From positions 1-43,444 of the forward strand of contig JAFRKJ010000075.1 of assembly GCA_017431785.1 (NCBI GenBank): a stretch of DNA of 43,444 nt, in the 5' to 3' direction. This DNA is from Bacillota bacterium. GTDB lineage: Bacteria; Bacillota; Clostridia; Peptostreptococcales; Anaerovoracaceae. Under the pieces are notes generated by a model. That model was not told the DNA's origin, ran no database searches, and was given only the letters and a program-made list of their open reading frames with translations. How positions within the stretch are numbered: position 1 is the first letter of the stretch; every line of letters starts with the position of its first letter. Positions 1 through 43,444 of this stretch are shown piece after piece. Both the position numbers and the translations under genes were made by a program.

Positions 1-65
1 GCATCGTTCAGTTCGATGGTCCCGGCTTCCTGGCCAGCCATGTTCAGCATTGTCACTGTTGACAT
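1..65 (-). CDS. rplD: 50S ribosomal protein L4, N-terminal fragment
   Basis: This is the first 21 codons of a gene that runs off the left edge of the window. The translation begins MSTVTMLNMAGQEAGTIELN, which matches the usual N-terminus of bacterial L4 (uL4), a 23S rRNA-binding protein lining the exit tunnel. The start codon follows a strong AAAGGAGG ribosome binding site. It lies 26 bases downstream of rplC in the same direction, the standard S10-operon order rpsJ-rplC-rplD. In Escherichia coli L4 is also the feedback regulator of this operon; whether that holds here cannot be seen. Identity rests on a short sequence plus gene order, but both agree. Confidence 0.93.
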   Translation of the reverse strand, partial: MSTVTMLNMAGQEAGTIELND

Positions 66-91
66 CTTACTTCCTCCTTTCTGAAGTCATT

Positions 92-727
92 CTATTTGTC
101 CTGACCCTTTACTGCGTACTGGATGCGGACGATTCCGCCTTTGTTGCCCGGAATTGCACCCTTGATCAGCATCAGGTTCCTGTCTTCAATAACTTTTACC
201 AGCTCTACGTTCTGAACTGTTACTGTCTCGCGGCCCATTCTTCCCGGACCTGCATTACCCTTGAATACTCTTGATGGGTAAGTACCTGCAGCCAGCGCGC
301 CTGCGAGTCTCTTGTGCTTTGAACCGTGGCTCATCGGGCCTCTGTGGTGTCCATGTCTCTTGATGTTACCCTGAGTTCCCTTACCTTTTGAGGTTCCTGT
401 AACGTCGAGCTTCTTGCCTGCTTCGAAATCAGCAACTGTGATCTGCTGTCCGACTTCGTATGTATCGCCTTCATCCGGTCTGAACTCGATCAGATGCTTC
501 ATAGGCTTGAGTTCGTTCTTAGCGAAGTGGCCTGTCATAGGCTTGTTCACTCTCTGTGGCTTAGCTTCTTCGAAGCCAACCTGGATTCCGTCGTATCCGT
601 CTGTTTCAACGGTCTTGACCTGGGTTACTGTCATTGGGCCTGCCTCTACTACTGTTACAGGAACTACTGCGCCTGCTTCAGTGAAGATCTGAGTCATTCC
701 CAGCTTTCTTCCTAAAAGTGTTTTCAT
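92..727 (-). CDS. rplC: 50S ribosomal protein L3
   Basis: The 211-residue protein is a full-length bacterial L3 (uL3), one of the first proteins to bind 23S rRNA, near the peptidyl transferase centre. The N-terminus MKTLLGRKLGMTQIF and the internal segment GTSKGKGTQGNIKRHGHHRG (about residues 111-130) are hallmarks of the family. The C-terminal part carries the usual GNKGG loop. Length is normal. The start is preceded by a purine-rich GAGAGGA site. It sits between rpsJ (117-base spacer) and rplD (26-base spacer) and is presumably co-transcribed from the promoter at 1390-1418. Nothing in the coding sequence is unusual. Confidence 0.98.
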   Translation of the reverse strand: MKTLLGRKLGMTQIFTEAGAVVPVTVVEAGPMTVTQVKTVETDGYDGIQVGFEEAKPQRVNKPMTGHFAKNELKPMKHLIEFRPDEGDTYEVGQQITVADFEAGKKLDVTGTSKGKGTQGNIKRHGHHRGPMSHGSKHKRLAGALAAGTYPSRVFKGNAGPGRMGRETVTVQNVELVKVIEDRNLMLIKGAIPGNKGGIVRIQYAVKGQDK

Positions 728-844
728 TGTTTGTTATTCCTCTCTTTCTTAACAGCGGGCCGGTACACCTTCTGGTTCGCTATGCAACTCGTGCGATCCA
801 TGTCATGCGCCGTCCATTCTTAAGGGTGAGTTCCCTTGCGCTTC

Positions 845-1156
845 TTACAGCTTGATCTCGATGTCAACGCCTGCAGGCATGTCCAGCTTAGTGAGGGCAT
901 CCGTAGTCTTGGCAGTTGCGCTTGTGATGTCGATCAGCCTCTTGTGTGTTCTCTGCTCGAACTGTTCTCTTGAGTCCTTATACTTGTGAACAGCTCTCAG
1001 AATAGTGATAACTTCTTTTTCCGTTGGAAGCGGAATCGGACCTGATACTTCAGCTCCTGTCTTCTGTGCTGTTTCAACAATCTTAGCTGCTGAAGCATCC
1101 AGAAGTTTGTGGTCATAAGCCTTAAGCTTGATTCTGATTTTCTGTAACTCGCTCAT
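845..1156 (-). CDS. rpsJ: 30S ribosomal protein S10
   Basis: This 103-residue protein is S10 (uS10), a small-subunit head protein that also acts as NusE in transcription antitermination. The N-terminus ([12 protein letters not shown]), the GPIPLPTEK segment around residues 40-48, and the C-terminal [12 protein letters not shown] are typical and the length is standard. A strong TAGGAGG ribosome binding site precedes the ATG. It is the first gene of the S10 operon, followed by rplC and rplD, and is preceded by a structured leader of about 230 bases and a good sigma-A-type promoter. Confidence 0.98.
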
Positions 1157-1383
1157 TTTTTCCTCCTATAACTTGCTTTAGTACAGTTTTCGCTATGCTT
1201 GTACAAGGGGTTCGCTCGCAGACGCCGTATGTCTTTGACTCCGTACACGCCCTTGTGTGTTTCCATGTACCGACGCACATGAAAAGTTCAGCGAATCCCT
1301 TCGCCCCCGATCAAGTGGGGACAATTCTCGGTGGAAATTCTCCGATAGCGCGGTAACTTCCCACTTCTTCGCCTTACACAAGC
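1157..1383 (-). promoter_or_regulatory. structured 5' leader of the S10 operon
   Basis: From the predicted transcription start near 1383 to the rpsJ start codon there are about 227 bases with no convincing gene but clear pairing potential. Nearest the promoter, AAGTGGG (rc of 1360-1366) pairs with CCCACTT (rc of 1313-1319), closing a domain with a smaller TCGG/CCGA hairpin inside. Nearer the gene, ACAAGGG (rc of 1250-1256) pairs with CCCTTGT (rc of 1203-1209), enclosing a GAC/GTC hairpin. Such leaders often mediate autoregulation by a ribosomal protein of the operon; the ligand is not known here. Stems are seen directly, function is inferred. Confidence 0.6.
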
Positions 1384-1389
1384 TCTAAC

Positions 1390-1418
1390 ATCATAACAAA
1401 AGCCTTTGATAAAATCAA
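1390..1418 (-). promoter_or_regulatory. sigma-A-type promoter of the S10 operon
   Basis: On the minus strand there is a -35 box TTGATT (1413-1418), a 17-base spacer and a -10 box TATGAT (1390-1395), with a TGn extension just upstream of the -10. Transcription would begin near 1383. The promoter is well placed for the ribosomal operon and the flanking DNA is AT-rich. Confidence 0.8.
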
Positions 1419-1594
1419 GAACTTTTTTCGATTATTTTTCATGTTTTTCAAATGGCATAAATCCAGTAATATCAAGGGGTGCAGGAATTAAAGCGCGCAC
1501 ACTCTATACGGTGTGTCTACTTCTGCCACTAGATGTGCCCATTCCTTTTGGAATATAGCAGAATACACACTATATCTGCAGGTTTTAAATAGAA

Positions 1595-1639
1595 AAACCT
1601 TCAGATTCCGACTATCTAATAGTACCAATCTGAAGGTTT
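1595..1639 (-). terminator. intrinsic terminator downstream of the LUD gene
   Basis: A perfect 13-bp stem (1595-1607 with 1627-1639) encloses a loop that can itself form a 5-bp ACTAT/ATAGT stem. On the minus strand the stem is followed by a T-rich run (TTTTTCTATTT). It lies 46 bases after the stop of the gene at 1685-2329 and would end that operon before the S10 promoter. Confidence 0.8.
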
Positions 1640-1684
1640 GCGGTCTCTGTGTATTGTGTTCTCCTGATGAATCAGGTGCCCGAT

Positions 1685-2329
1685 CTAGAATCCCAGGTCC
1701 TCGTTGACCAGAATCACATGCATGCGGTCAACAATGCTGGAATATCGTGTGATAACAGTGTGGCAGCATACGGTATTGCCCGGGGACAGGCAGTTGCCGC
1801 ACTTGCCGGTGATGGCACACGGTGTGTTCTTGCCGAGTCTGATGCAGTTCGGCGGGCAGGCATCGCATTTGATTCTGGCGATGGCAGCATGTACGTCTCT
1901 GGCAATCTTCTTCGCTGCGATCACGAATATGACCTTATCCGGTCCCCAGATGATCGGCGCAACTCTGTTGCCCGTACCATCGATGTTGACGATCTCACCG
2001 TCCAGCGTGATGGCATTGGCGCTGGTCAGCATGAAATCCGCTGAGAAAATGGCGCGCCTGATTGCTTTGCCCTTTTCAGGATCCGGTTCTTTGAACGGTT
2101 CGTAAGTGGTGTAGTTGCCTTTGTTGAGTTCCTCGAACACACCCAGCTGGTTCAGCGTCTCACTGCCGCCTCTGCCAACAGAAGAGCCTTCCGGAATCAT
2201 TTCCAGGATCATCTTCAGGGCTTCTTCGCCATCTTCTGCATAGTAGCCCTTCATGCCTCTCTTCTCGAGGGCTTTGATTACAGTCTCGATTTTGACTTTA
2301 TTGCCTTTGCTGATATTATCTGTTTTCAT
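1685..2329 (-). CDS. LUD-domain protein (LutC/DUF162-like)
   Basis: The 214-residue protein resembles the LUD superfamily (PF02589), whose best-known members LutB and LutC take part in lactate oxidation, though most small stand-alone members are uncharacterised. Seen in the sequence are a GRGGSET-type motif near residue 52, the segment SANAITLDGEIVNIDGTGNR (about 103-122) that is the family signature, and a C-terminal cysteine cluster (CDACPPNC, CAITGKCGNC) that may bind metal or an Fe-S cluster. The start is fixed by a strong GGAGG site. It is the last gene of an operon with the PfkB-like and uridine-kinase-like genes, 29 bases behind the former. No LutA or LutB partner lies nearby, so lactate use is not supported. 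The family is secure, the function unknown. Confidence 0.8.
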   Translation of the reverse strand: MKTDNISKGNKVKIETVIKALEKRGMKGYYAEDGEEALKMILEMIPEGSSVGRGGSETLNQLGVFEELNKGNYTTYEPFKEPDPEKGKAIRRAIFSADFMLTSANAITLDGEIVNIDGTGNRVAPIIWGPDKVIFVIAAKKIARDVHAAIARIKCDACPPNCIRLGKNTPCAITGKCGNCLSPGNTVCCHTVITRYSSIVDRMHVILVNEDLGF

Positions 2330-2358
2330 TGGTTGTCCTCCTGCCTCATTGTGCCGGT

Positions 2359-3438
2359 TTAATACGGCCTCTCATCTATTACATCCTTTAGAAACTCCGC
2401 TGCTGCTTCCATTCCGGCGCCCGCAGCCGCTTCAAGCTTTTGTTCTCCTTTGCTCGCCGCGACGACTGCCGCAGTCAGCACATCGCCTGCGCCCTTTGTC
2501 TCTGCGAAGGTCAGTTTCCGCTCCGGTTTGATCAATCCGGACTGTGTTCCTTCCTTATAATAGAGTCCACCGCCCTTCAGGGTGATGATCACTCTCTCCA
2601 CACCGCGCTCCTCAAAGACATCGCCGGCGGCCATGAGCTGATCCATTCCAAGAACCTGCTGTCCGCTCATCGCTTCTGCCTCCATCCTGCCCGGCATGAC
2701 ACAGTATGCCTTCAACTTGGATTCCGCAAATCTGCTTCCGCCTGCAATGGAGCCCGGATCGAAGAAGATCCTGCTTTTGTCAGAATACTGATCAGAGAGA
2801 TAGTTCAGCGTTTCCGCCGGAACTGTCCCGTCCACAACGATCGCGTCCGCTTTTTCCAGGATCGCTGCGCATTCATCGATCCTCTGCGGCGTCAGCATCT
2901 CCATTGCTGTGCTGTTCTCTCTCTGGAACTGCAGTTCCCCTATAATATTGTGGATTTCCACAGACACAGGCGTGCCGCAGGCCGTCACTTTAATTCCTGC
3001 AGTATCCACGCCGGCATTCTCGAGTTCACATCTTGCCGCCAATCCGAAGGCATCATCGCCGACCACCGATATGAACGCGACGTCTTCTCCGTGGTCTGAC
3101 GCCAGATACCTGGCGACATTATACGCACACCCGCTGTTTGAAACGCGGATCTCTGTATCTTTCTCTGCAACCACCGGATCGTAGCCGCCGAATTGGTTTC
3201 CGCCCACTCCGACCTCGTTCCAGTAGTTTTCGCTTGCCTGCTGGCGCATCGTGCGTTCGTAATACTGACTGAACCCTTCCAGCTTCTGTCCGCCGGCGCT
3301 CCTGTCATTGCCTGCCGGATCGATCCCCGCCTGGCGCAGCGCCTCTTCATCTTGTTTCTTCTGAAGTTCCACATCGCGCTTCGGCGGCATCAGTCTCACA
3401 TCGACTTCCACTAATACCGCACCTATTACAGCTATCAT
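2359..3438 (-). CDS. variant PfkB-family (ribokinase-like) sugar/nucleoside kinase
   Basis: The 359-residue protein has the ribokinase/PfkB fold: a Rossmann-like start (MIAVIGAVLVEVDV), a central SVVGDDAFG motif (about residue 124), and the C-terminal anion-hole region FAETKGAGDVLTAAV (311-325). Two things are unusual. The first PfkB signature, normally GGxxxN, reads SGCAYNVA, and the catalytic block reads ETKGAGD rather than the common DTTGAGD. The final Asp (D319), the expected catalytic base, is kept. About 65 extra, charged residues (roughly 18-85) separate the first strand from the substrate region. The start overlaps the stop of the upstream kinase gene by four bases (ATGA), implying coupled translation. 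Substrate cannot be assigned; a nucleoside is plausible from the context. Confidence 0.8.
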   Translation of the reverse strand: MIAVIGAVLVEVDVRLMPPKRDVELQKKQDEEALRQAGIDPAGNDRSAGGQKLEGFSQYYERTMRQQASENYWNEVGVGGNQFGGYDPVVAEKDTEIRVSNSGCAYNVARYLASDHGEDVAFISVVGDDAFGLAARCELENAGVDTAGIKVTACGTPVSVEIHNIIGELQFQRENSTAMEMLTPQRIDECAAILEKADAIVVDGTVPAETLNYLSDQYSDKSRIFFDPGSIAGGSRFAESKLKAYCVMPGRMEAEAMSGQQVLGMDQLMAAGDVFEERGVERVIITLKGGGLYYKEGTQSGLIKPERKLTFAETKGAGDVLTAAVVAASKGEQKLEAAAGAGMEAAAEFLKDVIDERPY

Positions 3439-5174
3439 TCTACAAACACACTCCCTCCTATGAACTCTCTGAGTATGGAGTTGTTTGGAACATCCGTATC
3501 GTCTTCAATCGTCTCAAACAGTCTGAAGAATCCCAACAGTCTGCGGGCTTCACCGTACTCAGGCTGATCCGGCGTGATCTCCTCAAGCAAAGGCAATGCG
3601 TACTTTTTCAGGAGACTTGTCTCATAGGCCAGCGTTGAATTGAAAAGTATATCCGCTTCCCCGTTGTAAGGGAAGATGTTCTTGTCTTCTCCGCCTCTGA
3701 CTTTTGGCCATGCCTCTATGGTCTGCGCCGCTGAATGGCCTCTGTATTTGTAATCGCGCACAAGTCTTCGGAGCAGTCTGGCGTCTGTCGTCGGGACTCT
3801 GTTGTGGATGTCTACGTTGATCTGCGCCAGAGGGCTGATGTAGATTTTGTATTTTGTTTCATCCGGAATCTGCTCTGTGAGTTTCCTGTTCAAAGCGTGG
3901 ATTCCTTCGATGACGATCAGCTGATCCTCATCGATCTTTGTCATTCTCGTGCCGAAGATCTTCTCCCCTTTGAGGAAGTCGAAGACCGGAAGGTCTACTT
4001 CCTTGCCTTCCAGGAGATCGTTCATATTGCTGCAGAAGAGATCGATATCGACTGCATTCAGGCTTTCGTAATCTTTCTCACCGTTTTCATCGACCTTCAT
4101 GTCCTCCCTGTTGATGAAGTAGTCATCTGTTCCCATATAAATCGGTCTGAGGCCGTTGACCCTGAGCTGTATGCAGAGTCTCTTGGCAAATGTCGTCTTA
4201 CCGGAGGATGACGGACCGGCGATCAGAACGATCCTGCGCTTCTTGCTTTTGATTTCATCAGAGATCTCCGCGATCTTCTTCTCGTGAAGCGCTTCCGAAA
4301 GGAGAATAGTGTCCTTGGCTCCGCCTTTTTTGATCAGATCATTTAAGTCAGCCAGATATCTGGTTCCCAGAAGGTGCAGCCATCTGTGTTCTTCGCTGAA
4401 AGCGCCGTAGATCTTGTTGTCATCGACGTATTCCGGAATCCTGTCAGGACTGCTGTAATACGGATAGCGCAGCAGGATTCCTTTGTGATACTTTCTCAGC
4501 TCGAACCGCTTGATATAGCCTGTCGACGGCACCATCGGTCCGAAGAAGTAGTTCACATAGGATTTGACTCCATTTTCCTCTGGAACATCGATCGTATAGT
4601 ATGCAGGCATGTATTCCGGATCTGTGATCTGATCCAGCAGGCGGGCCTTCTCATGATAGCCTGCTTCCTGCCAGATGCGCAGACCTTCTTCCATGGATAC
4701 TCTGCTTCTGCGGATCAGGAGATCCATGCGGACAAGTTCCTTCATGCGCAGTTCGATTTTCTCTACGACTTCCTCCGTCAGCAGTTCCTGTATCTCATCC
4801 TGCGCCGATTTAGGAAGTCCTCTCTGCGGACGAACGCGGGTGAAAAACCCCTTATTCAGGGAATTATCGATCTCCGCATCCGCATTTTCGACACCAAGCT
4901 GCGCAAATATTTCTTTGACTGCAATGATATAAATGAAGTTCAGGCTGCGCTGATACGTCAGATTCGCACCCTGTGTCCTCATATCCAAAAGCTCTACAGA
5001 ATCTCCTTCCTTCAACTCCTCTGTAAGCTCTGTATCTCTTCCATTCAAACTGGCCAGCAGGATGTCGTACTTAAAAGGACCCTTCTCTCTGATCAGGTCT
5101 TCAATGGTCATGCCTTCTCTGATACTCAGTTGTTCTCCGTCTTTCACGGTATCGTATTTCATCAAAATATTCAT
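3435..5174 (-). CDS. TGS-domain uridine-kinase-like nucleoside kinase
   Basis: The 579-residue protein combines an N-terminal TGS-like domain (about 5-70), a central segment related to the editing/second additional domain of threonyl-tRNA synthetase (about 75-230), and a C-terminal phosphoribulokinase/uridine-kinase P-loop domain. The Walker A GPSSSGKTT is at 320-328, followed by a DDYF motif and an IEGIHALN block. This fusion is widespread in Clostridia and is usually annotated as nucleoside or uridine kinase; its substrate is not firmly established. No ribosome binding site precedes the ATG. Instead a TATACT -10 box ends six bases before it, so the mRNA may be leaderless. A second ATG at codon 5 has no better site. 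It is the first gene of an operon with the PfkB-like and LUD genes. Confidence 0.87.
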   Translation of the reverse strand: MNILMKYDTVKDGEQLSIREGMTIEDLIREKGPFKYDILLASLNGRDTELTEELKEGDSVELLDMRTQGANLTYQRSLNFIYIIAVKEIFAQLGVENADAEIDNSLNKGFFTRVRPQRGLPKSAQDEIQELLTEEVVEKIELRMKELVRMDLLIRRSRVSMEEGLRIWQEAGYHEKARLLDQITDPEYMPAYYTIDVPEENGVKSYVNYFFGPMVPSTGYIKRFELRKYHKGILLRYPYYSSPDRIPEYVDDNKIYGAFSEEHRWLHLLGTRYLADLNDLIKKGGAKDTILLSEALHEKKIAEISDEIKSKKRRIVLIAGPSSSGKTTFAKRLCIQLRVNGLRPIYMGTDDYFINREDMKVDENGEKDYESLNAVDIDLFCSNMNDLLEGKEVDLPVFDFLKGEKIFGTRMTKIDEDQLIVIEGIHALNRKLTEQIPDETKYKIYISPLAQINVDIHNRVPTTDARLLRRLVRDYKYRGHSAAQTIEAWPKVRGGEDKNIFPYNGEADILFNSTLAYETSLLKKYALPLLEEITPDQPEYGEARRLLGFFRLFETIEDDTDVPNNSILREFIGGSVFVE

Positions 5175-5180
5175 GGATGT

Positions 5181-5209
5181 AGTATACCATAAAAAAAGGA
5201 GCTTGTCGC
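5181..5209 (-). promoter_or_regulatory. promoter of the uridine-kinase-like operon
   Basis: The minus strand carries a -10 box TATACT (5181-5186), a 17-base spacer and a weak -35 GCGACA (5204-5209). The -35 lies inside the stem of the upstream gene's terminator. The -10 ends six bases before the ATG, placing the expected transcription start at or next to the start codon. Confidence 0.6.
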
Positions 5210-5227
5210 ATACATGCGACAGCCCCT
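5191..5227 (-). terminator. intrinsic terminator of the YdbC-like gene
   Basis: On the minus strand, AGGGGCT (5221-5227) and GTCGCAT (5214-5220) pair with ATGCGAC (5205-5211) and AGCTCCT (5197-5203), with one bulged base and one G-T pair, followed by seven T. It lies about 44 bases past the stop codon at 5271 and overlaps the next promoter. Confidence 0.88.
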
Positions 5228-5270
5228 ATGAAAGTCTCCTGCTGTATTCAGCTGTTCTCATTCACCTGCT

Positions 5271-5648
5271 CTATGCCGGCGCCTGCTGCGCCTCCGCTGA
5301 ACCCGCCGGTTCATTGAAATCACTGCCGCCGGATTCCGCAAGTGCATTAGAAACTTCTTCTGTTGTAACGACAGGTTCTGTCTGCGCAGACGATCTGCGG
5401 TTTCTCGCATTCATACGGCGTCTGCGCATCAAATCGAGGATTCGTCTCATCTCCTCTTCTTTCAGCGTGATGCCTCTGGACATCTTCTCATGATACGGAT
5501 CCCAATCGCGGATATCATACTTCGCCATACCGCCATTCCATCTCACCAGGTTGATTTCCTTCGTCCAGCCAGTATCCTGTGTGCTGATAATCCCAATCTC
5601 CTCAATGATTTCAAACGTTACGTCTCTGTCATCATCATAAACTGCCAT
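5271..5648 (-). CDS. YdbC/PC4-like single-stranded nucleic-acid-binding protein
   Basis: Residues 8-72 match the YdbC family, a bacterial version of the PC4/p15 coactivator fold: IIEEIGIIS, GWTKEINLVRWNGG, KYDIRDWDP and the GITLKEEE motif. YdbC-type proteins form dimers that bind single-stranded DNA or RNA without obvious sequence preference. The remaining 50 or so residues start with a very basic stretch (RRRRMNARNRR), followed by an acidic, Ala/Ser-rich, probably disordered tail that the short YdbC proteins lack. The start has a strong AAAGGAG site. It forms a single-gene unit with a promoter at 5714-5742 and a terminator at 5191-5227. The cellular role is unknown. Confidence 0.88.
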   Translation of the reverse strand: MAVYDDDRDVTFEIIEEIGIISTQDTGWTKEINLVRWNGGMAKYDIRDWDPYHEKMSRGITLKEEEMRRILDLMRRRRMNARNRRSSAQTEPVVTTEEVSNALAESGGSDFNEPAGSAEAQQAPA

Positions 5649-5713
5649 GATAATAATCTCCTTTCCTTCCGCCCCTTATTCAAATAATAAATGTTGCGTT
5701 TTGTAGCAGGAAT

Positions 5714-5742
5714 ATATTACCATTTAATGCAGTATCTGTCAA
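5714..5742 (-). promoter_or_regulatory. strong sigma-A-type promoter of the YdbC-like gene
   Basis: The -35 TTGACA (5737-5742) is a perfect consensus. It is followed by a 17-base spacer and -10 TAATAT (5714-5719) on the minus strand. The leader would be about 60 bases, ending in a strong ribosome binding site. The promoter starts just after the stop codon of the aminotransferase gene. Confidence 0.85.
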
Positions 5743-5746
5743 CTGC

Positions 5747-6991
5747 CTAATTCTCGCAGTCCATGACCTCTTTGATGATGGCAGGCAGTTTCCGGCAGGT
5801 TTCCTCCGGCAGGGACGCCACTGATACGCGGATTCCCTTGGCAAGAGGTACGAGGAACACATCGCGTTCCTCCAGCTTGCGGCTGATGCCATCCGGATCG
5901 TCGCAAGGAACGCTGACGAAGAAGCCTGCGTCGTACGGCACGATCTTGAGTCCGCACTCCACTGCCGCTTCGCTGAAAGCTCTGCCTCTGGCTGCCAGCA
6001 TGTCCCTATAGATCTTTCTCTCCTGATTGACTTTGTCGAGCAGCTCTGGATCGCCGTAGATCCTCGACAGGATCACCTGTGCGATCTTCGCGCTGTTCGA
6101 CCAGCTGCCTCTGGATGAATACTCGGCAACACGTTTGAACTCTTCTGCGATCTCCGGTGTCTTCGCAACGCAGATCATCGCTCCGCAGCGCGCTCCGTAA
6201 AGGGTGAAGGTTTTGCTCAGACTGTAAGCCACGATGCTGATGACATTCTCAGGCAGCCTGGACAGTCCCGGCATAAAGCTCCTGTACTTGTCCTCATCTC
6301 CTGCGAAATCGATATAGGCGGAGTCGACGAGAAGGGCGATGGCTTTGCCGCACTTTGCTTCCTCCGTCAGTATGTCAATGACTTTGTCCCAGTCCTCGTC
6401 GGTCAGTGAGTAGCCTGTCGGATTGTGAGCCGGCGTGTTCAGGATGATCACAAGGCTGTTCTGCTCCGCCAGCAGTGCTGATGAGGCTGCGCGGAATGAA
6501 TCCGCATTGAATGTTCCGTCTTCGGTGAACAGTTCAAATGTCGCGATGCTTCTGCCGATTTCTCCCGAAATCGTTCCGTAAGGCGCCCAGTGCCAGTCGC
6601 TTGTCAGCACCTTATCTCCCGGCTCCGAGTAATTTGAGATGACGTTTCTGATCGATCCTGTTCCGCCCGGTGTTGCAACGGCTTCAATATATCCTTCCGG
6701 AACACTGGATCCGAAGGCAGCCTTCTTCACTGCCTCCCGGAAAGGCTGTGTGCCGCCGATCGGTGCATACTCTGCGTAATCCACCGGCTTGAGGCTCCTG
6801 AACACCTCGTCAACAGACTGCAGAACGACGAGCTTGCCGTCATCGTCAAGAAGCGCGCCTATGGTGCCGCTGATGACGTTGTCTTTACCTTTTTCGGCGA
6901 TGGCCGCCTTGGCTCTGCTGGATATGCCGAAGATCTTGTCTTCCCGCGGAATGTTTCTGTTGTTTTTTCTGGCTAAAATGTACTCTGCCAT
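5747..6991 (-). CDS. class I/II PLP-dependent aminotransferase
   Basis: The 414-residue protein is a fold-type I aminotransferase. The substrate loop APIGGTQPFREA, the NTPAHNPTGYSLT block (about 185-197), the VDSAY Asp/Tyr pair that binds PLP, the Schiff-base lysine in SLSKTF (K260), and a C-terminal GIRVSVASLP arginine motif (substrate carboxylate) are all present. It resembles aromatic or branched-chain amino acid aminotransferases of anaerobes, but specificity cannot be read from sequence. The start follows an AAGGAG site that overlaps the end of trmB, one base after its stop. It is the last gene of the ECF-transporter/trmB operon. As a PLP enzyme it fits loosely with a vitamin B6 uptake hypothesis for that operon. 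Confidence 0.88.
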   Translation of the reverse strand: MAEYILARKNNRNIPREDKIFGISSRAKAAIAEKGKDNVISGTIGALLDDDGKLVVLQSVDEVFRSLKPVDYAEYAPIGGTQPFREAVKKAAFGSSVPEGYIEAVATPGGTGSIRNVISNYSEPGDKVLTSDWHWAPYGTISGEIGRSIATFELFTEDGTFNADSFRAASSALLAEQNSLVIILNTPAHNPTGYSLTDEDWDKVIDILTEEAKCGKAIALLVDSAYIDFAGDEDKYRSFMPGLSRLPENVISIVAYSLSKTFTLYGARCGAMICVAKTPEIAEEFKRVAEYSSRGSWSNSAKIAQVILSRIYGDPELLDKVNQERKIYRDMLAARGRAFSEAAVECGLKIVPYDAGFFVSVPCDDPDGISRKLEERDVFLVPLAKGIRVSVASLPEETCRKLPAIIKEVMDCEN

Positions 6992-6992
6992 C

Positions 6993-7709
6993 CTACTTCT
7001 CCTTGTTGATGATCACTTTTACGTAATTGATATTCTTCCCGGATGCGCTGAACTTGTCTTCGTATTCGGTCGTTATCTTCTTTGATTCATAAGTGCAGTC
7101 TGCTGCGTGGAGGTCTCTCGTCATCTCCTCCGTGCGGAGGACGTCCGCGCACTCTGCGATCTCTTCCAATGTGAATGCGAAGAGGCCTTCATTGTCGGTT
7201 TTGATCTCGATGAACCCTCCGTCTTTCACGGCCCATGCATACTCTCTGAGTCTGTCGCGGTAGGTCAGTCTGCGTTTGGCATGACGCGCCTTCGGCCACG
7301 GATCGCTGAAGTTGAGATAGATCCCGGAGAGCTGGTTCTCCTGAAACAAATCCGCCATGTGATCCACGAAGCAGTTCACAAATCTGAGGTTGTTCAGATC
7401 GGCGGATACGCCTTCCATCCGCTCTTCTCCCGGAACGTTTTCCGGCCAGTTTGTCTCCCCGCAGACGCACATCGCCTTCTCTGCTGCACGGAGAACAACG
7501 GTCTCCTGCCCTTCGATGGCGAGAAATCTGCTGCCGGGATCCGCGGCTGCCTTCGTAATGATAAACTGCCCTTTGCCGCAGCCGATCTCCACATAGAGGT
7601 TCTCAGAACAATCGCAGTATTTCTGCATGCTTCTGTCGCCTTTGTATACCATATGGCCCTTGCACCTTGCAAGTCTCTTGTCCAGATCTTTTGCCTTACG
7701 CTGTCTCAT
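6993..7709 (-). CDS. trmB: tRNA (guanine-N7-)-methyltransferase
   Basis: TrmB transfers a methyl group from S-adenosylmethionine to N7 of G46 in the variable loop of many tRNAs. The 238-residue protein shows the SAM-binding motif YVEIGCGKGQF (about 39-49), the FLAIEGQE strand, and the family signature NFSDPWPKARHAKRRLT followed by IEIKTDNEGLF. Length is typical for Gram-positive TrmB. A segment around residues 80-97 (CVCGETNWPENVPGEERM) looks like a small lineage-specific insertion. Its start overlaps the ecfT stop by four bases (ATGA), so translation is probably coupled. Assignment is firm. Confidence 0.95.
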   Translation of the reverse strand: MRQRKAKDLDKRLARCKGHMVYKGDRSMQKYCDCSENLYVEIGCGKGQFIITKAAADPGSRFLAIEGQETVVLRAAEKAMCVCGETNWPENVPGEERMEGVSADLNNLRFVNCFVDHMADLFQENQLSGIYLNFSDPWPKARHAKRRLTYRDRLREYAWAVKDGGFIEIKTDNEGLFAFTLEEIAECADVLRTEEMTRDLHAADCTYESKKITTEYEDKFSASGKNINYVKVIINKEK

Positions 7710-8506
7710 AATAACACTCTCTGCAGCACCACCACTGCCAGGAATACACAGAATATAATCGATGCGATCAGATCACGCCCCGTAAACTTCATGGCGTTCA
7801 TCCTCGTCCGCTTCACGACACCGCCGTAACAGCGGGCTTCCATTGCCATGGCCAGATCCTGGGCGATCCGGAACGCACTGATGAACAAAGGCACGAGAAT
7901 CGGAAGGAGCGCCTTCGCTCTTCTGAGGATATTCCCGCTTTCGAAATCTGCTCCTCTAGCCTGCTGCGCTTTGATGATCTTATCTGTTTCCTCCAGCAGG
8001 GTCGGGATGAATCTGAGAGCGATGGTCATCATCATCGCCAGTTCGTGTGCCGGAAGTCCGATCTTCTTAAATGGAGAAAGCAACGCTTCGATGCCATCCG
8101 TAAGACCGATCGGTCTCGTGGTCAATGTCAGCATGGTCGATCCGATGATGAGCAGTATGAGTCTGACAGCCATGAATTCGGCTGTTCTCAGACCCTGTCT
8201 GGTGATGTGAAGAAATCCCAGCTGCCAGATGATGTCGCCTTTTATCATAAACATGTTGACGGCTATAGTGAAGAATATGATGATCAGCACTGGCCTGAGT
8301 CCGCGCCAGATGTACCTGCGCGGAACCTTCGACAGAATGATCACCGCCTCCAGCAGTACAAAGGCAGCGATGAATCCGGTGAAATCCTTCACGACAAAGA
8401 GCGCTACGATGTACAGCAGCGTTGCTAAAATCTTGACTCTCGGATCCAGCCTGTGAATCACGGAGTTTCCCGGATAAAATTGTCCCAGTGTGATATCTCT
8501 TATCAT
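7706..8506 (-). CDS. ecfT: ECF transporter transmembrane component EcfT
   Basis: EcfT is the scaffold membrane protein that couples the two ATPases to the vitamin-binding S component in group II energy-coupling factor transporters. The 266-residue protein begins with the typical GQFYPGNSVIHRLDPRVK and has about six hydrophobic segments. It has a conserved cytoplasmic helix with an ARG motif (KAQQARGADFESGN, about 162-175) that contacts the ATPases; the second ARG-like motif reads AMEARCYGG. It follows ecfA2 after 39 bases. No good ribosome binding site precedes the ATG (GACCGTTAAG is the nearest upstream sequence), which is unusual for this window. The start is supported by homology. Confidence 0.95.
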   Translation of the reverse strand: MIRDITLGQFYPGNSVIHRLDPRVKILATLLYIVALFVVKDFTGFIAAFVLLEAVIILSKVPRRYIWRGLRPVLIIIFFTIAVNMFMIKGDIIWQLGFLHITRQGLRTAEFMAVRLILLIIGSTMLTLTTRPIGLTDGIEALLSPFKKIGLPAHELAMMMTIALRFIPTLLEETDKIIKAQQARGADFESGNILRRAKALLPILVPLFISAFRIAQDLAMAMEARCYGGVVKRTRMNAMKFTGRDLIASIIFCVFLAVVVLQRVLL

Positions 8507-8545
8507 CTTAACGGTCTATCTAAAATGAATCGGTCTAACCAAAAC

Positions 8546-9394
8546 TTATTTTCCCAGCGCTGCCGCAATGGCATCTGCAGCCTGATCAACGGTGAGACAG
8601 TCAGTTGGAAGTTCTACGCCTTTCTTCCTGAGCTGCGACACGATTTCCGTCGCGTCAGGAAGCGCCAGTCCCATCGCCTTGAGTTCCTCTTCTCTTCTGA
8701 AAACCTCTGCCGGTGTTCCATCCATGGCAAGTATGCCCTTATCGATGACGAGCACCTGATCAGACATTCTGGCGATATCATTCATGTTGTGTGAAACAAA
8801 TATGGTGATATTGTTCTCCCGTCTGTGAATGTCCGCTACCATATCGAGGATATCAAGGTGCGCCTTCGGGTTCAGCCCTGCCGTCGGTTCATCGAGCACA
8901 AGGATGTCCGGTTTCATCGCCAGAACACCGGCAATGGCAACCCTTCTCTTCTGTCCTCCCGACAGTTCGAACGGCGACTTGTCCTTAAGGCGTTCGTAGT
9001 CCAACCCGACGAGTTCAATGGATTCGCGGACTCTGGCATCGATTTCTTCCTGATCCAGACCGAGGTTCGTCGGTCCGAAGGCAACATCCTTTGCCACCGT
9101 TTCTTCAAAGAGCTGGTATTCAGGGTATTGGAAAACAAGCCCCACTTTTTTTCTGACGTCAAGCATCTTCGTGTGGCTGTCCGTAATATCGACGCCGTCG
9201 ATTACAATGGTTCCCGACTCAGGCTTGAGCAGCCCGTTCAGGTGCTGAAGAAGTGTGGACTTGCCTGATCCCGTATGACCAATCACGCCTACGAAGCTTT
9301 TGTCTTCTATTCTGAAGCTCACATCGTCCAGCGCTACGGATTCGTGAGGCAGTCCTTCATTATATATGTGTGTCAGATTCTTTACTTCTATCAT
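8546..9394 (-). CDS. ecfA2: ECF transporter ATPase EcfA2
   Basis: This 282-residue ABC ATPase contains a Walker A GHTGSGKST (about 36-44), the Q-loop FQYPEYQLFEETV, the signature LSGGQKRRVAIAG and the Walker B DILVLDEPTAGLNPKA followed by the switch His (VSHNM). It pairs with EcfA1 as the ATPase heterodimer of a group II ECF transporter. The order A1-A2-T is the one seen in Bacillus and Clostridia. Its start overlaps the end of ecfA1 by four bases (ATGA). Confidence 0.94.
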   Translation of the reverse strand: MIEVKNLTHIYNEGLPHESVALDDVSFRIEDKSFVGVIGHTGSGKSTLLQHLNGLLKPESGTIVIDGVDITDSHTKMLDVRKKVGLVFQYPEYQLFEETVAKDVAFGPTNLGLDQEEIDARVRESIELVGLDYERLKDKSPFELSGGQKRRVAIAGVLAMKPDILVLDEPTAGLNPKAHLDILDMVADIHRRENNITIFVSHNMNDIARMSDQVLVIDKGILAMDGTPAEVFRREEELKAMGLALPDATEIVSQLRKKGVELPTDCLTVDQAADAIAAALGK

Positions 9395-10260
9395 AAGGAC
9401 TTCACCTCCGCCTCTTCTTTTGCCTTGAGCACGGCTTCGATGAGTTCCTCATCTGTCAATATATCTTGCGGCAGATCAACACCGCGGTCTCTCAGATCGG
9501 ATGCCAGCTGCACAGCTGCCGGAACACCCAGGCTGAGCGCCTTGAGTTCTTCTGTGCGTCTGAAGACCTCAAGCGGCGTTCCCTTCAATTTGATCACGCC
9601 GTTATCCAGTACGATCACCTGATCTGCACAAGCGGCTTCCTCCATGAAATGGGTGATGAAAACGACTGTCATGCCTTTGCGGTTGAGATCTCTTGCAATC
9701 GAAAGAACTTCCCTGCGGCCGCGCGGATCGAGCATCGCCGTCGGTTCGTCGAACACGATGCAATCCGGTTCCATGGCGATCGCTCCTGCAATGGCAATGC
9801 GCTGCTTTTGGCCGCCGGAAAGAAGATGGGGCGCCTTTTCCTTGTAATCGCCCATCTCTACTCCTTCGAGCGCACTATCCACCCGCTTTCTGATCTCAAG
9901 CGGATCGATGCCGAGATTTTCCGGCCCGAACGCAACGTCATCTTCTACGATCGCGGAGACGATCTGGTTGTCAGGATTCTGGAATACCATTGCGACCCGC
10001 TGGCGGACATCCCACATGTTCTCAGGAACGGAAGTGTCCAGACCGTCTATATAGACTTTGCCAGATGTAGGCAAAAGCAGTCCATTCAGGTTTTTCGCCA
10101 GCGTGGACTTGCCCGAGCCGTTCTGACCGATGATGGCCGTGAAACTTCCTCGTTGAACAGCAAAGGAGATGCCGTCTATTGCTCTGAACGAGACCGTGGC
10201 TCCTCCTTCATCCGTCTTGGTGTATTCAAATATCAGGTCTTCAACTTTGATAAAATCCAT
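9391..10260 (-). CDS. ecfA1: ECF transporter ATPase EcfA1
   Basis: The 289-residue ABC ATPase has Walker A GQNGSGKST (about 45-53), a Q-loop FQNPDNQIVSAIVEDDVAFG typical of EcfA proteins, the signature LLSGGQKQRIAIAG, Walker B CIVFDEPTAMLDPRG and the switch His in FITHFM. It forms the ATPase heterodimer with EcfA2. It is second in the operon, 12 bases after the S component. Both ATPases carry the short C-terminal ECF-specific tail with a LKALSLG/LKAMGLA-like motif, in this case followed by a charged end. Confidence 0.94.
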   Translation of the reverse strand: MDFIKVEDLIFEYTKTDEGGATVSFRAIDGISFAVQRGSFTAIIGQNGSGKSTLAKNLNGLLLPTSGKVYIDGLDTSVPENMWDVRQRVAMVFQNPDNQIVSAIVEDDVAFGPENLGIDPLEIRKRVDSALEGVEMGDYKEKAPHLLSGGQKQRIAIAGAIAMEPDCIVFDEPTAMLDPRGRREVLSIARDLNRKGMTVVFITHFMEEAACADQVIVLDNGVIKLKGTPLEVFRRTEELKALSLGVPAAVQLASDLRDRGVDLPQDILTDEELIEAVLKAKEEAEVKSL

Positions 10261-10272
10261 TTCAGTCTGTGA

Positions 10273-10806
10273 TCAGTATCTGCCGATGCCAACTTTCTTA
10301 AGTGCCGAAGTGATTGCGAGAGCTACAGCGATTCCGACCCCGAACTGTCCAATGTTCCAAGGAACGCCGAGTGCTGCAACAGCCCATGTTCCATAGATGA
10401 CTCTTTCTGCAATGAAGTAGCCGAACACCATGAAAAGGCCCCCGCATGTCATAGCGAAGATGCGGGATAAGAGTTTGCCTTTTGCCGTGAGCTGTTTCTT
10501 CGCAAAAGCGTCCATGATGGCGACGGTAATGAGCGCCATCACGCCCTTGATGACAAATGTCCAAGGCGCCCAGAACGCAAATCCGCTCAGAATATCTCCC
10601 ATCATGCATCCCAGAGATGCAGCAGCGACGCTGTGCTTTTTATCCAGAATAAAAATCGCGATAAAGATAATCCCATCACTCAGATTCACATATCCCTGTG
10701 TGAATGGAATCGGTATACGCAGCACGAATATGGCCACAATGATTATGCACATCATCATAGCGGTCAGCACCGTTATGGAAGTCTTTTTTAATTGTGTTTC
10801 CATCAT
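10273..10806 (-). CDS. ECF transporter substrate-binding S component (vitamin B6-type candidate)
   Basis: The 177-residue, strongly hydrophobic protein has about five to six membrane segments and resembles the DUF1393-like group of S components (PF07155). The segment IPIPFTQGYVNLSDGIIFIA (about 31-50) is the recognisable motif, and the loop DILSGFAFWAPWTFVIKG is also typical. S components bind the vitamin and dock onto EcfT. Members of this group import pyridoxine or the thiamin precursor HMP. It leads the ecfA1-ecfA2-ecfT operon and is divergent from a MocR/PdxR-like regulator. That arrangement favours vitamin B6 but does not prove it. No clear ribosome binding site precedes the ATG-ATG start; a purine run GAAAAGAAAAAG may serve. 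Confidence 0.85.
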   Translation of the reverse strand: MMETQLKKTSITVLTAMMMCIIIVAIFVLRIPIPFTQGYVNLSDGIIFIAIFILDKKHSVAAASLGCMMGDILSGFAFWAPWTFVIKGVMALITVAIMDAFAKKQLTAKGKLLSRIFAMTCGGLFMVFGYFIAERVIYGTWAVAALGVPWNIGQFGVGIAVALAITSALKKVGIGRY

Positions 10807-10918
10807 AACTTTTTCTTTTCAATCACTACTGTTTGGTTTACACTATAATAAGCCAATATTGTATGTAATTAAATAGACAAAAATAATTATTTTTATAATA
10901 ACAGTTTGGAGAAACGCC
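10807..10918. promoter_or_regulatory. divergent promoter region between ecfS and the MocR-type gene
   Basis: This 112-base AT-rich interval must hold promoters in both directions. On the plus strand a TATAAT lies 21 bases upstream of the mocR start, with no well-spaced -35 (TAGACA is only 14 bases upstream). On the minus strand TATAGT with ATTACA 16 bases upstream is a weak candidate. No riboswitch-sized structure fits. A MocR-type factor would be expected to bind repeated sites here, but no convincing repeat was found. Confidence 0.45.
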
Positions 10919-12304
10919 ATGAAAGCTCTGATTCCGGTATTCGATGAGACACGCGAAAAGCCCTATTATCTGCAGCTCTACAGCTATATTAAGAACGCTA
11001 TTCTGGCAGGGGAGATCACCGAGGGTGAAAAGCTTCCTTCCCTTAGGAGCCTTGCGAAATCTACGTCCCTGAGCATCACAACAGTTGAGCAGAGTTATAA
11101 CCAGCTGCTTGTGGAGGGGTATATCTATTCCAAGCCCCAGTCGGGCTACTTCATCAGCAAAGTCCTGGCAGGCTCTCCTCAAACTGTACCTGTTCAGGAA
11201 AGCAAAAACATGCACGAAGTGTCTGTTATCGACGAAGCTGTGGATTTAGAGATGCCGGCCATGCAGTACGATCCGGAATGCTTTGACTTCAACAAATGGA
11301 AGAAATGCATGAACAAAATCCTGAGCGATTACTCTCCTGCCCTCCTCTTTGAAGGCAACCCGCAGGGTGAAGAAGCGCTGCGCGCGGAAATCGCCAGATA
11401 TCTTTATATGTCCAGAGGCGTCAGCTGCAAGCCGGATCAGATCATCATCGGCGCAGGCACTCAGCAAATCACGAACCAGCTGGCGACGCTGCTCCGTAAG
11501 CAGGGCGTCGAGCATGTCGCTCTGGAAGATCCCGGTTATATGCCCGTCAGAAACGCATTCCGGGACAGAGGCTTCGCCATCACCAACGTGGCCGTAAAAA
11601 GCAACGGCCTCGTCATCGAAAAACTGCCGGCAAACATCCGGGCGGCCGCTTATGTCAGCCCGTCGAATCATGCTTTCACGGGAAGTGTCATGCCGGTCGG
11701 CCGCAGATATGAACTCCTCGCCTGGGCAGAGGAAAACAACAGTTACATTATCGAAGATGACTACGACAGTGAACTGAGGTACTTCGGCAAACCTATCCCT
11801 GCCCTGAAGAGCCTCGACGCAGGCGGCCGCGTCATCTATCTGGGTTCCTTCTCCAGCACCCTCTTCGCAGCACTGAAAATCAGTTATATCGTTCTCCCTG
11901 CCGGGATGGCTGAAGTCTTCTCTTCGATCGCCGGCGACTATTCTCCGACTTGTTCCAAGCTGGAACAGCTGACTCTGGCCATGTTCATGGAGAGCGGTAT
12001 GTACCAGACCCACATCAAGAAACTGCGTAAACTATACTCCCAAAAGCTCACAAGAATTACCGAAGCGTTCGATGCAAAGGCATCCGATTTCGTACGCGTC
12101 ATCAGTTCTTCCTCGGGTATCAGCATCATTCTCGACATCAAAACATCCAAAACGCCGACGCAATTAAAAAAAGATGCCGAGAAACTCGGCATCCCTGCTG
12201 CAACTATTGGTCACAGGATCATTCTGTATTACAATCAGATTCCACTGTCTGGGATCGACGGCGTCGCAGCACAGCTGGCAGAAGCGTGGCGACAAGAAGT
12301 ATGA
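10919..12304 (+). CDS. MocR-type (GntR-aminotransferase) regulator lacking the PLP lysine
   Basis: The 461-residue protein has an N-terminal GntR-type winged helix (about 8-80: YYLQLYSYIKNAIL, LPSLRSLAKSTSLS, TVEQSYNQLLVEGYI) fused to a fold-type I aminotransferase-like domain. EDDYDSELRY (279-288) and the C-terminal arginine region are present. Proteins of this kind such as PdxR and GabR bind PLP through a lysine in a GTFSK-like motif; here the motif reads GSFSSTLFAALK, with Ser313 (codon AGC) at the lysine position. It may bind PLP without a covalent bond, bind another ligand, or have lost ligand binding. The start follows a TTGGAG site. It is divergent from the ECF operon, which it probably controls, and its 3' end overlaps the convergent yfhO-like gene by 86 bases. 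Confidence 0.9.
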   Translation: MKALIPVFDETREKPYYLQLYSYIKNAILAGEITEGEKLPSLRSLAKSTSLSITTVEQSYNQLLVEGYIYSKPQSGYFISKVLAGSPQTVPVQESKNMHEVSVIDEAVDLEMPAMQYDPECFDFNKWKKCMNKILSDYSPALLFEGNPQGEEALRAEIARYLYMSRGVSCKPDQIIIGAGTQQITNQLATLLRKQGVEHVALEDPGYMPVRNAFRDRGFAITNVAVKSNGLVIEKLPANIRAAAYVSPSNHAFTGSVMPVGRRYELLAWAEENNSYIIEDDYDSELRYFGKPIPALKSLDAGGRVIYLGSFSSTLFAALKISYIVLPAGMAEVFSSIAGDYSPTCSKLEQLTLAMFMESGMYQTHIKKLRKLYSQKLTRITEAFDAKASDFVRVISSSSGISIILDIKTSKTPTQLKKDAEKLGIPAATIGHRIILYYNQIPLSGIDGVAAQLAEAWRQEV

Positions 12305-14891
12305 TAATCGACTCGATCGTCAGGATAAGACCTTTGATAAACCCTGCCGGTCTGAAATTGAGCTCCACTTCATGAGTACCCGGATCCAGCTGCGCGCTGA
12401 TCCACGCATCGCCTGTGAGCTCCGTGATCTCCGTCTCCATGCCGTCTATCTTCATGGACCAGCCCTCTTCATAAGGCACAGACGTGACGAGTATTCCGCC
12501 ATTCGGCGCATTGACCGTTCCCTTGATGAAGGTGTCGCCTGCATCCGTCACTTTCATGAGGCTTGATGATATCATGTCGTAGGTTTTTGCCCACGCCTCT
12601 TCATCCAAGGTGCAGACATAGCATGTGATCCTTCCCGCATTACCTTCTTCGAAGCAGACCTTGATCTTGAACGTCTCCCCTTCCTTCATCGGACCGATAT
12701 TCAGGATCGAACCGCAGTCCGCCTGTACTGCCAGGTCTTCAGGATCGTCTTCACGCTCGATGAAAATCTCATCTGCATAGTCTGCCGCAACATACACATA
12801 GTACTTTTCATTTGTCGTGGCTTCGTACTCAATGGTGGCTGATGACTTGACCGCAGCGTCATGCAAAGTGCATTCGACTTCTGAATCACTGACATAAGCC
12901 GCAGTTACATTTTCACCTGATACGACGCCCTGTCCCATGTTATCGAAGACTTTTTCCACTTCTCCGTTTGTCGCCGCTCTCGCATAATCGTTCAGATTGA
13001 TGAACGGATTCGCGTCATATGGACTCCACGTTCTGATGGATTCCGGCAGCATATATCCGATGGACATCGGGTAATTGCTCTCGTAAAGTCTGGAATTTCC
13101 ATCGCTCTTTACATATTTGAAATCTGGATCTTTGATCTTCCTGTTCTTTGCGATCAGATAGTCGATATTGACCAGGCAGTTCGTGACCGGACTGGTCTCA
13201 TTGTAATTGAACCGGTTGCTGCCCGGATGTCCTTCCAGCCCAATGTGTTCCATCAGCGTAGTCGTATTGCAGTTCAGTGTTGAAGCAAACTGTCCCATTC
13301 CTCTGTAATGATATTTGGCCGGACAGTTGTGAATGAGCGGATCGTCGATCTCCATTCTGGCAAAACGCCCATTGCCGCCTTCCGCTATTGCACCGCCTTC
13401 CTTTCCTGCATATGCAGCAAGCCGTATGATGCTGGCCTTGTTTTCGTTGTATGTCTCCCTCGAGGAGTTCCCCATGGTATTGAAGTCCATTGCAGTCGTC
13501 GCGCCCAGCTCCGCCGCTACGACAAGGGCCAGTACAAGGATGAATTTCCGTCTGACCAGCTTTTGCTTTTTATAGAGCATGAGCAGGACTCCATAGACGA
13601 CCGTCAGCGCCAGACCGTAATACACAAATGTATTTATGTCGTCAACAGCATCGACCATGATCTTCTGGGCAAGAATATAGTACCCGGCAACGACCGCGAT
13701 GACTGCCGCGATACTCTTCGTCTTGATGCCGTCCATCCTGTTGAAAGCTCTGTACGCCATCGTCACAAGGAGGAAGCAGATCACGAATGAAAACCGGTGC
13801 GGCAGCTGATTCGGGAAGTGCATTCCGTGCCAGATGAAATCCAGTTTATTGATGTTGAGGCTCAGGAACATGAACACCAGAAAGGCGCCATGCAGAATCT
13901 TCTCTCTGAACGGAATCTCTCCTGATATGAAATAGCAGACGAGCATGACCAGAACCAGGAACCCGCAGCACAGATTCGGAAGCCCTTCAATATAGGTCAG
14001 ATGGGAAACCGGAAGCAGCTGATTGATCACATCCAACACGTCATAATACAGTTTCCACTCCTCCGGCATCTCCGATGAGAAATAGTATGCGTTCTGCATG
14101 CTGATGAAGGTAGGCAAAAGCATGACAGCCGACATTGCAATGCCGAGTATGGAAGCGCCGACCGCTTTCAGCGTTGTGATCGCGCATGCTTTCACGCCCC
14201 TGCCTCTGACGGTGATGAAATAGCTTACCGGATAGTAAACAAGAATAAAGATGCAGACCATGATGGCAATGTAGTAATTGCAGAAGACCATCAGGGCCAA
14301 TGTGACTGTATAGAGTGCGATCCGCCCGTCCTTGATCAGCCGGTTCATGCCCAGCATGCAGAGCGGCAGCAGCATCACAGCATCGAGCCACATAATGCAC
14401 CAGTAATAACCGATGGAAAAAGAGCTCAGCGCGTACATGCATGCGAACAGCATGGTCTTGACGCCGGCCTGTCTGTCCACCAGCATTTCATCGGGATAAT
14501 ACACATTCTTCAGATAGATGTACATGAAGCTCCCCGACAGTCCGATCTTGATCAGCAGGACGACACTTACGCCTTCCATGATCAGTGTCTTCGGGAACAG
14601 TACGAGCAGAAGGTTCAGAGGGCTGGCTCCATAGTAAGACAGGAGGCACCAGAAGTTGCATCCGCCTCCGCTGTTCCAGGAATAGAACAGGCTCCCGCCT
14701 TCCTGCAGCCTGCACTGCAGTTCACTGAGGAATGGGACATACTGATGATACATGTCGATGATCGCCAGCTGCTGCTCTCCGAAGGGATAAATTCCTGTGA
14801 ACGCAAAAACAAACACCAGTATAATCACCGGCATAAAGAACGCCCCGAAGACGTATCTGTTCAGTTTCAGGAATTTCAGGATCTTATTCAA
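12219..14891 (-). CDS. YfhO-family multi-pass membrane protein (GT-C-like glycosyltransferase)
   Basis: The protein is about 890 residues with roughly a dozen membrane helices in the first 480 residues, a large extracytoplasmic region and one C-terminal helix (about residues 850-870) before a basic tail RRRR. The early loop FTGIYPFGEQQLAIIDMYHQ, with its Asp, is the YfhO signature. Bacillus and Listeria YfhO/GtlB proteins attach sugars to lipoteichoic acid outside the cell. I place the start at TTG 14891, preceded by AAGGA at 8 bases; an alternative TTG at 14936 would add 15 residues but has no good site. It overlaps the end of the GT2 gene by eight bases, indicating an operon. Its 3' end lies inside the opposite-strand mocR gene. 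Acceptor and sugar are unknown. Confidence 0.88.
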   Translation of the reverse strand: MNKILKFLKLNRYVFGAFFMPVIILVFVFAFTGIYPFGEQQLAIIDMYHQYVPFLSELQCRLQEGGSLFYSWNSGGGCNFWCLLSYYGASPLNLLLVLFPKTLIMEGVSVVLLIKIGLSGSFMYIYLKNVYYPDEMLVDRQAGVKTMLFACMYALSSFSIGYYWCIMWLDAVMLLPLCMLGMNRLIKDGRIALYTVTLALMVFCNYYIAIMVCIFILVYYPVSYFITVRGRGVKACAITTLKAVGASILGIAMSAVMLLPTFISMQNAYYFSSEMPEEWKLYYDVLDVINQLLPVSHLTYIEGLPNLCCGFLVLVMLVCYFISGEIPFREKILHGAFLVFMFLSLNINKLDFIWHGMHFPNQLPHRFSFVICFLLVTMAYRAFNRMDGIKTKSIAAVIAVVAGYYILAQKIMVDAVDDINTFVYYGLALTVVYGVLLMLYKKQKLVRRKFILVLALVVAAELGATTAMDFNTMGNSSRETYNENKASIIRLAAYAGKEGGAIAEGGNGRFARMEIDDPLIHNCPAKYHYRGMGQFASTLNCNTTTLMEHIGLEGHPGSNRFNYNETSPVTNCLVNIDYLIAKNRKIKDPDFKYVKSDGNSRLYESNYPMSIGYMLPESIRTWSPYDANPFINLNDYARAATNGEVEKVFDNMGQGVVSGENVTAAYVSDSEVECTLHDAAVKSSATIEYEATTNEKYYVYVAADYADEIFIEREDDPEDLAVQADCGSILNIGPMKEGETFKIKVCFEEGNAGRITCYVCTLDEEAWAKTYDMISSSLMKVTDAGDTFIKGTVNAPNGGILVTSVPYEEGWSMKIDGMETEITELTGDAWISAQLDPGTHEVELNFRPAGFIKGLILTIESIIILLVATLLPAVLRRRRSQTVESDCNTE

Positions 14892-15879
14892 TATTTGATT
14901 CCTTCTCAACGTAGATTGGTCTGTTTTTTGTTTCAAGATACATTCTGCCTATGTACTCTCCAATGAGTCCAAGAATGGCGATGATGATTCCGCCGAAGAA
15001 CAGAATCAGGCAGATTGTAGACGCGTAGCCCGGCGTATCCTTCCCCATGACGATGGTCTTGATGATTTCCACGATCAGATAGATCGCAGATCCCGCGGCG
15101 ACGACTCCGCCGAAGGCTCCCGCAAATTTCAGCGGCGAATCTGCAAAATCTATAAATCCGTCGATGGCGTACTTCGTCAGACCCCATACGGTCCATTTGG
15201 TCTCACCTGAAATGCGTTTCACATTTTCAAACTCGACCCACTCTGTATCGAATCCAACCCAGGCGAAGATGCCTTTGCTGAATCTCTGTGTTTCCGGCAT
15301 ATCGGAGACCGCTTTGACCATGGCGCGGTTCATGAGTCTGAAATCGACAGCACCGTCTACGATTTCAATATCGCAGTACCGGTTCATGATCTTGTAGAAC
15401 AGTCTTGCAAAAGCACTGCGGATCTTCGGTTCTCCCTTCCGGCTGACTCTTCTGGCTGCCACGCTGTCGCATCCCGTTTCCTCCATCTTCCTGATCATTT
15501 TTCCAACCAATTCAGGAGGATGCTGCAGATCCGCATCCATGATCACCGCCAGGTCACTCGGTTTGCCGCCTTTGGTTCCTTTGGCGGAAGCCTTCAGTCC
15601 GGCATACATGGCTGCTTCCTTGCCGAAGTTTCTGCTGAAAGAAATGTATTTCACAGCAGTCAGTTCTTCTGCGCCTCTGTCCGCAATCAGCTTGATCTGT
15701 TCCAGCGTACCGTCCGTACTTCCGTCATCTACAAAGATGTAGCTGAAATCATAGCTGCATGCAAACTCGCTGCTCTCCTCAATGTGTGCGGCAGCAGCCT
15801 GAACAGCCTCATAAAAAGCTTCTATATTTTGTTCCTCATTGTAGCAAGGAACGATGATGTCTATTCGTTTACATTCCAT
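14884..15879 (-). CDS. family 2 polyprenyl-phosphate glycosyltransferase (CsbB/GtrB-like)
   Basis: The 331-residue protein has an N-terminal GT-A domain with IIVPCYNEEQNIEAFYEAV, the DDGSTDGT motif, DADLQHPPELV (metal/nucleotide-sugar binding) and two C-terminal membrane helices (about 250-280 and 285-315). This is the layout of enzymes that load a sugar from a nucleotide donor onto undecaprenyl phosphate. The ATG at 15879 is preferred to an upstream in-frame ATG at 15942. The longer version would translate the promoter and a terminator palindrome, whereas a -10 box TACAAT ends exactly six bases before 15879. No ribosome binding site is visible, so a leaderless mRNA is likely. The next gene, YfhO-like, probably uses the lipid-linked sugar. 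Confidence 0.9.
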   Translation of the reverse strand: MECKRIDIIVPCYNEEQNIEAFYEAVQAAAAHIEESSEFACSYDFSYIFVDDGSTDGTLEQIKLIADRGAEELTAVKYISFSRNFGKEAAMYAGLKASAKGTKGGKPSDLAVIMDADLQHPPELVGKMIRKMEETGCDSVAARRVSRKGEPKIRSAFARLFYKIMNRYCDIEIVDGAVDFRLMNRAMVKAVSDMPETQRFSKGIFAWVGFDTEWVEFENVKRISGETKWTVWGLTKYAIDGFIDFADSPLKFAGAFGGVVAAGSAIYLIVEIIKTIVMGKDTPGYASTICLILFFGGIIIAILGLIGEYIGRMYLETKNRPIYVEKESNIE

Positions 15880-15885
15880 GGGCTT

Positions 15886-15915
15886 ATTGTACGGCTTTTG
15901 AATAAATATTGTCAA
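15886..15915 (-). promoter_or_regulatory. promoter of the GT2-yfhO unit
   Basis: On the minus strand a perfect -35 TTGACA (15910-15915) is followed by an 18-base spacer and -10 TACAAT (15886-15891). The -10 ends six bases before the ATG at 15879, so transcription should begin at the start codon. Confidence 0.82.
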
Positions 15916-15925
15916 CGAAGTGAAT

Positions 15926-15953
15926 AAAAAAGAGACCCGCAATTGCGGGTCTC
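15926..15953 (-). terminator. intrinsic terminator after the saccharopine-dehydrogenase-like gene
   Basis: A perfect 22-base palindrome (15932-15953, arms GAGACCCGCAA/TTGCGGGTCTC) is followed on the minus strand by six T (15926-15931). It lies 21 bases past the stop at 15975 and directly upstream of the next promoter. Confidence 0.92.
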
Positions 15954-15974
15954 CTGTAATGCTTTTGCATTATT

Positions 15975-17261
15975 TTATTTGCTTACTGCTGCGAGGAATG
16001 CCTTTTCTGAAAGTTCATCAGCATATTCTGAATCCATTTCCTTGATTCCTGCAGGGAATTCATACTTCGCAAGTCTTTCTACGAATGGGTCTGGATCGAA
16101 GTGTTCTGGACCCCAAGCGCCCGGCTCATTCCAGATGCCCTTAGCGATCAGTTCCATCATGATGACAGGACCTACTGCAGTCTGAGCTACTACTGAGTTT
16201 GTCGTGTACTTCTTGATGCATTCCTGGTTGTCAGCTACCTGATAGAGGTATACGGATCTGTACTTGCCGTCTTTCCAACCTGTTACCCAAGTACCAGCGC
16301 AGCCCTTACCTGTCATTTCATCAGTTGCTCCTACTGGGGAAGGAATAACCTTGCAGACAAAGTCTCTCGGAGTGATCTCGCTGTCGCCAACCTTGACCTT
16401 ATCTCTCTTGTTGTCGAGTCCCCATCCGTGGAGAGTCAGCAGCTTAGCTCTGAATTCTCTAGGAACACCGTATTTGAATGTAACTCTGTTGCAGTCGATT
16501 TCTCTAGGAACGAGCAGTACTTCTTCGTGCTCTACGTTTACAACTTCTACATCGCCGATTCCGCCAGGGAAGTTGAAGATTTCAGGCTCTGAGAATGGCT
16601 CTGTGCAGAACCAGTGTCCGTCTGGATTTTCTTCATTCTTTTCCCAGATTACAGGCGGCTGCAGACATTCTTCGATGGTTGTCCATACGGAGAATCCGAA
16701 GTCTGAATCAGTGTTTCCATAGTTATCGCCGTCACGTACGTCTACTCTGTCGATCTTGTCGAAGAGGTGTACAGCAGCATACTTCGCGAATACGTCAGCC
16801 ATACCTGGCTCTACGCCGGATCCGCATATTGCGATCTTACCGGAAGCTTCCCATTCTTTCTGCTTAGCAAACTGATAATCACCCAGTTTGATGTATGGCA
16901 GTTCATATGGTTTTTCTGGATGCTCTGTTCCAAGTGTCATGGCGCAGTCAAGATATCCAATCTTCAGCTCCAGGCATGTATCAAAAATAGTCTGGTTCAT
17001 TCTTGGGTCGCAGGCGTTCATTGCGAAGTCACATCCATGCTCTGCAACAACAGCCTTGATGCTTTCAGGATCCATAGCGTTGATCTGTGCAGGAACGAAC
17101 TTGCCGCCGCCGCAGATCTCATTTGCAACCTTCTCAGCTCTGGCCAGGTCGTAGTCAGCTACTACTACCTTCTCTGCCCAGTCGCCTTCTGCTCCGGCTC
17201 TTTCAATAATCTTAGCTGCTGAAGTTCCTACTCCGCCTGCTCCGATGATAAGTAATTTCAT
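15975..17261 (-). CDS. saccharopine dehydrogenase family oxidoreductase
   Basis: The protein of about 428 residues starts with a Rossmann NAD(P)-binding motif MKLLIIGAGGVGTSAAKII and continues with the family's DYDLARAEKVA and MNACDPRMN blocks. The central GSGVEPGMADVFAKYA and the WTTIEECLQPPVIWE segment are typical of the saccharopine dehydrogenase/carboxynorspermidine synthase group. These enzymes reductively couple an aldehyde to an amino acid amine. Polyamine synthesis or lysine-type metabolism are both possible, and no partner gene (for example carboxynorspermidine decarboxylase) is in the window. The start is the ATG at 17261, because the ATG five codons earlier is part of its ribosome binding site (ATGGAGGT). 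It has its own promoter and terminator. Confidence 0.87.
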   Translation of the reverse strand: MKLLIIGAGGVGTSAAKIIERAGAEGDWAEKVVVADYDLARAEKVANEICGGGKFVPAQINAMDPESIKAVVAEHGCDFAMNACDPRMNQTIFDTCLELKIGYLDCAMTLGTEHPEKPYELPYIKLGDYQFAKQKEWEASGKIAICGSGVEPGMADVFAKYAAVHLFDKIDRVDVRDGDNYGNTDSDFGFSVWTTIEECLQPPVIWEKNEENPDGHWFCTEPFSEPEIFNFPGGIGDVEVVNVEHEEVLLVPREIDCNRVTFKYGVPREFRAKLLTLHGWGLDNKRDKVKVGDSEITPRDFVCKVIPSPVGATDEMTGKGCAGTWVTGWKDGKYRSVYLYQVADNQECIKKYTTNSVVAQTAVGPVIMMELIAKGIWNEPGAWGPEHFDPDPFVERLAKYEFPAGIKEMDSEYADELSEKAFLAAVSK

Positions 17262-17347
17262 AGTTCTTACCTCCATATTATAATTAATATTTTGTTGCCG
17301 TTTATCTGCAGATTGCCCAGATTGCAGGACAACCTTTCCTAATCATA

Positions 17348-17376
17348 ATAGTAAGACTTTTCCTGATATTGTTCAA
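17348..17376 (-). promoter_or_regulatory. candidate promoter of the saccharopine-dehydrogenase-like gene
   Basis: A minus-strand -35 TTGAAC (17371-17376), 17-base spacer and -10 TACTAT (17348-17353) would give a leader of about 80 bases. A second TATAAT (17277-17282) lies nearer the gene but has no good -35. Neither start is proven. Confidence 0.5.
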
Positions 17377-17401
17377 TGAGCCATTTGCTTTAAAAAAGTA
17401 C

Positions 17402-18946
17402 TTATTTGCTGTCCTTGAGGTCGATAAAAATGAGTTCTGAACCGATTCCCTTGAAAACGCTTCTCAGGCTGAGAGCATCAGAACTGAAATATGTGGCACT
17501 TGAGATGGATGGTTTTTCAGAAAGGTCGCCAAGGAGTTTCTCTCTGTCCGTCAGTTCCTCGTCCTGTCTCGTCTGCGCCTCGATCTTCCCAGTCAGATTT
17601 TCTCTGTCCATTCTGTACCTGAGAACTCTGAACTGACCAGAAAGTCCGGTGCAGCGCACAAGAAACTCTGCTTCCCCATCATAATTTCTGATCACTCTGA
17701 GCAGATCCTGGTTGGATCCGATTCTCTTCAGCGATTTGCAAACGTTATCATCAAAATTGTAGACCAATATACTCAGGCTCGTGAGCGGCCCCGGGAATTT
17801 TTCCCTTGTGGTCACCATGTAATTACTTCCTGAGGCGATGAGGTTTTCGCCAAGCCCGCGAAGAAGCTTATAAGGTTCTGCCAGGATCTTGTTGATGTCA
17901 CGGCTCATGATTTCTTCAAGCTCCGGTTCGCCTTTCTTGATTTCTGCGTAATCATCATAGATGTCGACATCCACGATCGTCGGTCTGACTTTGAGCTTAT
18001 CAAGATAGTCAGCGTAGACTCCTTTGACCTGACGGCGAATTGCATTTTCGATCTGGTTCGGGGAACACCTTGTGTACTTGGCTTCTATCTCTCTGCTGAT
18101 GATTTTGCCGATATAGGCCTTTCTGTATTCAAGCGGATGCATCCCAAACCAGTGCTCAAAGTGCTTGATATAATACCTGACTGCTGAGAATCCTGTCTCT
18201 TCCGCGATCGTACCGATCTTCTTATTCGTTCCCAGAAGCAGCTTCTCCGACTCCTCTACTCTGATGTAGCTCAGCAGATCCTGGAAACTGAGACCCGCGG
18301 CTTCTTTGATGATGTGGGACAGATAATAGATGCTCAGATGCTCTCTTTCGGCAATTTCGCTGAGCGTGAGCTTTCTGTTGTAATTGTCATACATGTAATC
18401 TGTGATGCGGTTCAGTCTTCCGGCAAGAATCTTGTTGCCTTTGTTCTTGGCCTCATTCTTGAACTTGCCGTCTTCCATCACGAAGTATCTGAAGTTGGAC
18501 ATGAGGCATGCAATCAGGTTGTGAGTACTCTCAATAACCTTGTGTTCATAACCATAACCCTTCTGGAGAACTTCCATCATGATTCTCGCCAGAATGTCTT
18601 TGAGGATGTCCAGACTCTCATCACTGTCATCTTCCATATCTGTAACAAAGAAGTTGTTCTTCAGGTTGTCGTAGTATCTGGAGAAATAGGAAAGATCCAG
18701 CTGCAACATCATGACCATATTGTCTTCCCCGGTGTTTTCGAAGCTGTGCATCTCTCTGTCGTTCAGGATAAAGACGTCCCCCTGTTTCAGATGATAGGTG
18801 TAATAACCGTTTCGCAGGATGACTGACCCATCAAGTACATATACGACTTCCATATCATCATGGAAGTGAATCGGGTATTCTTCGATATTTGCTGTGATCA
18901 CATTGATCGGCAGCTCATCCCTGTACATGATTTTTTCTTTCAGCAT
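17402..18946 (-). CDS. AraC-family regulator with cupin N-terminus and GH39-like C-terminal remnant
   Basis: The 514-residue protein has a cupin-type sensor domain (about 15-95; HFHDDMEVVYVLDG and GDVFILNDREMHSF), then an AraC-type double helix-turn-helix (about 180-280; TLSEIAEREHLSIYYLSHI and IGTIAEETGFSAVRYYIKHF). An extra C-terminal part of about 230 residues follows. Its end (SILVYNFDDN, FLVRCTGLSGQFRVLRYRMD) resembles the beta-sandwich that closes GH39 beta-xylosidases, but the catalytic barrel is absent. AraC proteins fused to GH39 are common in Clostridia, so this looks like a reduced descendant; that is inference. The start follows a clear AGGAG site. The regulated genes are not obvious; the saccharopine-dehydrogenase-like gene just downstream on the same strand is the nearest candidate. 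Confidence 0.87.
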   Translation of the reverse strand: MLKEKIMYRDELPINVITANIEEYPIHFHDDMEVVYVLDGSVILRNGYYTYHLKQGDVFILNDREMHSFENTGEDNMVMMLQLDLSYFSRYYDNLKNNFFVTDMEDDSDESLDILKDILARIMMEVLQKGYGYEHKVIESTHNLIACLMSNFRYFVMEDGKFKNEAKNKGNKILAGRLNRITDYMYDNYNRKLTLSEIAEREHLSIYYLSHIIKEAAGLSFQDLLSYIRVEESEKLLLGTNKKIGTIAEETGFSAVRYYIKHFEHWFGMHPLEYRKAYIGKIISREIEAKYTRCSPNQIENAIRRQVKGVYADYLDKLKVRPTIVDVDIYDDYAEIKKGEPELEEIMSRDINKILAEPYKLLRGLGENLIASGSNYMVTTREKFPGPLTSLSILVYNFDDNVCKSLKRIGSNQDLLRVIRNYDGEAEFLVRCTGLSGQFRVLRYRMDRENLTGKIEAQTRQDEELTDREKLLGDLSEKPSISSATYFSSDALSLRSVFKGIGSELIFIDLKDSK

Positions 18947-18968
18947 TTTTGACTCCTAAATTTACTAG

Positions 18969-18998
18969 ATTATGTAAACCAAAACCATTGACTGTAAA
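18969..18998 (-). promoter_or_regulatory. promoter of the AraC-family gene
   Basis: On the minus strand -35 TTTACA (18993-18998), an 18-base spacer and -10 CATAAT (18969-18974) precede the AGGAG ribosome binding site and the ATG at 18946. Each hexamer differs from consensus by one base. Confidence 0.7.
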
Positions 18999-19387
18999 TA
19001 ATTGGTTCAACAATCGCAAAACCTTGTTATTAAGGGCATTTCAGCGGTTATCCACAACAATTTCGAAATTGTATACGATTTAATCCAATGATGGCTGTGG
19101 ATAACCAAATTTTTACTATTGTTGAAATATCAACGTTTTTCACTGTCAAGTTTAAAATGAGATACAAGGTTTTCCACAGGAATTCCTGGAATTATTTCAT
19201 CTTCGCGGCAAAACCCCTGAAAACGTGGATTTTCTGCGGTTTTTCGGCTTTTTGTAAAATCTTTACTGTAAAAATCTGAAAACCCTAATGCAACCGCAAA
19301 TTAATTACTATGATTATTAATTATACTACTCAGTTGCGCAACAATTCAATCATGTTGCCGTGTTTTTCATGCATTTATGCATATTGT
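18999..19387. other. AT-rich intergenic region with a DnaA-box cluster
   Basis: Apart from the S10 leader region this is the longest stretch without a credible gene. It contains TTATCCACA at 19048-19056 and its reverse complement TGTGGATAA at 19096-19104; the identity extends to an 11-bp inverted pair, GGTTATCCACA/TGTGGATAACC. A one-mismatch box TTTTCCACA lies at 19170-19178. Between the first two boxes is a perfect 16-base palindrome (19057-19072). From 19107 to about 19330 the DNA is AT-rich with long T and A runs. This is the composition of a DnaA-binding site or an origin-like element, but no dnaA, dnaN, rpmH or parB gene is nearby. An origin, a DnaA-titration site and chance are all possible. 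Confidence 0.55.
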
Positions 19388-19416
19388 TTGACTTTTTTGC
19401 GGCGAGGCATTACACT
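19388..19416 (+). promoter_or_regulatory. promoter of the AlaX-like gene
   Basis: The -35 TTGACT (19388-19393), a 17-base spacer and -10 TACACT (19411-19416) place the transcript start near 19423, about 34 bases before the chosen ATG at 19457. This agrees with the ribosome binding site at 19441-19446 and rules out the longer in-frame extension. Confidence 0.75.
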
Positions 19417-19456
19417 CTCCATGATGCTATTGCGGTCTACAAAGGAACTAGAAACT

Positions 19457-20710
19457 ATGAGCACAACAAAATTATACCAACACGATGTATATACGAAAGA
19501 ATGGGATGCAACGGTAACCAGAATCACCGAAAACGGCATCTTTTTTGATCAGACTGCCTTCTTCCCAGAGGGCGGCGGACAGAGCTGTGACCTTGGAATC
19601 GTACAACCTGCCGGCAAGGACTCACCGAAACTGCAAGTGATAGATGTGCAGGAGGACGGGGATGACGTGATTCATAAGCTTTCTTCTTATGACGGGCTCA
19701 GCGAAGGCTGCACCGTACACTGCACTCTGGACTGGCCGCGCCGTTTCGATAACATGCAGCGCCATTGCGGCGAGCACATCCTTTCGGGAATCTTCTACCA
19801 GGAATGCGGCGGTGTGAACCGCGGTTTTCACATGGGTGAGGATTACATGACGATTGATATCAGCCTGGAGGACGAACCGACAAATCCGGAAAGGAGCAGA
19901 CCTTCGGTAATTGACTGGGATATTGCGCAGCACTGCGAACGTCTGGCGAACGAAGTGATCTGGTCCAACGCCTCGGTATATGTCTTCCGCTTTGATAACA
20001 GAGAGGACGCAGAAAAAATGCCGCTCAGAAAGAAGCTCGCCTTTGATGAGGACATCTCCATCGTATGCGTAGGTTCTCCGGAACATGCGGCTGACTGCGT
20101 TGCCTGCTGCGGTACGCATCCATCAAGTGCCGGACAGGTCGGTCTCATCAAATTGTTCAAAGTAGAAAAGTACAAAGAGATGTTCCGCATCTACTTCGAA
20201 GCAGGCGCCCGCGCCCTTGAAGATTATGAGATGAAGCATAATATTCTTACGGATCTCTCCAACAAATATTCTTCCTCCGTGGAGGACTTCCCGGATAAGA
20301 TCCGCGGCCTCGAACAGAGGGCTGCCGACCTCAAGGGGGAACTGATTCAGCTCAAGCACGCATTCACCGATATCGAATGTGCCGCGTTGGACGAAAGGCT
20401 TGACAGTGCAGAGGGGAATGTTGTCGTCCATGCACTGGAACACTTCTCCATGGATGATGCATTCAATATGGCCAAGTCCTACATGGGTAAACCGAGATGC
20501 AAAGGCAAACTGATCCTGTTGTATTCGAAACCGGCAACATCCTACATCCTCGTAAGCGACGGAGAAATCAAATGCGGAAGTCTGGTAAAAGAATACGCCA
20601 ACTTCTATCAGGGCAAGGGCGGCGGAAATGATGTCTCCGCAAGAGCCATCTTCACCAATGATGAGAACGCCGCGCTCTTCGCTGATTTGCTGCAGAAACA
20701 TCTGCAATAA
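19457..20710 (+). CDS. AlaX-type alanyl-tRNA editing protein with DHHA1 domain
   Basis: The 417-residue protein is a free-standing relative of the AlaRS editing domain; such proteins hydrolyse Ser or Gly mis-attached to tRNA-Ala. Evidence: the DQTAFFPEGGGQ block (31-42), the zinc motif HCGEH (H103, H107), and the second half CVACCGTH (C217 and H221). A C-terminal DHHA1-like domain ends in YQGKGGGNDVSARA. The length fits the long AlaX class with DHHA1. An in-frame ATG 49 codons upstream exists, but the ATG at 19457 follows AAAGGA and lies downstream of a good promoter. It is a single-gene unit with a strong terminator at 20715-20748. Substrate preference (Ser versus Gly) is not evident. Confidence 0.92.
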   Translation: MSTTKLYQHDVYTKEWDATVTRITENGIFFDQTAFFPEGGGQSCDLGIVQPAGKDSPKLQVIDVQEDGDDVIHKLSSYDGLSEGCTVHCTLDWPRRFDNMQRHCGEHILSGIFYQECGGVNRGFHMGEDYMTIDISLEDEPTNPERSRPSVIDWDIAQHCERLANEVIWSNASVYVFRFDNREDAEKMPLRKKLAFDEDISIVCVGSPEHAADCVACCGTHPSSAGQVGLIKLFKVEKYKEMFRIYFEAGARALEDYEMKHNILTDLSNKYSSSVEDFPDKIRGLEQRAADLKGELIQLKHAFTDIECAALDERLDSAEGNVVVHALEHFSMDDAFNMAKSYMGKPRCKGKLILLYSKPATSYILVSDGEIKCGSLVKEYANFYQGKGGGNDVSARAIFTNDENAALFADLLQKHLQ

Positions 20711-20714
20711 ATAA

Positions 20715-20748
20715 ACGAGCGAAGAAGTACCTTCGCTCGTCATTTTTT
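20715..20748 (+). terminator. intrinsic terminator of the AlaX-like gene
   Basis: A perfect 10-bp stem ACGAGCGAAG/CTTCGCTCGT (20715-20724 with 20731-20740), a six-base loop and then CATTTTTT form a classical terminator four bases after the stop codon. Confidence 0.93.
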
Positions 20749-20790
20749 GCCTTGTTCAAACGTTATCTGTGTTTCAAAGACTTTATTTGC

Positions 20791-20983
20791 GATGGTGGCG
20801 AAGGTCTCTTTTGCGGGCTCCGCAGGAGCAGTCACAACTGTAAACGAAGTGAATAAATGAAATAGCAAAACGTCAGGCATGTTCGAGAGCGAAAGCTCGA
20901 GTTTGCCTGACGTTCTATTTCATATGAACGAGTTTGTACAGTTGTCTGCGACGAGGACCTCCGCAAAAGACGGCCTTCATCAT
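20791..20983. repeat. large imperfect inverted repeat (about 190 bp)
   Basis: The interval between the AlaX terminator and the stop of the 3D-domain gene folds into one long hairpin. From inside out the pairs are: GAGC-GAAA-GCTC (20887-20898); AACGTCAGGCA (20869-20879) with TGCCTGACGTT (20904-20914); ATGAAATAG (20857-20865) with CTATTTCAT (20915-20923); ACAACTGTA (20834-20842) with TACAGTTGT (20937-20945); and TCTTTTGCGG (20807-20816) with CCGCAAAAGA (20961-20970). Weaker pairing extends to GATGGTGG/CATCATCATC. On the minus strand the inner stem is followed by TTTT, so it might help end the 3D-gene transcript. A miniature transposable element, a repeat family or a structured RNA are all possible. 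No second copy is in the window. Confidence 0.75.
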
Positions 20984-21001
20984 CATCTAAAATATGTGTC
21001 T

Positions 21002-21805
21002 TTATTTGATATACAGATCAACTGTTCTACGCCCCCAGGAAACGGCCTGCCCTCTCGTCTCGAAGAACAAGTCGATGCGGTTGCCTTTGATGGCACCGCC
21101 AGTATCTTCAGCATGTACTGCTCCGTAACCCGGTACATACCCGTAGGAACCCATCGGTATGACTCCGCGGTCAACCGCCATGGTTCCGCGATGGGGATAC
21201 GTGCCTGTTGCCGTCCGGTTGCCCGTATGCGTGTAACCCGTCGCCACAACCGTGATCATCCTGCTGTATTTCACGCCGTCATAGGATACGGCTGTTCCTT
21301 CCGCAATGACTTCTGTCACAGGTTTGCTCACCGTTTCTCTGGCGATTTCCTTGCGGGTTTGCACGATTCCGCCGAGATAGGTGATTTCGTAAGTCACCTT
21401 ATCTTCGCCTTTGACGCCTTCCGTCGTGACCTTTGTTTCCCCTTCCATTAAGTCTGAGGTGTATTCTGTCTTGGATTTGAAATCGATGGCTTCCGTTACG
21501 GTTTCTTTCCGGACTTCAAAGAGGTCTATTTTTACATCTGTTCCATCCTTCAGCGCTGCGTTCATGCCCGGCTTGACGACGTCTTCCTCATCCAGCGTGA
21601 CATCCCAACCTCTGAGCATGTCGCTTACTGTGTTTCTGATGGTCTTGTACTGAGCTGTCTGGCCGTTTACCGTGACCGTAATATCTTTTACGCTAACAGA
21701 GACTGCAGCCAAAAGTCCTATGAGAATCAGGTTGCATCCTATGGCTGCGGCCAGAACTTTGAAAAACGTTCTGTTTTCGTCAATCTTCTTTCTTAGCCAG
21801 TTCAT
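21002..21805 (-). CDS. G5 and 3D domain cell-wall protein (YabE-like)
   Basis: The roughly 267-residue protein has a basic start and a membrane segment (FFKVLAAAIGCNLILIGLLA), then a DUF348-like segment (ITVTVNGQTAQYKT), a G5 domain (about 95-170) and a C-terminal 3D domain. The 3D domain shows TGTYPHRGTMAVDRGVIPMG and HAEDTGGAIKGNRIDLFF, including the three conserved Asp. 3D domains relate to MltA-type lytic transglycosylases, and in Bacillus YabE-like proteins act on peptidoglycan. I choose the ATG at 21805 because an AGAGG site precedes it; an ATG five codons earlier lacks one. The start lies inside the end of the dipeptidase gene, showing a compact operon. It is the last gene before the large inverted repeat. 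Confidence 0.9.
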   Translation of the reverse strand: MNWLRKKIDENRTFFKVLAAAIGCNLILIGLLAAVSVSVKDITVTVNGQTAQYKTIRNTVSDMLRGWDVTLDEEDVVKPGMNAALKDGTDVKIDLFEVRKETVTEAIDFKSKTEYTSDLMEGETKVTTEGVKGEDKVTYEITYLGGIVQTRKEIARETVSKPVTEVIAEGTAVSYDGVKYSRMITVVATGYTHTGNRTATGTYPHRGTMAVDRGVIPMGSYGYVPGYGAVHAEDTGGAIKGNRIDLFFETRGQAVSWGRRTVDLYIK

Positions 21806-23234
21806 AAACAGCCTCTGCATAAATCTTGGCCAGGCGAACCATGTTGTCTATTGAAATCTTCTCGTTCTTCATGTGTCCTAACTCCGGTTCCCCTGGAAAT
21901 CTCGCACCAAAAGCAACGATGTGATCCATGGCACGGGCATATGTGCCGCCGCCTATGACGAGAGGTTTGCTCTCTGTATCACCTGTCTGGGTTTGATACA
22001 CTTTCATCAGCGTCGTTACGAGCTCAGATTCCGCATCGATGCTGATCGGCAGTTTTTCTTTTCCTTTGACGATGCCGTACCCATATTCATCAAGCACCTC
22101 CATGATGCCTGCATAAACCTGCTCGCCTGTGCCGCTGACCGGATATCTGACATTGATCGTAAGCTTTGCCGTATTCTTGTCAACGTCTATCATGGAGACA
22201 TTGAATGTGAGCTTTCCGGAATCTTCGTCCTCCAAAGGACAGCCGATGTTCTCCCCATGGAGATCATAGCCGATTCTTTCATTGTAAAAATCAACGAAGT
22301 CTGCCGCTCCATCATTGAGGAATGTGAGCCGCCCCAGGAAATCCATCAGGATGGAAATGGCATTTACTCCCTGCTCAGGTTTCGCCGCGTGGGCGGATTT
22401 ACCGGCCACACTGATTTCAAGGCTTCTGCCTGCGCCTCTGCAGCTGATGTCCCACCCGTTCTTCTCCGCGCAGCCTGCCACTGCTTCCTTGATGATGCTG
22501 TAACCGCCTCCGGAGGTATCGTATACGACTGCTTTTGCGAAATCAGGTACGGCATTGTCTGCTGTCCCGCCGGTTATGGAGGTAAGCTCCAGACCTTTCC
22601 CTCTGGACTTCGGAAACTTGGCAATGATATCGAATGTCAGGATTCCTTTCTCCGCTCTGATGACCGGAAAGTCCCCATCCGGAGTAAACCCTAAATCCGG
22701 AAGATCCGGTGCACACTCCAGATAATGTTTCATTCCATACCAGTTCGTCTCTTCATCGAGCCCGAGTATCAGCCTTACCGTCTTCGCCGGTTCAAACCCA
22801 CACTCCTTCAGCGCTTTCATCGCATAAAATGACGCAATGACCGGACCTTTGTCATCCATTGTTCCGCGGCCCTGCAGATACCCATCTTCGATCTCGCCGC
22901 CAAATGGGTCAAAGTCCCAATCCGTCCCTTCCGGCACGACATCCAAGTGGCCGAGGATTCCCACGACGCCGTCTTCTGTTCCATCGTAGTCGATGTGACC
23001 ACCGAAACCGTCGGCATCAAAAGTCGTGAAGCCTTCCTCTTCACTGAGCGCAAGCATAAACCGATACGCCCGATCGACCTCTTCTCCAAAAGGCATCGCT
23101 GCCTTTGCTGATGCGCCCTCTGTGATATCCGGAGAAATCGCAATGCTCGGGATGGATATAAGCTTAGACAGAGATGAAAGCATCTCTGTCTTGTTCTCGT
23201 CTATTCTGTTATATACTATCTTAAGAAAATCCAT
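21780..23234 (-). CDS. PepV-like M20 family dipeptidase
   Basis: The 484-residue protein is an M20-family metallopeptidase of the PepV/dipeptidase group, which cleaves dipeptides in the cytoplasm using two zinc ions. Metal ligands and catalytic residues are seen in GHLDVVPEG (His and Asp, about 94-102), GRGTMDDKGP (bridging Asp) and LGLDEETNW (catalytic Glu-Glu). The C-terminal His is in PELGHMKNE. The inserted lid domain (about 180-380) gives the usual PepV length. The start has only a weak AAAGG site and lies 21 bases after the NifU-like gene. The end overlaps the next gene by 26 bases. Physiological role: amino acid supply from peptides. Confidence 0.92.
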   Translation of the reverse strand: MDFLKIVYNRIDENKTEMLSSLSKLISIPSIAISPDITEGASAKAAMPFGEEVDRAYRFMLALSEEEGFTTFDADGFGGHIDYDGTEDGVVGILGHLDVVPEGTDWDFDPFGGEIEDGYLQGRGTMDDKGPVIASFYAMKALKECGFEPAKTVRLILGLDEETNWYGMKHYLECAPDLPDLGFTPDGDFPVIRAEKGILTFDIIAKFPKSRGKGLELTSITGGTADNAVPDFAKAVVYDTSGGGYSIIKEAVAGCAEKNGWDISCRGAGRSLEISVAGKSAHAAKPEQGVNAISILMDFLGRLTFLNDGAADFVDFYNERIGYDLHGENIGCPLEDEDSGKLTFNVSMIDVDKNTAKLTINVRYPVSGTGEQVYAGIMEVLDEYGYGIVKGKEKLPISIDAESELVTTLMKVYQTQTGDTESKPLVIGGGTYARAMDHIVAFGARFPGEPELGHMKNEKISIDNMVRLAKIYAEAVYELAKKED

Positions 23235-23255
23235 GTCTGCTGCCTTTGCAGTAAA

Positions 23256-23480
23256 TTACATAACAGCTTCAACACCTGCGATTTCCGGATAGCTTTCCTT
23301 CAAGATTCTTTCAACGACTCCCTTGATGGTCATCTGTGCACCCGGACATCCTGCGCAGTGTCCCTTCAGTCTGACTTTCACGATATTGTCTTCTGTGTAC
23401 TCTACGAATTCAATATCCCCGCCATCTCTCTGGAGAAATGGTCTGATCTGGTCTAATGCATTGTTGATTTTTTCTTCCAT
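23256..23480 (-). CDS. NifU C-terminal-domain Fe-S scaffold protein
   Basis: The roughly 74-residue protein is a stand-alone NifU C-terminal domain, a carrier or scaffold for [4Fe-4S] clusters. The core reads LKGHCAGCPGAQMTIKGVVE, with the CxxC pair that binds the cluster, preceded by the IRPFLQRDGGDIEFVEY strand region. The ATG at 23480 is favoured because AAAGGG lies nine bases upstream of it; the ATG seven codons earlier has no site. It is cotranscribed between the ABC binding lipoprotein (37 bases upstream) and the dipeptidase. No NifS or SufB partner is in the window. Confidence 0.93.
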   Translation of the reverse strand: MEEKINNALDQIRPFLQRDGGDIEFVEYTEDNIVKVRLKGHCAGCPGAQMTIKGVVERILKESYPEIAGVEAVM

Positions 23481-23517
23481 TATTATTTCCCTTTCTTTCA
23501 TTAATTAGAGTTCTTCT

Positions 23518-24735
23518 TTATTTGAGAGCCTCGACTGTGTAAATCGTGGCTGTCTTACCACCTTGCCATACATTTATATATGCTGTCTTCATCGGATCTC
23601 CATTCTGGTTGAAATTGATCAGTCCCGTTGCGCCTTCAAAACTGTACTGCGGATCCGACAGTATTTTGTTGATGTCTTCGCTGGTCGCGTCATCTGCCGC
23701 TTTGTCTATCGCGTCTACCGCGACGAAGTATGCGTCGTATCCAAGAGCCATCGCTTCGGACGGTTCACTGTCTCTTCCATATTCTTCAGCATAAGCCTTC
23801 AGGAAACTTTCTCTTTCTTTTGTGACTGCTTCTTCGCCGATTCCACTGTTGTCCGCCGAGAAGAACTGGACGAATGCAGCATTGGTCGCTTTGACCTTGT
23901 TGCTGAGCATCTTATGGAATTCTTCCATACCCCAATCCGAATCGCCGAGGAACATAACGTTCAGTTTCATCTCGGCCGCCTGATTGATGATGTTTGCCGC
24001 ATCTGTATAGTCACCCGGCAGAATAACCTTGTCCACTTTGGTTTCTGCAAGCTTCGTCAGAACCTCTGTGAAGTCCTTCTGCCCTGTCGTGTACTCTTCA
24101 TAATAGGCAATGGAGTCGTCGTTTTCTGTTTCCGCCTTCATTCTGTCTGTGAATGCCGTAGCCTCCGCAAGGGCTACGTCATCGTTCCTAGGCAAAAGCA
24201 CTCCGGCGACATTCTCATTCTCTGACTCCAGTATATATCTCGCCAGCAGATCCCCCTGGTTGGATGCAACGTAGCAGACTCTGTAGTAATACTCATTGTT
24301 CACAGTCACCAGCGGGTTTGTATTGGTGATTGCGATGGCAGGGATCTTAGCTTCCTTGATGTACGGTGACGCAGCAAGCGAGAACACGTTTCCGTAGCTT
24401 CCCAATATGACCATCGGCTTTTTTTCGACCAGTGTCTTCGCTGCGGTCTCCGCGGCGTCGATATCTGACTTATCATCGGAGAACACAAGTGATATCAGCT
24501 TGCCGTTTACATTCGGATGCACTTTGTTCGCAAGTTGAATCCCTCTGATTTCATCTTCCGCGGCCTTTGAATCCGCTCCCGTGACCGGCTCAAGAACTCC
24601 GATCTGTATCGTCGTGTCAGGATCCTGCTCATCTATAAACGCCGCCTTGAAGTTGTCCCATGTCGTACATCCGCACAGGACCATCATACAAGCGGTAAAT
24701 ACTGCTATTAAAATTGTCGTTTTAAATCTCTTCAC
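23518..24735 (-). CDS. ABC transporter substrate-binding lipoprotein (LivJ-like)
   Basis: The roughly 405-residue protein is a periplasmic-binding-protein type I lipoprotein of the branched-chain amino acid/amide class. A signal peptide (KRFKTTILIAVFTACMMVL) ends in the lipobox LCGC, with Cys23 the lipidated residue. The mature domain shows IQIGVLEPVTGADSKAAEDE, SYGNVFSLAASPYIKEAKIP and FLGDSDWG, typical of LivJ-type receptors. I choose GTG 24735 as start, because GAGGTGA sits exactly six bases before it; an ATG seven codons upstream would place that site inside the gene. No permease or ATPase genes are adjacent, so its partners are elsewhere or it acts as a sensor. Ligand unknown. Confidence 0.88.
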   Translation of the reverse strand: MKRFKTTILIAVFTACMMVLCGCTTWDNFKAAFIDEQDPDTTIQIGVLEPVTGADSKAAEDEIRGIQLANKVHPNVNGKLISLVFSDDKSDIDAAETAAKTLVEKKPMVILGSYGNVFSLAASPYIKEAKIPAIAITNTNPLVTVNNEYYYRVCYVASNQGDLLARYILESENENVAGVLLPRNDDVALAEATAFTDRMKAETENDDSIAYYEEYTTGQKDFTEVLTKLAETKVDKVILPGDYTDAANIINQAAEMKLNVMFLGDSDWGMEEFHKMLSNKVKATNAAFVQFFSADNSGIGEEAVTKERESFLKAYAEEYGRDSEPSEAMALGYDAYFVAVDAIDKAADDATSEDINKILSDPQYSFEGATGLINFNQNGDPMKTAYINVWQGGKTATIYTVEALK

Positions 24736-24764
24736 CTGTTTCACCTCGTTGCGCATACATAGTT

Positions 24765-24793
24765 ATTATACATATAACAGGCCGAAAGGTAAA
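24765..24793 (-). promoter_or_regulatory. promoter of the binding-lipoprotein/nifU/pepV/3D operon
   Basis: The minus strand has -10 TATAAT (24765-24770, perfect), a 17-base spacer and -35 TTTACC (24788-24793). The transcript would start near 24758, about 20 bases before the GTG start, which leaves room for the GAGGTGA ribosome binding site. Confidence 0.8.
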
Positions 24794-24804
24794 GAACGGA
24801 AGTG

Positions 24805-24837
24805 AAAAACAGGAGACCTGACAAATCAGATCTCCTG
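24805..24837 (-). terminator. intrinsic terminator of the giant gene
   Basis: A 12-bp stem (24810-24821 with 24826-24837, one G-T pair) with a short loop is followed on the minus strand by TTTTTC. It lies about 40 bases past the stop codon at 24877 and just upstream of the next promoter. Confidence 0.85.
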
Positions 24838-24876
24838 CTATTGATGGCTCCACTGCGTTCCCCGCATTGGAATCAT

Positions 24877-27800
24877 TTATTTCACAGTAACGACAATGGT
24901 CTTCCATACACCGTTGACAGCAGATACATAGATCGTGCACCTTCCTGCCTTCTTCCCTGTGATGACTCCCTTTGCAGATACCGTTGCGACCTTCTTGTTG
25001 CTGCTCTTGTACCGCAGCGTTGGTTCATGCTTTTGACTGAGCAGTTTTTTCTTTGCTGCGACCTTCGTGACTTTGCCGTAGATCTTTGCCGTTTTGCCGA
25101 CTTTCACTCCGTAAGAAGCAATGCTTACGGTAACGGCTTTAGGGTTCGTATAATTCTTGTTCTTAGTCAGAACGAAGTGTGCCACAGGGCTTGTACTGAG
25201 ATTCGTATACTTCCCGTTCACTTTCTTCTGGGCTACGACCTTGATCTTATATACTCCCTTCTGCTTCAGGCCTGTCAGCTTATAAGATGACTTTGTGGCG
25301 CTGACCTTCGTATATGACTTGCTGAACGCCGCTTTATTACAGGTCGACCGGTATACCAGATATCTGTCGGCGCCATAGACTTTGTTCCATGTAATTGTCG
25401 CCGTCTTTGCCTGTGCCGTTACTTTCGCAGTAATCGGAATTCTCACGAATTCACCACCGAACGTAATATCGGACTTCACTGTAGTCGTAACTGACTTCCC
25501 TGCTCCCTTGAACGGTGCATTCCAGAAGTTGAACTGGCATCCTGTGTTTGCTGTCGCTGTTACCGTAAGTTTGGTCCCTTCCTTGACGTTGCTTCCGGAT
25601 TTGATGGTTTTCTTATTCGCATCAACGACCGTAATCTTACCGAAGGAGCTCTTCGCAATCTTGATCTGGTAGGATTTGACTGCCTTGACATCGAGATCGA
25701 TATCCACCATAACGTTGGATACCCTGATCTTCCAGCCTCCATCGGCCTTCTTGTCGATGCTCAGGATGTTGGAACCGGCTTCTTTATCGGTGTTCCTGTC
25801 AGAAACAGCATCGATGAGATAACCGTCCTCCGGAACAACTGAGAAGGTCGCCGTACCGTTTTCCCGTATCATATTTTCATACTGATCACCCTTTAGCGTA
25901 TCAGGCTCGACCTTGGTATCCGCTATTGTATAGTGTTCTCCATCGACCGGCAGCCGGTACGCCGCCAGATCTTTCATCGTAACCGTCACCGTCACGCTTG
26001 ACGTCAGGTCACTGATCTTCAGCGTATTTCCAAGTCCGAGGGCGCTACCTTCTTCTACGCTTCCGTCACCGTATTTGACCTTCCAGCTGTCGACCATCTC
26101 ATTATCATGCGGAACGATCGTAAATATGACATCTTTCCCTGATACATCTCTTACTCTCTTATTGATCGCATTGATCTGCTTCATTGCATCGCCTTTGCCC
26201 ACCTGGACTGTTCCCTCAGAAGAACTGTAGCCTGAAGGAAGATCGAACTCGATGTCGATCAACTCCGCCGGCAGGATCGTCATGACGATATCTCCGCTGG
26301 CTACGATATCTTTCAATTCAAAGCTGTTACTGGTCGCAGTCTGACCGTTCCACTCTGCCACGTAGTTGAATTCGCCTTCCGGATGGGCCGTCACCTTGAC
26401 ATTGCTGTGGCGTGCCACTTCGAATGAGACGGCATCATCTGATGCTGATACGAAATCATCTGTGCTGAGCTTGGTTCCGTCAACATAGACGTCGAATGAT
26501 CCTGCGCCTGTTCCTTCTTTCTTCACGTTAATCGTGAATTCCTTGATCTTCGCGAACTTGACATATACAGATTGATCTTCAGAAACTGAGCTGATGTTAT
26601 ATTTACCAAGTTCCTCGGCACTTCCAGGAAGTTCCTTCGTACACTCTGGATCACTGTACCAGCCTTTGATGAGATATCCTTTTTCCGGTGTCGCGGTCAA
26701 TGTGACGCCGGTTGTCTTCTCCAGATCCTTTCCGGATGAGATAAGGTCGCCCTTCGCATAATCCGCTACACTGTAATAGCCTTTACCCGGAGGATCCGGC
26801 ATGCTGCTGATCGCTGCGGTGACGCTTCCGTGCGGATCCGCATCATCTGAGACAGCCCCGTATGTCAGTTTGCAGGTAGGAGCCGGCTGCAGTTCTGAGA
26901 AGACGGCACGTACATCAACATCCTGGTCCGGACCGACAGTATACTCGAACTGCGAACCATCTTCATCCTGCACTGCACCATTGACTTCCCAACCAATGAT
27001 GTCACAGTTGTCATAAGGCGCAGCCTTAAAGTTTAACTTAACTTCTTCACCGAATATCGTTCCATACTTGACATTTGTTCCGTCATCTTTGTATGCGATG
27101 ACGCTTCCGCCTTGATTGTCTTTCGCACCGTAGGTCAGAATACTGCCTTTCATGTTGTTGAGCGCAGCAACCTCCAGCGTCTTTCCGACCCCGATATCTC
27201 CGATCAGCTCATCTGTTACATTGATCTTAAGGACATCATCGCTGCTTCCGAGGCTTACATAGTCCGGAATATTGTTGTTTCCAAGCACCTCGAGACCGTT
27301 CATGTTCCACGAACTGATCTTGTAGTTTGCAGCGGCATTATCTGTGATCGTGATCACACTGCCGCGATATACGTCTCTGAGTGAGCCTCCATCAGCGGAC
27401 GCATCTTTGCTGACTACATATGCGTCATCGCCGTTCCTGTCAACTTCCGCCTTGATCTTTCCGTGTGTTCCATCACCGATATCGGACAGGAAGTAGTCGA
27501 CATTGATGGCAGGAATCGGGCTGAATGTAACATTGACATCAAGATCCGTGTTGAATCCGCCTTCCGGAGCCTTGACATCCAGTGTAACATCGCTGCTTCC
27601 CTCGACCATTCCTGTGACAAAGTCTCCGTTGGCGCCTGTAACATTGATCTCATCGATCTCATAGCCCTTTGCCGGTTTCACCGTGAAACTGTGATCTGTT
27701 ACGCGGTTCTTGTAGAAGTAATCTCCGTTTGCCAGACCTTCATTATTGACGATACTACCGTTCGCGCCGGCTCCATAGGTCAGAACTGGTCTTGATATAA

Positions 27801-30800
27801 GATAGAGTTTAACAACGCAGTTACCGTTCAGTGAGCCGAGTCTCGTCTTGGTAGCTTCCCAACCCTTCGATAAAACGGATTCTTCACCTTCATCTTTTGT
27901 GACTGTCCATTTGCTTACCTGGTATTTATCAGGAAGGTTGACTGCTTCGAAATCGATCGGGATGTAAGCGGTGTACGTTCCGCCATTGACAACATCCACG
28001 CCTTCTGAAGTTGCCTTGATCACATCGCCGGCATTTCCTCCGTCATCGGTAATGACTTTATATGAAATGCTGACCTTCTTGAAATCAGCAACTTCGATTT
28101 CAATACTGATATCTTCCTGAACACTATTGATTCTGTAAGTCGGCTTGCTCCCCTGAAGGACAGTGGATCCGGAACCCTTAACCAGTCTCCACTCCTTGAT
28201 GATCACATTATCCGGAAGGTCTGTCGAAATTGTCAGTGCGCTTCCCTTCTCCGCTGTTCCGTTGTTCAGGAGACCATCAATGTTGATTTCTCCGGCAGGA
28301 GATTCAACGCCGCCTTCATCCACGAACTTCACGGAAACGGTGTAGAATTCTTCCTGTTCAAATTCTACGGTTACCTTCGTGTCGGCATCCAATCTCAGGA
28401 GAATCAGGTCTTTGCCGGTGAACACTTCTCCGTTTTCCTTATATACTTCCGGTTCTCCGCCGCCCTTAGCAATGTTCCACTGCTTGACCACATATCCTTT
28501 ATCCGGCTTCGCCGTCAGAATGGTACTCTTTCCATTGGCAACTGTTTCCGGTGAAGTCATTTCGCTTCCTGCACTGCTATCCTTATAGTAGTGGCCTTCC
28601 ACAGAGCCGTTTGCTTTTGCTTCAAAGGTCAGCTTAAATGCGGCAGGTTCGAATGTCGCCTTGGCTTCAACGCCCCTGGACAACGCAGTGATGACGATGT
28701 CGTCACCGTCGATGATATAATCTGTACCCTCCTGCAGCATGTTGCCGCCTGCATCCTTCACGATCCACTCGTCAACCTTGAAGTTTTCATCCGGTGTTGC
28801 ACTAAGGGTGACCATCGTGCCTTCGAGCAGTGGTGCACCACTGTCAAATGCTCTCTTGTTATCTCCCTGGAAACCTCTGACCGATCCGTTGGATCCGGCC
28901 TCGTACTTCACGTTGAATACGCCGGCTTCCACAATGAAGTATCCTTCTTTGAACGTTACGTTATACTTTGCCTTGAACTCATTTACAGCGTTCTGGCTCG
29001 CTTCGTCTGTCTTGTATTTCAGTTCCGTTCTATAGGTGCCTGCAGCTGAATCTTCCGTTAAGGAAGGTGTTGAAGTCAGGTCGAAGACATCCTCGATCTT
29101 GATTTTGCCCTGATCTGCTGCCGCAAATGCCGGTTTCGAATCATTATCCTTATAAGCTGCGACTACATCCGTGATGTCCGGGACTTTCTCAGGATTCGAT
29201 GCAGCTGAGAGGCCCTTCTTCGATGGTGCTGTCAGCGTAATCGGGCGCTTGATCACATTGACCGTACAGGACGCGATCACCTTCCCATCTTCGTATGCGA
29301 CGAAGACGTGTTTTCCTGTTGCAACCGGAGTGAAGGTGTTATCTTCAAGGTCTACTTCCTTCAGTGTATCTGATAAATCATTATATGCGACCTGATAACT
29401 TACTCCATCATAGGAAGTCATATCTGTATGGTTCTCTTCGCCCGATGGGTCGAAGTTAATCTGGTCAAGCTTCAAGCTGATCTTATCGCCGTAGACCGCG
29501 CCATTCGCGGAGAGCGCATAAATGCTTGCAGCATCCGGATCCTCAGTATTTTTATCAAAGGCATAATAGATTGTTGTTCCGGAAGAAGTGATTGTTGATT
29601 CGTTTCCTCCGAATACCGCCGTGATCTCATAAGTCCCCGGTGCTTCCGGTGTCCATTTTGCGGTTGCCGTTCCTGCGCTGTCTGACGTCGCATTGACGGA
29701 TTTCACCGCGTTGGTATTCGTATTGCGGATGTTGAAGACAACAACGCCTTCCTTGCTTGCGCCTTCACTCTTTGGTGTTACTGTTGCTATAAGAGTGACT
29801 TCATCGCCGCCTTCTGTCACAACCCGGTCTACCATATTCGGAACATCATCCTGAACGGTTTCACCCGGTACAGCATTGATGGTTCCGTCTTCTGAACTGT
29901 AGGTACCATCCGGAATGATTTCTGTCAGCACCTCCAGCGTACCATCTGCCTTCTTGTAGTAATAGCTTCCGTCATTCGGATCTATGGACTTATATACCTT
30001 GTAACTATCATCCGTATAGTTGTCTCCATCAGGTACCATGACAAGATATGTATTCCCTCCGATCGTCTCGGTCGCAACAGTATATGGTTCTGCAGCGCCC
30101 TGAAGGAGGTCGTTCACCATATTATCAGTGATCTTTGTGAGTGCATAATTGCCTTCCCCGTCTGGTCTGTACTCGTACCAGTTCAACGTGTTGTCTCTGA
30201 AATACAGTTCAGACTGGAGAGTGAATACGTCATATGTTTTGCCGTCCAGTTCAGCGGTAACCTGATTCTCTCCAACAGTGAATAGCAAATCGTCAGATGA
30301 CAGGTCTGTCCAGATATCCGGATCAAGACCTGATGTGAAGTGCTTTTTCCCCTGCGTCAGCTGCTTCATTGCTTCCGCTGTCATCGCATCCTCGTTGAAA
30401 CCGGTCAGCGCATAATAATCATTGGTATCTTTGAGATTGTAGATGTATTCCGGGTCCGGATCGTCAGACGCTTCATTCTTGACCACAATGAATGTGTACG
30501 TGTCTTCACCGATCGTCACATCGATCTCCCGATCGATCTTCTTGGTACCGTCCTGAACGGTCTGAACCTCAGACTTGCTCGCCCAACCGCGGTTCTGTCC
30601 CTGGAATTCATTCGGATCTCTGCTGTCTGTGTTGACGGCAGAAGCAGTCGTATCTGTTGTCGATCTTCCAACATGGAGGGTTGCAATATCACTGTATATA
30701 TTGACCTTCTGACTGGATCCTTTGATCAATTCACCAACGACGACTCTGTATTGATAGTCATCCATATCATTGGTTACGTTTGGCAGCGTTAATGTTGATG

Positions 30801-33800
30801 TCTTTACTCCATTGACCCATTTGTTGGTCTCCGGATCTTTCTTTTGCCACATATACGTAATCTCTGATGCGTTCTCGCTCGGTTTTGCCGTTACCGAGAA
30901 CGTGGCTGTTTCACCGGTCAGAACGTACTGGTCCTTAGGCTGAGATGTAATGATCGGCATCTCGGAATCGCCCAATGTCGTTGCTGCGACCGGATTCGTG
31001 TACATGGAGTATTCGACCCTACTCTCCTCGAGCTTATACGCCCGGACGGAGAACTGATACTCTGTTTCCGGGGAAAGCTTGTCCGCTGTGAACTTGGTCG
31101 TATTCGCATCCGTACTGCCTAAGTACACGTATTCCGATCCAGTAACAGGATCGTCGATATACTGATAAACCTCATAACCGGTAGGTCTCTTGTATCCCTG
31201 TTCCCAATCAACGACAATGGTGTCTGTCGTGACGGATTCAATCCTGACATCCCTCGGAATGCTGAGCGGTTCATCGACCTCTGTGACGATATATCCAACG
31301 ACCGGAATCTCCTGTGGTTTGTCACTTGAGCCGACAGTATCGGACCATGTGGCCAGCTGCCATGTGAACCCATATTTCAAACCGCCATCCACTTCCGGAG
31401 GTGAGGCTACGGATCCGCTCTTTGTTACCGTGTGCATCTTGGTGGTAGATTCGCCACCGCCCCAGCTTCCTCCGATGCTGGCACCCCACAGCATCTCAAA
31501 CCCATTGCCTGCGCCTTCAGCGCTGAATCCATACTTGAGCGTTCCCTCGAGGGAATTCGTATAGGTCTGTGAATCTGTGGTTCCGTTACCCATCTCAAAT
31601 GCCTGTGCCGTGGTGTAGGATCCATCATTTTCCACTCTCCAGGTCTTAGGGTTCTCGGTCGTAGTAACACAATTCTGAAGTCCGATGTTGGATTTCGGAT
31701 AAGAATCCGGCTGTCCCGGTACACAGCGCTCGACACCGGAAGAACCTGTCGAAATCAGATAATCATCCGACTTGGTCGGATCTGTCTTGACCATTTCATT
31801 GTATTTATCAACGTTCATGACCATCATGGCCGGCTCTCTCGGAATTCCAATGGCCATATTGTGCTTTTCCAAATCGCCTTTGCCATTTGGTGAATATACA
31901 TCGTAGTGGTACATGACGACCGGTGTTCTGGTCAGAACGACTTTGTTGGTCTTACCGGTATTCTCTACTTCCCAGCTCCATGATTGTGTTGTTTCTTTTT
32001 CATATTCCCATGCCCATTCATGGGTAAAGCTTGCCTCAGTAGAAACCTTCAGGCAGCTTAAAGTCAGATCGGCACTTACGACGACACCTGCCGATACGGA
32101 AGAACTCGTCGTGGTGCTGTGACCTTCTTCATACGACTTTCCTATTGATGTAGAGCAGTTATCGCCATATCCATATCCCGCTTCATCCAGGTCTCCGAAA
32201 TACGGTGCGGCCTGAAGAAGTGCCATAACCTCCGGATCTGCGTAGGTATATTCCTTGCTCTTGTATTCAAAAATTTCTGTATCATTATCTGTGTCCACGG
32301 CTGCAATCGCAATGGCCGGGTCATCGCTCTTTGCCGTCCAGTCAACGAATGTCTTGCCATCGCGCGATCCGCCGTTTTGGGTACCGGACTGCAGGAACAC
32401 TTTTCCGCCGGATTCTTCATCCACAGCGACCTGGACGATGCCCTTCTTCTCCTCCACTGTATAACCGGCATAATATACGCGGTATAGATACTTCTCTACA
32501 CTATCCTGCTTATATCCGGCCGTCCACAGTACCTGTTCTACGCCCAGCTCGTTGGAATCGAAATTGCCGGCAACGGCCTCATCAAACCAGGTGTTCGATA
32601 AAGAGGTGCTATCACCCATGCCGTTATCCGATTCGCTCGCTACATCTGCTGTTTTGACTGCGGTGAATTTGGTGCCGTCATGATCGTAGAACGTACCGTT
32701 GAGGAAAATGCTTTCTTTAGCATTTCTTCCGTTCATCGCAACGCAGCAAAGTGCCGGCGGCCCTTGCTGGTCATCTCTGTCATTGTATGTGCCGACTCCA
32801 TCCTCTGTGAATGGGTCAAAAGCCAGGAACTGATAGGTGGGATCGCTGTATCTTCCTTCTTTTCCCGGTGTGTATTTAATGGTTGCAGTCAGGAAGTTTT
32901 CGTCTCTGACCCTATCCCTGTCTCCCGGGTTCTCCGATATTTTCGAATAAGTATAGAAGCCTGCCAGAACGATTTCCGGGAACCCGTCATAATCCAGGTC
33001 TCCGCAGGAAATGTCACACGCCCTCATATTGAACTTCGTTGTTCTGTCGTCTTTTTCAGGGTCTTTCATGTTACCAGTTTCCAGATACCACATCTGCGAA
33101 GGATATCCGCTTCTGGCATGATTGTAGAGCCCCAGTTTGGTCGCTCTACCGCTAAAGTTCGCACTATCGCTGTCCTCTTTGATGTCGCCAAAGTAGGTTG
33201 CAATCAGCAGGTCGTCGATACCATCCCTATCGATGTCATCCGCTTCCAAATTGCACTGCACCATGGCATTGGCCATTCTCTTGTTGGTGGCACTGTATTT
33301 TGTTGACAGCTTCCAAGCCAGCGTCCCGACCTGATCTTCAAGTGAAATATCTCTGATCTTTTTTAAATTCTTTCCGTTCAGGATTCGGACGTATGACCCG
33401 TCTCTATCCGGAACATAGACTGCGAGCTCATCTGCGCCATCTCCATCAAAGTCTCCGGCAGTGATCTGGAAATATGACTTATATGCCCACTGTTCGATAC
33501 CCTCGAACCATGAGGCATTATCTCCATCGCCTACATAAATACCTTCGATTTGTTTCTCTCCGCCAGTTTCTGCATTACGTTTAAATACGTTGATATAGCC
33601 TTTACTTCCATCACGTATTGCGAACTCCACTTCTGCTGTGTAGTTCTTCTTGCCGCTTGCGTATGCATCGTAGGCAACCGCATTGGTGAACCGTCCTGTT
33701 TTGTTTCCCGTGAAGTTCTTGATCTTGTCATCACCGTGCGGCGCTTTGATGTCATGAATACGGTTTTTGTTTTTGAAATTATAGACAGATGCCTGATACT

Positions 33801-34053
33801 TTCCCTTTTCCTGCCACGAAATGTACGTTTCGTGCTTGATACCGATTGGCTGTCTTCCCTGCCCATACGGGTTCTGCCCGTCGTTCGCATCGAAATCACT
33901 CGGCACCGAAATATCGAATCCGTACTGATCCTTTTCGGCAGCGCTAACCGTCATATGTTTTAGCGTGGAACTCATTGACGCAACAAAAATGATGCATATC
34001 AATACAGCAAAAATGCGTTTGATGAGCGTTTTATTGTCTGCTTCTTTAAACAT
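24877..34053 (-). CDS. giant secreted multidomain protein (FG-GAP, Ig-like, Fn3, InlB-type repeats)
   Basis: The 3058-residue protein has a signal peptide (basic start, hydrophobic residues about 12-30, likely cut near AVSAAE-type TVSAAEKD). Residues about 190-600 carry FG-GAP/VCBS-like calcium loops (DFDGDGADEL, DIDRDGIDDL, DLDYDGFPEI, DTDNDTEI) of a beta-propeller. Residues 632-720 and about 840-880 are rich in alternating Ser/Thr and aromatic residues, reminiscent of aerolysin-type beta-strands. Then come a fibronectin III domain (930-1026), an Ig-like domain (1031-1120), further Ig- and MBG-like domains (about 1405-1710), and roughly 1000 residues of InlB/bacterial-repeat modules with GSV and GYxI motifs (1711-2770). 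A second Fn3 (about 2871-2960) and a C-terminal Big2-like domain follow. There is no LPXTG motif. The AAGGAG site and own terminator suggest a single-gene unit. An adhesin or toxin-like role is inference. Confidence 0.9.
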   Translation of the reverse strand: MFKEADNKTLIKRIFAVLICIIFVASMSSTLKHMTVSAAEKDQYGFDISVPSDFDANDGQNPYGQGRQPIGIKHETYISWQEKGKYQASVYNFKNKNRIHDIKAPHGDDKIKNFTGNKTGRFTNAVAYDAYASGKKNYTAEVEFAIRDGSKGYINVFKRNAETGGEKQIEGIYVGDGDNASWFEGIEQWAYKSYFQITAGDFDGDGADELAVYVPDRDGSYVRILNGKNLKKIRDISLEDQVGTLAWKLSTKYSATNKRMANAMVQCNLEADDIDRDGIDDLLIATYFGDIKEDSDSANFSGRATKLGLYNHARSGYPSQMWYLETGNMKDPEKDDRTTKFNMRACDISCGDLDYDGFPEIVLAGFYTYSKISENPGDRDRVRDENFLTATIKYTPGKEGRYSDPTYQFLAFDPFTEDGVGTYNDRDDQQGPPALCCVAMNGRNAKESIFLNGTFYDHDGTKFTAVKTADVASESDNGMGDSTSLSNTWFDEAVAGNFDSNELGVEQVLWTAGYKQDSVEKYLYRVYYAGYTVEEKKGIVQVAVDEESGGKVFLQSGTQNGGSRDGKTFVDWTAKSDDPAIAIAAVDTDNDTEIFEYKSKEYTYADPEVMALLQAAPYFGDLDEAGYGYGDNCSTSIGKSYEEGHSTTTSSSVSAGVVVSADLTLSCLKVSTEASFTHEWAWEYEKETTQSWSWEVENTGKTNKVVLTRTPVVMYHYDVYSPNGKGDLEKHNMAIGIPREPAMMVMNVDKYNEMVKTDPTKSDDYLISTGSSGVERCVPGQPDSYPKSNIGLQNCVTTTENPKTWRVENDGSYTTAQAFEMGNGTTDSQTYTNSLEGTLKYGFSAEGAGNGFEMLWGASIGGSWGGGESTTKMHTVTKSGSVASPPEVDGGLKYGFTWQLATWSDTVGSSDKPQEIPVVGYIVTEVDEPLSIPRDVRIESVTTDTIVVDWEQGYKRPTGYEVYQYIDDPVTGSEYVYLGSTDANTTKFTADKLSPETEYQFSVRAYKLEESRVEYSMYTNPVAATTLGDSEMPIITSQPKDQYVLTGETATFSVTAKPSENASEITYMWQKKDPETNKWVNGVKTSTLTLPNVTNDMDDYQYRVVVGELIKGSSQKVNIYSDIATLHVGRSTTDTTASAVNTDSRDPNEFQGQNRGWASKSEVQTVQDGTKKIDREIDVTIGEDTYTFIVVKNEASDDPDPEYIYNLKDTNDYYALTGFNEDAMTAEAMKQLTQGKKHFTSGLDPDIWTDLSSDDLLFTVGENQVTAELDGKTYDVFTLQSELYFRDNTLNWYEYRPDGEGNYALTKITDNMVNDLLQGAAEPYTVATETIGGNTYLVMVPDGDNYTDDSYKVYKSIDPNDGSYYYKKADGTLEVLTEIIPDGTYSSEDGTINAVPGETVQDDVPNMVDRVVTEGGDEVTLIATVTPKSEGASKEGVVVFNIRNTNTNAVKSVNATSDSAGTATAKWTPEAPGTYEITAVFGGNESTITSSGTTIYYAFDKNTEDPDAASIYALSANGAVYGDKISLKLDQINFDPSGEENHTDMTSYDGVSYQVAYNDLSDTLKEVDLEDNTFTPVATGKHVFVAYEDGKVIASCTVNVIKRPITLTAPSKKGLSAASNPEKVPDITDVVAAYKDNDSKPAFAAADQGKIKIEDVFDLTSTPSLTEDSAAGTYRTELKYKTDEASQNAVNEFKAKYNVTFKEGYFIVEAGVFNVKYEAGSNGSVRGFQGDNKRAFDSGAPLLEGTMVTLSATPDENFKVDEWIVKDAGGNMLQEGTDYIIDGDDIVITALSRGVEAKATFEPAAFKLTFEAKANGSVEGHYYKDSSAGSEMTSPETVANGKSTILTAKPDKGYVVKQWNIAKGGGEPEVYKENGEVFTGKDLILLRLDADTKVTVEFEQEEFYTVSVKFVDEGGVESPAGEINIDGLLNNGTAEKGSALTISTDLPDNVIIKEWRLVKGSGSTVLQGSKPTYRINSVQEDISIEIEVADFKKVSISYKVITDDGGNAGDVIKATSEGVDVVNGGTYTAYIPIDFEAVNLPDKYQVSKWTVTKDEGEESVLSKGWEATKTRLGSLNGNCVVKLYLISRPVLTYGAGANGSIVNNEGLANGDYFYKNRVTDHSFTVKPAKGYEIDEINVTGANGDFVTGMVEGSSDVTLDVKAPEGGFNTDLDVNVTFSPIPAINVDYFLSDIGDGTHGKIKAEVDRNGDDAYVVSKDASADGGSLRDVYRGSVITITDNAAANYKISSWNMNGLEVLGNNNIPDYVSLGSSDDVLKINVTDELIGDIGVGKTLEVAALNNMKGSILTYGAKDNQGGSVIAYKDDGTNVKYGTIFGEEVKLNFKAAPYDNCDIIGWEVNGAVQDEDGSQFEYTVGPDQDVDVRAVFSELQPAPTCKLTYGAVSDDADPHGSVTAAISSMPDPPGKGYYSVADYAKGDLISSGKDLEKTTGVTLTATPEKGYLIKGWYSDPECTKELPGSAEELGKYNISSVSEDQSVYVKFAKIKEFTINVKKEGTGAGSFDVYVDGTKLSTDDFVSASDDAVSFEVARHSNVKVTAHPEGEFNYVAEWNGQTATSNSFELKDIVASGDIVMTILPAELIDIEFDLPSGYSSSEGTVQVGKGDAMKQINAINKRVRDVSGKDVIFTIVPHDNEMVDSWKVKYGDGSVEEGSALGLGNTLKISDLTSSVTVTVTMKDLAAYRLPVDGEHYTIADTKVEPDTLKGDQYENMIRENGTATFSVVPEDGYLIDAVSDRNTDKEAGSNILSIDKKADGGWKIRVSNVMVDIDLDVKAVKSYQIKIAKSSFGKITVVDANKKTIKSGSNVKEGTKLTVTATANTGCQFNFWNAPFKGAGKSVTTTVKSDITFGGEFVRIPITAKVTAQAKTATITWNKVYGADRYLVYRSTCNKAAFSKSYTKVSATKSSYKLTGLKQKGVYKIKVVAQKKVNGKYTNLSTSPVAHFVLTKNKNYTNPKAVTVSIASYGVKVGKTAKIYGKVTKVAAKKKLLSQKHEPTLRYKSSNKKVATVSAKGVITGKKAGRCTIYVSAVNGVWKTIVVTVK

Positions 34054-34279
34054 TCCTTCTCCTTTCAGTTCTCCTGTCCTGTTGTGGAGAGTCGCAATTC
34101 TTCCTTCTATTGTTCACATTCGATTACCAACTCTTGAATTAAGCCTATAATAATAAAGATACAGAAATAACGAGATTTCCCAGGTCAACGAAAAAAAGTA
34201 ATAAAAAAATTGATTATCTTTTGTCTGATTCGTTCTGTTTCCAGATCGATCATTCAACATAATAAAGAGCGCGTTCTTA

Positions 34280-34288
34280 TGTTATAAT
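34280..34288 (+). promoter_or_regulatory. extended -10 promoter of the M3 peptidase gene
   Basis: TGtTATAAT (TG at 34280-34281, perfect -10 at 34283-34288) ends six bases before the ATG at 34295. No good -35 is seen, as is common for extended -10 promoters. The rest of the 34054-34282 gap is AT-rich. I find no gene there, and the promoter of the giant gene on the other strand is not clearly recognisable, although a TTGACC and a TATTAT are present at unsuitable spacing. Confidence 0.75.
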
Positions 34289-34294
34289 GACCCC

Positions 34295-36034
34295 ATGATG
34301 AAGAAAAAACTACTGACAATTACATTGAGCGTTATTCTCGCCTTTGCATTCACGCTCACAGGCTGCGGGGAAGAAGCGCCGATCGGCGCAGATGTTACGA
34401 AGAATGTTGCAGGCGTAGAATACTATCACTATGACCCTGCTGACTTCAACGCAATGTGCGACGAGCTGGAAGACCTGGCTACAGGCGATGATGCAAAAGC
34501 CATCATTGAGACATACGATAAGCTCTATGCGGAATGTGAGGAGCTGGATACCCTTTACTCCGTCATCTACGTCATGTACTCCACCGATGTAACCAATGAT
34601 TACTATTCCAAAGAGCAGCTGTATTCCTATGACAAGCTCGAAAAGTGCTGCGACAAACTCTGCGCTGTCTGCCGTAAAGTCACGGAAGGTCCTTGCGCGG
34701 AACAATTCAAGGAACATGTCGGCAAAGATGCCTTTGATGTCTTCGCGGAATATGAACCGATGAGCAAACGGGAGAAGGAACTCACCAAGAAAGAGAAGAA
34801 GCTCGTTGACGAATACTATGATGTGATCGAAGAAGCAGAGAAAGCCACTTATACCTACAAGGGTGAAGATTGGGATTTCGATAGGATAAACAGCGACGAG
34901 GGCGCAGAGCTGTCCATGTCAGATTATGAGGGCTACGTTGAGATCTTTGATGGACTGCAGAAGATCGCCAACGACTCTGCCGGACCGATTTTTCTGAAGC
35001 TGGTACAGATCAGAAACGAGCTTGCCAAGCTGAATGGCTACGATAATTATGCGGCGTATGCAGATGAACAGGAGTACTGCAGGGATTACACAGAAGATGA
35101 AATCCGGCAGCTTCATAAGGACGTAAAGAAGATCGCTAAACCCTACTTCATCAGTTATTACAACTCCTATGATGAGCAAGTCACATCCAATATGTCCACG
35201 AAAAAACTCCTGCAGACGCTGCAGAAGTACACTGCAGAGGTGGACGAGCTGGCTTCCTCTTCCTGCCAGCAGATGATCGATGAAAATCTCTTCTCGATCG
35301 GCGATGAATCCTGCCGCCAGGACGGGGCGTTTACCACATACATCCGCAAAGCAAATAGGCCGTTTATCTCTATGACCCTCGATGAACAGCGCGATTTCAT
35401 TGTTCTGTCTCATGAGTTTGGCCATTTCACAGAATACAACAATGAAACACAAACGAACATTCTGACTGACAGTGACAACATTGATCTGGCGGAAATTGCT
35501 TCCAACGGGCTCCAGGGATTGATGACACATTTCTACGATGAAATATACAAAGTGCAGAAAGACGCAGCCAAACGGGACGCTGTCGGTGAGCTGCTTGAAA
35601 ATGTCATCGACGGATGCGTCGAGGATGAATTCCAGCGCGCTGTTTATGAGAATCCGGATATGACCCTGGAGGAGATCAACGCTCTGTACGCAAAGACATA
35701 CTCCGAATACAATGAATGGGCAGAAGGGGATCCCGGATATTCATGGGTTTATATCAGCCACAACTTTGAGGCTCCAATGTATTACATCAGTTATACGGTC
35801 AGCGCACTTGCCGCGCTGCAGATCTGGAACCAGAGTACGAAAAACTTTGATAAAGGTGTGAAGACATGGGAGAAGTTTATAGACTACGGGACCTATAATC
35901 AGACATACCTCGATATCGTGGAAAAATGCGGACTGCTTAAATTTACAGACAAGGGCGCTGTGAAGAAAATCTGCAGGCCGGCTCTCAAAGCAATCAGCAC
36001 AGAGAAGGATTATAATTATGGCTTTGAAAATTAA
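34295..36034 (+). CDS. M3-family oligopeptidase-like lipoprotein
   Basis: The 579-residue protein begins with a lipoprotein signal (KKKLLTITLSVILAFAFTL) and lipobox LTGC (Cys25), so it is probably anchored outside the membrane. The rest is a helical M3/PepF-type metallopeptidase with the zinc motif HEFGH (H373, E374, H377) and a downstream LAEIASNGLQ segment providing the third ligand Glu. M3 enzymes are usually cytosolic, so a surface lipoprotein version is less common. No ribosome binding site precedes the ATG. A -10 box ends six bases before it, so a leaderless mRNA is predicted. A second ATG follows immediately. The 3' end overlaps the MBL gene by 17 bases, suggesting co-transcription. 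Peptide scavenging is the likely role. Confidence 0.9.
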   Translation: MMKKKLLTITLSVILAFAFTLTGCGEEAPIGADVTKNVAGVEYYHYDPADFNAMCDELEDLATGDDAKAIIETYDKLYAECEELDTLYSVIYVMYSTDVTNDYYSKEQLYSYDKLEKCCDKLCAVCRKVTEGPCAEQFKEHVGKDAFDVFAEYEPMSKREKELTKKEKKLVDEYYDVIEEAEKATYTYKGEDWDFDRINSDEGAELSMSDYEGYVEIFDGLQKIANDSAGPIFLKLVQIRNELAKLNGYDNYAAYADEQEYCRDYTEDEIRQLHKDVKKIAKPYFISYYNSYDEQVTSNMSTKKLLQTLQKYTAEVDELASSSCQQMIDENLFSIGDESCRQDGAFTTYIRKANRPFISMTLDEQRDFIVLSHEFGHFTEYNNETQTNILTDSDNIDLAEIASNGLQGLMTHFYDEIYKVQKDAAKRDAVGELLENVIDGCVEDEFQRAVYENPDMTLEEINALYAKTYSEYNEWAEGDPGYSWVYISHNFEAPMYYISYTVSALAALQIWNQSTKNFDKGVKTWEKFIDYGTYNQTYLDIVEKCGLLKFTDKGAVKKICRPALKAISTEKDYNYGFEN

Positions 36035-37241
36035 CATCATCCGGGGCCAGAACCAAATCGGCGGCTCCATCATCGAACTATATACAGATAGTACACGCAT
36101 CATTCTTGACGTAGGCATGAATCTCGGCGAAAGCAAACTGCACACTTCGGTGCCTGATGTCCCGGGCCTGTTCAAGGGCTATCCGATTTACGATGCGATC
36201 TTCGTGTCTCACTATCACTCAGACCATATGGGGCTCCTCAAGTATGTGCTGCCGGAGATTCCGGTCTACATGGGGCGCACCGCTTATCGCGTCGCACACG
36301 CTTTGAGCAAACACCAGGGCGGAAAACTCGGATTCCGCCCTGCATTTCTTGATGCAGAAAAGCCCGTCACCATCGGTGATATCACGGTGACACCGATTCC
36401 TTGTGATCATTCCGCGTACGGTTCATTTATGTTCCTCGTTTCTTCCGGCGGAAAAACGGTTCTGTATTCTGCGGATTTCCGTTCAACTGGCCGCAGTGAT
36501 TTCGATGCGCTTCTTGAAACGCTGCCTGAAGTAGACGTGCTTATCACAGAAGGAACCACCCTTTCCCGCGGGCTCGATTTTCACGAACCGAGCGAACAGG
36601 AACTCGAAGATTTTGCAGTGGAAACGCTTCGGGCACACAAGGGTCCGTCCGTGGTCTATCTCTCTGCGCAGAATGTGGAGAGAATCATCACTGCTTACAA
36701 CGCATCAAAGCGCACAAACAGAAGATTCATCATGGACGACCTCACCAGCACTGTTGCCGAAGCGGCCGGGTTGGACTTTGATGCCTATGTGCTGAGGCCA
36801 TCCCACTCCTTCGCAGATCTGGGAGAGATCGTCTCCACCAGCATGCATGGCCGTGAAAGCAGTCCTTACCCTGCCGTGTCTGACAAAAAGGCCTTCGGTT
36901 CACCGGACTTCCTTCTTTGTCTGACGCCGCAGAGTCTGATCAACTTCCGGAAGGTCGCACAGCGCTCTTCCTTTAAGGACAGCGTTCTGTTCTTCGCGCG
37001 CCGCGAAACGCATATGCTCAAACCGGCAACGGCAGCCTTTATTGCATTTATGGAATCATTGGGCGCTGTCGTTCCGACGCTCCATACAAGCGGTCACGCT
37101 GACAGCAATACAATAGACCGGCTGATTCGCGATGTCAGGCCATCGGTCATCATTCCGGTCCATACGGAACTTGCCTCCTGGTTCGCCCGTTATGAGGACG
37201 AATGTGAGGTCATCTATGATTGTCATGATTATGAAGTTTAA
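36018..37241 (+). CDS. MBL-fold/beta-CASP-like metallohydrolase
   Basis: The 407-residue protein has a metallo-beta-lactamase fold with the metal motif SHYHSDHMG (H65, H67, D69, H70), further ligands in IPCDHSAYG and YSADFR, and a C-terminal LHTSGHADSNTIDRL plus VIIPVHTE. That ending is typical of beta-CASP enzymes related to RNase J and CPSF, although it is shorter than RNase J (about 550 residues) and lacks the dimerisation C-terminus. RNA or nucleotide hydrolysis is likely; the substrate is unknown. An AAGGA site lies in the end of the peptidase gene, and the start overlaps it by 17 bases. Its stop overlaps the convergent CARF-nuclease gene by four bases. Confidence 0.87.
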   Translation: MALKINIIRGQNQIGGSIIELYTDSTRIILDVGMNLGESKLHTSVPDVPGLFKGYPIYDAIFVSHYHSDHMGLLKYVLPEIPVYMGRTAYRVAHALSKHQGGKLGFRPAFLDAEKPVTIGDITVTPIPCDHSAYGSFMFLVSSGGKTVLYSADFRSTGRSDFDALLETLPEVDVLITEGTTLSRGLDFHEPSEQELEDFAVETLRAHKGPSVVYLSAQNVERIITAYNASKRTNRRFIMDDLTSTVAEAAGLDFDAYVLRPSHSFADLGEIVSTSMHGRESSPYPAVSDKKAFGSPDFLLCLTPQSLINFRKVAQRSSFKDSVLFFARRETHMLKPATAAFIAFMESLGAVVPTLHTSGHADSNTIDRLIRDVRPSVIIPVHTELASWFARYEDECEVIYDCHDYEV

Positions 37242-38392
37242 GGTCTGAGTCTTTCGATCAGCCGACCTTTCTCAAGATCACCAAGTTCAACAACTTCAAT
37301 ATTTAACTCAGCAGCTCTCATCCTCATGAGAGCTCTGTTTCTGCTTGCCGGAGCTGACGTTACGATCATCGCTCTGGAGCCTCTTCCTCCGAATCTGTCT
37401 CTGAGCACCGCGAGTTCGTTAAGGGCTTCTGTTCTGATTTCGCTGGTTTTGCAGCTGATGAACAACGGCGTTATCCCTTGAATGGCAATGACGTCGATTT
37501 CGTTGGTGACCGCATTCCTCTGGGTCATGCCGCCTTCCCAGTTGACAACAGCGCTGAGAACTACATCGTCGAAGCAACCCGCTTCAAGACATGCTCTGTA
37601 AACCTGCAGTTCCAGAACGGACCCGATATCCCGCAGCCAGAAGCGAACCGTTTCATCCGGAAAGTCGAAGCTGATGACATCATGTCCGATGTTGAGATTC
37701 CTGACCAATCCTGCGTTGTTCAGTTCACGCAGCATGCCTTCCTCTGCTGTCGCCGTACCGTGATCGACCCGAACCGTTCTCGGTCCCTCGGCATGTAGCG
37801 CTCCCACTTCCGATGAGGAAACCATCTGTATGTATGCAATCTGTCTTCTCCAGATCCTGCGGTACTTGCGGAAGATCGTAAACAGCGCGTCGATTTGAGA
37901 AAGCTTGTCCTTCAGCAGGTTGTTGTCTTCCCTTCCCGGGAGGAGCGTTCCTCCTGCCATGAGGAAGCAGGATTTCGTATCCAGCGTCACATTGCAGGCG
38001 AGGTTTCTGGCGAATGGAGCATTCTGAATCTCAAAGAATGAGTTCCTCTTGCGGCTGTACGTAAACACAGGCGTGTCTCCACAGGCTGCCCCTGCCGCAA
38101 AGAGCGACGCGTCAGTACCTCCCGATATATCGATGGCGCAGTCTTCGTGAGTGTCCAGAATGCTGCTCAATTGCTTTTCGACTTTGGCTGCATCGAGCAA
38201 ACTCACCGGGACGACGGTGATTCTGACCGGACAGTCCCTGTACTCGAAATACTTGCTGAGCGATTCCCGCAGCGCTTTGTCTGATACGGTCTCCGGCGGG
38301 CAGAGCATAATCAGTTCCTCCGGCCGGAACATCTCTGTTGCCAGAACATTTTCTATTGGTTTTTCATCATATAATTCGATCAGTGTTTTCAT
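37238..38392 (-). CDS. stand-alone CARF-nuclease-like protein (DUF1887, Card1/Can2-like)
   Basis: The 384-residue protein resembles Card1/Can2 (DUF1887): an N-terminal CARF-like Rossmann domain with the loop IDISGGTDAS (about 87-96), a linking winged-helix-like region (about 200-260), and a C-terminal restriction-endonuclease-like domain. The nuclease motif reads NEIDV (D300) followed by FISCKTS (K315), with an upstream Glu in VLELQ. In Card1 the equivalent is D-x-ECK; here the Glu is Ser, a variant I recall in other DUF1887 proteins. Card1 is activated by cyclic tetra-adenylate from type III CRISPR complexes, but no CRISPR array or cas gene is in this window. No ribosome binding site is well placed; a -10 TATTAT ends six bases before the ATG. 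Its 3' end meets the MBL gene. Confidence 0.82.
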   Translation of the reverse strand: MKTLIELYDEKPIENVLATEMFRPEELIMLCPPETVSDKALRESLSKYFEYRDCPVRITVVPVSLLDAAKVEKQLSSILDTHEDCAIDISGGTDASLFAAGAACGDTPVFTYSRKRNSFFEIQNAPFARNLACNVTLDTKSCFLMAGGTLLPGREDNNLLKDKLSQIDALFTIFRKYRRIWRRQIAYIQMVSSSEVGALHAEGPRTVRVDHGTATAEEGMLRELNNAGLVRNLNIGHDVISFDFPDETVRFWLRDIGSVLELQVYRACLEAGCFDDVVLSAVVNWEGGMTQRNAVTNEIDVIAIQGITPLFISCKTSEIRTEALNELAVLRDRFGGRGSRAMIVTSAPASRNRALMRMRAAELNIEVVELGDLEKGRLIERLRP

Positions 38393-38398
38393 AGTAAA

Positions 38399-38427
38399 AT
38401 AATACCCCTTAACTGCTGCAAATACAA
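38399..38427 (-). promoter_or_regulatory. candidate promoter of the CARF-nuclease-like gene
   Basis: On the minus strand -10 TATTAT (38399-38404) lies six bases before the ATG, with a weak -35 TTGTAT (38422-38427) at 17-base spacing. This again predicts a leaderless message. The -35 region is close to, but does not overlap, the strong divergent promoter at 38450-38478. Confidence 0.55.
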
Positions 38428-38449
38428 TAATACTGTTTCTGAAAAACGG

Positions 38450-38478
38450 TTGACAAACACTTTTTGCTATTATATAAT
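38450..38478 (+). promoter_or_regulatory. consensus sigma-A promoter of the acyl-CoA ligase operon
   Basis: Both hexamers are perfect: -35 TTGACA (38450-38455), 17-base spacer, -10 TATAAT (38473-38478). The leader of about 33 bases ends in AAAGGAGG directly before the ATG at 38518. This is the strongest-looking promoter in the window. Confidence 0.93.
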
Positions 38479-38517
38479 GCGTATAGTGAATTAATCATTG
38501 TGATATAAAGGAGGATT

Positions 38518-40191
38518 ATGGCTATGACCTATAAACCTGAAACTTATGACGCTCAGATGTTTATCGACACATTTGAACACGAATACACCTGGCTGAACGG
38601 CTTTATGCGTAACGTCAGAAGATATGGAAACAGACCGGCGCTCATCGACCCAAGCACGGACACTACCTGGACATACAAAGAACTGGATGAAGAGTGCAAC
38701 CAGTTCGCACACGCTTTAAAGGAGGATAATGTCGGCAAAAATGACGTCGTTATGTCCATCCTCAACAACTGTCCGGAATTCTGTTTCACATACATTGCAC
38801 CAAGAAAGGTCGGCGCAATCATTACATTGGCGAACTACAAACTTTCACCGGGAGAACTCGCGAGACTGATCGAGCACAATGAACCGAAGGTTGTTATGTA
38901 CTGCGCTGAAATCCGTGATACGATCGTGGAAGCAGAGAAGCTGTCTGCTTATAAACCACTAAGATGGATCATGTGCGACAACCTGGATGGTTTCGACCTC
39001 CCTCTTGGACACATCCATTACAGAGACTATGTTAAGAATCACAGCACGGAAGTTCCTGCCATGGATTTCCCACATCATATTTATGACGAGGTCGTTCGTA
39101 TGTGCACCAGCGGAACATCGGCTCTGCCGAAGAATGTACCGCTGAACGATATCAACGAAGTACTTTCTGCACACGATGCGATCATGCACTATCCGCTCAA
39201 CTGCAAGGATGTCTGCATGAACATGACGCCGCTGTTCCACAGAGGCGGCAGCCACTCCGGCGGAACATGCCCGACTTTCTACATCGGTGCCTGCCTGATC
39301 CTGCTGCGCGCTTTCTCACCGCGTGTCACGCTGAATTATGTTGAAAAATATAAGATCACCTTCCTGACCGGTTCCCCGTCATCCCTCGAGATGCTGGCCA
39401 GAACCCAGGAAAGAGATCCGCAGGATCTCTCCACACTGAGAGGCCTGGTCACCATGGGCGCACCGCTTGAGAAAGCAGCCTGCGAGCGTTTCCTGGAGAT
39501 CCTCACGCCGAACATCTTCAATGGATACGGCACAACAGAAACCTTCTGGAACTCCTTCCTCAGACCGTATGACCTGCCGGAATATGCTGGTGCCGTCGGC
39601 GGCAGCTGCACCGATGACGAAGTGCGTGTCGTTAAGATTTACGAAGATCGCAAAGCCGAACCAGATGATCTGGTTCCGACGGATAACGAAACCGTCGGTG
39701 AAGTCATTCTGTACTGCCCGGGCAAGACAACTTACAGCTATTACAAGAATCCGGAAGAACAGGAAGCAAAATTCTACAAGGGCTGGATGTATACCAACGA
39801 CCTTGGGTTCTGGGATGAGCACCTCTATGTTACCATCAACGGCCGTAAGGATGATATGATCGTCAGCGCAGGCGAGAACATTTATCCGACACAGGTCGAA
39901 GAAGCCATCAATGAATTCGACAGAGTTGCTGACTGCATGGTCACCGCTGTTCCTGACGCTGCCCGCGGACAGGCCATTGCGGCTTATATCGTTCCTAAGG
40001 ATGATGACCTGACGATCAAGGACGTCTTCGACTTCTGTCTCGAGACACCGATGCTCTCCGCTTACAAGAGACCAAGATGGTACAAACTTGTCGACAGTCT
40101 TCCGATGACTGCAACAGGCAAGAAAATGCACTACGCTCTGAAGGCGCAGGCTGAGAAGGATCTCGAAGCAGGTGTATTAAAGAGAAAGTAG
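38518..40191 (+). CDS. AMP-forming acyl-CoA synthetase/ligase family protein
   Basis: The 557-residue protein belongs to the ANL superfamily, which activates carboxylic acids with ATP and transfers them to CoA. The phosphate loop (A3) reads CTSGTSALPKNVP (196-208) instead of the usual TSGTTGxPKG. The other core motifs are sound: NGYGTTETFW (A5), GWMYTNDLGFWDE (A7), INGRKDDMIVSAGENIYPTQVE (A8, shown in full as residues about 440-461) and the catalytic lysine in TATGKKMHYAL (A10). The altered P-loop may slow ATP use or simply be lineage-specific. The start has a very strong AAAGGAGG site and an ideal promoter. The thioesterase gene follows eight bases after the stop codon. Likely substrate: a fatty or aromatic acid. 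Confidence 0.88.
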   Translation: MAMTYKPETYDAQMFIDTFEHEYTWLNGFMRNVRRYGNRPALIDPSTDTTWTYKELDEECNQFAHALKEDNVGKNDVVMSILNNCPEFCFTYIAPRKVGAIITLANYKLSPGELARLIEHNEPKVVMYCAEIRDTIVEAEKLSAYKPLRWIMCDNLDGFDLPLGHIHYRDYVKNHSTEVPAMDFPHHIYDEVVRMCTSGTSALPKNVPLNDINEVLSAHDAIMHYPLNCKDVCMNMTPLFHRGGSHSGGTCPTFYIGACLILLRAFSPRVTLNYVEKYKITFLTGSPSSLEMLARTQERDPQDLSTLRGLVTMGAPLEKAACERFLEILTPNIFNGYGTTETFWNSFLRPYDLPEYAGAVGGSCTDDEVRVVKIYEDRKAEPDDLVPTDNETVGEVILYCPGKTTYSYYKNPEEQEAKFYKGWMYTNDLGFWDEHLYVTINGRKDDMIVSAGENIYPTQVEEAINEFDRVADCMVTAVPDAARGQAIAAYIVPKDDDLTIKDVFDFCLETPMLSAYKRPRWYKLVDSLPMTATGKKMHYALKAQAEKDLEAGVLKRK

Positions 40192-40199
40192 GCGATAAA

Positions 40200-40628
40200 A
40201 TGTGGAGTTTCAAAAGACAAGTAAACTATTATGAAACAGACAGAATGGGTGTTGTTCATCACTCCAACTATCTGAGATATCTGGAAGAAGCTCGTTACGT
40301 CTGGATGGAAGAAATGGGCCTGCCTTATCCGGAGTTTGAAAAGCAGGGCGTCATTATTCCTTGCACGACCGCTGAGGAAACATTCCTGAACTTTCTCCGC
40401 TACGGCGATGTCTTCTCTGTACATATGGAAATGTACAAGTTCACAGGGCTGAGAATGCACTTCAGGTATGAGGTGTATAACGAAACCACAGGGGCTCTCT
40501 GCCTCACAGCTGAAACTGTACATTATACGACAACCAGAGAGGATTACAAACCGACCAGCATCAAGAGAAGCCATCCGGAGCTCTTTGAAAAGGTCATGGA
40601 GTTGGTGTCTGATACAAAAGGAAAATAG
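40200..40628 (+). CDS. hot-dog-fold acyl-CoA thioesterase (YbgC/4HBT-like)
   Basis: The 142-residue protein has the hot-dog signature YYETDRMGVVHHSNYLRYLE (about 10-29), with the catalytic Asp of 4-hydroxybenzoyl-CoA-thioesterase-like enzymes in the ETDRMG segment. It would hydrolyse acyl-CoA or acyl-ACP thioesters. It lies eight bases after the acyl-CoA ligase gene and shares its promoter and the terminator at 40663-40698. A ligase and a thioesterase in one operon may form a control pair or act on different substrates. The ribosome binding site is weak (GTAGGCG region). Confidence 0.9.
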   Translation: MWSFKRQVNYYETDRMGVVHHSNYLRYLEEARYVWMEEMGLPYPEFEKQGVIIPCTTAEETFLNFLRYGDVFSVHMEMYKFTGLRMHFRYEVYNETTGALCLTAETVHYTTTREDYKPTSIKRSHPELFEKVMELVSDTKGK

Positions 40629-40662
40629 TATCATTAATCTTCTACATTAATGTACACCTTCA

Positions 40663-40698
40663 AAAGAGGCTATCTGATTTCGCTCAGATAGCCTCTTT
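40663..40698. terminator. bidirectional intrinsic terminator
   Basis: A perfect 15-bp stem (40663-40677 with 40684-40698) with a six-base loop TTTCGC carries T-rich ends in both directions. It therefore serves both the thioesterase gene (plus, stop at 40628) and the LysR gene (minus, stop at 40711). Confidence 0.92.
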
Positions 40699-40710
40699 CC
40701 CTTCTCTTGT

Positions 40711-41565
40711 TTATTTCTTTTTTAGTATTTCCAAGAAGAGTGCTGCCGCCGGATTCAGCAGCGATGATTTCCACGCCGCAATACAGTCTATGGTATAACT
40801 CTCTTCGTCCAATGTGTTGATCTCCAACTTTGAAACATCTGTATCATCGAGCAACGAAGAAGGAAGAAACGACACGCCCAGCCCGGCGTTCACCGAAAGG
40901 ATCACTGATGAAACATCGTCAAATGTATTCGTGATCTGCGGAGTGAATCGATGCGTCCTGCAATAGTTCATAGCCTGCATATAGAGAATCGGATCTGCCT
41001 CCTCAGAAATCAGAATGAACTTCTCTGAGGAAAGCGGCTTCGCCACCTTTGCATTCTTGACGAGAGCCAGTGTCTCTTTGTGTGTTTTCAGGTATTCAAA
41101 GTTCTCGGAATCCAGGAGCATATCCCTGTATATAAACCAGAAATCGTACGGCGCATCCGTATCGTCCATCAGACTTTCTCCACTTGAAATGTGCGTGAGG
41201 TCCACCATGATGTCGGGATACTTTTCATGAAACGCAGCCAGAGCATCAGACAGATACTGCTGAGACGCACTGACGACGGCAATTGACAGCCTTCCTGCCA
41301 TACCTTCGTGAATCTGTTTCACCGCGTAGGTGCCTTTGCGTGCAGCATCTGCAATTTCCTGCGCGTAAGGCAGAAAGATTCTCCCCTCGTCAGTGAGCTG
41401 CACATCTCTTTTCGTTCTATAAAAAAGACGCACATCCAGCTGTGATTCAAGATCGCTGATCTGGCGGCTGATGGTAGACTGAGGCACGCCAAGCTGTCGT
41501 GCAGCGCCTGTGAAATTCAATGTTTTGCTGACTGCGAGGAAACTCGCGATCTGGTTCAGGTGCAT
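40711..41565 (-). CDS. LysR-family transcriptional regulator
   Basis: The 284-residue protein has the classic N-terminal helix-turn-helix (FLAVSKTLNFTGAARQLGVP, then QSTISRQISDLESQLDVRLF, residues about 8-48) and a C-terminal effector-binding domain of two Rossmann-like lobes. The effector is unknown. The ATG follows a GAGGAG site. It is divergent from the FabF-like gene across 164 bases and, as is usual for LysR proteins, probably regulates that neighbour and itself. Both this gene and the thioesterase end at a shared terminator. Confidence 0.93.
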   Translation of the reverse strand: MHLNQIASFLAVSKTLNFTGAARQLGVPQSTISRQISDLESQLDVRLFYRTKRDVQLTDEGRIFLPYAQEIADAARKGTYAVKQIHEGMAGRLSIAVVSASQQYLSDALAAFHEKYPDIMVDLTHISSGESLMDDTDAPYDFWFIYRDMLLDSENFEYLKTHKETLALVKNAKVAKPLSSEKFILISEEADPILYMQAMNYCRTHRFTPQITNTFDDVSSVILSVNAGLGVSFLPSSLLDDTDVSKLEINTLDEESYTIDCIAAWKSSLLNPAAALFLEILKKK

Positions 41566-41729
41566 GAAAAACTCCTCTGTATTGACATTCCGCCGCTATG
41601 GGTGCTACCATAAAATCGGCAGAAAACCTGCTGAAATCGCAGCAGATTTTTAATACAAAAAACGTGTTTTTATTCACAATTAATCCGTTTTTGCTATTGT
41701 AATATACACCCCCGAAAAAGTAAAGAATT
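41566..41729. promoter_or_regulatory. divergent LysR/fabF control region with dyad sites
   Basis: This interval holds a perfect six-base dyad CTGCTG-N6-CAGCAG (41628-41645), a plausible LysR operator, and a second symmetric element AAAAACGTGTTTTT (41658-41671). The plus-strand promoter of the FabF-like gene is not clear: TTCACA and several TATT/TAAT hexamers are at imperfect spacings. The ribosome binding site for it is weak (GTAAAG). Confidence 0.5.
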
Positions 41730-42950
41730 ATGAAAGACAAAATCGTTGTAACAGGGATGGGCGCAGTAACGCCGGTCGGTATCGGCGTTGATGCGTACTG
41801 GAATAATCTCACGGCGGGACAATGCGGCATCGACCGCATTTCATCCTTCGACGCAAGTGATCTGGCTGTGCAGATCGCAGCGGAAGTTCGTGATTTCATA
41901 GCAGAAGATTATCTCCCGGGGAAACTGATCAGGGAAACGGATGCGTTCACCCAGTATGCCTTTGTGGCAGCGAAGGAAGCGCTGGAGGATACAGGACTGC
42001 AGGACATTCTTGCCCAGCCGGACCGGTGCGGTGTCATCATGGGAACCGCCATGGCCGGCATCGACACCATCGCGGCAACGCAAGAACTGCTGACCAATGC
42101 GGTCCACAAAAACGTCGGTCCGCGTTTTGTTCCCCGCATACTCGGTAATATCGCCGCAGCTCAAATTGCAATCGAGTACGGGATCACTGGGCCAAGCTAC
42201 ACCCTTTCAACGGCATGTGCTTCCGGCGGAGACGCCATTGGAATGTGTGCGATGCTTTTGCTCTCCGGAGAAGCTGATGTGATGCTGGCAGTCGGCGCGG
42301 ACAGCACTCTCTGCCCGCTCGTCATCTATTCACTGGCAAACGCCCAGGCGCTGTCACGGGAAAACGATAATCCGCAAAACTCCTGCAGACCTTTTGATTC
42401 TTCGGCGAAAGGCTTCGTTATGGGTGAGGGCGGCGGCGCTCTCGTCCTCGAGACGGAATCTCATGCAAAAGCAAGAGGCGCGCATATCTATGCTGAACTT
42501 GCAGGCTGGGCTAACAACAACGACGCGTGGCATGTGACAAAACCGATGGATGAAGGGGCCATGTCGGCAGAATGTATGCGAAAAGCCCTCGCAAAGGCAG
42601 GACTAACGCCGAATGATATCGACTACATCAACGCCCACGGAACAGGCACATTGAAAGGTGATGAGGCGGAAGCCCAAGCCATGCTGGATCTCTTCAGCAG
42701 CAGTAGCCCGGCCATCAGCGGTACAAAGGCAGCCACCGGTCACATGATGGGCGGCGGCGGAATCACGGAAGCGATTGCCTGCATCAAGGCCATTGAAACA
42801 GGTACCCTCCCGCCGACACTGAACCTCACTGATCCTGTGGCCGATCTGGACTTTGTCACTGAAACACGAACCGGTGTGAGCATTCACGCTGCCATGTCAA
42901 ATGCATTCGGATTCGGCGGGCAGAATTCAACGATCATATTCAAGAAATAA
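41730..42950 (+). CDS. beta-ketoacyl-ACP synthase II-like condensing enzyme
   Basis: The 406-residue protein has the full KAS II catalytic set: the nucleophile Cys163 in STACASGGDAIG, His303 in INAHGTGTLKGDEAE and His338 in TGHMMGGGG. The N-terminus KDKIVVTGMGAVTPVGIG and the C-terminal SNAFGFGGQNSTIIF are typical. It elongates acyl-ACP by condensation with malonyl-ACP. It stands alone, without fabD, fabG or acpP next to it, so it may be a second, specialised copy rather than the housekeeping fabF. Its neighbours are a divergent LysR gene and an insertion sequence that begins about 65 bases downstream. Confidence 0.9.
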   Translation: MKDKIVVTGMGAVTPVGIGVDAYWNNLTAGQCGIDRISSFDASDLAVQIAAEVRDFIAEDYLPGKLIRETDAFTQYAFVAAKEALEDTGLQDILAQPDRCGVIMGTAMAGIDTIAATQELLTNAVHKNVGPRFVPRILGNIAAAQIAIEYGITGPSYTLSTACASGGDAIGMCAMLLLSGEADVMLAVGADSTLCPLVIYSLANAQALSRENDNPQNSCRPFDSSAKGFVMGEGGGALVLETESHAKARGAHIYAELAGWANNNDAWHVTKPMDEGAMSAECMRKALAKAGLTPNDIDYINAHGTGTLKGDEAEAQAMLDLFSSSSPAISGTKAATGHMMGGGGITEAIACIKAIETGTLPPTLNLTDPVADLDFVTETRTGVSIHAAMSNAFGFGGQNSTIIFKK

Positions 42951-43016
42951 CCGTACCGGATTTCAATAACGGCACAATGCTTTTTAACTAAAAAAGAGAG
43001 ATGTGATGATGATGCT

Positions 43017-43444
43017 GAACTTGTCAACTAAAAGTAGACAGTTCAAAAAGAGCAAACCTCAATCACAAGAACCCCAGATCGGTTCTATACTGAACTGGGG
43101 TTTTGTATTGCAGTGAATATGCGGATCTGTAATTGTTATAGTAATATACAAAGCTGTCTATCATTTCCTCGGGCGTATCAAACTGTCTGTGCCATCCTTC
43201 AGCATACATCTCTGCTTTTACCCAACCGTTTATCGCTTCAATCACGCAATTGTCCGTAGGAGTTGCAACGCGCGACATCGAGCGAATTATGTTATAATCT
43301 TTGTGAGCATTGCAGAATGCTGCAGAGGAATAGACGGATCCCTGGTCGGTGTGTAAAGTGACTGGGTCTTTCTGTTCCTTTGTCATTTCTATGAGATCTT
43401 CCAGACAATCGTAATACGGTTTGATGTCTCCTGCTCGCTTTCCA
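43017..43444 (-). mobile_element. IS3-family insertion sequence, 3' end (partial)
   Basis: The right-hand end of the window holds the distal part of an IS3-like element. Its transposase gene runs on the minus strand. About 20-40 bases after the stop codon is a TGTC/GACA-bearing sequence (TTGTCAACTAAAAGTAGACA, 43021-43040) that looks like a terminal inverted repeat. The exact boundary is uncertain by several bases, and the other end lies outside the window. Confidence 0.7.
43063..43444 (-). CDS. IS3-family transposase, integrase core (C-terminal part)
   Basis: The visible 126 or so codons run from the right window edge to the stop at 43063. They encode the end of a DDE integrase core (rve/IS3 OrfB): HTDQGSVYSS carries the second catalytic Asp, and SMSRVATPTDNCVIEAINGW the catalytic Glu. 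The usual YYNNYRSAYSLQYKTPVQYR tail follows. The reading frame is open through the edge at 43444, so the gene is cut by the window and not truncated in nature as far as can be seen. The first Asp and the OrfA part are outside. Confidence 0.92.
   Translation of the reverse strand, partial: GKRAGDIKPYYDCLEDLIEMTKEQKDPVTLHTDQGSVYSSAAFCNAHKDYNIIRSMSRVATPTDNCVIEAINGWVKAEMYAEGWHRQFDTPEEMIDSFVYYYNNYRSAYSLQYKTPVQYRTDLGFL

Follow-up and report, generated by a model that had tools for sequence, protein, structure and literature searches.

The window, i.e., the whole stretch of 43,444 nucleotides that was analysed, carries four genes in which a -10 hexamer is followed by exactly six bases and then by the start codon ATG (-10/N6/ATG). 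These genes are predicted to give leaderless mRNAs. Genes were called with a home-made gene caller, and Shine-Dalgarno (SD) sequences were scored by an exact-match rule. The four starts and the four -10 hexamers lie where the initial annotation had placed them, with a gap of six bases in 4/4 cases. A usable ribosome binding site (RBS) is absent, as had been claimed: at none of the four starts does an exact SD match of 4–8 bases end 4–12 bases upstream. The observation of -10/N6/ATG without SD at four genes is hence confirmed. The accompanying statement that most other genes have strong AGGAGG-type sites was overstated. With the exact-match rule, the 29 genes called in the window divide into 13 with an SD match of at least 5 bases, 5 with a 4-base match, and 11 without one. 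The Rfam search of the window gave no match above its cut-offs.

Promoter geometry at the four genes

The uridine kinase gene (3435..5174, minus strand, ATG at 5174) encodes a TGS/ThiS-like region and a uridine kinase (PRK) domain (PF00485, E 1.8e-18; the ThiS match is just below the cut-off). The -10 hexamer TATACT (5181..5186, minus strand) has a TG one base upstream and is thus an extended -10; the six bases 5180..5175 separate it from the ATG. SD sequences are absent at this start and at the in-frame starts within the first 180 nt. A terminator-like hairpin of the upstream gene (5204..5221, minus strand; 41-nt surrounding fold of -19.8 kcal/mol, z -5.4) adjoins the promoter, and because it lies directly before it, there is little room for a leader. 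The home-made gene caller had misplaced the start of this gene.

The GT2 glycosyltransferase gene (14884..15879, minus strand, ATG at 15879; PF00535, E 1.8e-28) can hardly start much further downstream, as its domain begins at residue 8. Its -10 hexamer TACAAT (15886..15891, minus strand) is followed by six bases and the ATG. The annotated -35 hexamer TTGACA (15910..15915, minus strand) lies 18 bases upstream, and the two hexamers together match 11/12 consensus bases. Here, too, a terminator-like hairpin of the upstream gene (15930..15955, minus strand; 56-nt surrounding fold of -20.2 kcal/mol, z -5.75) adjoins the -35 hexamer.

The gene of the M3-peptidase-like lipoprotein (34295..36034, plus strand; PF01432, E 8.2e-9) has the extended -10 TGtTATAAT that the annotation had described. 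Its TATAAT (34283..34288, plus strand) is followed by six bases and then by ATG ATG, the first of which is at 34295. At this N6 promoter, the consensus scan gave no -35/-10 pair. Another promoter-like match about 140 nt upstream is near shuffle expectation.

The CARF/Card1-like nuclease gene (37238..38392, minus strand, ATG at 38392; PF09002, E 7.8e-10) has TATTAT (38399..38404, minus strand) six bases before the ATG, again with no -35/-10 pair in the consensus scan of the N6 promoter. A second promoter-like match, TTGTCA-18-TATTAT (38456..38427), would give a leader of about 28 nt and is near shuffle expectation. An in-frame ATG with a 5-base SD match lies 84 bases downstream; orthologs retain the upstream start.

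Excess of the six-base spacing in the genome

The initial annotation had proposed a genome-wide scan for an excess of -10/N6/ATG over shuffled upstream regions. The scan was run on 805 kb of the 2.72-Mb assembly (30%), and an excess was found. The -10 weight matrix was written from general knowledge of sigma-70 promoters and left unfitted, and the test was repeated with a one-mismatch hexamer rule. With the weight matrix, 14 matches were at spacing 6 among 298 genes with no or weak SD, compared with 0–2 at each of the spacings 2–5 and 7–12. The 348 SD genes gave a single N6 match, and the ATG concerned lies 21 bases upstream of the start that had been called. With the one-mismatch rule, N6 occurred in 14/314 upstream regions of genes with no or weak SD; 1000 dinucleotide shuffles gave a mean of 1.65 and a maximum of 6, and 0/1000 reached 14. 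The density is higher in the window (4/29 genes) than elsewhere in the sample (11/617; Fisher p 0.003), although the window had been singled out because of these genes.

The spacing-6 excess holds for ATG and not for GTG or TTG: start codons at spacing 6 were ATG in 17 cases, GTG in 0, and TTG in 4, while spacings 2–5 and 7–12 gave 2–7 for ATG and 0–5 for TTG. Leaderless translation prefers the AUG start codon. The base at -1 is a pyrimidine in 32/39 N6 cases versus 61/124 at spacings 4, 5, and 7–10, and in 29/31 genes of the candidate list, which includes the four of the window. Such an enrichment is what a transcription start at the A of the start codon would be expected to show; the initiator motif is pyrimidine-purine (YR) at -1/+1 (PMC4782308).

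Counts of exact TATAAT in the whole assembly agree, more weakly, with 55 cases of N6 and 63 of N7 and N8 together. The ratio of TATAAT-N6-ATG to the mean of N7 and N8 is 1.75 in the own genome, 1.26 in 36 pooled genus members, 0.89 in 97 genomes of the family, and 0.76 in 24 of the order. The excess in these raw counts is a modest one, and 8/97 family genomes reach the own ratio. As this is so and GC differs between the groups, we do not call the N6 excess unique to the genus. In small stretches of other genomes, with three short outgroup contigs (L216, L218, L219) set aside, an underpowered comparison showed no N6 excess (2/303 genes in six genus members, 2/208 in ten outgroups). Extrapolated from the sample, the leaderless class in the own genome would comprise about 40 genes, or about 2%.

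Orthologs in the genus

Conservation in relatives is the strongest evidence for the predicted leaderless reading. Before orthologs were counted, the rows L140 and L149 (cut by contig ends), L302, L244, L246, and L255 were dropped. For the uridine kinase, starts were read in 30 of 38 matched genus genomes. Among the matches listed, 13/29 readable genus loci have N6 and one has N7; the remaining 15 are without -10/N6/ATG, and 13 of those have an SD sequence. Of the 13 N6 orthologs in these matches, 12 carry the hexamer TATACT and one carries TATAAT, with the TG present in 13/13.

The CARF gene has N6 in 9/15 orthologs, and here the hexamer changes: TAAAAT in three and TATTAT, TACAAT, and TATAAT in two each, with seven different six-base gaps. 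Judged by eye, a TG precedes the -10 in 7/9 of these and is missing in the own genome.

Among the GT2 orthologs, N6 is found in 11/23 genus loci. In five of these, the ATG lies 3–15 codons upstream of the aligned start and is still six bases from the -10. The other 12 comprise one N7, two N9, and nine others, most of which are behind another gene; the nine, and with them the denominator of 23, include one unreadable locus (L088). The distant homologs L094–L100 (identity ≤46%) were not counted. In L087 and L089–L092, an ATG after a -10-like string before GT2 had been read as a leaderless mini-ORF for a short leader peptide; by eye, it is the end of the upstream gene, and the candidate was rejected.

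The M3 gene is the weakest case of the four. N6 is present in 4/9 readable genus orthologs, and in the near relatives G008 and G014, a TATAAT lies 40 bases before the ATG, which corresponds to a leader of about 34 nt. A chance coincidence for M3 alone is possible. The distant homologs L247–L260 (identity ≤34%) were not counted as orthologs; one of them, L248, shows TACAAT-N6-ATG.

A further gene, dnaE, was followed in the same way, with starts read in 30 of 41 matched genus genomes. It has -10/N6/ATG in 13/30 genus loci among the matches listed and in 0/28 loci of other genera. Among the matches listed, dnaE is read as leaderless in 11/11 readable genomes of the uridine kinase leaderless set, in 0/10 genomes whose uridine kinase is read as leadered, and in 2/9 genomes whose uridine kinase start was not read. 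Trees were built with a quick method; their outgroup consisted of 8 loci taken from the 28 of other genera. The 14 leaderless rows of the uridine kinase fall on one side of a branch (SH-aLRT 96), as do the 13 leaderless rows of dnaE (SH-aLRT 91, under the 95 mark), so that one change is required in each tree. Most simply, this would mean that each of the two genes was converted once inside the genus, when an SD-led ancestor lost its leader.

Orthologs retain the six-base gap. What varies is the -10 sequence, the bases between it and the ATG, the DNA further upstream, and, in GT2, even how long the N-terminus of the protein is. Leadered orthologs have their best-scoring -10 at 11–74 bases from the start. 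The N6 orthologs of uridine kinase, CARF, dnaE, and GT2 cluster among the nearer relatives.

Predicted leaderless messages and alternative readings

With the N6 excess and with orthologs holding the six-base gap, the leaderless mRNAs predicted by the initial annotation are supported as the best reading of the sequence. Very probably, the four genes are leaderless and belong to a small class in the genome that selection on the six-base gap maintains. Housekeeping-type promoters would place +1 on the A of the start codon; transcripts of the four genes would have neither a 5' leader nor an SD sequence, and the ribosome would bind the 5'-terminal AUG directly. Translation of such AUGs by pre-formed 70S ribosomes has been described for other bacteria (PMC6431027). 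The mechanism is thus not a new one, and leaderless messages as such have been reported before, Firmicutes included (PMC3160421, PMC6431027).

The choice of transcription start can vary by a few bases. In some genes, the start might thus be shifted by a few bases to either side of the A, giving near-leaderless messages with leaders of 1–4 nt, and the N7 and N9 orthologs of GT2 and the N7 ortholog of the uridine kinase would fit. We consider this unlikely, because no other gap comes close to six in frequency and pyrimidines at -1 are most enriched at N6; functionally, such messages would form nearly the same class.

It is very unlikely that a second, upstream promoter gives the main, leadered mRNA and that the -10/N6/ATG start is real and minor, as in Clostridium phytofermentans, where leaderless genes generally keep another upstream start and a typical RBS (PMC5171806). 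The additional promoter-like matches ahead of CARF and M3 would suit this, as would one leaderless dnaE ortholog whose best-scoring -10 is 43 bases upstream. The four genes differ from the C. phytofermentans cases in that they have no SD, and terminator-like hairpins end directly before the uridine kinase and GT2 promoters. By eye, the complete upstream CARF pair is present only in L221 and L223 among the nine N6 orthologs. Finally, chance AT-rich hexamers before ATGs with miscalled starts would account for 1–2 of the 14 sample matches, but as an explanation of the class, they are extremely improbable given the shuffles, the spacing controls, the ATG preference, the initiator bias, and the ortholog conservation.

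The initial annotation called leaderless messages less expected in Clostridia, which is fair, but they are not new there. Leaderless (TA-led) genes have been predicted in 56/209 Firmicutes genomes, with an average of 4.2% (PMC3160421, Zheng et al. 2011); the main text of that paper carries no term beginning with "Clostridi". In some Clostridia, potentially leaderless starts make up 2–3% or 4% of those mapped (PMC9045289, PMC5171806), and TSS mapping or RNA-seq gave a few percent, or 15 genes in C. difficile (PMC9045289, PMC5171806, PMC7438776, PMC4533764). In TA-led genes, TANNNT precedes the start by about 12 bp, with TAtAAT and a preceding TG in several low-GC genomes (PMC3160421); likewise, the first T of the -10 lies about 12 bp upstream in the four window genes, and there is an excess over shuffles. 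Switching between SD-led and leaderless starts among related genomes has been described in that paper as well, whereas here, single genes were tracked within one genus, and their gap is conserved even where the hexamer differs. In Streptococcus pyogenes, 8.6% of mRNAs are leaderless, and 81% of those are also leaderless in S. agalactiae (PMC6431027). The present set resembles these leaderless genes in being conserved in a Firmicute; the streptococcal starts, in contrast, belong to another bacterial class, make up a larger share, and have been mapped experimentally, while ours are predicted.

A wider reading, which we regard as unlikely, is a lineage-level shift in translation initiation within one sub-clade of the genus. 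Several unrelated genes, including that of DNA polymerase III alpha (dnaE), would have become leaderless and SD-free along roughly one branch, with ribosomes or initiation factors more tolerant of 5'-terminal AUGs. Once leaders were lost, divergent neighbours might have been able to sit back to back, their core promoters overlapping.

Clostridia with mapped starts have few leaderless messages, in one of them mostly with an RBS; the genes described here would form a conserved predicted set in uncultured Clostridia. Start callers that lean on SD sequences can misplace starts in such genomes. The SD-led orthologs in sister species may serve as a natural experiment on the passage from SD-led to leaderless genes.

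Promoter geometry of the four window genes

Four genes had been proposed to give leaderless messages, beginning on the A of the ATG: a uridine kinase (ATG at 5174, minus strand), a GT2 glycosyltransferase (15879, minus), an M3 peptidase (34295, plus) and a CARF nuclease (38392, minus). In the window sequence, the positions and -10 hexamers given for them in the initial annotation are exact, and in each case six bases separate the hexamer from the ATG (N6; N7 and N9 are used likewise). A Shine-Dalgarno (SD) match, the usual ribosome binding site, is found in 0/4 genes. By Pfam, the products are a uridine kinase with a ThiS/TGS-like match at its N-terminus, a GT2 glycosyltransferase, a protein resembling M3 peptidases and a nuclease resembling Card1.

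Sigma-A-type promoters would set +1 on the A of the ATG, and ribosomes would then bind at the 5'-terminal AUG. At the uridine kinase and GT2 genes, a terminator-like hairpin ends immediately 5' of the promoter, so that little space remains for an independent promoter followed by a leader. At M3 and CARF, a consensus promoter scan found no -35 partner of the N6 hexamer and picked another promoter-like match farther upstream, near shuffle expectation; an extended -10 is present at M3 and absent at CARF of this genome. The observation is factually correct, and so, to the extent that sequence can show it, is the leaderless reading of the four genes.

The window, contig C29, comes from an assembly of 96 contigs (2.72 Mb) rated 81% complete with 5% contamination. 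Among named relatives of its uridine kinase, the closest are MAGs labelled Clostridiales, Clostridia or Firmicutes; further ones include Hornefia and Aminicella (Anaerovoracaceae, Clostridia at NCBI). A probable giant surface protein of 3058 aa, carrying InlB-type, Big, fn3 and FG-GAP repeats, is also encoded in the window (24877-34053, minus).

Excess of the arrangement and the predicted class

A scan for -10/N6/ATG against shuffled upstream regions had been suggested as a check. On 805 kb, made up of the window and 40 further stretches, we called 646 genes and divided them by SD. Genes with no or weak SD (n = 298) gave 14 -10 matches at spacing 6 and 0-3 at every other spacing from 0 to 14; the 348 SD genes gave a single match at spacing 6, whose ATG lies 21 bases upstream of the called start. 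Under a one-mismatch hexamer rule, N6 was scored in 14 of 314 upstream regions, in excess of 1000 dinucleotide shuffles (mean 1.65, maximum 6). Exact TATAAT ahead of ORFs of at least 100 codons occurred nine times at spacing 6 and never at 2-5 or 7 (first 443 kb). Assembly-wide counts are 55 for TATAAT-N6-ATG and 63 for the N7 and N8 forms together.

Start codon and base at -1 served as two checks independent of the -10 scan. AUG is expected to be favoured in leaderless initiation. Openings at spacing 6 in the own-genome sample were 17 ATG, 0 GTG and 4 TTG; other spacings from 2 to 12 gave 2-7, 0-4 and 0-5, respectively. Transcription preferentially starts on a purine preceded by a pyrimidine (YR motif, positions -1/+1; PMC4782308). 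C or T directly precedes the ATG in 32/39 cases at spacing 6 vs 61/124 at spacings 4, 5 and 7-10.

The sample and the assembly pattern search yielded 31 candidates, 29 with a pyrimidine at -1 and 14 with an extended -10 TG. Five lie inside the window, namely the four genes and one at 36071 (minus) taken as a chance match. Among the 26 outside, 20 were compared with Pfam and 18 matched a family: they include DNA polymerase III alpha (dnaE; predicted leaderless, stretch L049:16402-16414), AddB, a uracil-DNA-glycosylase superfamily member, Lgt, a CCA-type nucleotidyltransferase, HypA, acetolactate decarboxylase, ABC and MFS transporters, and LuxR-type and AraC-type regulators. If about 12 of the cases in the sampled 30% of the assembly are true, the whole class is estimated by extrapolation at about 40 genes (about 2%).

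Divergent pairs also occur. At L049:4346-4400, DUF6873 and uracil-DNA-glycosylase-like genes stand 55 bp apart with -10/N6/ATG before each, and both back-to-back genes are predicted to be leaderless. At L009:1468-1512, the CCA-type nucleotidyltransferase and a Met_synt_B12-domain gene form a predicted leaderless pair 45 bp apart; with 21 bp between their -10 boxes, the -35 zone of either promoter would overlap the -10 of the other.

Conservation and possible loss within the genus

CARF nuclease: 15 orthologs were found across 41 genus genomes. All nine with at least 80% identity carry TAnnnT-N6-ATG, with four different hexamers and never an SD of 5 bases or more. At 44-47% identity, N6 occurs in 0/6; three of these have an SD match of at least 5 bases and three weaker GAGG-type matches.

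GT2: among the matches listed, 11/23 genus loci have N6, 1/23 N7 and 2/23 N9; most of the other nine lie behind another gene, and one is unreadable. Five of the 11 N6 proteins begin 3, 8, 8, 12 or 15 codons earlier, with the gap still six. In loci L080 and L093, nine bases separate the -10 from the ATG and the six-base point holds ATT or ACT instead, resembling a one-codon shift of the start.

M3: this is the weakest of the four conservation cases, with N6 in 4/9 readable genus orthologs and a leader of about 34 nt in the near relatives G008 and G014. In locus L239 (genome G015), by eye, TATAAT and six bases are followed by ATC, and the next in-frame ATG lies farther downstream behind an SD-like AAGGGTGG; this looks like a leaderless start lost through a point change.

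Uridine kinase: among the matches listed were 30 genus loci, one cut off, and the 29 readable ones divide into 13 N6, 1 N7 and 15 with neither. The last group has an SD match of at least 4 bases at some nearby in-frame start in 13/15 and its best-scoring -10 at 11-63 bases. In other genera of the family, N6 stands at the aligned start in 0/28 loci among the matches listed; one of them, L287, has a two-mismatch hexamer ahead of an upstream ATG. In the named genome set, N6 occurs in 7/78 readable loci, all with at least 62% identity.

dnaE: this gene was chosen for follow-up because its N-terminus is well fixed. Among the matches listed, 13/30 genus loci have TATAAT-N6-ATG without SD at that start, and 16/17 of the rest have an SD match of at least 4 bases; in other genera, the listed matches show N6 in 0/28 and an SD match in 25/28. 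Most genomes hold a second, distant homolog (about 33%), so we make no claim of essentiality for this dnaE.

In quick protein trees, for which eight loci of other genera provided the outgroup, a single branch separates the leaderless rows from the others, with one change each, for uridine kinase (n = 14, SH-aLRT 96) and dnaE (n = 13, SH-aLRT 91, below the 95 mark). dnaE is leaderless in 11/11 readable genomes with leaderless uridine kinase, 0/10 with it read as leadered and 2/9 with its start unread (11/11 vs 2/19 pooled, Fisher p 1.4e-6); shared ancestry alone could yield this co-occurrence, which is thus no proof of a common cause.

Relation to known leaderless genes

Leaderless genes as a kind are already known. 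They were predicted in 56/209 Firmicutes genomes, where related genomes switch between SD and leaderless use (PMC3160421). Reported shares are 8.6-9% in streptococci, strongly conserved (PMC6431027), 2-3% in three solventogenic Clostridia strains (PMC9045289) and, in C. phytofermentans, a potentially leaderless 4% in which the RBS is generally kept (PMC5171806). C. difficile has 15 leaderless genes, and C. acetobutylicum 212 leaderless transcripts within the set of genes whose proteins were detected (PMC7438776, PMC4533764). The limited literature searched, on leaderless genes in Anaerovoracaceae and on those in Lachnospiraceae and the gut, held no report on this group; this lineage with its matched leadered and leaderless ortholog sets was not found in print within the literature searched.

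The ratio of TATAAT-N6-ATG to the mean of N7 and N8 is at least that of our genome in the family genomes G076, G145, G070, G115, G141, G081, G101 and G114. By this motif count, other genera in the family may have leaderless sets of their own.

Follow-up and report, generated by a model that had tools for sequence, protein, structure and literature searches.

Leaderless messages are already known elsewhere, and those predicted here, in a gut-type Clostridia bacterium, are a well-conserved further case. According to the text available from a group of transcription start site (TSS) studies (PMC9045289, PMC5171806, PMC7438776, PMC4533764), leaderless TSSs make up about 2-3% in three solventogenic clostridia and 4% of the intergenic sense TSSs in C. 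phytofermentans, and 15 leaderless genes are given for C. difficile. The available part of Zheng et al. 2011 (PMC3160421) reports TA-led (leaderless) genes in 56 of 209 Firmicutes genomes, at 4.2% (2.4-16.6). A text search of the main text of PMC3160421 returned no 'Clostridi-', and 'leaderless' was not found among the matches listed for the literature on gut Clostridia families.

Four start codons with a -10 hexamer six bases upstream

In the window, which is the whole 43,444-nt stretch of DNA analysed, the earlier note had reported four genes in which a -10 hexamer is followed by six bases (N6) and then ATG, and re-reading of the sequence confirmed all four (Table 1). In addition to the Pfam matches, the ThiS match of the TGS/uridine kinase gene (TGS/udk) was slightly below the cut-off, as were PgfS, the nearest NCBIfam of the GT2 glycosyltransferase, and TIGR02289 (1e-46) for the M3 peptidase lipoprotein, each below its own. 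That the four starts have no conventional Shine-Dalgarno (SD) sequence also held, the SD score being 0 for three genes and 0.9 for the CARF nuclease gene, with the caveat that the score is blind to GGGG-type motifs and that an AAGGGG ends 12 nt before the CARF ATG. The further statement, that strong AGGAGG-type sites precede most of the other genes, was overstated: by the scoring used here, 13 of the 29 genes in the window were strong (SD score of at least 4) and 13 were poor (below 2).

With starts as the caller placed them, three N6 genes stood among the 13 SD-poor genes of the window (P = 5e-5 against the background rate), and four did so with the TGS/udk start set at 5174 (P = 7e-7), both being after-the-fact values. 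A TGn motif, which we take to be the TRTGn-extended -10 of SigA promoters, precedes the hexamers of TGS/udk and M3 and is missing from those of GT2 and CARF. Terminator-like hairpins closely precede two of the promoters, those of TGS/udk and GT2; the TGS/udk hairpin lies 17 nt before the -10 and overlaps the -35-like hexamer. A possible fifth case, with a spacing of 8 nt, precedes an ABC-transporter substrate-binding-type gene (23518-24756) whose family match, PRK15404, was below cut-off.

Table 1 Coordinates of the predicted leaderless genes and their upstream elements in the window.
Feature	Position	Strand	Basis or detail
TGS/ThiS-like + uridine kinase (PRK) gene, predicted leaderless; ATG 5174..5172	3435..5174	-	Pfam PF00485 1.8e-18
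TGS/udk promoter, -35-like GCGACA	5209..5204	-	spacer 17 to -10; whole promoter 5175..5209
TGS/udk TG-extended -10 TATACT	5186..5181	-	then N6 ACATCC 5180..5175; TATACT-ACATCC-ATG 5186..5172
Terminator-like hairpin of unit upstream of TGS/udk	5204..5221	-	1 found, 0.1 expected
GT2 glycosyltransferase gene, predicted leaderless; ATG 15879..15877	14884..15879	-	Pfam PF00535 1.8e-28
GT2 promoter TTGACA 15915..15910, spacer 18, TACAAT 15891..15886, N6 AAGCCC 15885..15880	15880..15915	-	11/12 consensus matches; TTGACA 18 nt upstream of TACAAT-AAGCCC-ATG, 15915..15877
Terminator-like hairpin directly upstream of GT2 promoter	15930..15955	-	2 found on both strands, 0.1 expected
Possible fifth case: TATAAT, 8 nt, ATG	24757..24770	-	sequence
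M3-family peptidase lipoprotein gene, predicted leaderless	34295..36034	+	Pfam PF01432 8.2e-9
M3 extended -10 TGT-TATAAT (34280..34288) + N6 GACCCC (34289..34294)	34280..34294	+	sequence; N6 in relatives; TGTTATAAT-GACCCC-ATG 34280..34297
CARF/Card1-type nuclease gene, predicted leaderless; ATG 38392..38390	37238..38392	-	Pfam PF09002 7.8e-10; CARF half is the earlier note's label
CARF -10 TATTAT (38404..38399) + N6 TTTACT (38398..38393)	38393..38404	-	sequence; N6 in relatives; TATTAT-TTTACT-ATG 38404..38390
CARF competing elements: AAGGGG 38410..38405, promoter-like TTGTCA-18-TATTAT 38456..38427	38405..38456	-	sequence; relatives

Genome-wide excess of the N6 spacing

A genome-wide scan for -10/N6/ATG in genes without an SD, which the earlier note had named as a test, was strongly positive. 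The scan took in 1.24 Mb of this genome with 300 SD-poor genes, of which 20 had a -10-like hexamer at exactly N6, whereas the 29 other spacings of N0-N29 averaged 2.07 hits each (Poisson P ~1e-13 for N6). With the window left out, the N6 count was 17 of 287. The clean control is given by these neighbouring spacings within SD-poor genes. None of the 645 genes with SD scores of at least 4 had N6, but this count was rejected as an independent line of evidence, since an SD would need the very bases that a -10 at N6 takes up. Over the whole genome, TATAAT-N6-ATG occurred 55 times, versus 16 for N12 and 25.5 per spacing for N9-14, giving an N6 to N9-14 ratio of 2.16 (binomial 3e-6). A reversed-pattern control (12 vs 55) was weak because its baselines differ (656 vs 321 over N0-22), and the N12 and N9-14 spacings were used in its place. 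Counting against a leaderless class, two same-genus genomes exhibited a weak N6 excess over N12 (29 vs 20 in G068 and 36 vs 33 in G127; counts only), and among 82 SD-poor genes of the relative G148 there were just 4 with N6 and 3 with N7.

Two signals that played no part in picking the N6 genes genome-wide are in line with this excess. The base before the ATG was a pyrimidine in all 21 N6 genes, compared with 51% of other SD-poor genes, and TGn preceded the hexamer at 11 of 21 N6 sites versus 108 of 1858 hexamers (6%) inside genes (Fisher 9e-9); it also preceded 57 of 241 hexamers located 20-60 nt upstream of SD genes. All 20 called N6 genes start with ATG. As a descriptive list, N6 genes outside the window include MnmA-, HolA-, AddB-, CCA-enzyme-, HypA- and HypF-type genes. 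The function scan covered 20 non-window proteins, 17 of them strict N6 cases and three at alternative starts (including DNA polymerase III alpha, L003), drawn from 24 non-window candidates with close hexamers among 33 candidates in all.

Conservation among close relatives

Close relatives share the exact N6 spacing, whereas much of the DNA around it has changed. It was retained before TGS/udk in all seven nearest relatives (78 relatives evaluated), as TACAAT-N6-ATG before GT2 in six of seven close relatives, and before the CARF gene in five of five, where the hexamer is TATTAT, TAAAAT or TATAAT; the CARF hexamers and upstream DNA vary between species at a constant N6. The upstream regions of the more distant CARF relatives L222-L225 were read and contained no N6 arrangement. 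For M3, only two of six close relatives (G151 and G153) keep N6. In the other four the gene is leadered, the SD being GGAG/GAGG in three of them and a weaker AAAGGGTGG in G150. Like the M3 relatives and L222-L225, the two same-genus GT2 orthologues (G127 and G068) count against the leaderless reading: each stands behind another gene and carries an SD-like motif.

On the window alone, the CARF site looks the weakest of the four because AAGGGG and a second promoter-like pair lie upstream, and the relatives favour N6. When the relatives were examined for the pair in 120 nt and for AAGGGG in 40 nt before the ATG, both elements were found in G149 and neither in G148, G150, G151 and G153. A leadered CARF gene with AAGGGG as its ribosome-binding site was rejected, since these four of the five close relatives keep N6 with neither element present.

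Interpretation and alternative explanations

SigA promoters very probably make leaderless mRNAs for about 2% of the genes in this genome; the sigma factor, the transcription start and leaderless translation are all things that we infer from the sequence. The SigA-type promoters, often TG-extended, would have a -10 ending six bases before the ATG, and transcription by RNA polymerase would begin with the A of that codon, behind a pyrimidine. The first codon of the mRNA would then be a 5'-terminal AUG, which the ribosome would engage directly without an SD. Visible in the sequence itself are the exact-N6 excess, the lack of a usual SD, the bias to a pyrimidine at -1, the TG extension of the -10 and the conservation of N6; they agree with one another, bearing out the earlier proposal of a distinct class.

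It is improbable that the genes are instead leadered and transcribed from promoters further upstream, with the N6 hexamers minor or unused. The TTGTCA-18-TATTAT pair and AAGGGG upstream of CARF would suit such an arrangement, as would TTACCA-16-TATAAT upstream of M3 (34124-34151; one found, 1.0 expected by chance). However, the hairpins by the TGS/udk and GT2 promoters leave scant room for a further promoter and leader, four of the five close CARF relatives have neither competing element and keep N6, and the N6 genes combine the lack of a usual SD with pyrimidines at -1.

A still smaller probability is given to mis-called start codons, with true starts downstream behind normal ribosome-binding sites. 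M3 does begin with ATGATG, and in TGS/udk the simple start caller used here preferred a second ATG, in frame at codon 5, but an SD-backed start within the next 25 codons was present in only 1 of 21 N6 genes, and the N-terminus is common to orthologous proteins, several outgroups having an SD before the same codon. The start alignment with orthologues covers TGS/udk and CARF rather than most of the genome-wide N6 set; the TGS/udk start codon is common to SD-led outgroup orthologues, and the CARF outgroup orthologues are alignable to the same start codon. The L024 TGS/udk orthologue has an in-frame stop 6 nt upstream of its start. Chance, or a compositional effect of AT-rich upstream DNA, is hardly credible: TATAAT is common in such DNA, and the N6 to N9-14 ratio has a median of 0.83 in 293 class genomes with only 12 above 1.5, but the sampled part of this genome has 48% GC, the genome ranks 4 of 293, neighbouring spacings are low, and N6 stays while the CARF hexamers and upstream DNA differ.

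Beyond the preferred reading of leaderless mRNAs from SigA promoters, a speculative and rather doubtful extension is that this Clostridia lineage has leaderless starts as a mode that is under selection and can be switched. It would serve enzymes of low abundance that act on DNA, RNA and cofactors (the MnmA-, HolA-, AddB-, CCA-enzyme-, HypA- and HypF-type proteins), giving them a translation path that is cheap, constitutive and low in output, or one that withstands stress. The -10 would be held at exact N6 so that polymerase starts on the AUG, and from one relative to another (M3, TGS/udk) the SD leader would be lost or regained, with a similar promoter retained. Where a gene looks leaderless in one relative but leadered in another, the two form a natural pair that allows direct tests of what leaderless initiation costs, what it brings and how it evolves in SD-dominated Firmicutes. 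Leaderless starts may also be misplaced by gene callers in which an SD raises the score, as was seen for TGS/udk.

Comparison with known leaderless systems

Sequence-supported leaderless genes without the usual SD are now extended to an uncultured Clostridia lineage. The earlier remark that such messages are less expected in Clostridia was fair, with a qualification: in the available text of PMC9045289 and PMC5171806, leaderless TSSs amount to about 2-4% in cultured clostridia, a similarly low frequency that makes the roughly 2% here ordinary. Those cases are mapped 5' ends, whereas the present ones are predicted, and the leaderless genes of C. phytofermentans generally have a typical ribosome-binding site and another TSS, whereas the genes here lack the usual SD.

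In the available part of PMC3160421, TA-led genes resemble the N6 genes in having no SD and a TANNNT -10 some 12 nt ahead of the start codon; here, too, the first T of the hexamer lies 12 nt upstream, in genome-wide excess. The TG peak described there for several low-GC genomes resembles the TG-extended -10 of this genome. The Firmicutes cases of that study concentrate in Lactobacillales and Mycoplasma, whereas those here belong to an uncultured Clostridia lineage and are conserved among close relatives. Leaderless genes of Actinobacteria and Deinococcus-Thermus exhibit the same geometry of -10 and start codon (PMC3160421), at 19.2% and 39.4%, respectively, versus about 2% here, and with a bare TAnnnT in place of the -10 close to TATAAT of the present genes.

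Four N6 sites in the window

The earlier note had described four genes in the window whose ATG follows a -10 hexamer and six intervening bases (N6), and all four arrangements are present as claimed. Their gene names are backed by Pfam, although for the nuclease this backing covers the nuclease half, the CARF half being a label. Terminator-like hairpins lie immediately 5' of the TGS/udk and GT2 promoters and leave little room for a further promoter plus leader. Elsewhere in the window, an ABC-transporter substrate-binding-type gene is a possible fifth leaderless or very-short-leader case, a single very long ORF has a good ribosome-binding site, and the gene of an AMP-binding enzyme, divergent from the CARF nuclease gene, lies downstream of a full consensus promoter.

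Positions of the N6 starts and of other features observed
Feature	Position	Strand	Sequence reading
TGS/uridine kinase (TGS/udk) start	window, ATG at 5174	minus	TATACT-ACATCC-ATG
GT2 glycosyltransferase start	window, ATG at 15879	minus	TTGACA-N18-TACAAT-AAGCCC-ATG
M3 peptidase lipoprotein start	window, ATG at 34295	plus	TGTTATAAT-GACCCC-ATG
Card1-type (CARF) nuclease start	window, ATG at 38392	minus	TATTAT-TTTACT-ATG
Site before ABC-transporter substrate-binding-type gene	window, 24757-24770	minus	TATAAT, 8 bases, ATG
3058-aa ORF	window, 24877-34053	minus	AGGAG, 5 nt
Consensus promoter (12/12)	window, 38450-38478	plus	TTGACA-17-TATAAT
AMP-binding enzyme gene	window, 38518		
905-aa EF-G/TetM-like GTPase	L005 (source genome, contig C7), 11769-14486	minus	TACAAT-N6-ATG

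A genome-wide excess of the N6 arrangement

The source genome (2.72 Mb, 96 contigs, 81% complete) was sampled in 80 stretches plus the window (1.24 Mb), in which a simple in-house caller found 1045 genes. Genes with a Shine-Dalgarno (SD) score <2 were classed as SD-poor (n = 300), a class that may be over-counted because the score is blind to GGGG-type motifs, which some orthologues in the group apparently use. With -10-like hexamers defined as TATAAT-like TANNNT with at most one mismatch, N6 was found in 20 of the 300 SD-poor genes, compared with a mean of 2.07 for the 29 other spacings from N0 to N29 (Poisson P ~1e-13) and 1.4 per spacing in shuffled upstream regions. The excess over shuffled sequence that the earlier note had anticipated was therefore borne out. 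It persisted with the window excluded (17/287), and ATGs within genes were preceded by an N6 hexamer at a rate of 2 per 1000. None of 645 strong-SD genes had N6, a figure that is no independent evidence because the SD and the -10 hexamer would occupy common bases. Across the whole genome, TATAAT-N6-ATG occurred 55 times vs 16 for N12 and 25.5 per spacing for N9-14. The N6 genes make up ~2% of called genes (20/1042), or 21 genes with TGS/udk, whose start was misplaced by the caller.

Independent signs of transcription starting at the A of ATG

The base before the ATG, the TGn extension and the type of start codon were not used in choosing the genome-wide N6 set. The ATG was preceded by C or T at 21/21 N6 sites (12 C, 9 T; 17/17 outside the window), compared with 142/280 other SD-poor genes and 26/44 chance N6-ATGs inside genes. 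This fits the usual rule for bacterial transcription starts, a pyrimidine at -1 and a purine at +1. TGn stood immediately 5' of the hexamer at 11/21 N6 sites, against 57/241 hexamers in the region 20-60 nt ahead of SD genes and 108/1858 hexamers inside genes. All 20 called N6 genes start with ATG; of the other SD-poor genes, 40/280 have GTG or TTG.

Conservation among relatives

The nearest named record to the TGS/udk protein is from the uncultured Clostridiales MAG RUG10876 (97% identity); identity was 51-53% with Emergencia, Hornefia and Aminicella, which we take to belong to Anaerovoracaceae, the window's family. Eighty TGS/udk relatives were fetched, 78 of them evaluable, and N6 was present in precisely the seven nearest (62-97% identity). 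The remaining 71 had an SD-like or GGGG motif in 53 cases and neither in 18, and several outgroups appeared by eye to keep a similar TATACT/TATAAT element followed by a leader tens of bases long.

All five close relatives having the CARF nuclease gene (81-95% identity) showed N6, with the hexamers TAAAAT (G148, G151 and G153), TATTAT (G149) and TATAAT (G150). By eye, the upstream DNA of G149 is near-identical to that of the window and that of the other four looks different; the AAGGGG and the promoter-like TTGTCA-18-TATTAT pair that compete with N6 in the window occur, among these five, in G149 only. More distant CARF relatives (loci L222-L225) had other arrangements, L222 with AAGGGG eight bases from the ATG.

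For GT2, TTGACA and TACAAT-N6-ATG were kept in 6/7 close relatives, and G154 had TATACT with four bases in place of six. The orthologues in G127 and G068, genomes with the same genus label as the source, lie directly after another gene and have an SD-like motif. A GT2 relative at 34% identity (locus L206, genome G078) reads TGC-TATAAT-TATAGC-ATG, an equal geometry beyond the close relatives.

For M3, G151 had N6, as did G153, where the N-terminus is 18 codons longer. In G148, G149, G150 and G154 a promoter-like element was followed by a leader, with a GGAG or GAGG SD in three and the weaker AAAGGGTGG in G150. The same gene is thus predicted to be leaderless in some relatives and leadered in others.

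Distribution in other genomes of the class

Among 293 Clostridia-class genomes compared by the count of TATAAT-N6-ATG over the mean of the N9-14 counts, the source genome ranked fourth; the median ratio was 0.83, with 12/293 above 1.5, and a low ratio is no proof of absence because the measure is diluted in AT-rich genomes. The source genome was exceeded by G350 (43 vs 11.0 expected from N9-14, ratio 3.9), G427 (2.7) and the 0.9-Mb G157 (25 vs 10.5, 2.4); G270 and G240 were near it (both 2.0). The same-genus-labelled genomes were weak (N6 vs N12, 29 vs 20 in G068 and 36 vs 33 in G127). Gene-level samples gave N6 in 4/320 genes of G148 and 5/282 of G350.

Proposed mechanism and functions of N6 genes

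At the level of sequence, these genes show a promoter-like element at a fixed distance, no usual SD, conserved spacing and a pyrimidine at -1, together with, for the genes checked, a start codon backed by orthologues. RNA polymerase holding SigA would start at the A of the ATG, C or T ahead of it would deter earlier starts, and ribosomes would recognise the 5'-terminal AUG independently of an SD. The exact N6, with no N5-N8 spread, fits a need for the mRNA to begin with AUG itself. The spacing may be less strict in some genomes, since the SD-poor genes of G148 included three at N7 as well as four at N6. As a prediction, the leaderless interpretation of the earlier note has good support, and it extends to a class that is genome-wide and conserved in close relatives.

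The candidate list comprised 33 genes; the hexamer was close in 28, some of them at alternative starts, and looser in five. Of 20 non-window proteins scanned (17 strict N6 and three at alternative starts, DNA polymerase III alpha among the latter), all but one had a Pfam match at 1e-5. Resemblances were to MnmA, DNA polymerase III delta, AddB, CCA/poly(A) polymerase, uracil-DNA glycosylase, HypA, HypF, transporters, an AraC regulator and others; where these names go further than the Pfam titles, they are our presumption. Descriptively, many N6 genes look like low-abundance housekeeping enzymes. The EF-G/TetM-like GTPase of L005 ends in a YacP-type NYN nuclease domain; it scored 381.5 bits against NCBIfam tet_protect, under the cut-off of 775, and is not called a resistance gene for that reason. 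What distinguishes this gene set, and what lies behind the switching of relatives between the leaderless and the leadered mode, is the more interesting part.

Comparison with known leaderless genes

Among the matches listed from the open-licence literature, no title concerned leaderless genes in the window's lineage. The StartLink paper cites leaderless prediction for 21.6% of bacterial species, and a text search of it gave no occurrence of Clostridi- or Firmicutes (PMC9581028). Zheng et al., surveying genomes in silico, found the same signal in 56/209 Firmicutes genomes, with a concentration in Lactobacillales and Mycoplasma (PMC3160421), and leaderless transcripts amount to 2-3% in cultured clostridia (PMC9045289). 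The reported numbers are 15 leaderless genes in C. difficile (PMC7438776) and 212 leaderless transcripts among genes of detected proteins in C. acetobutylicum (PMC4533764). In C. phytofermentans, leaderless starts make up 4% of intergenic sense TSSs, and the genes concerned generally retain an RBS and another TSS (PMC5171806).
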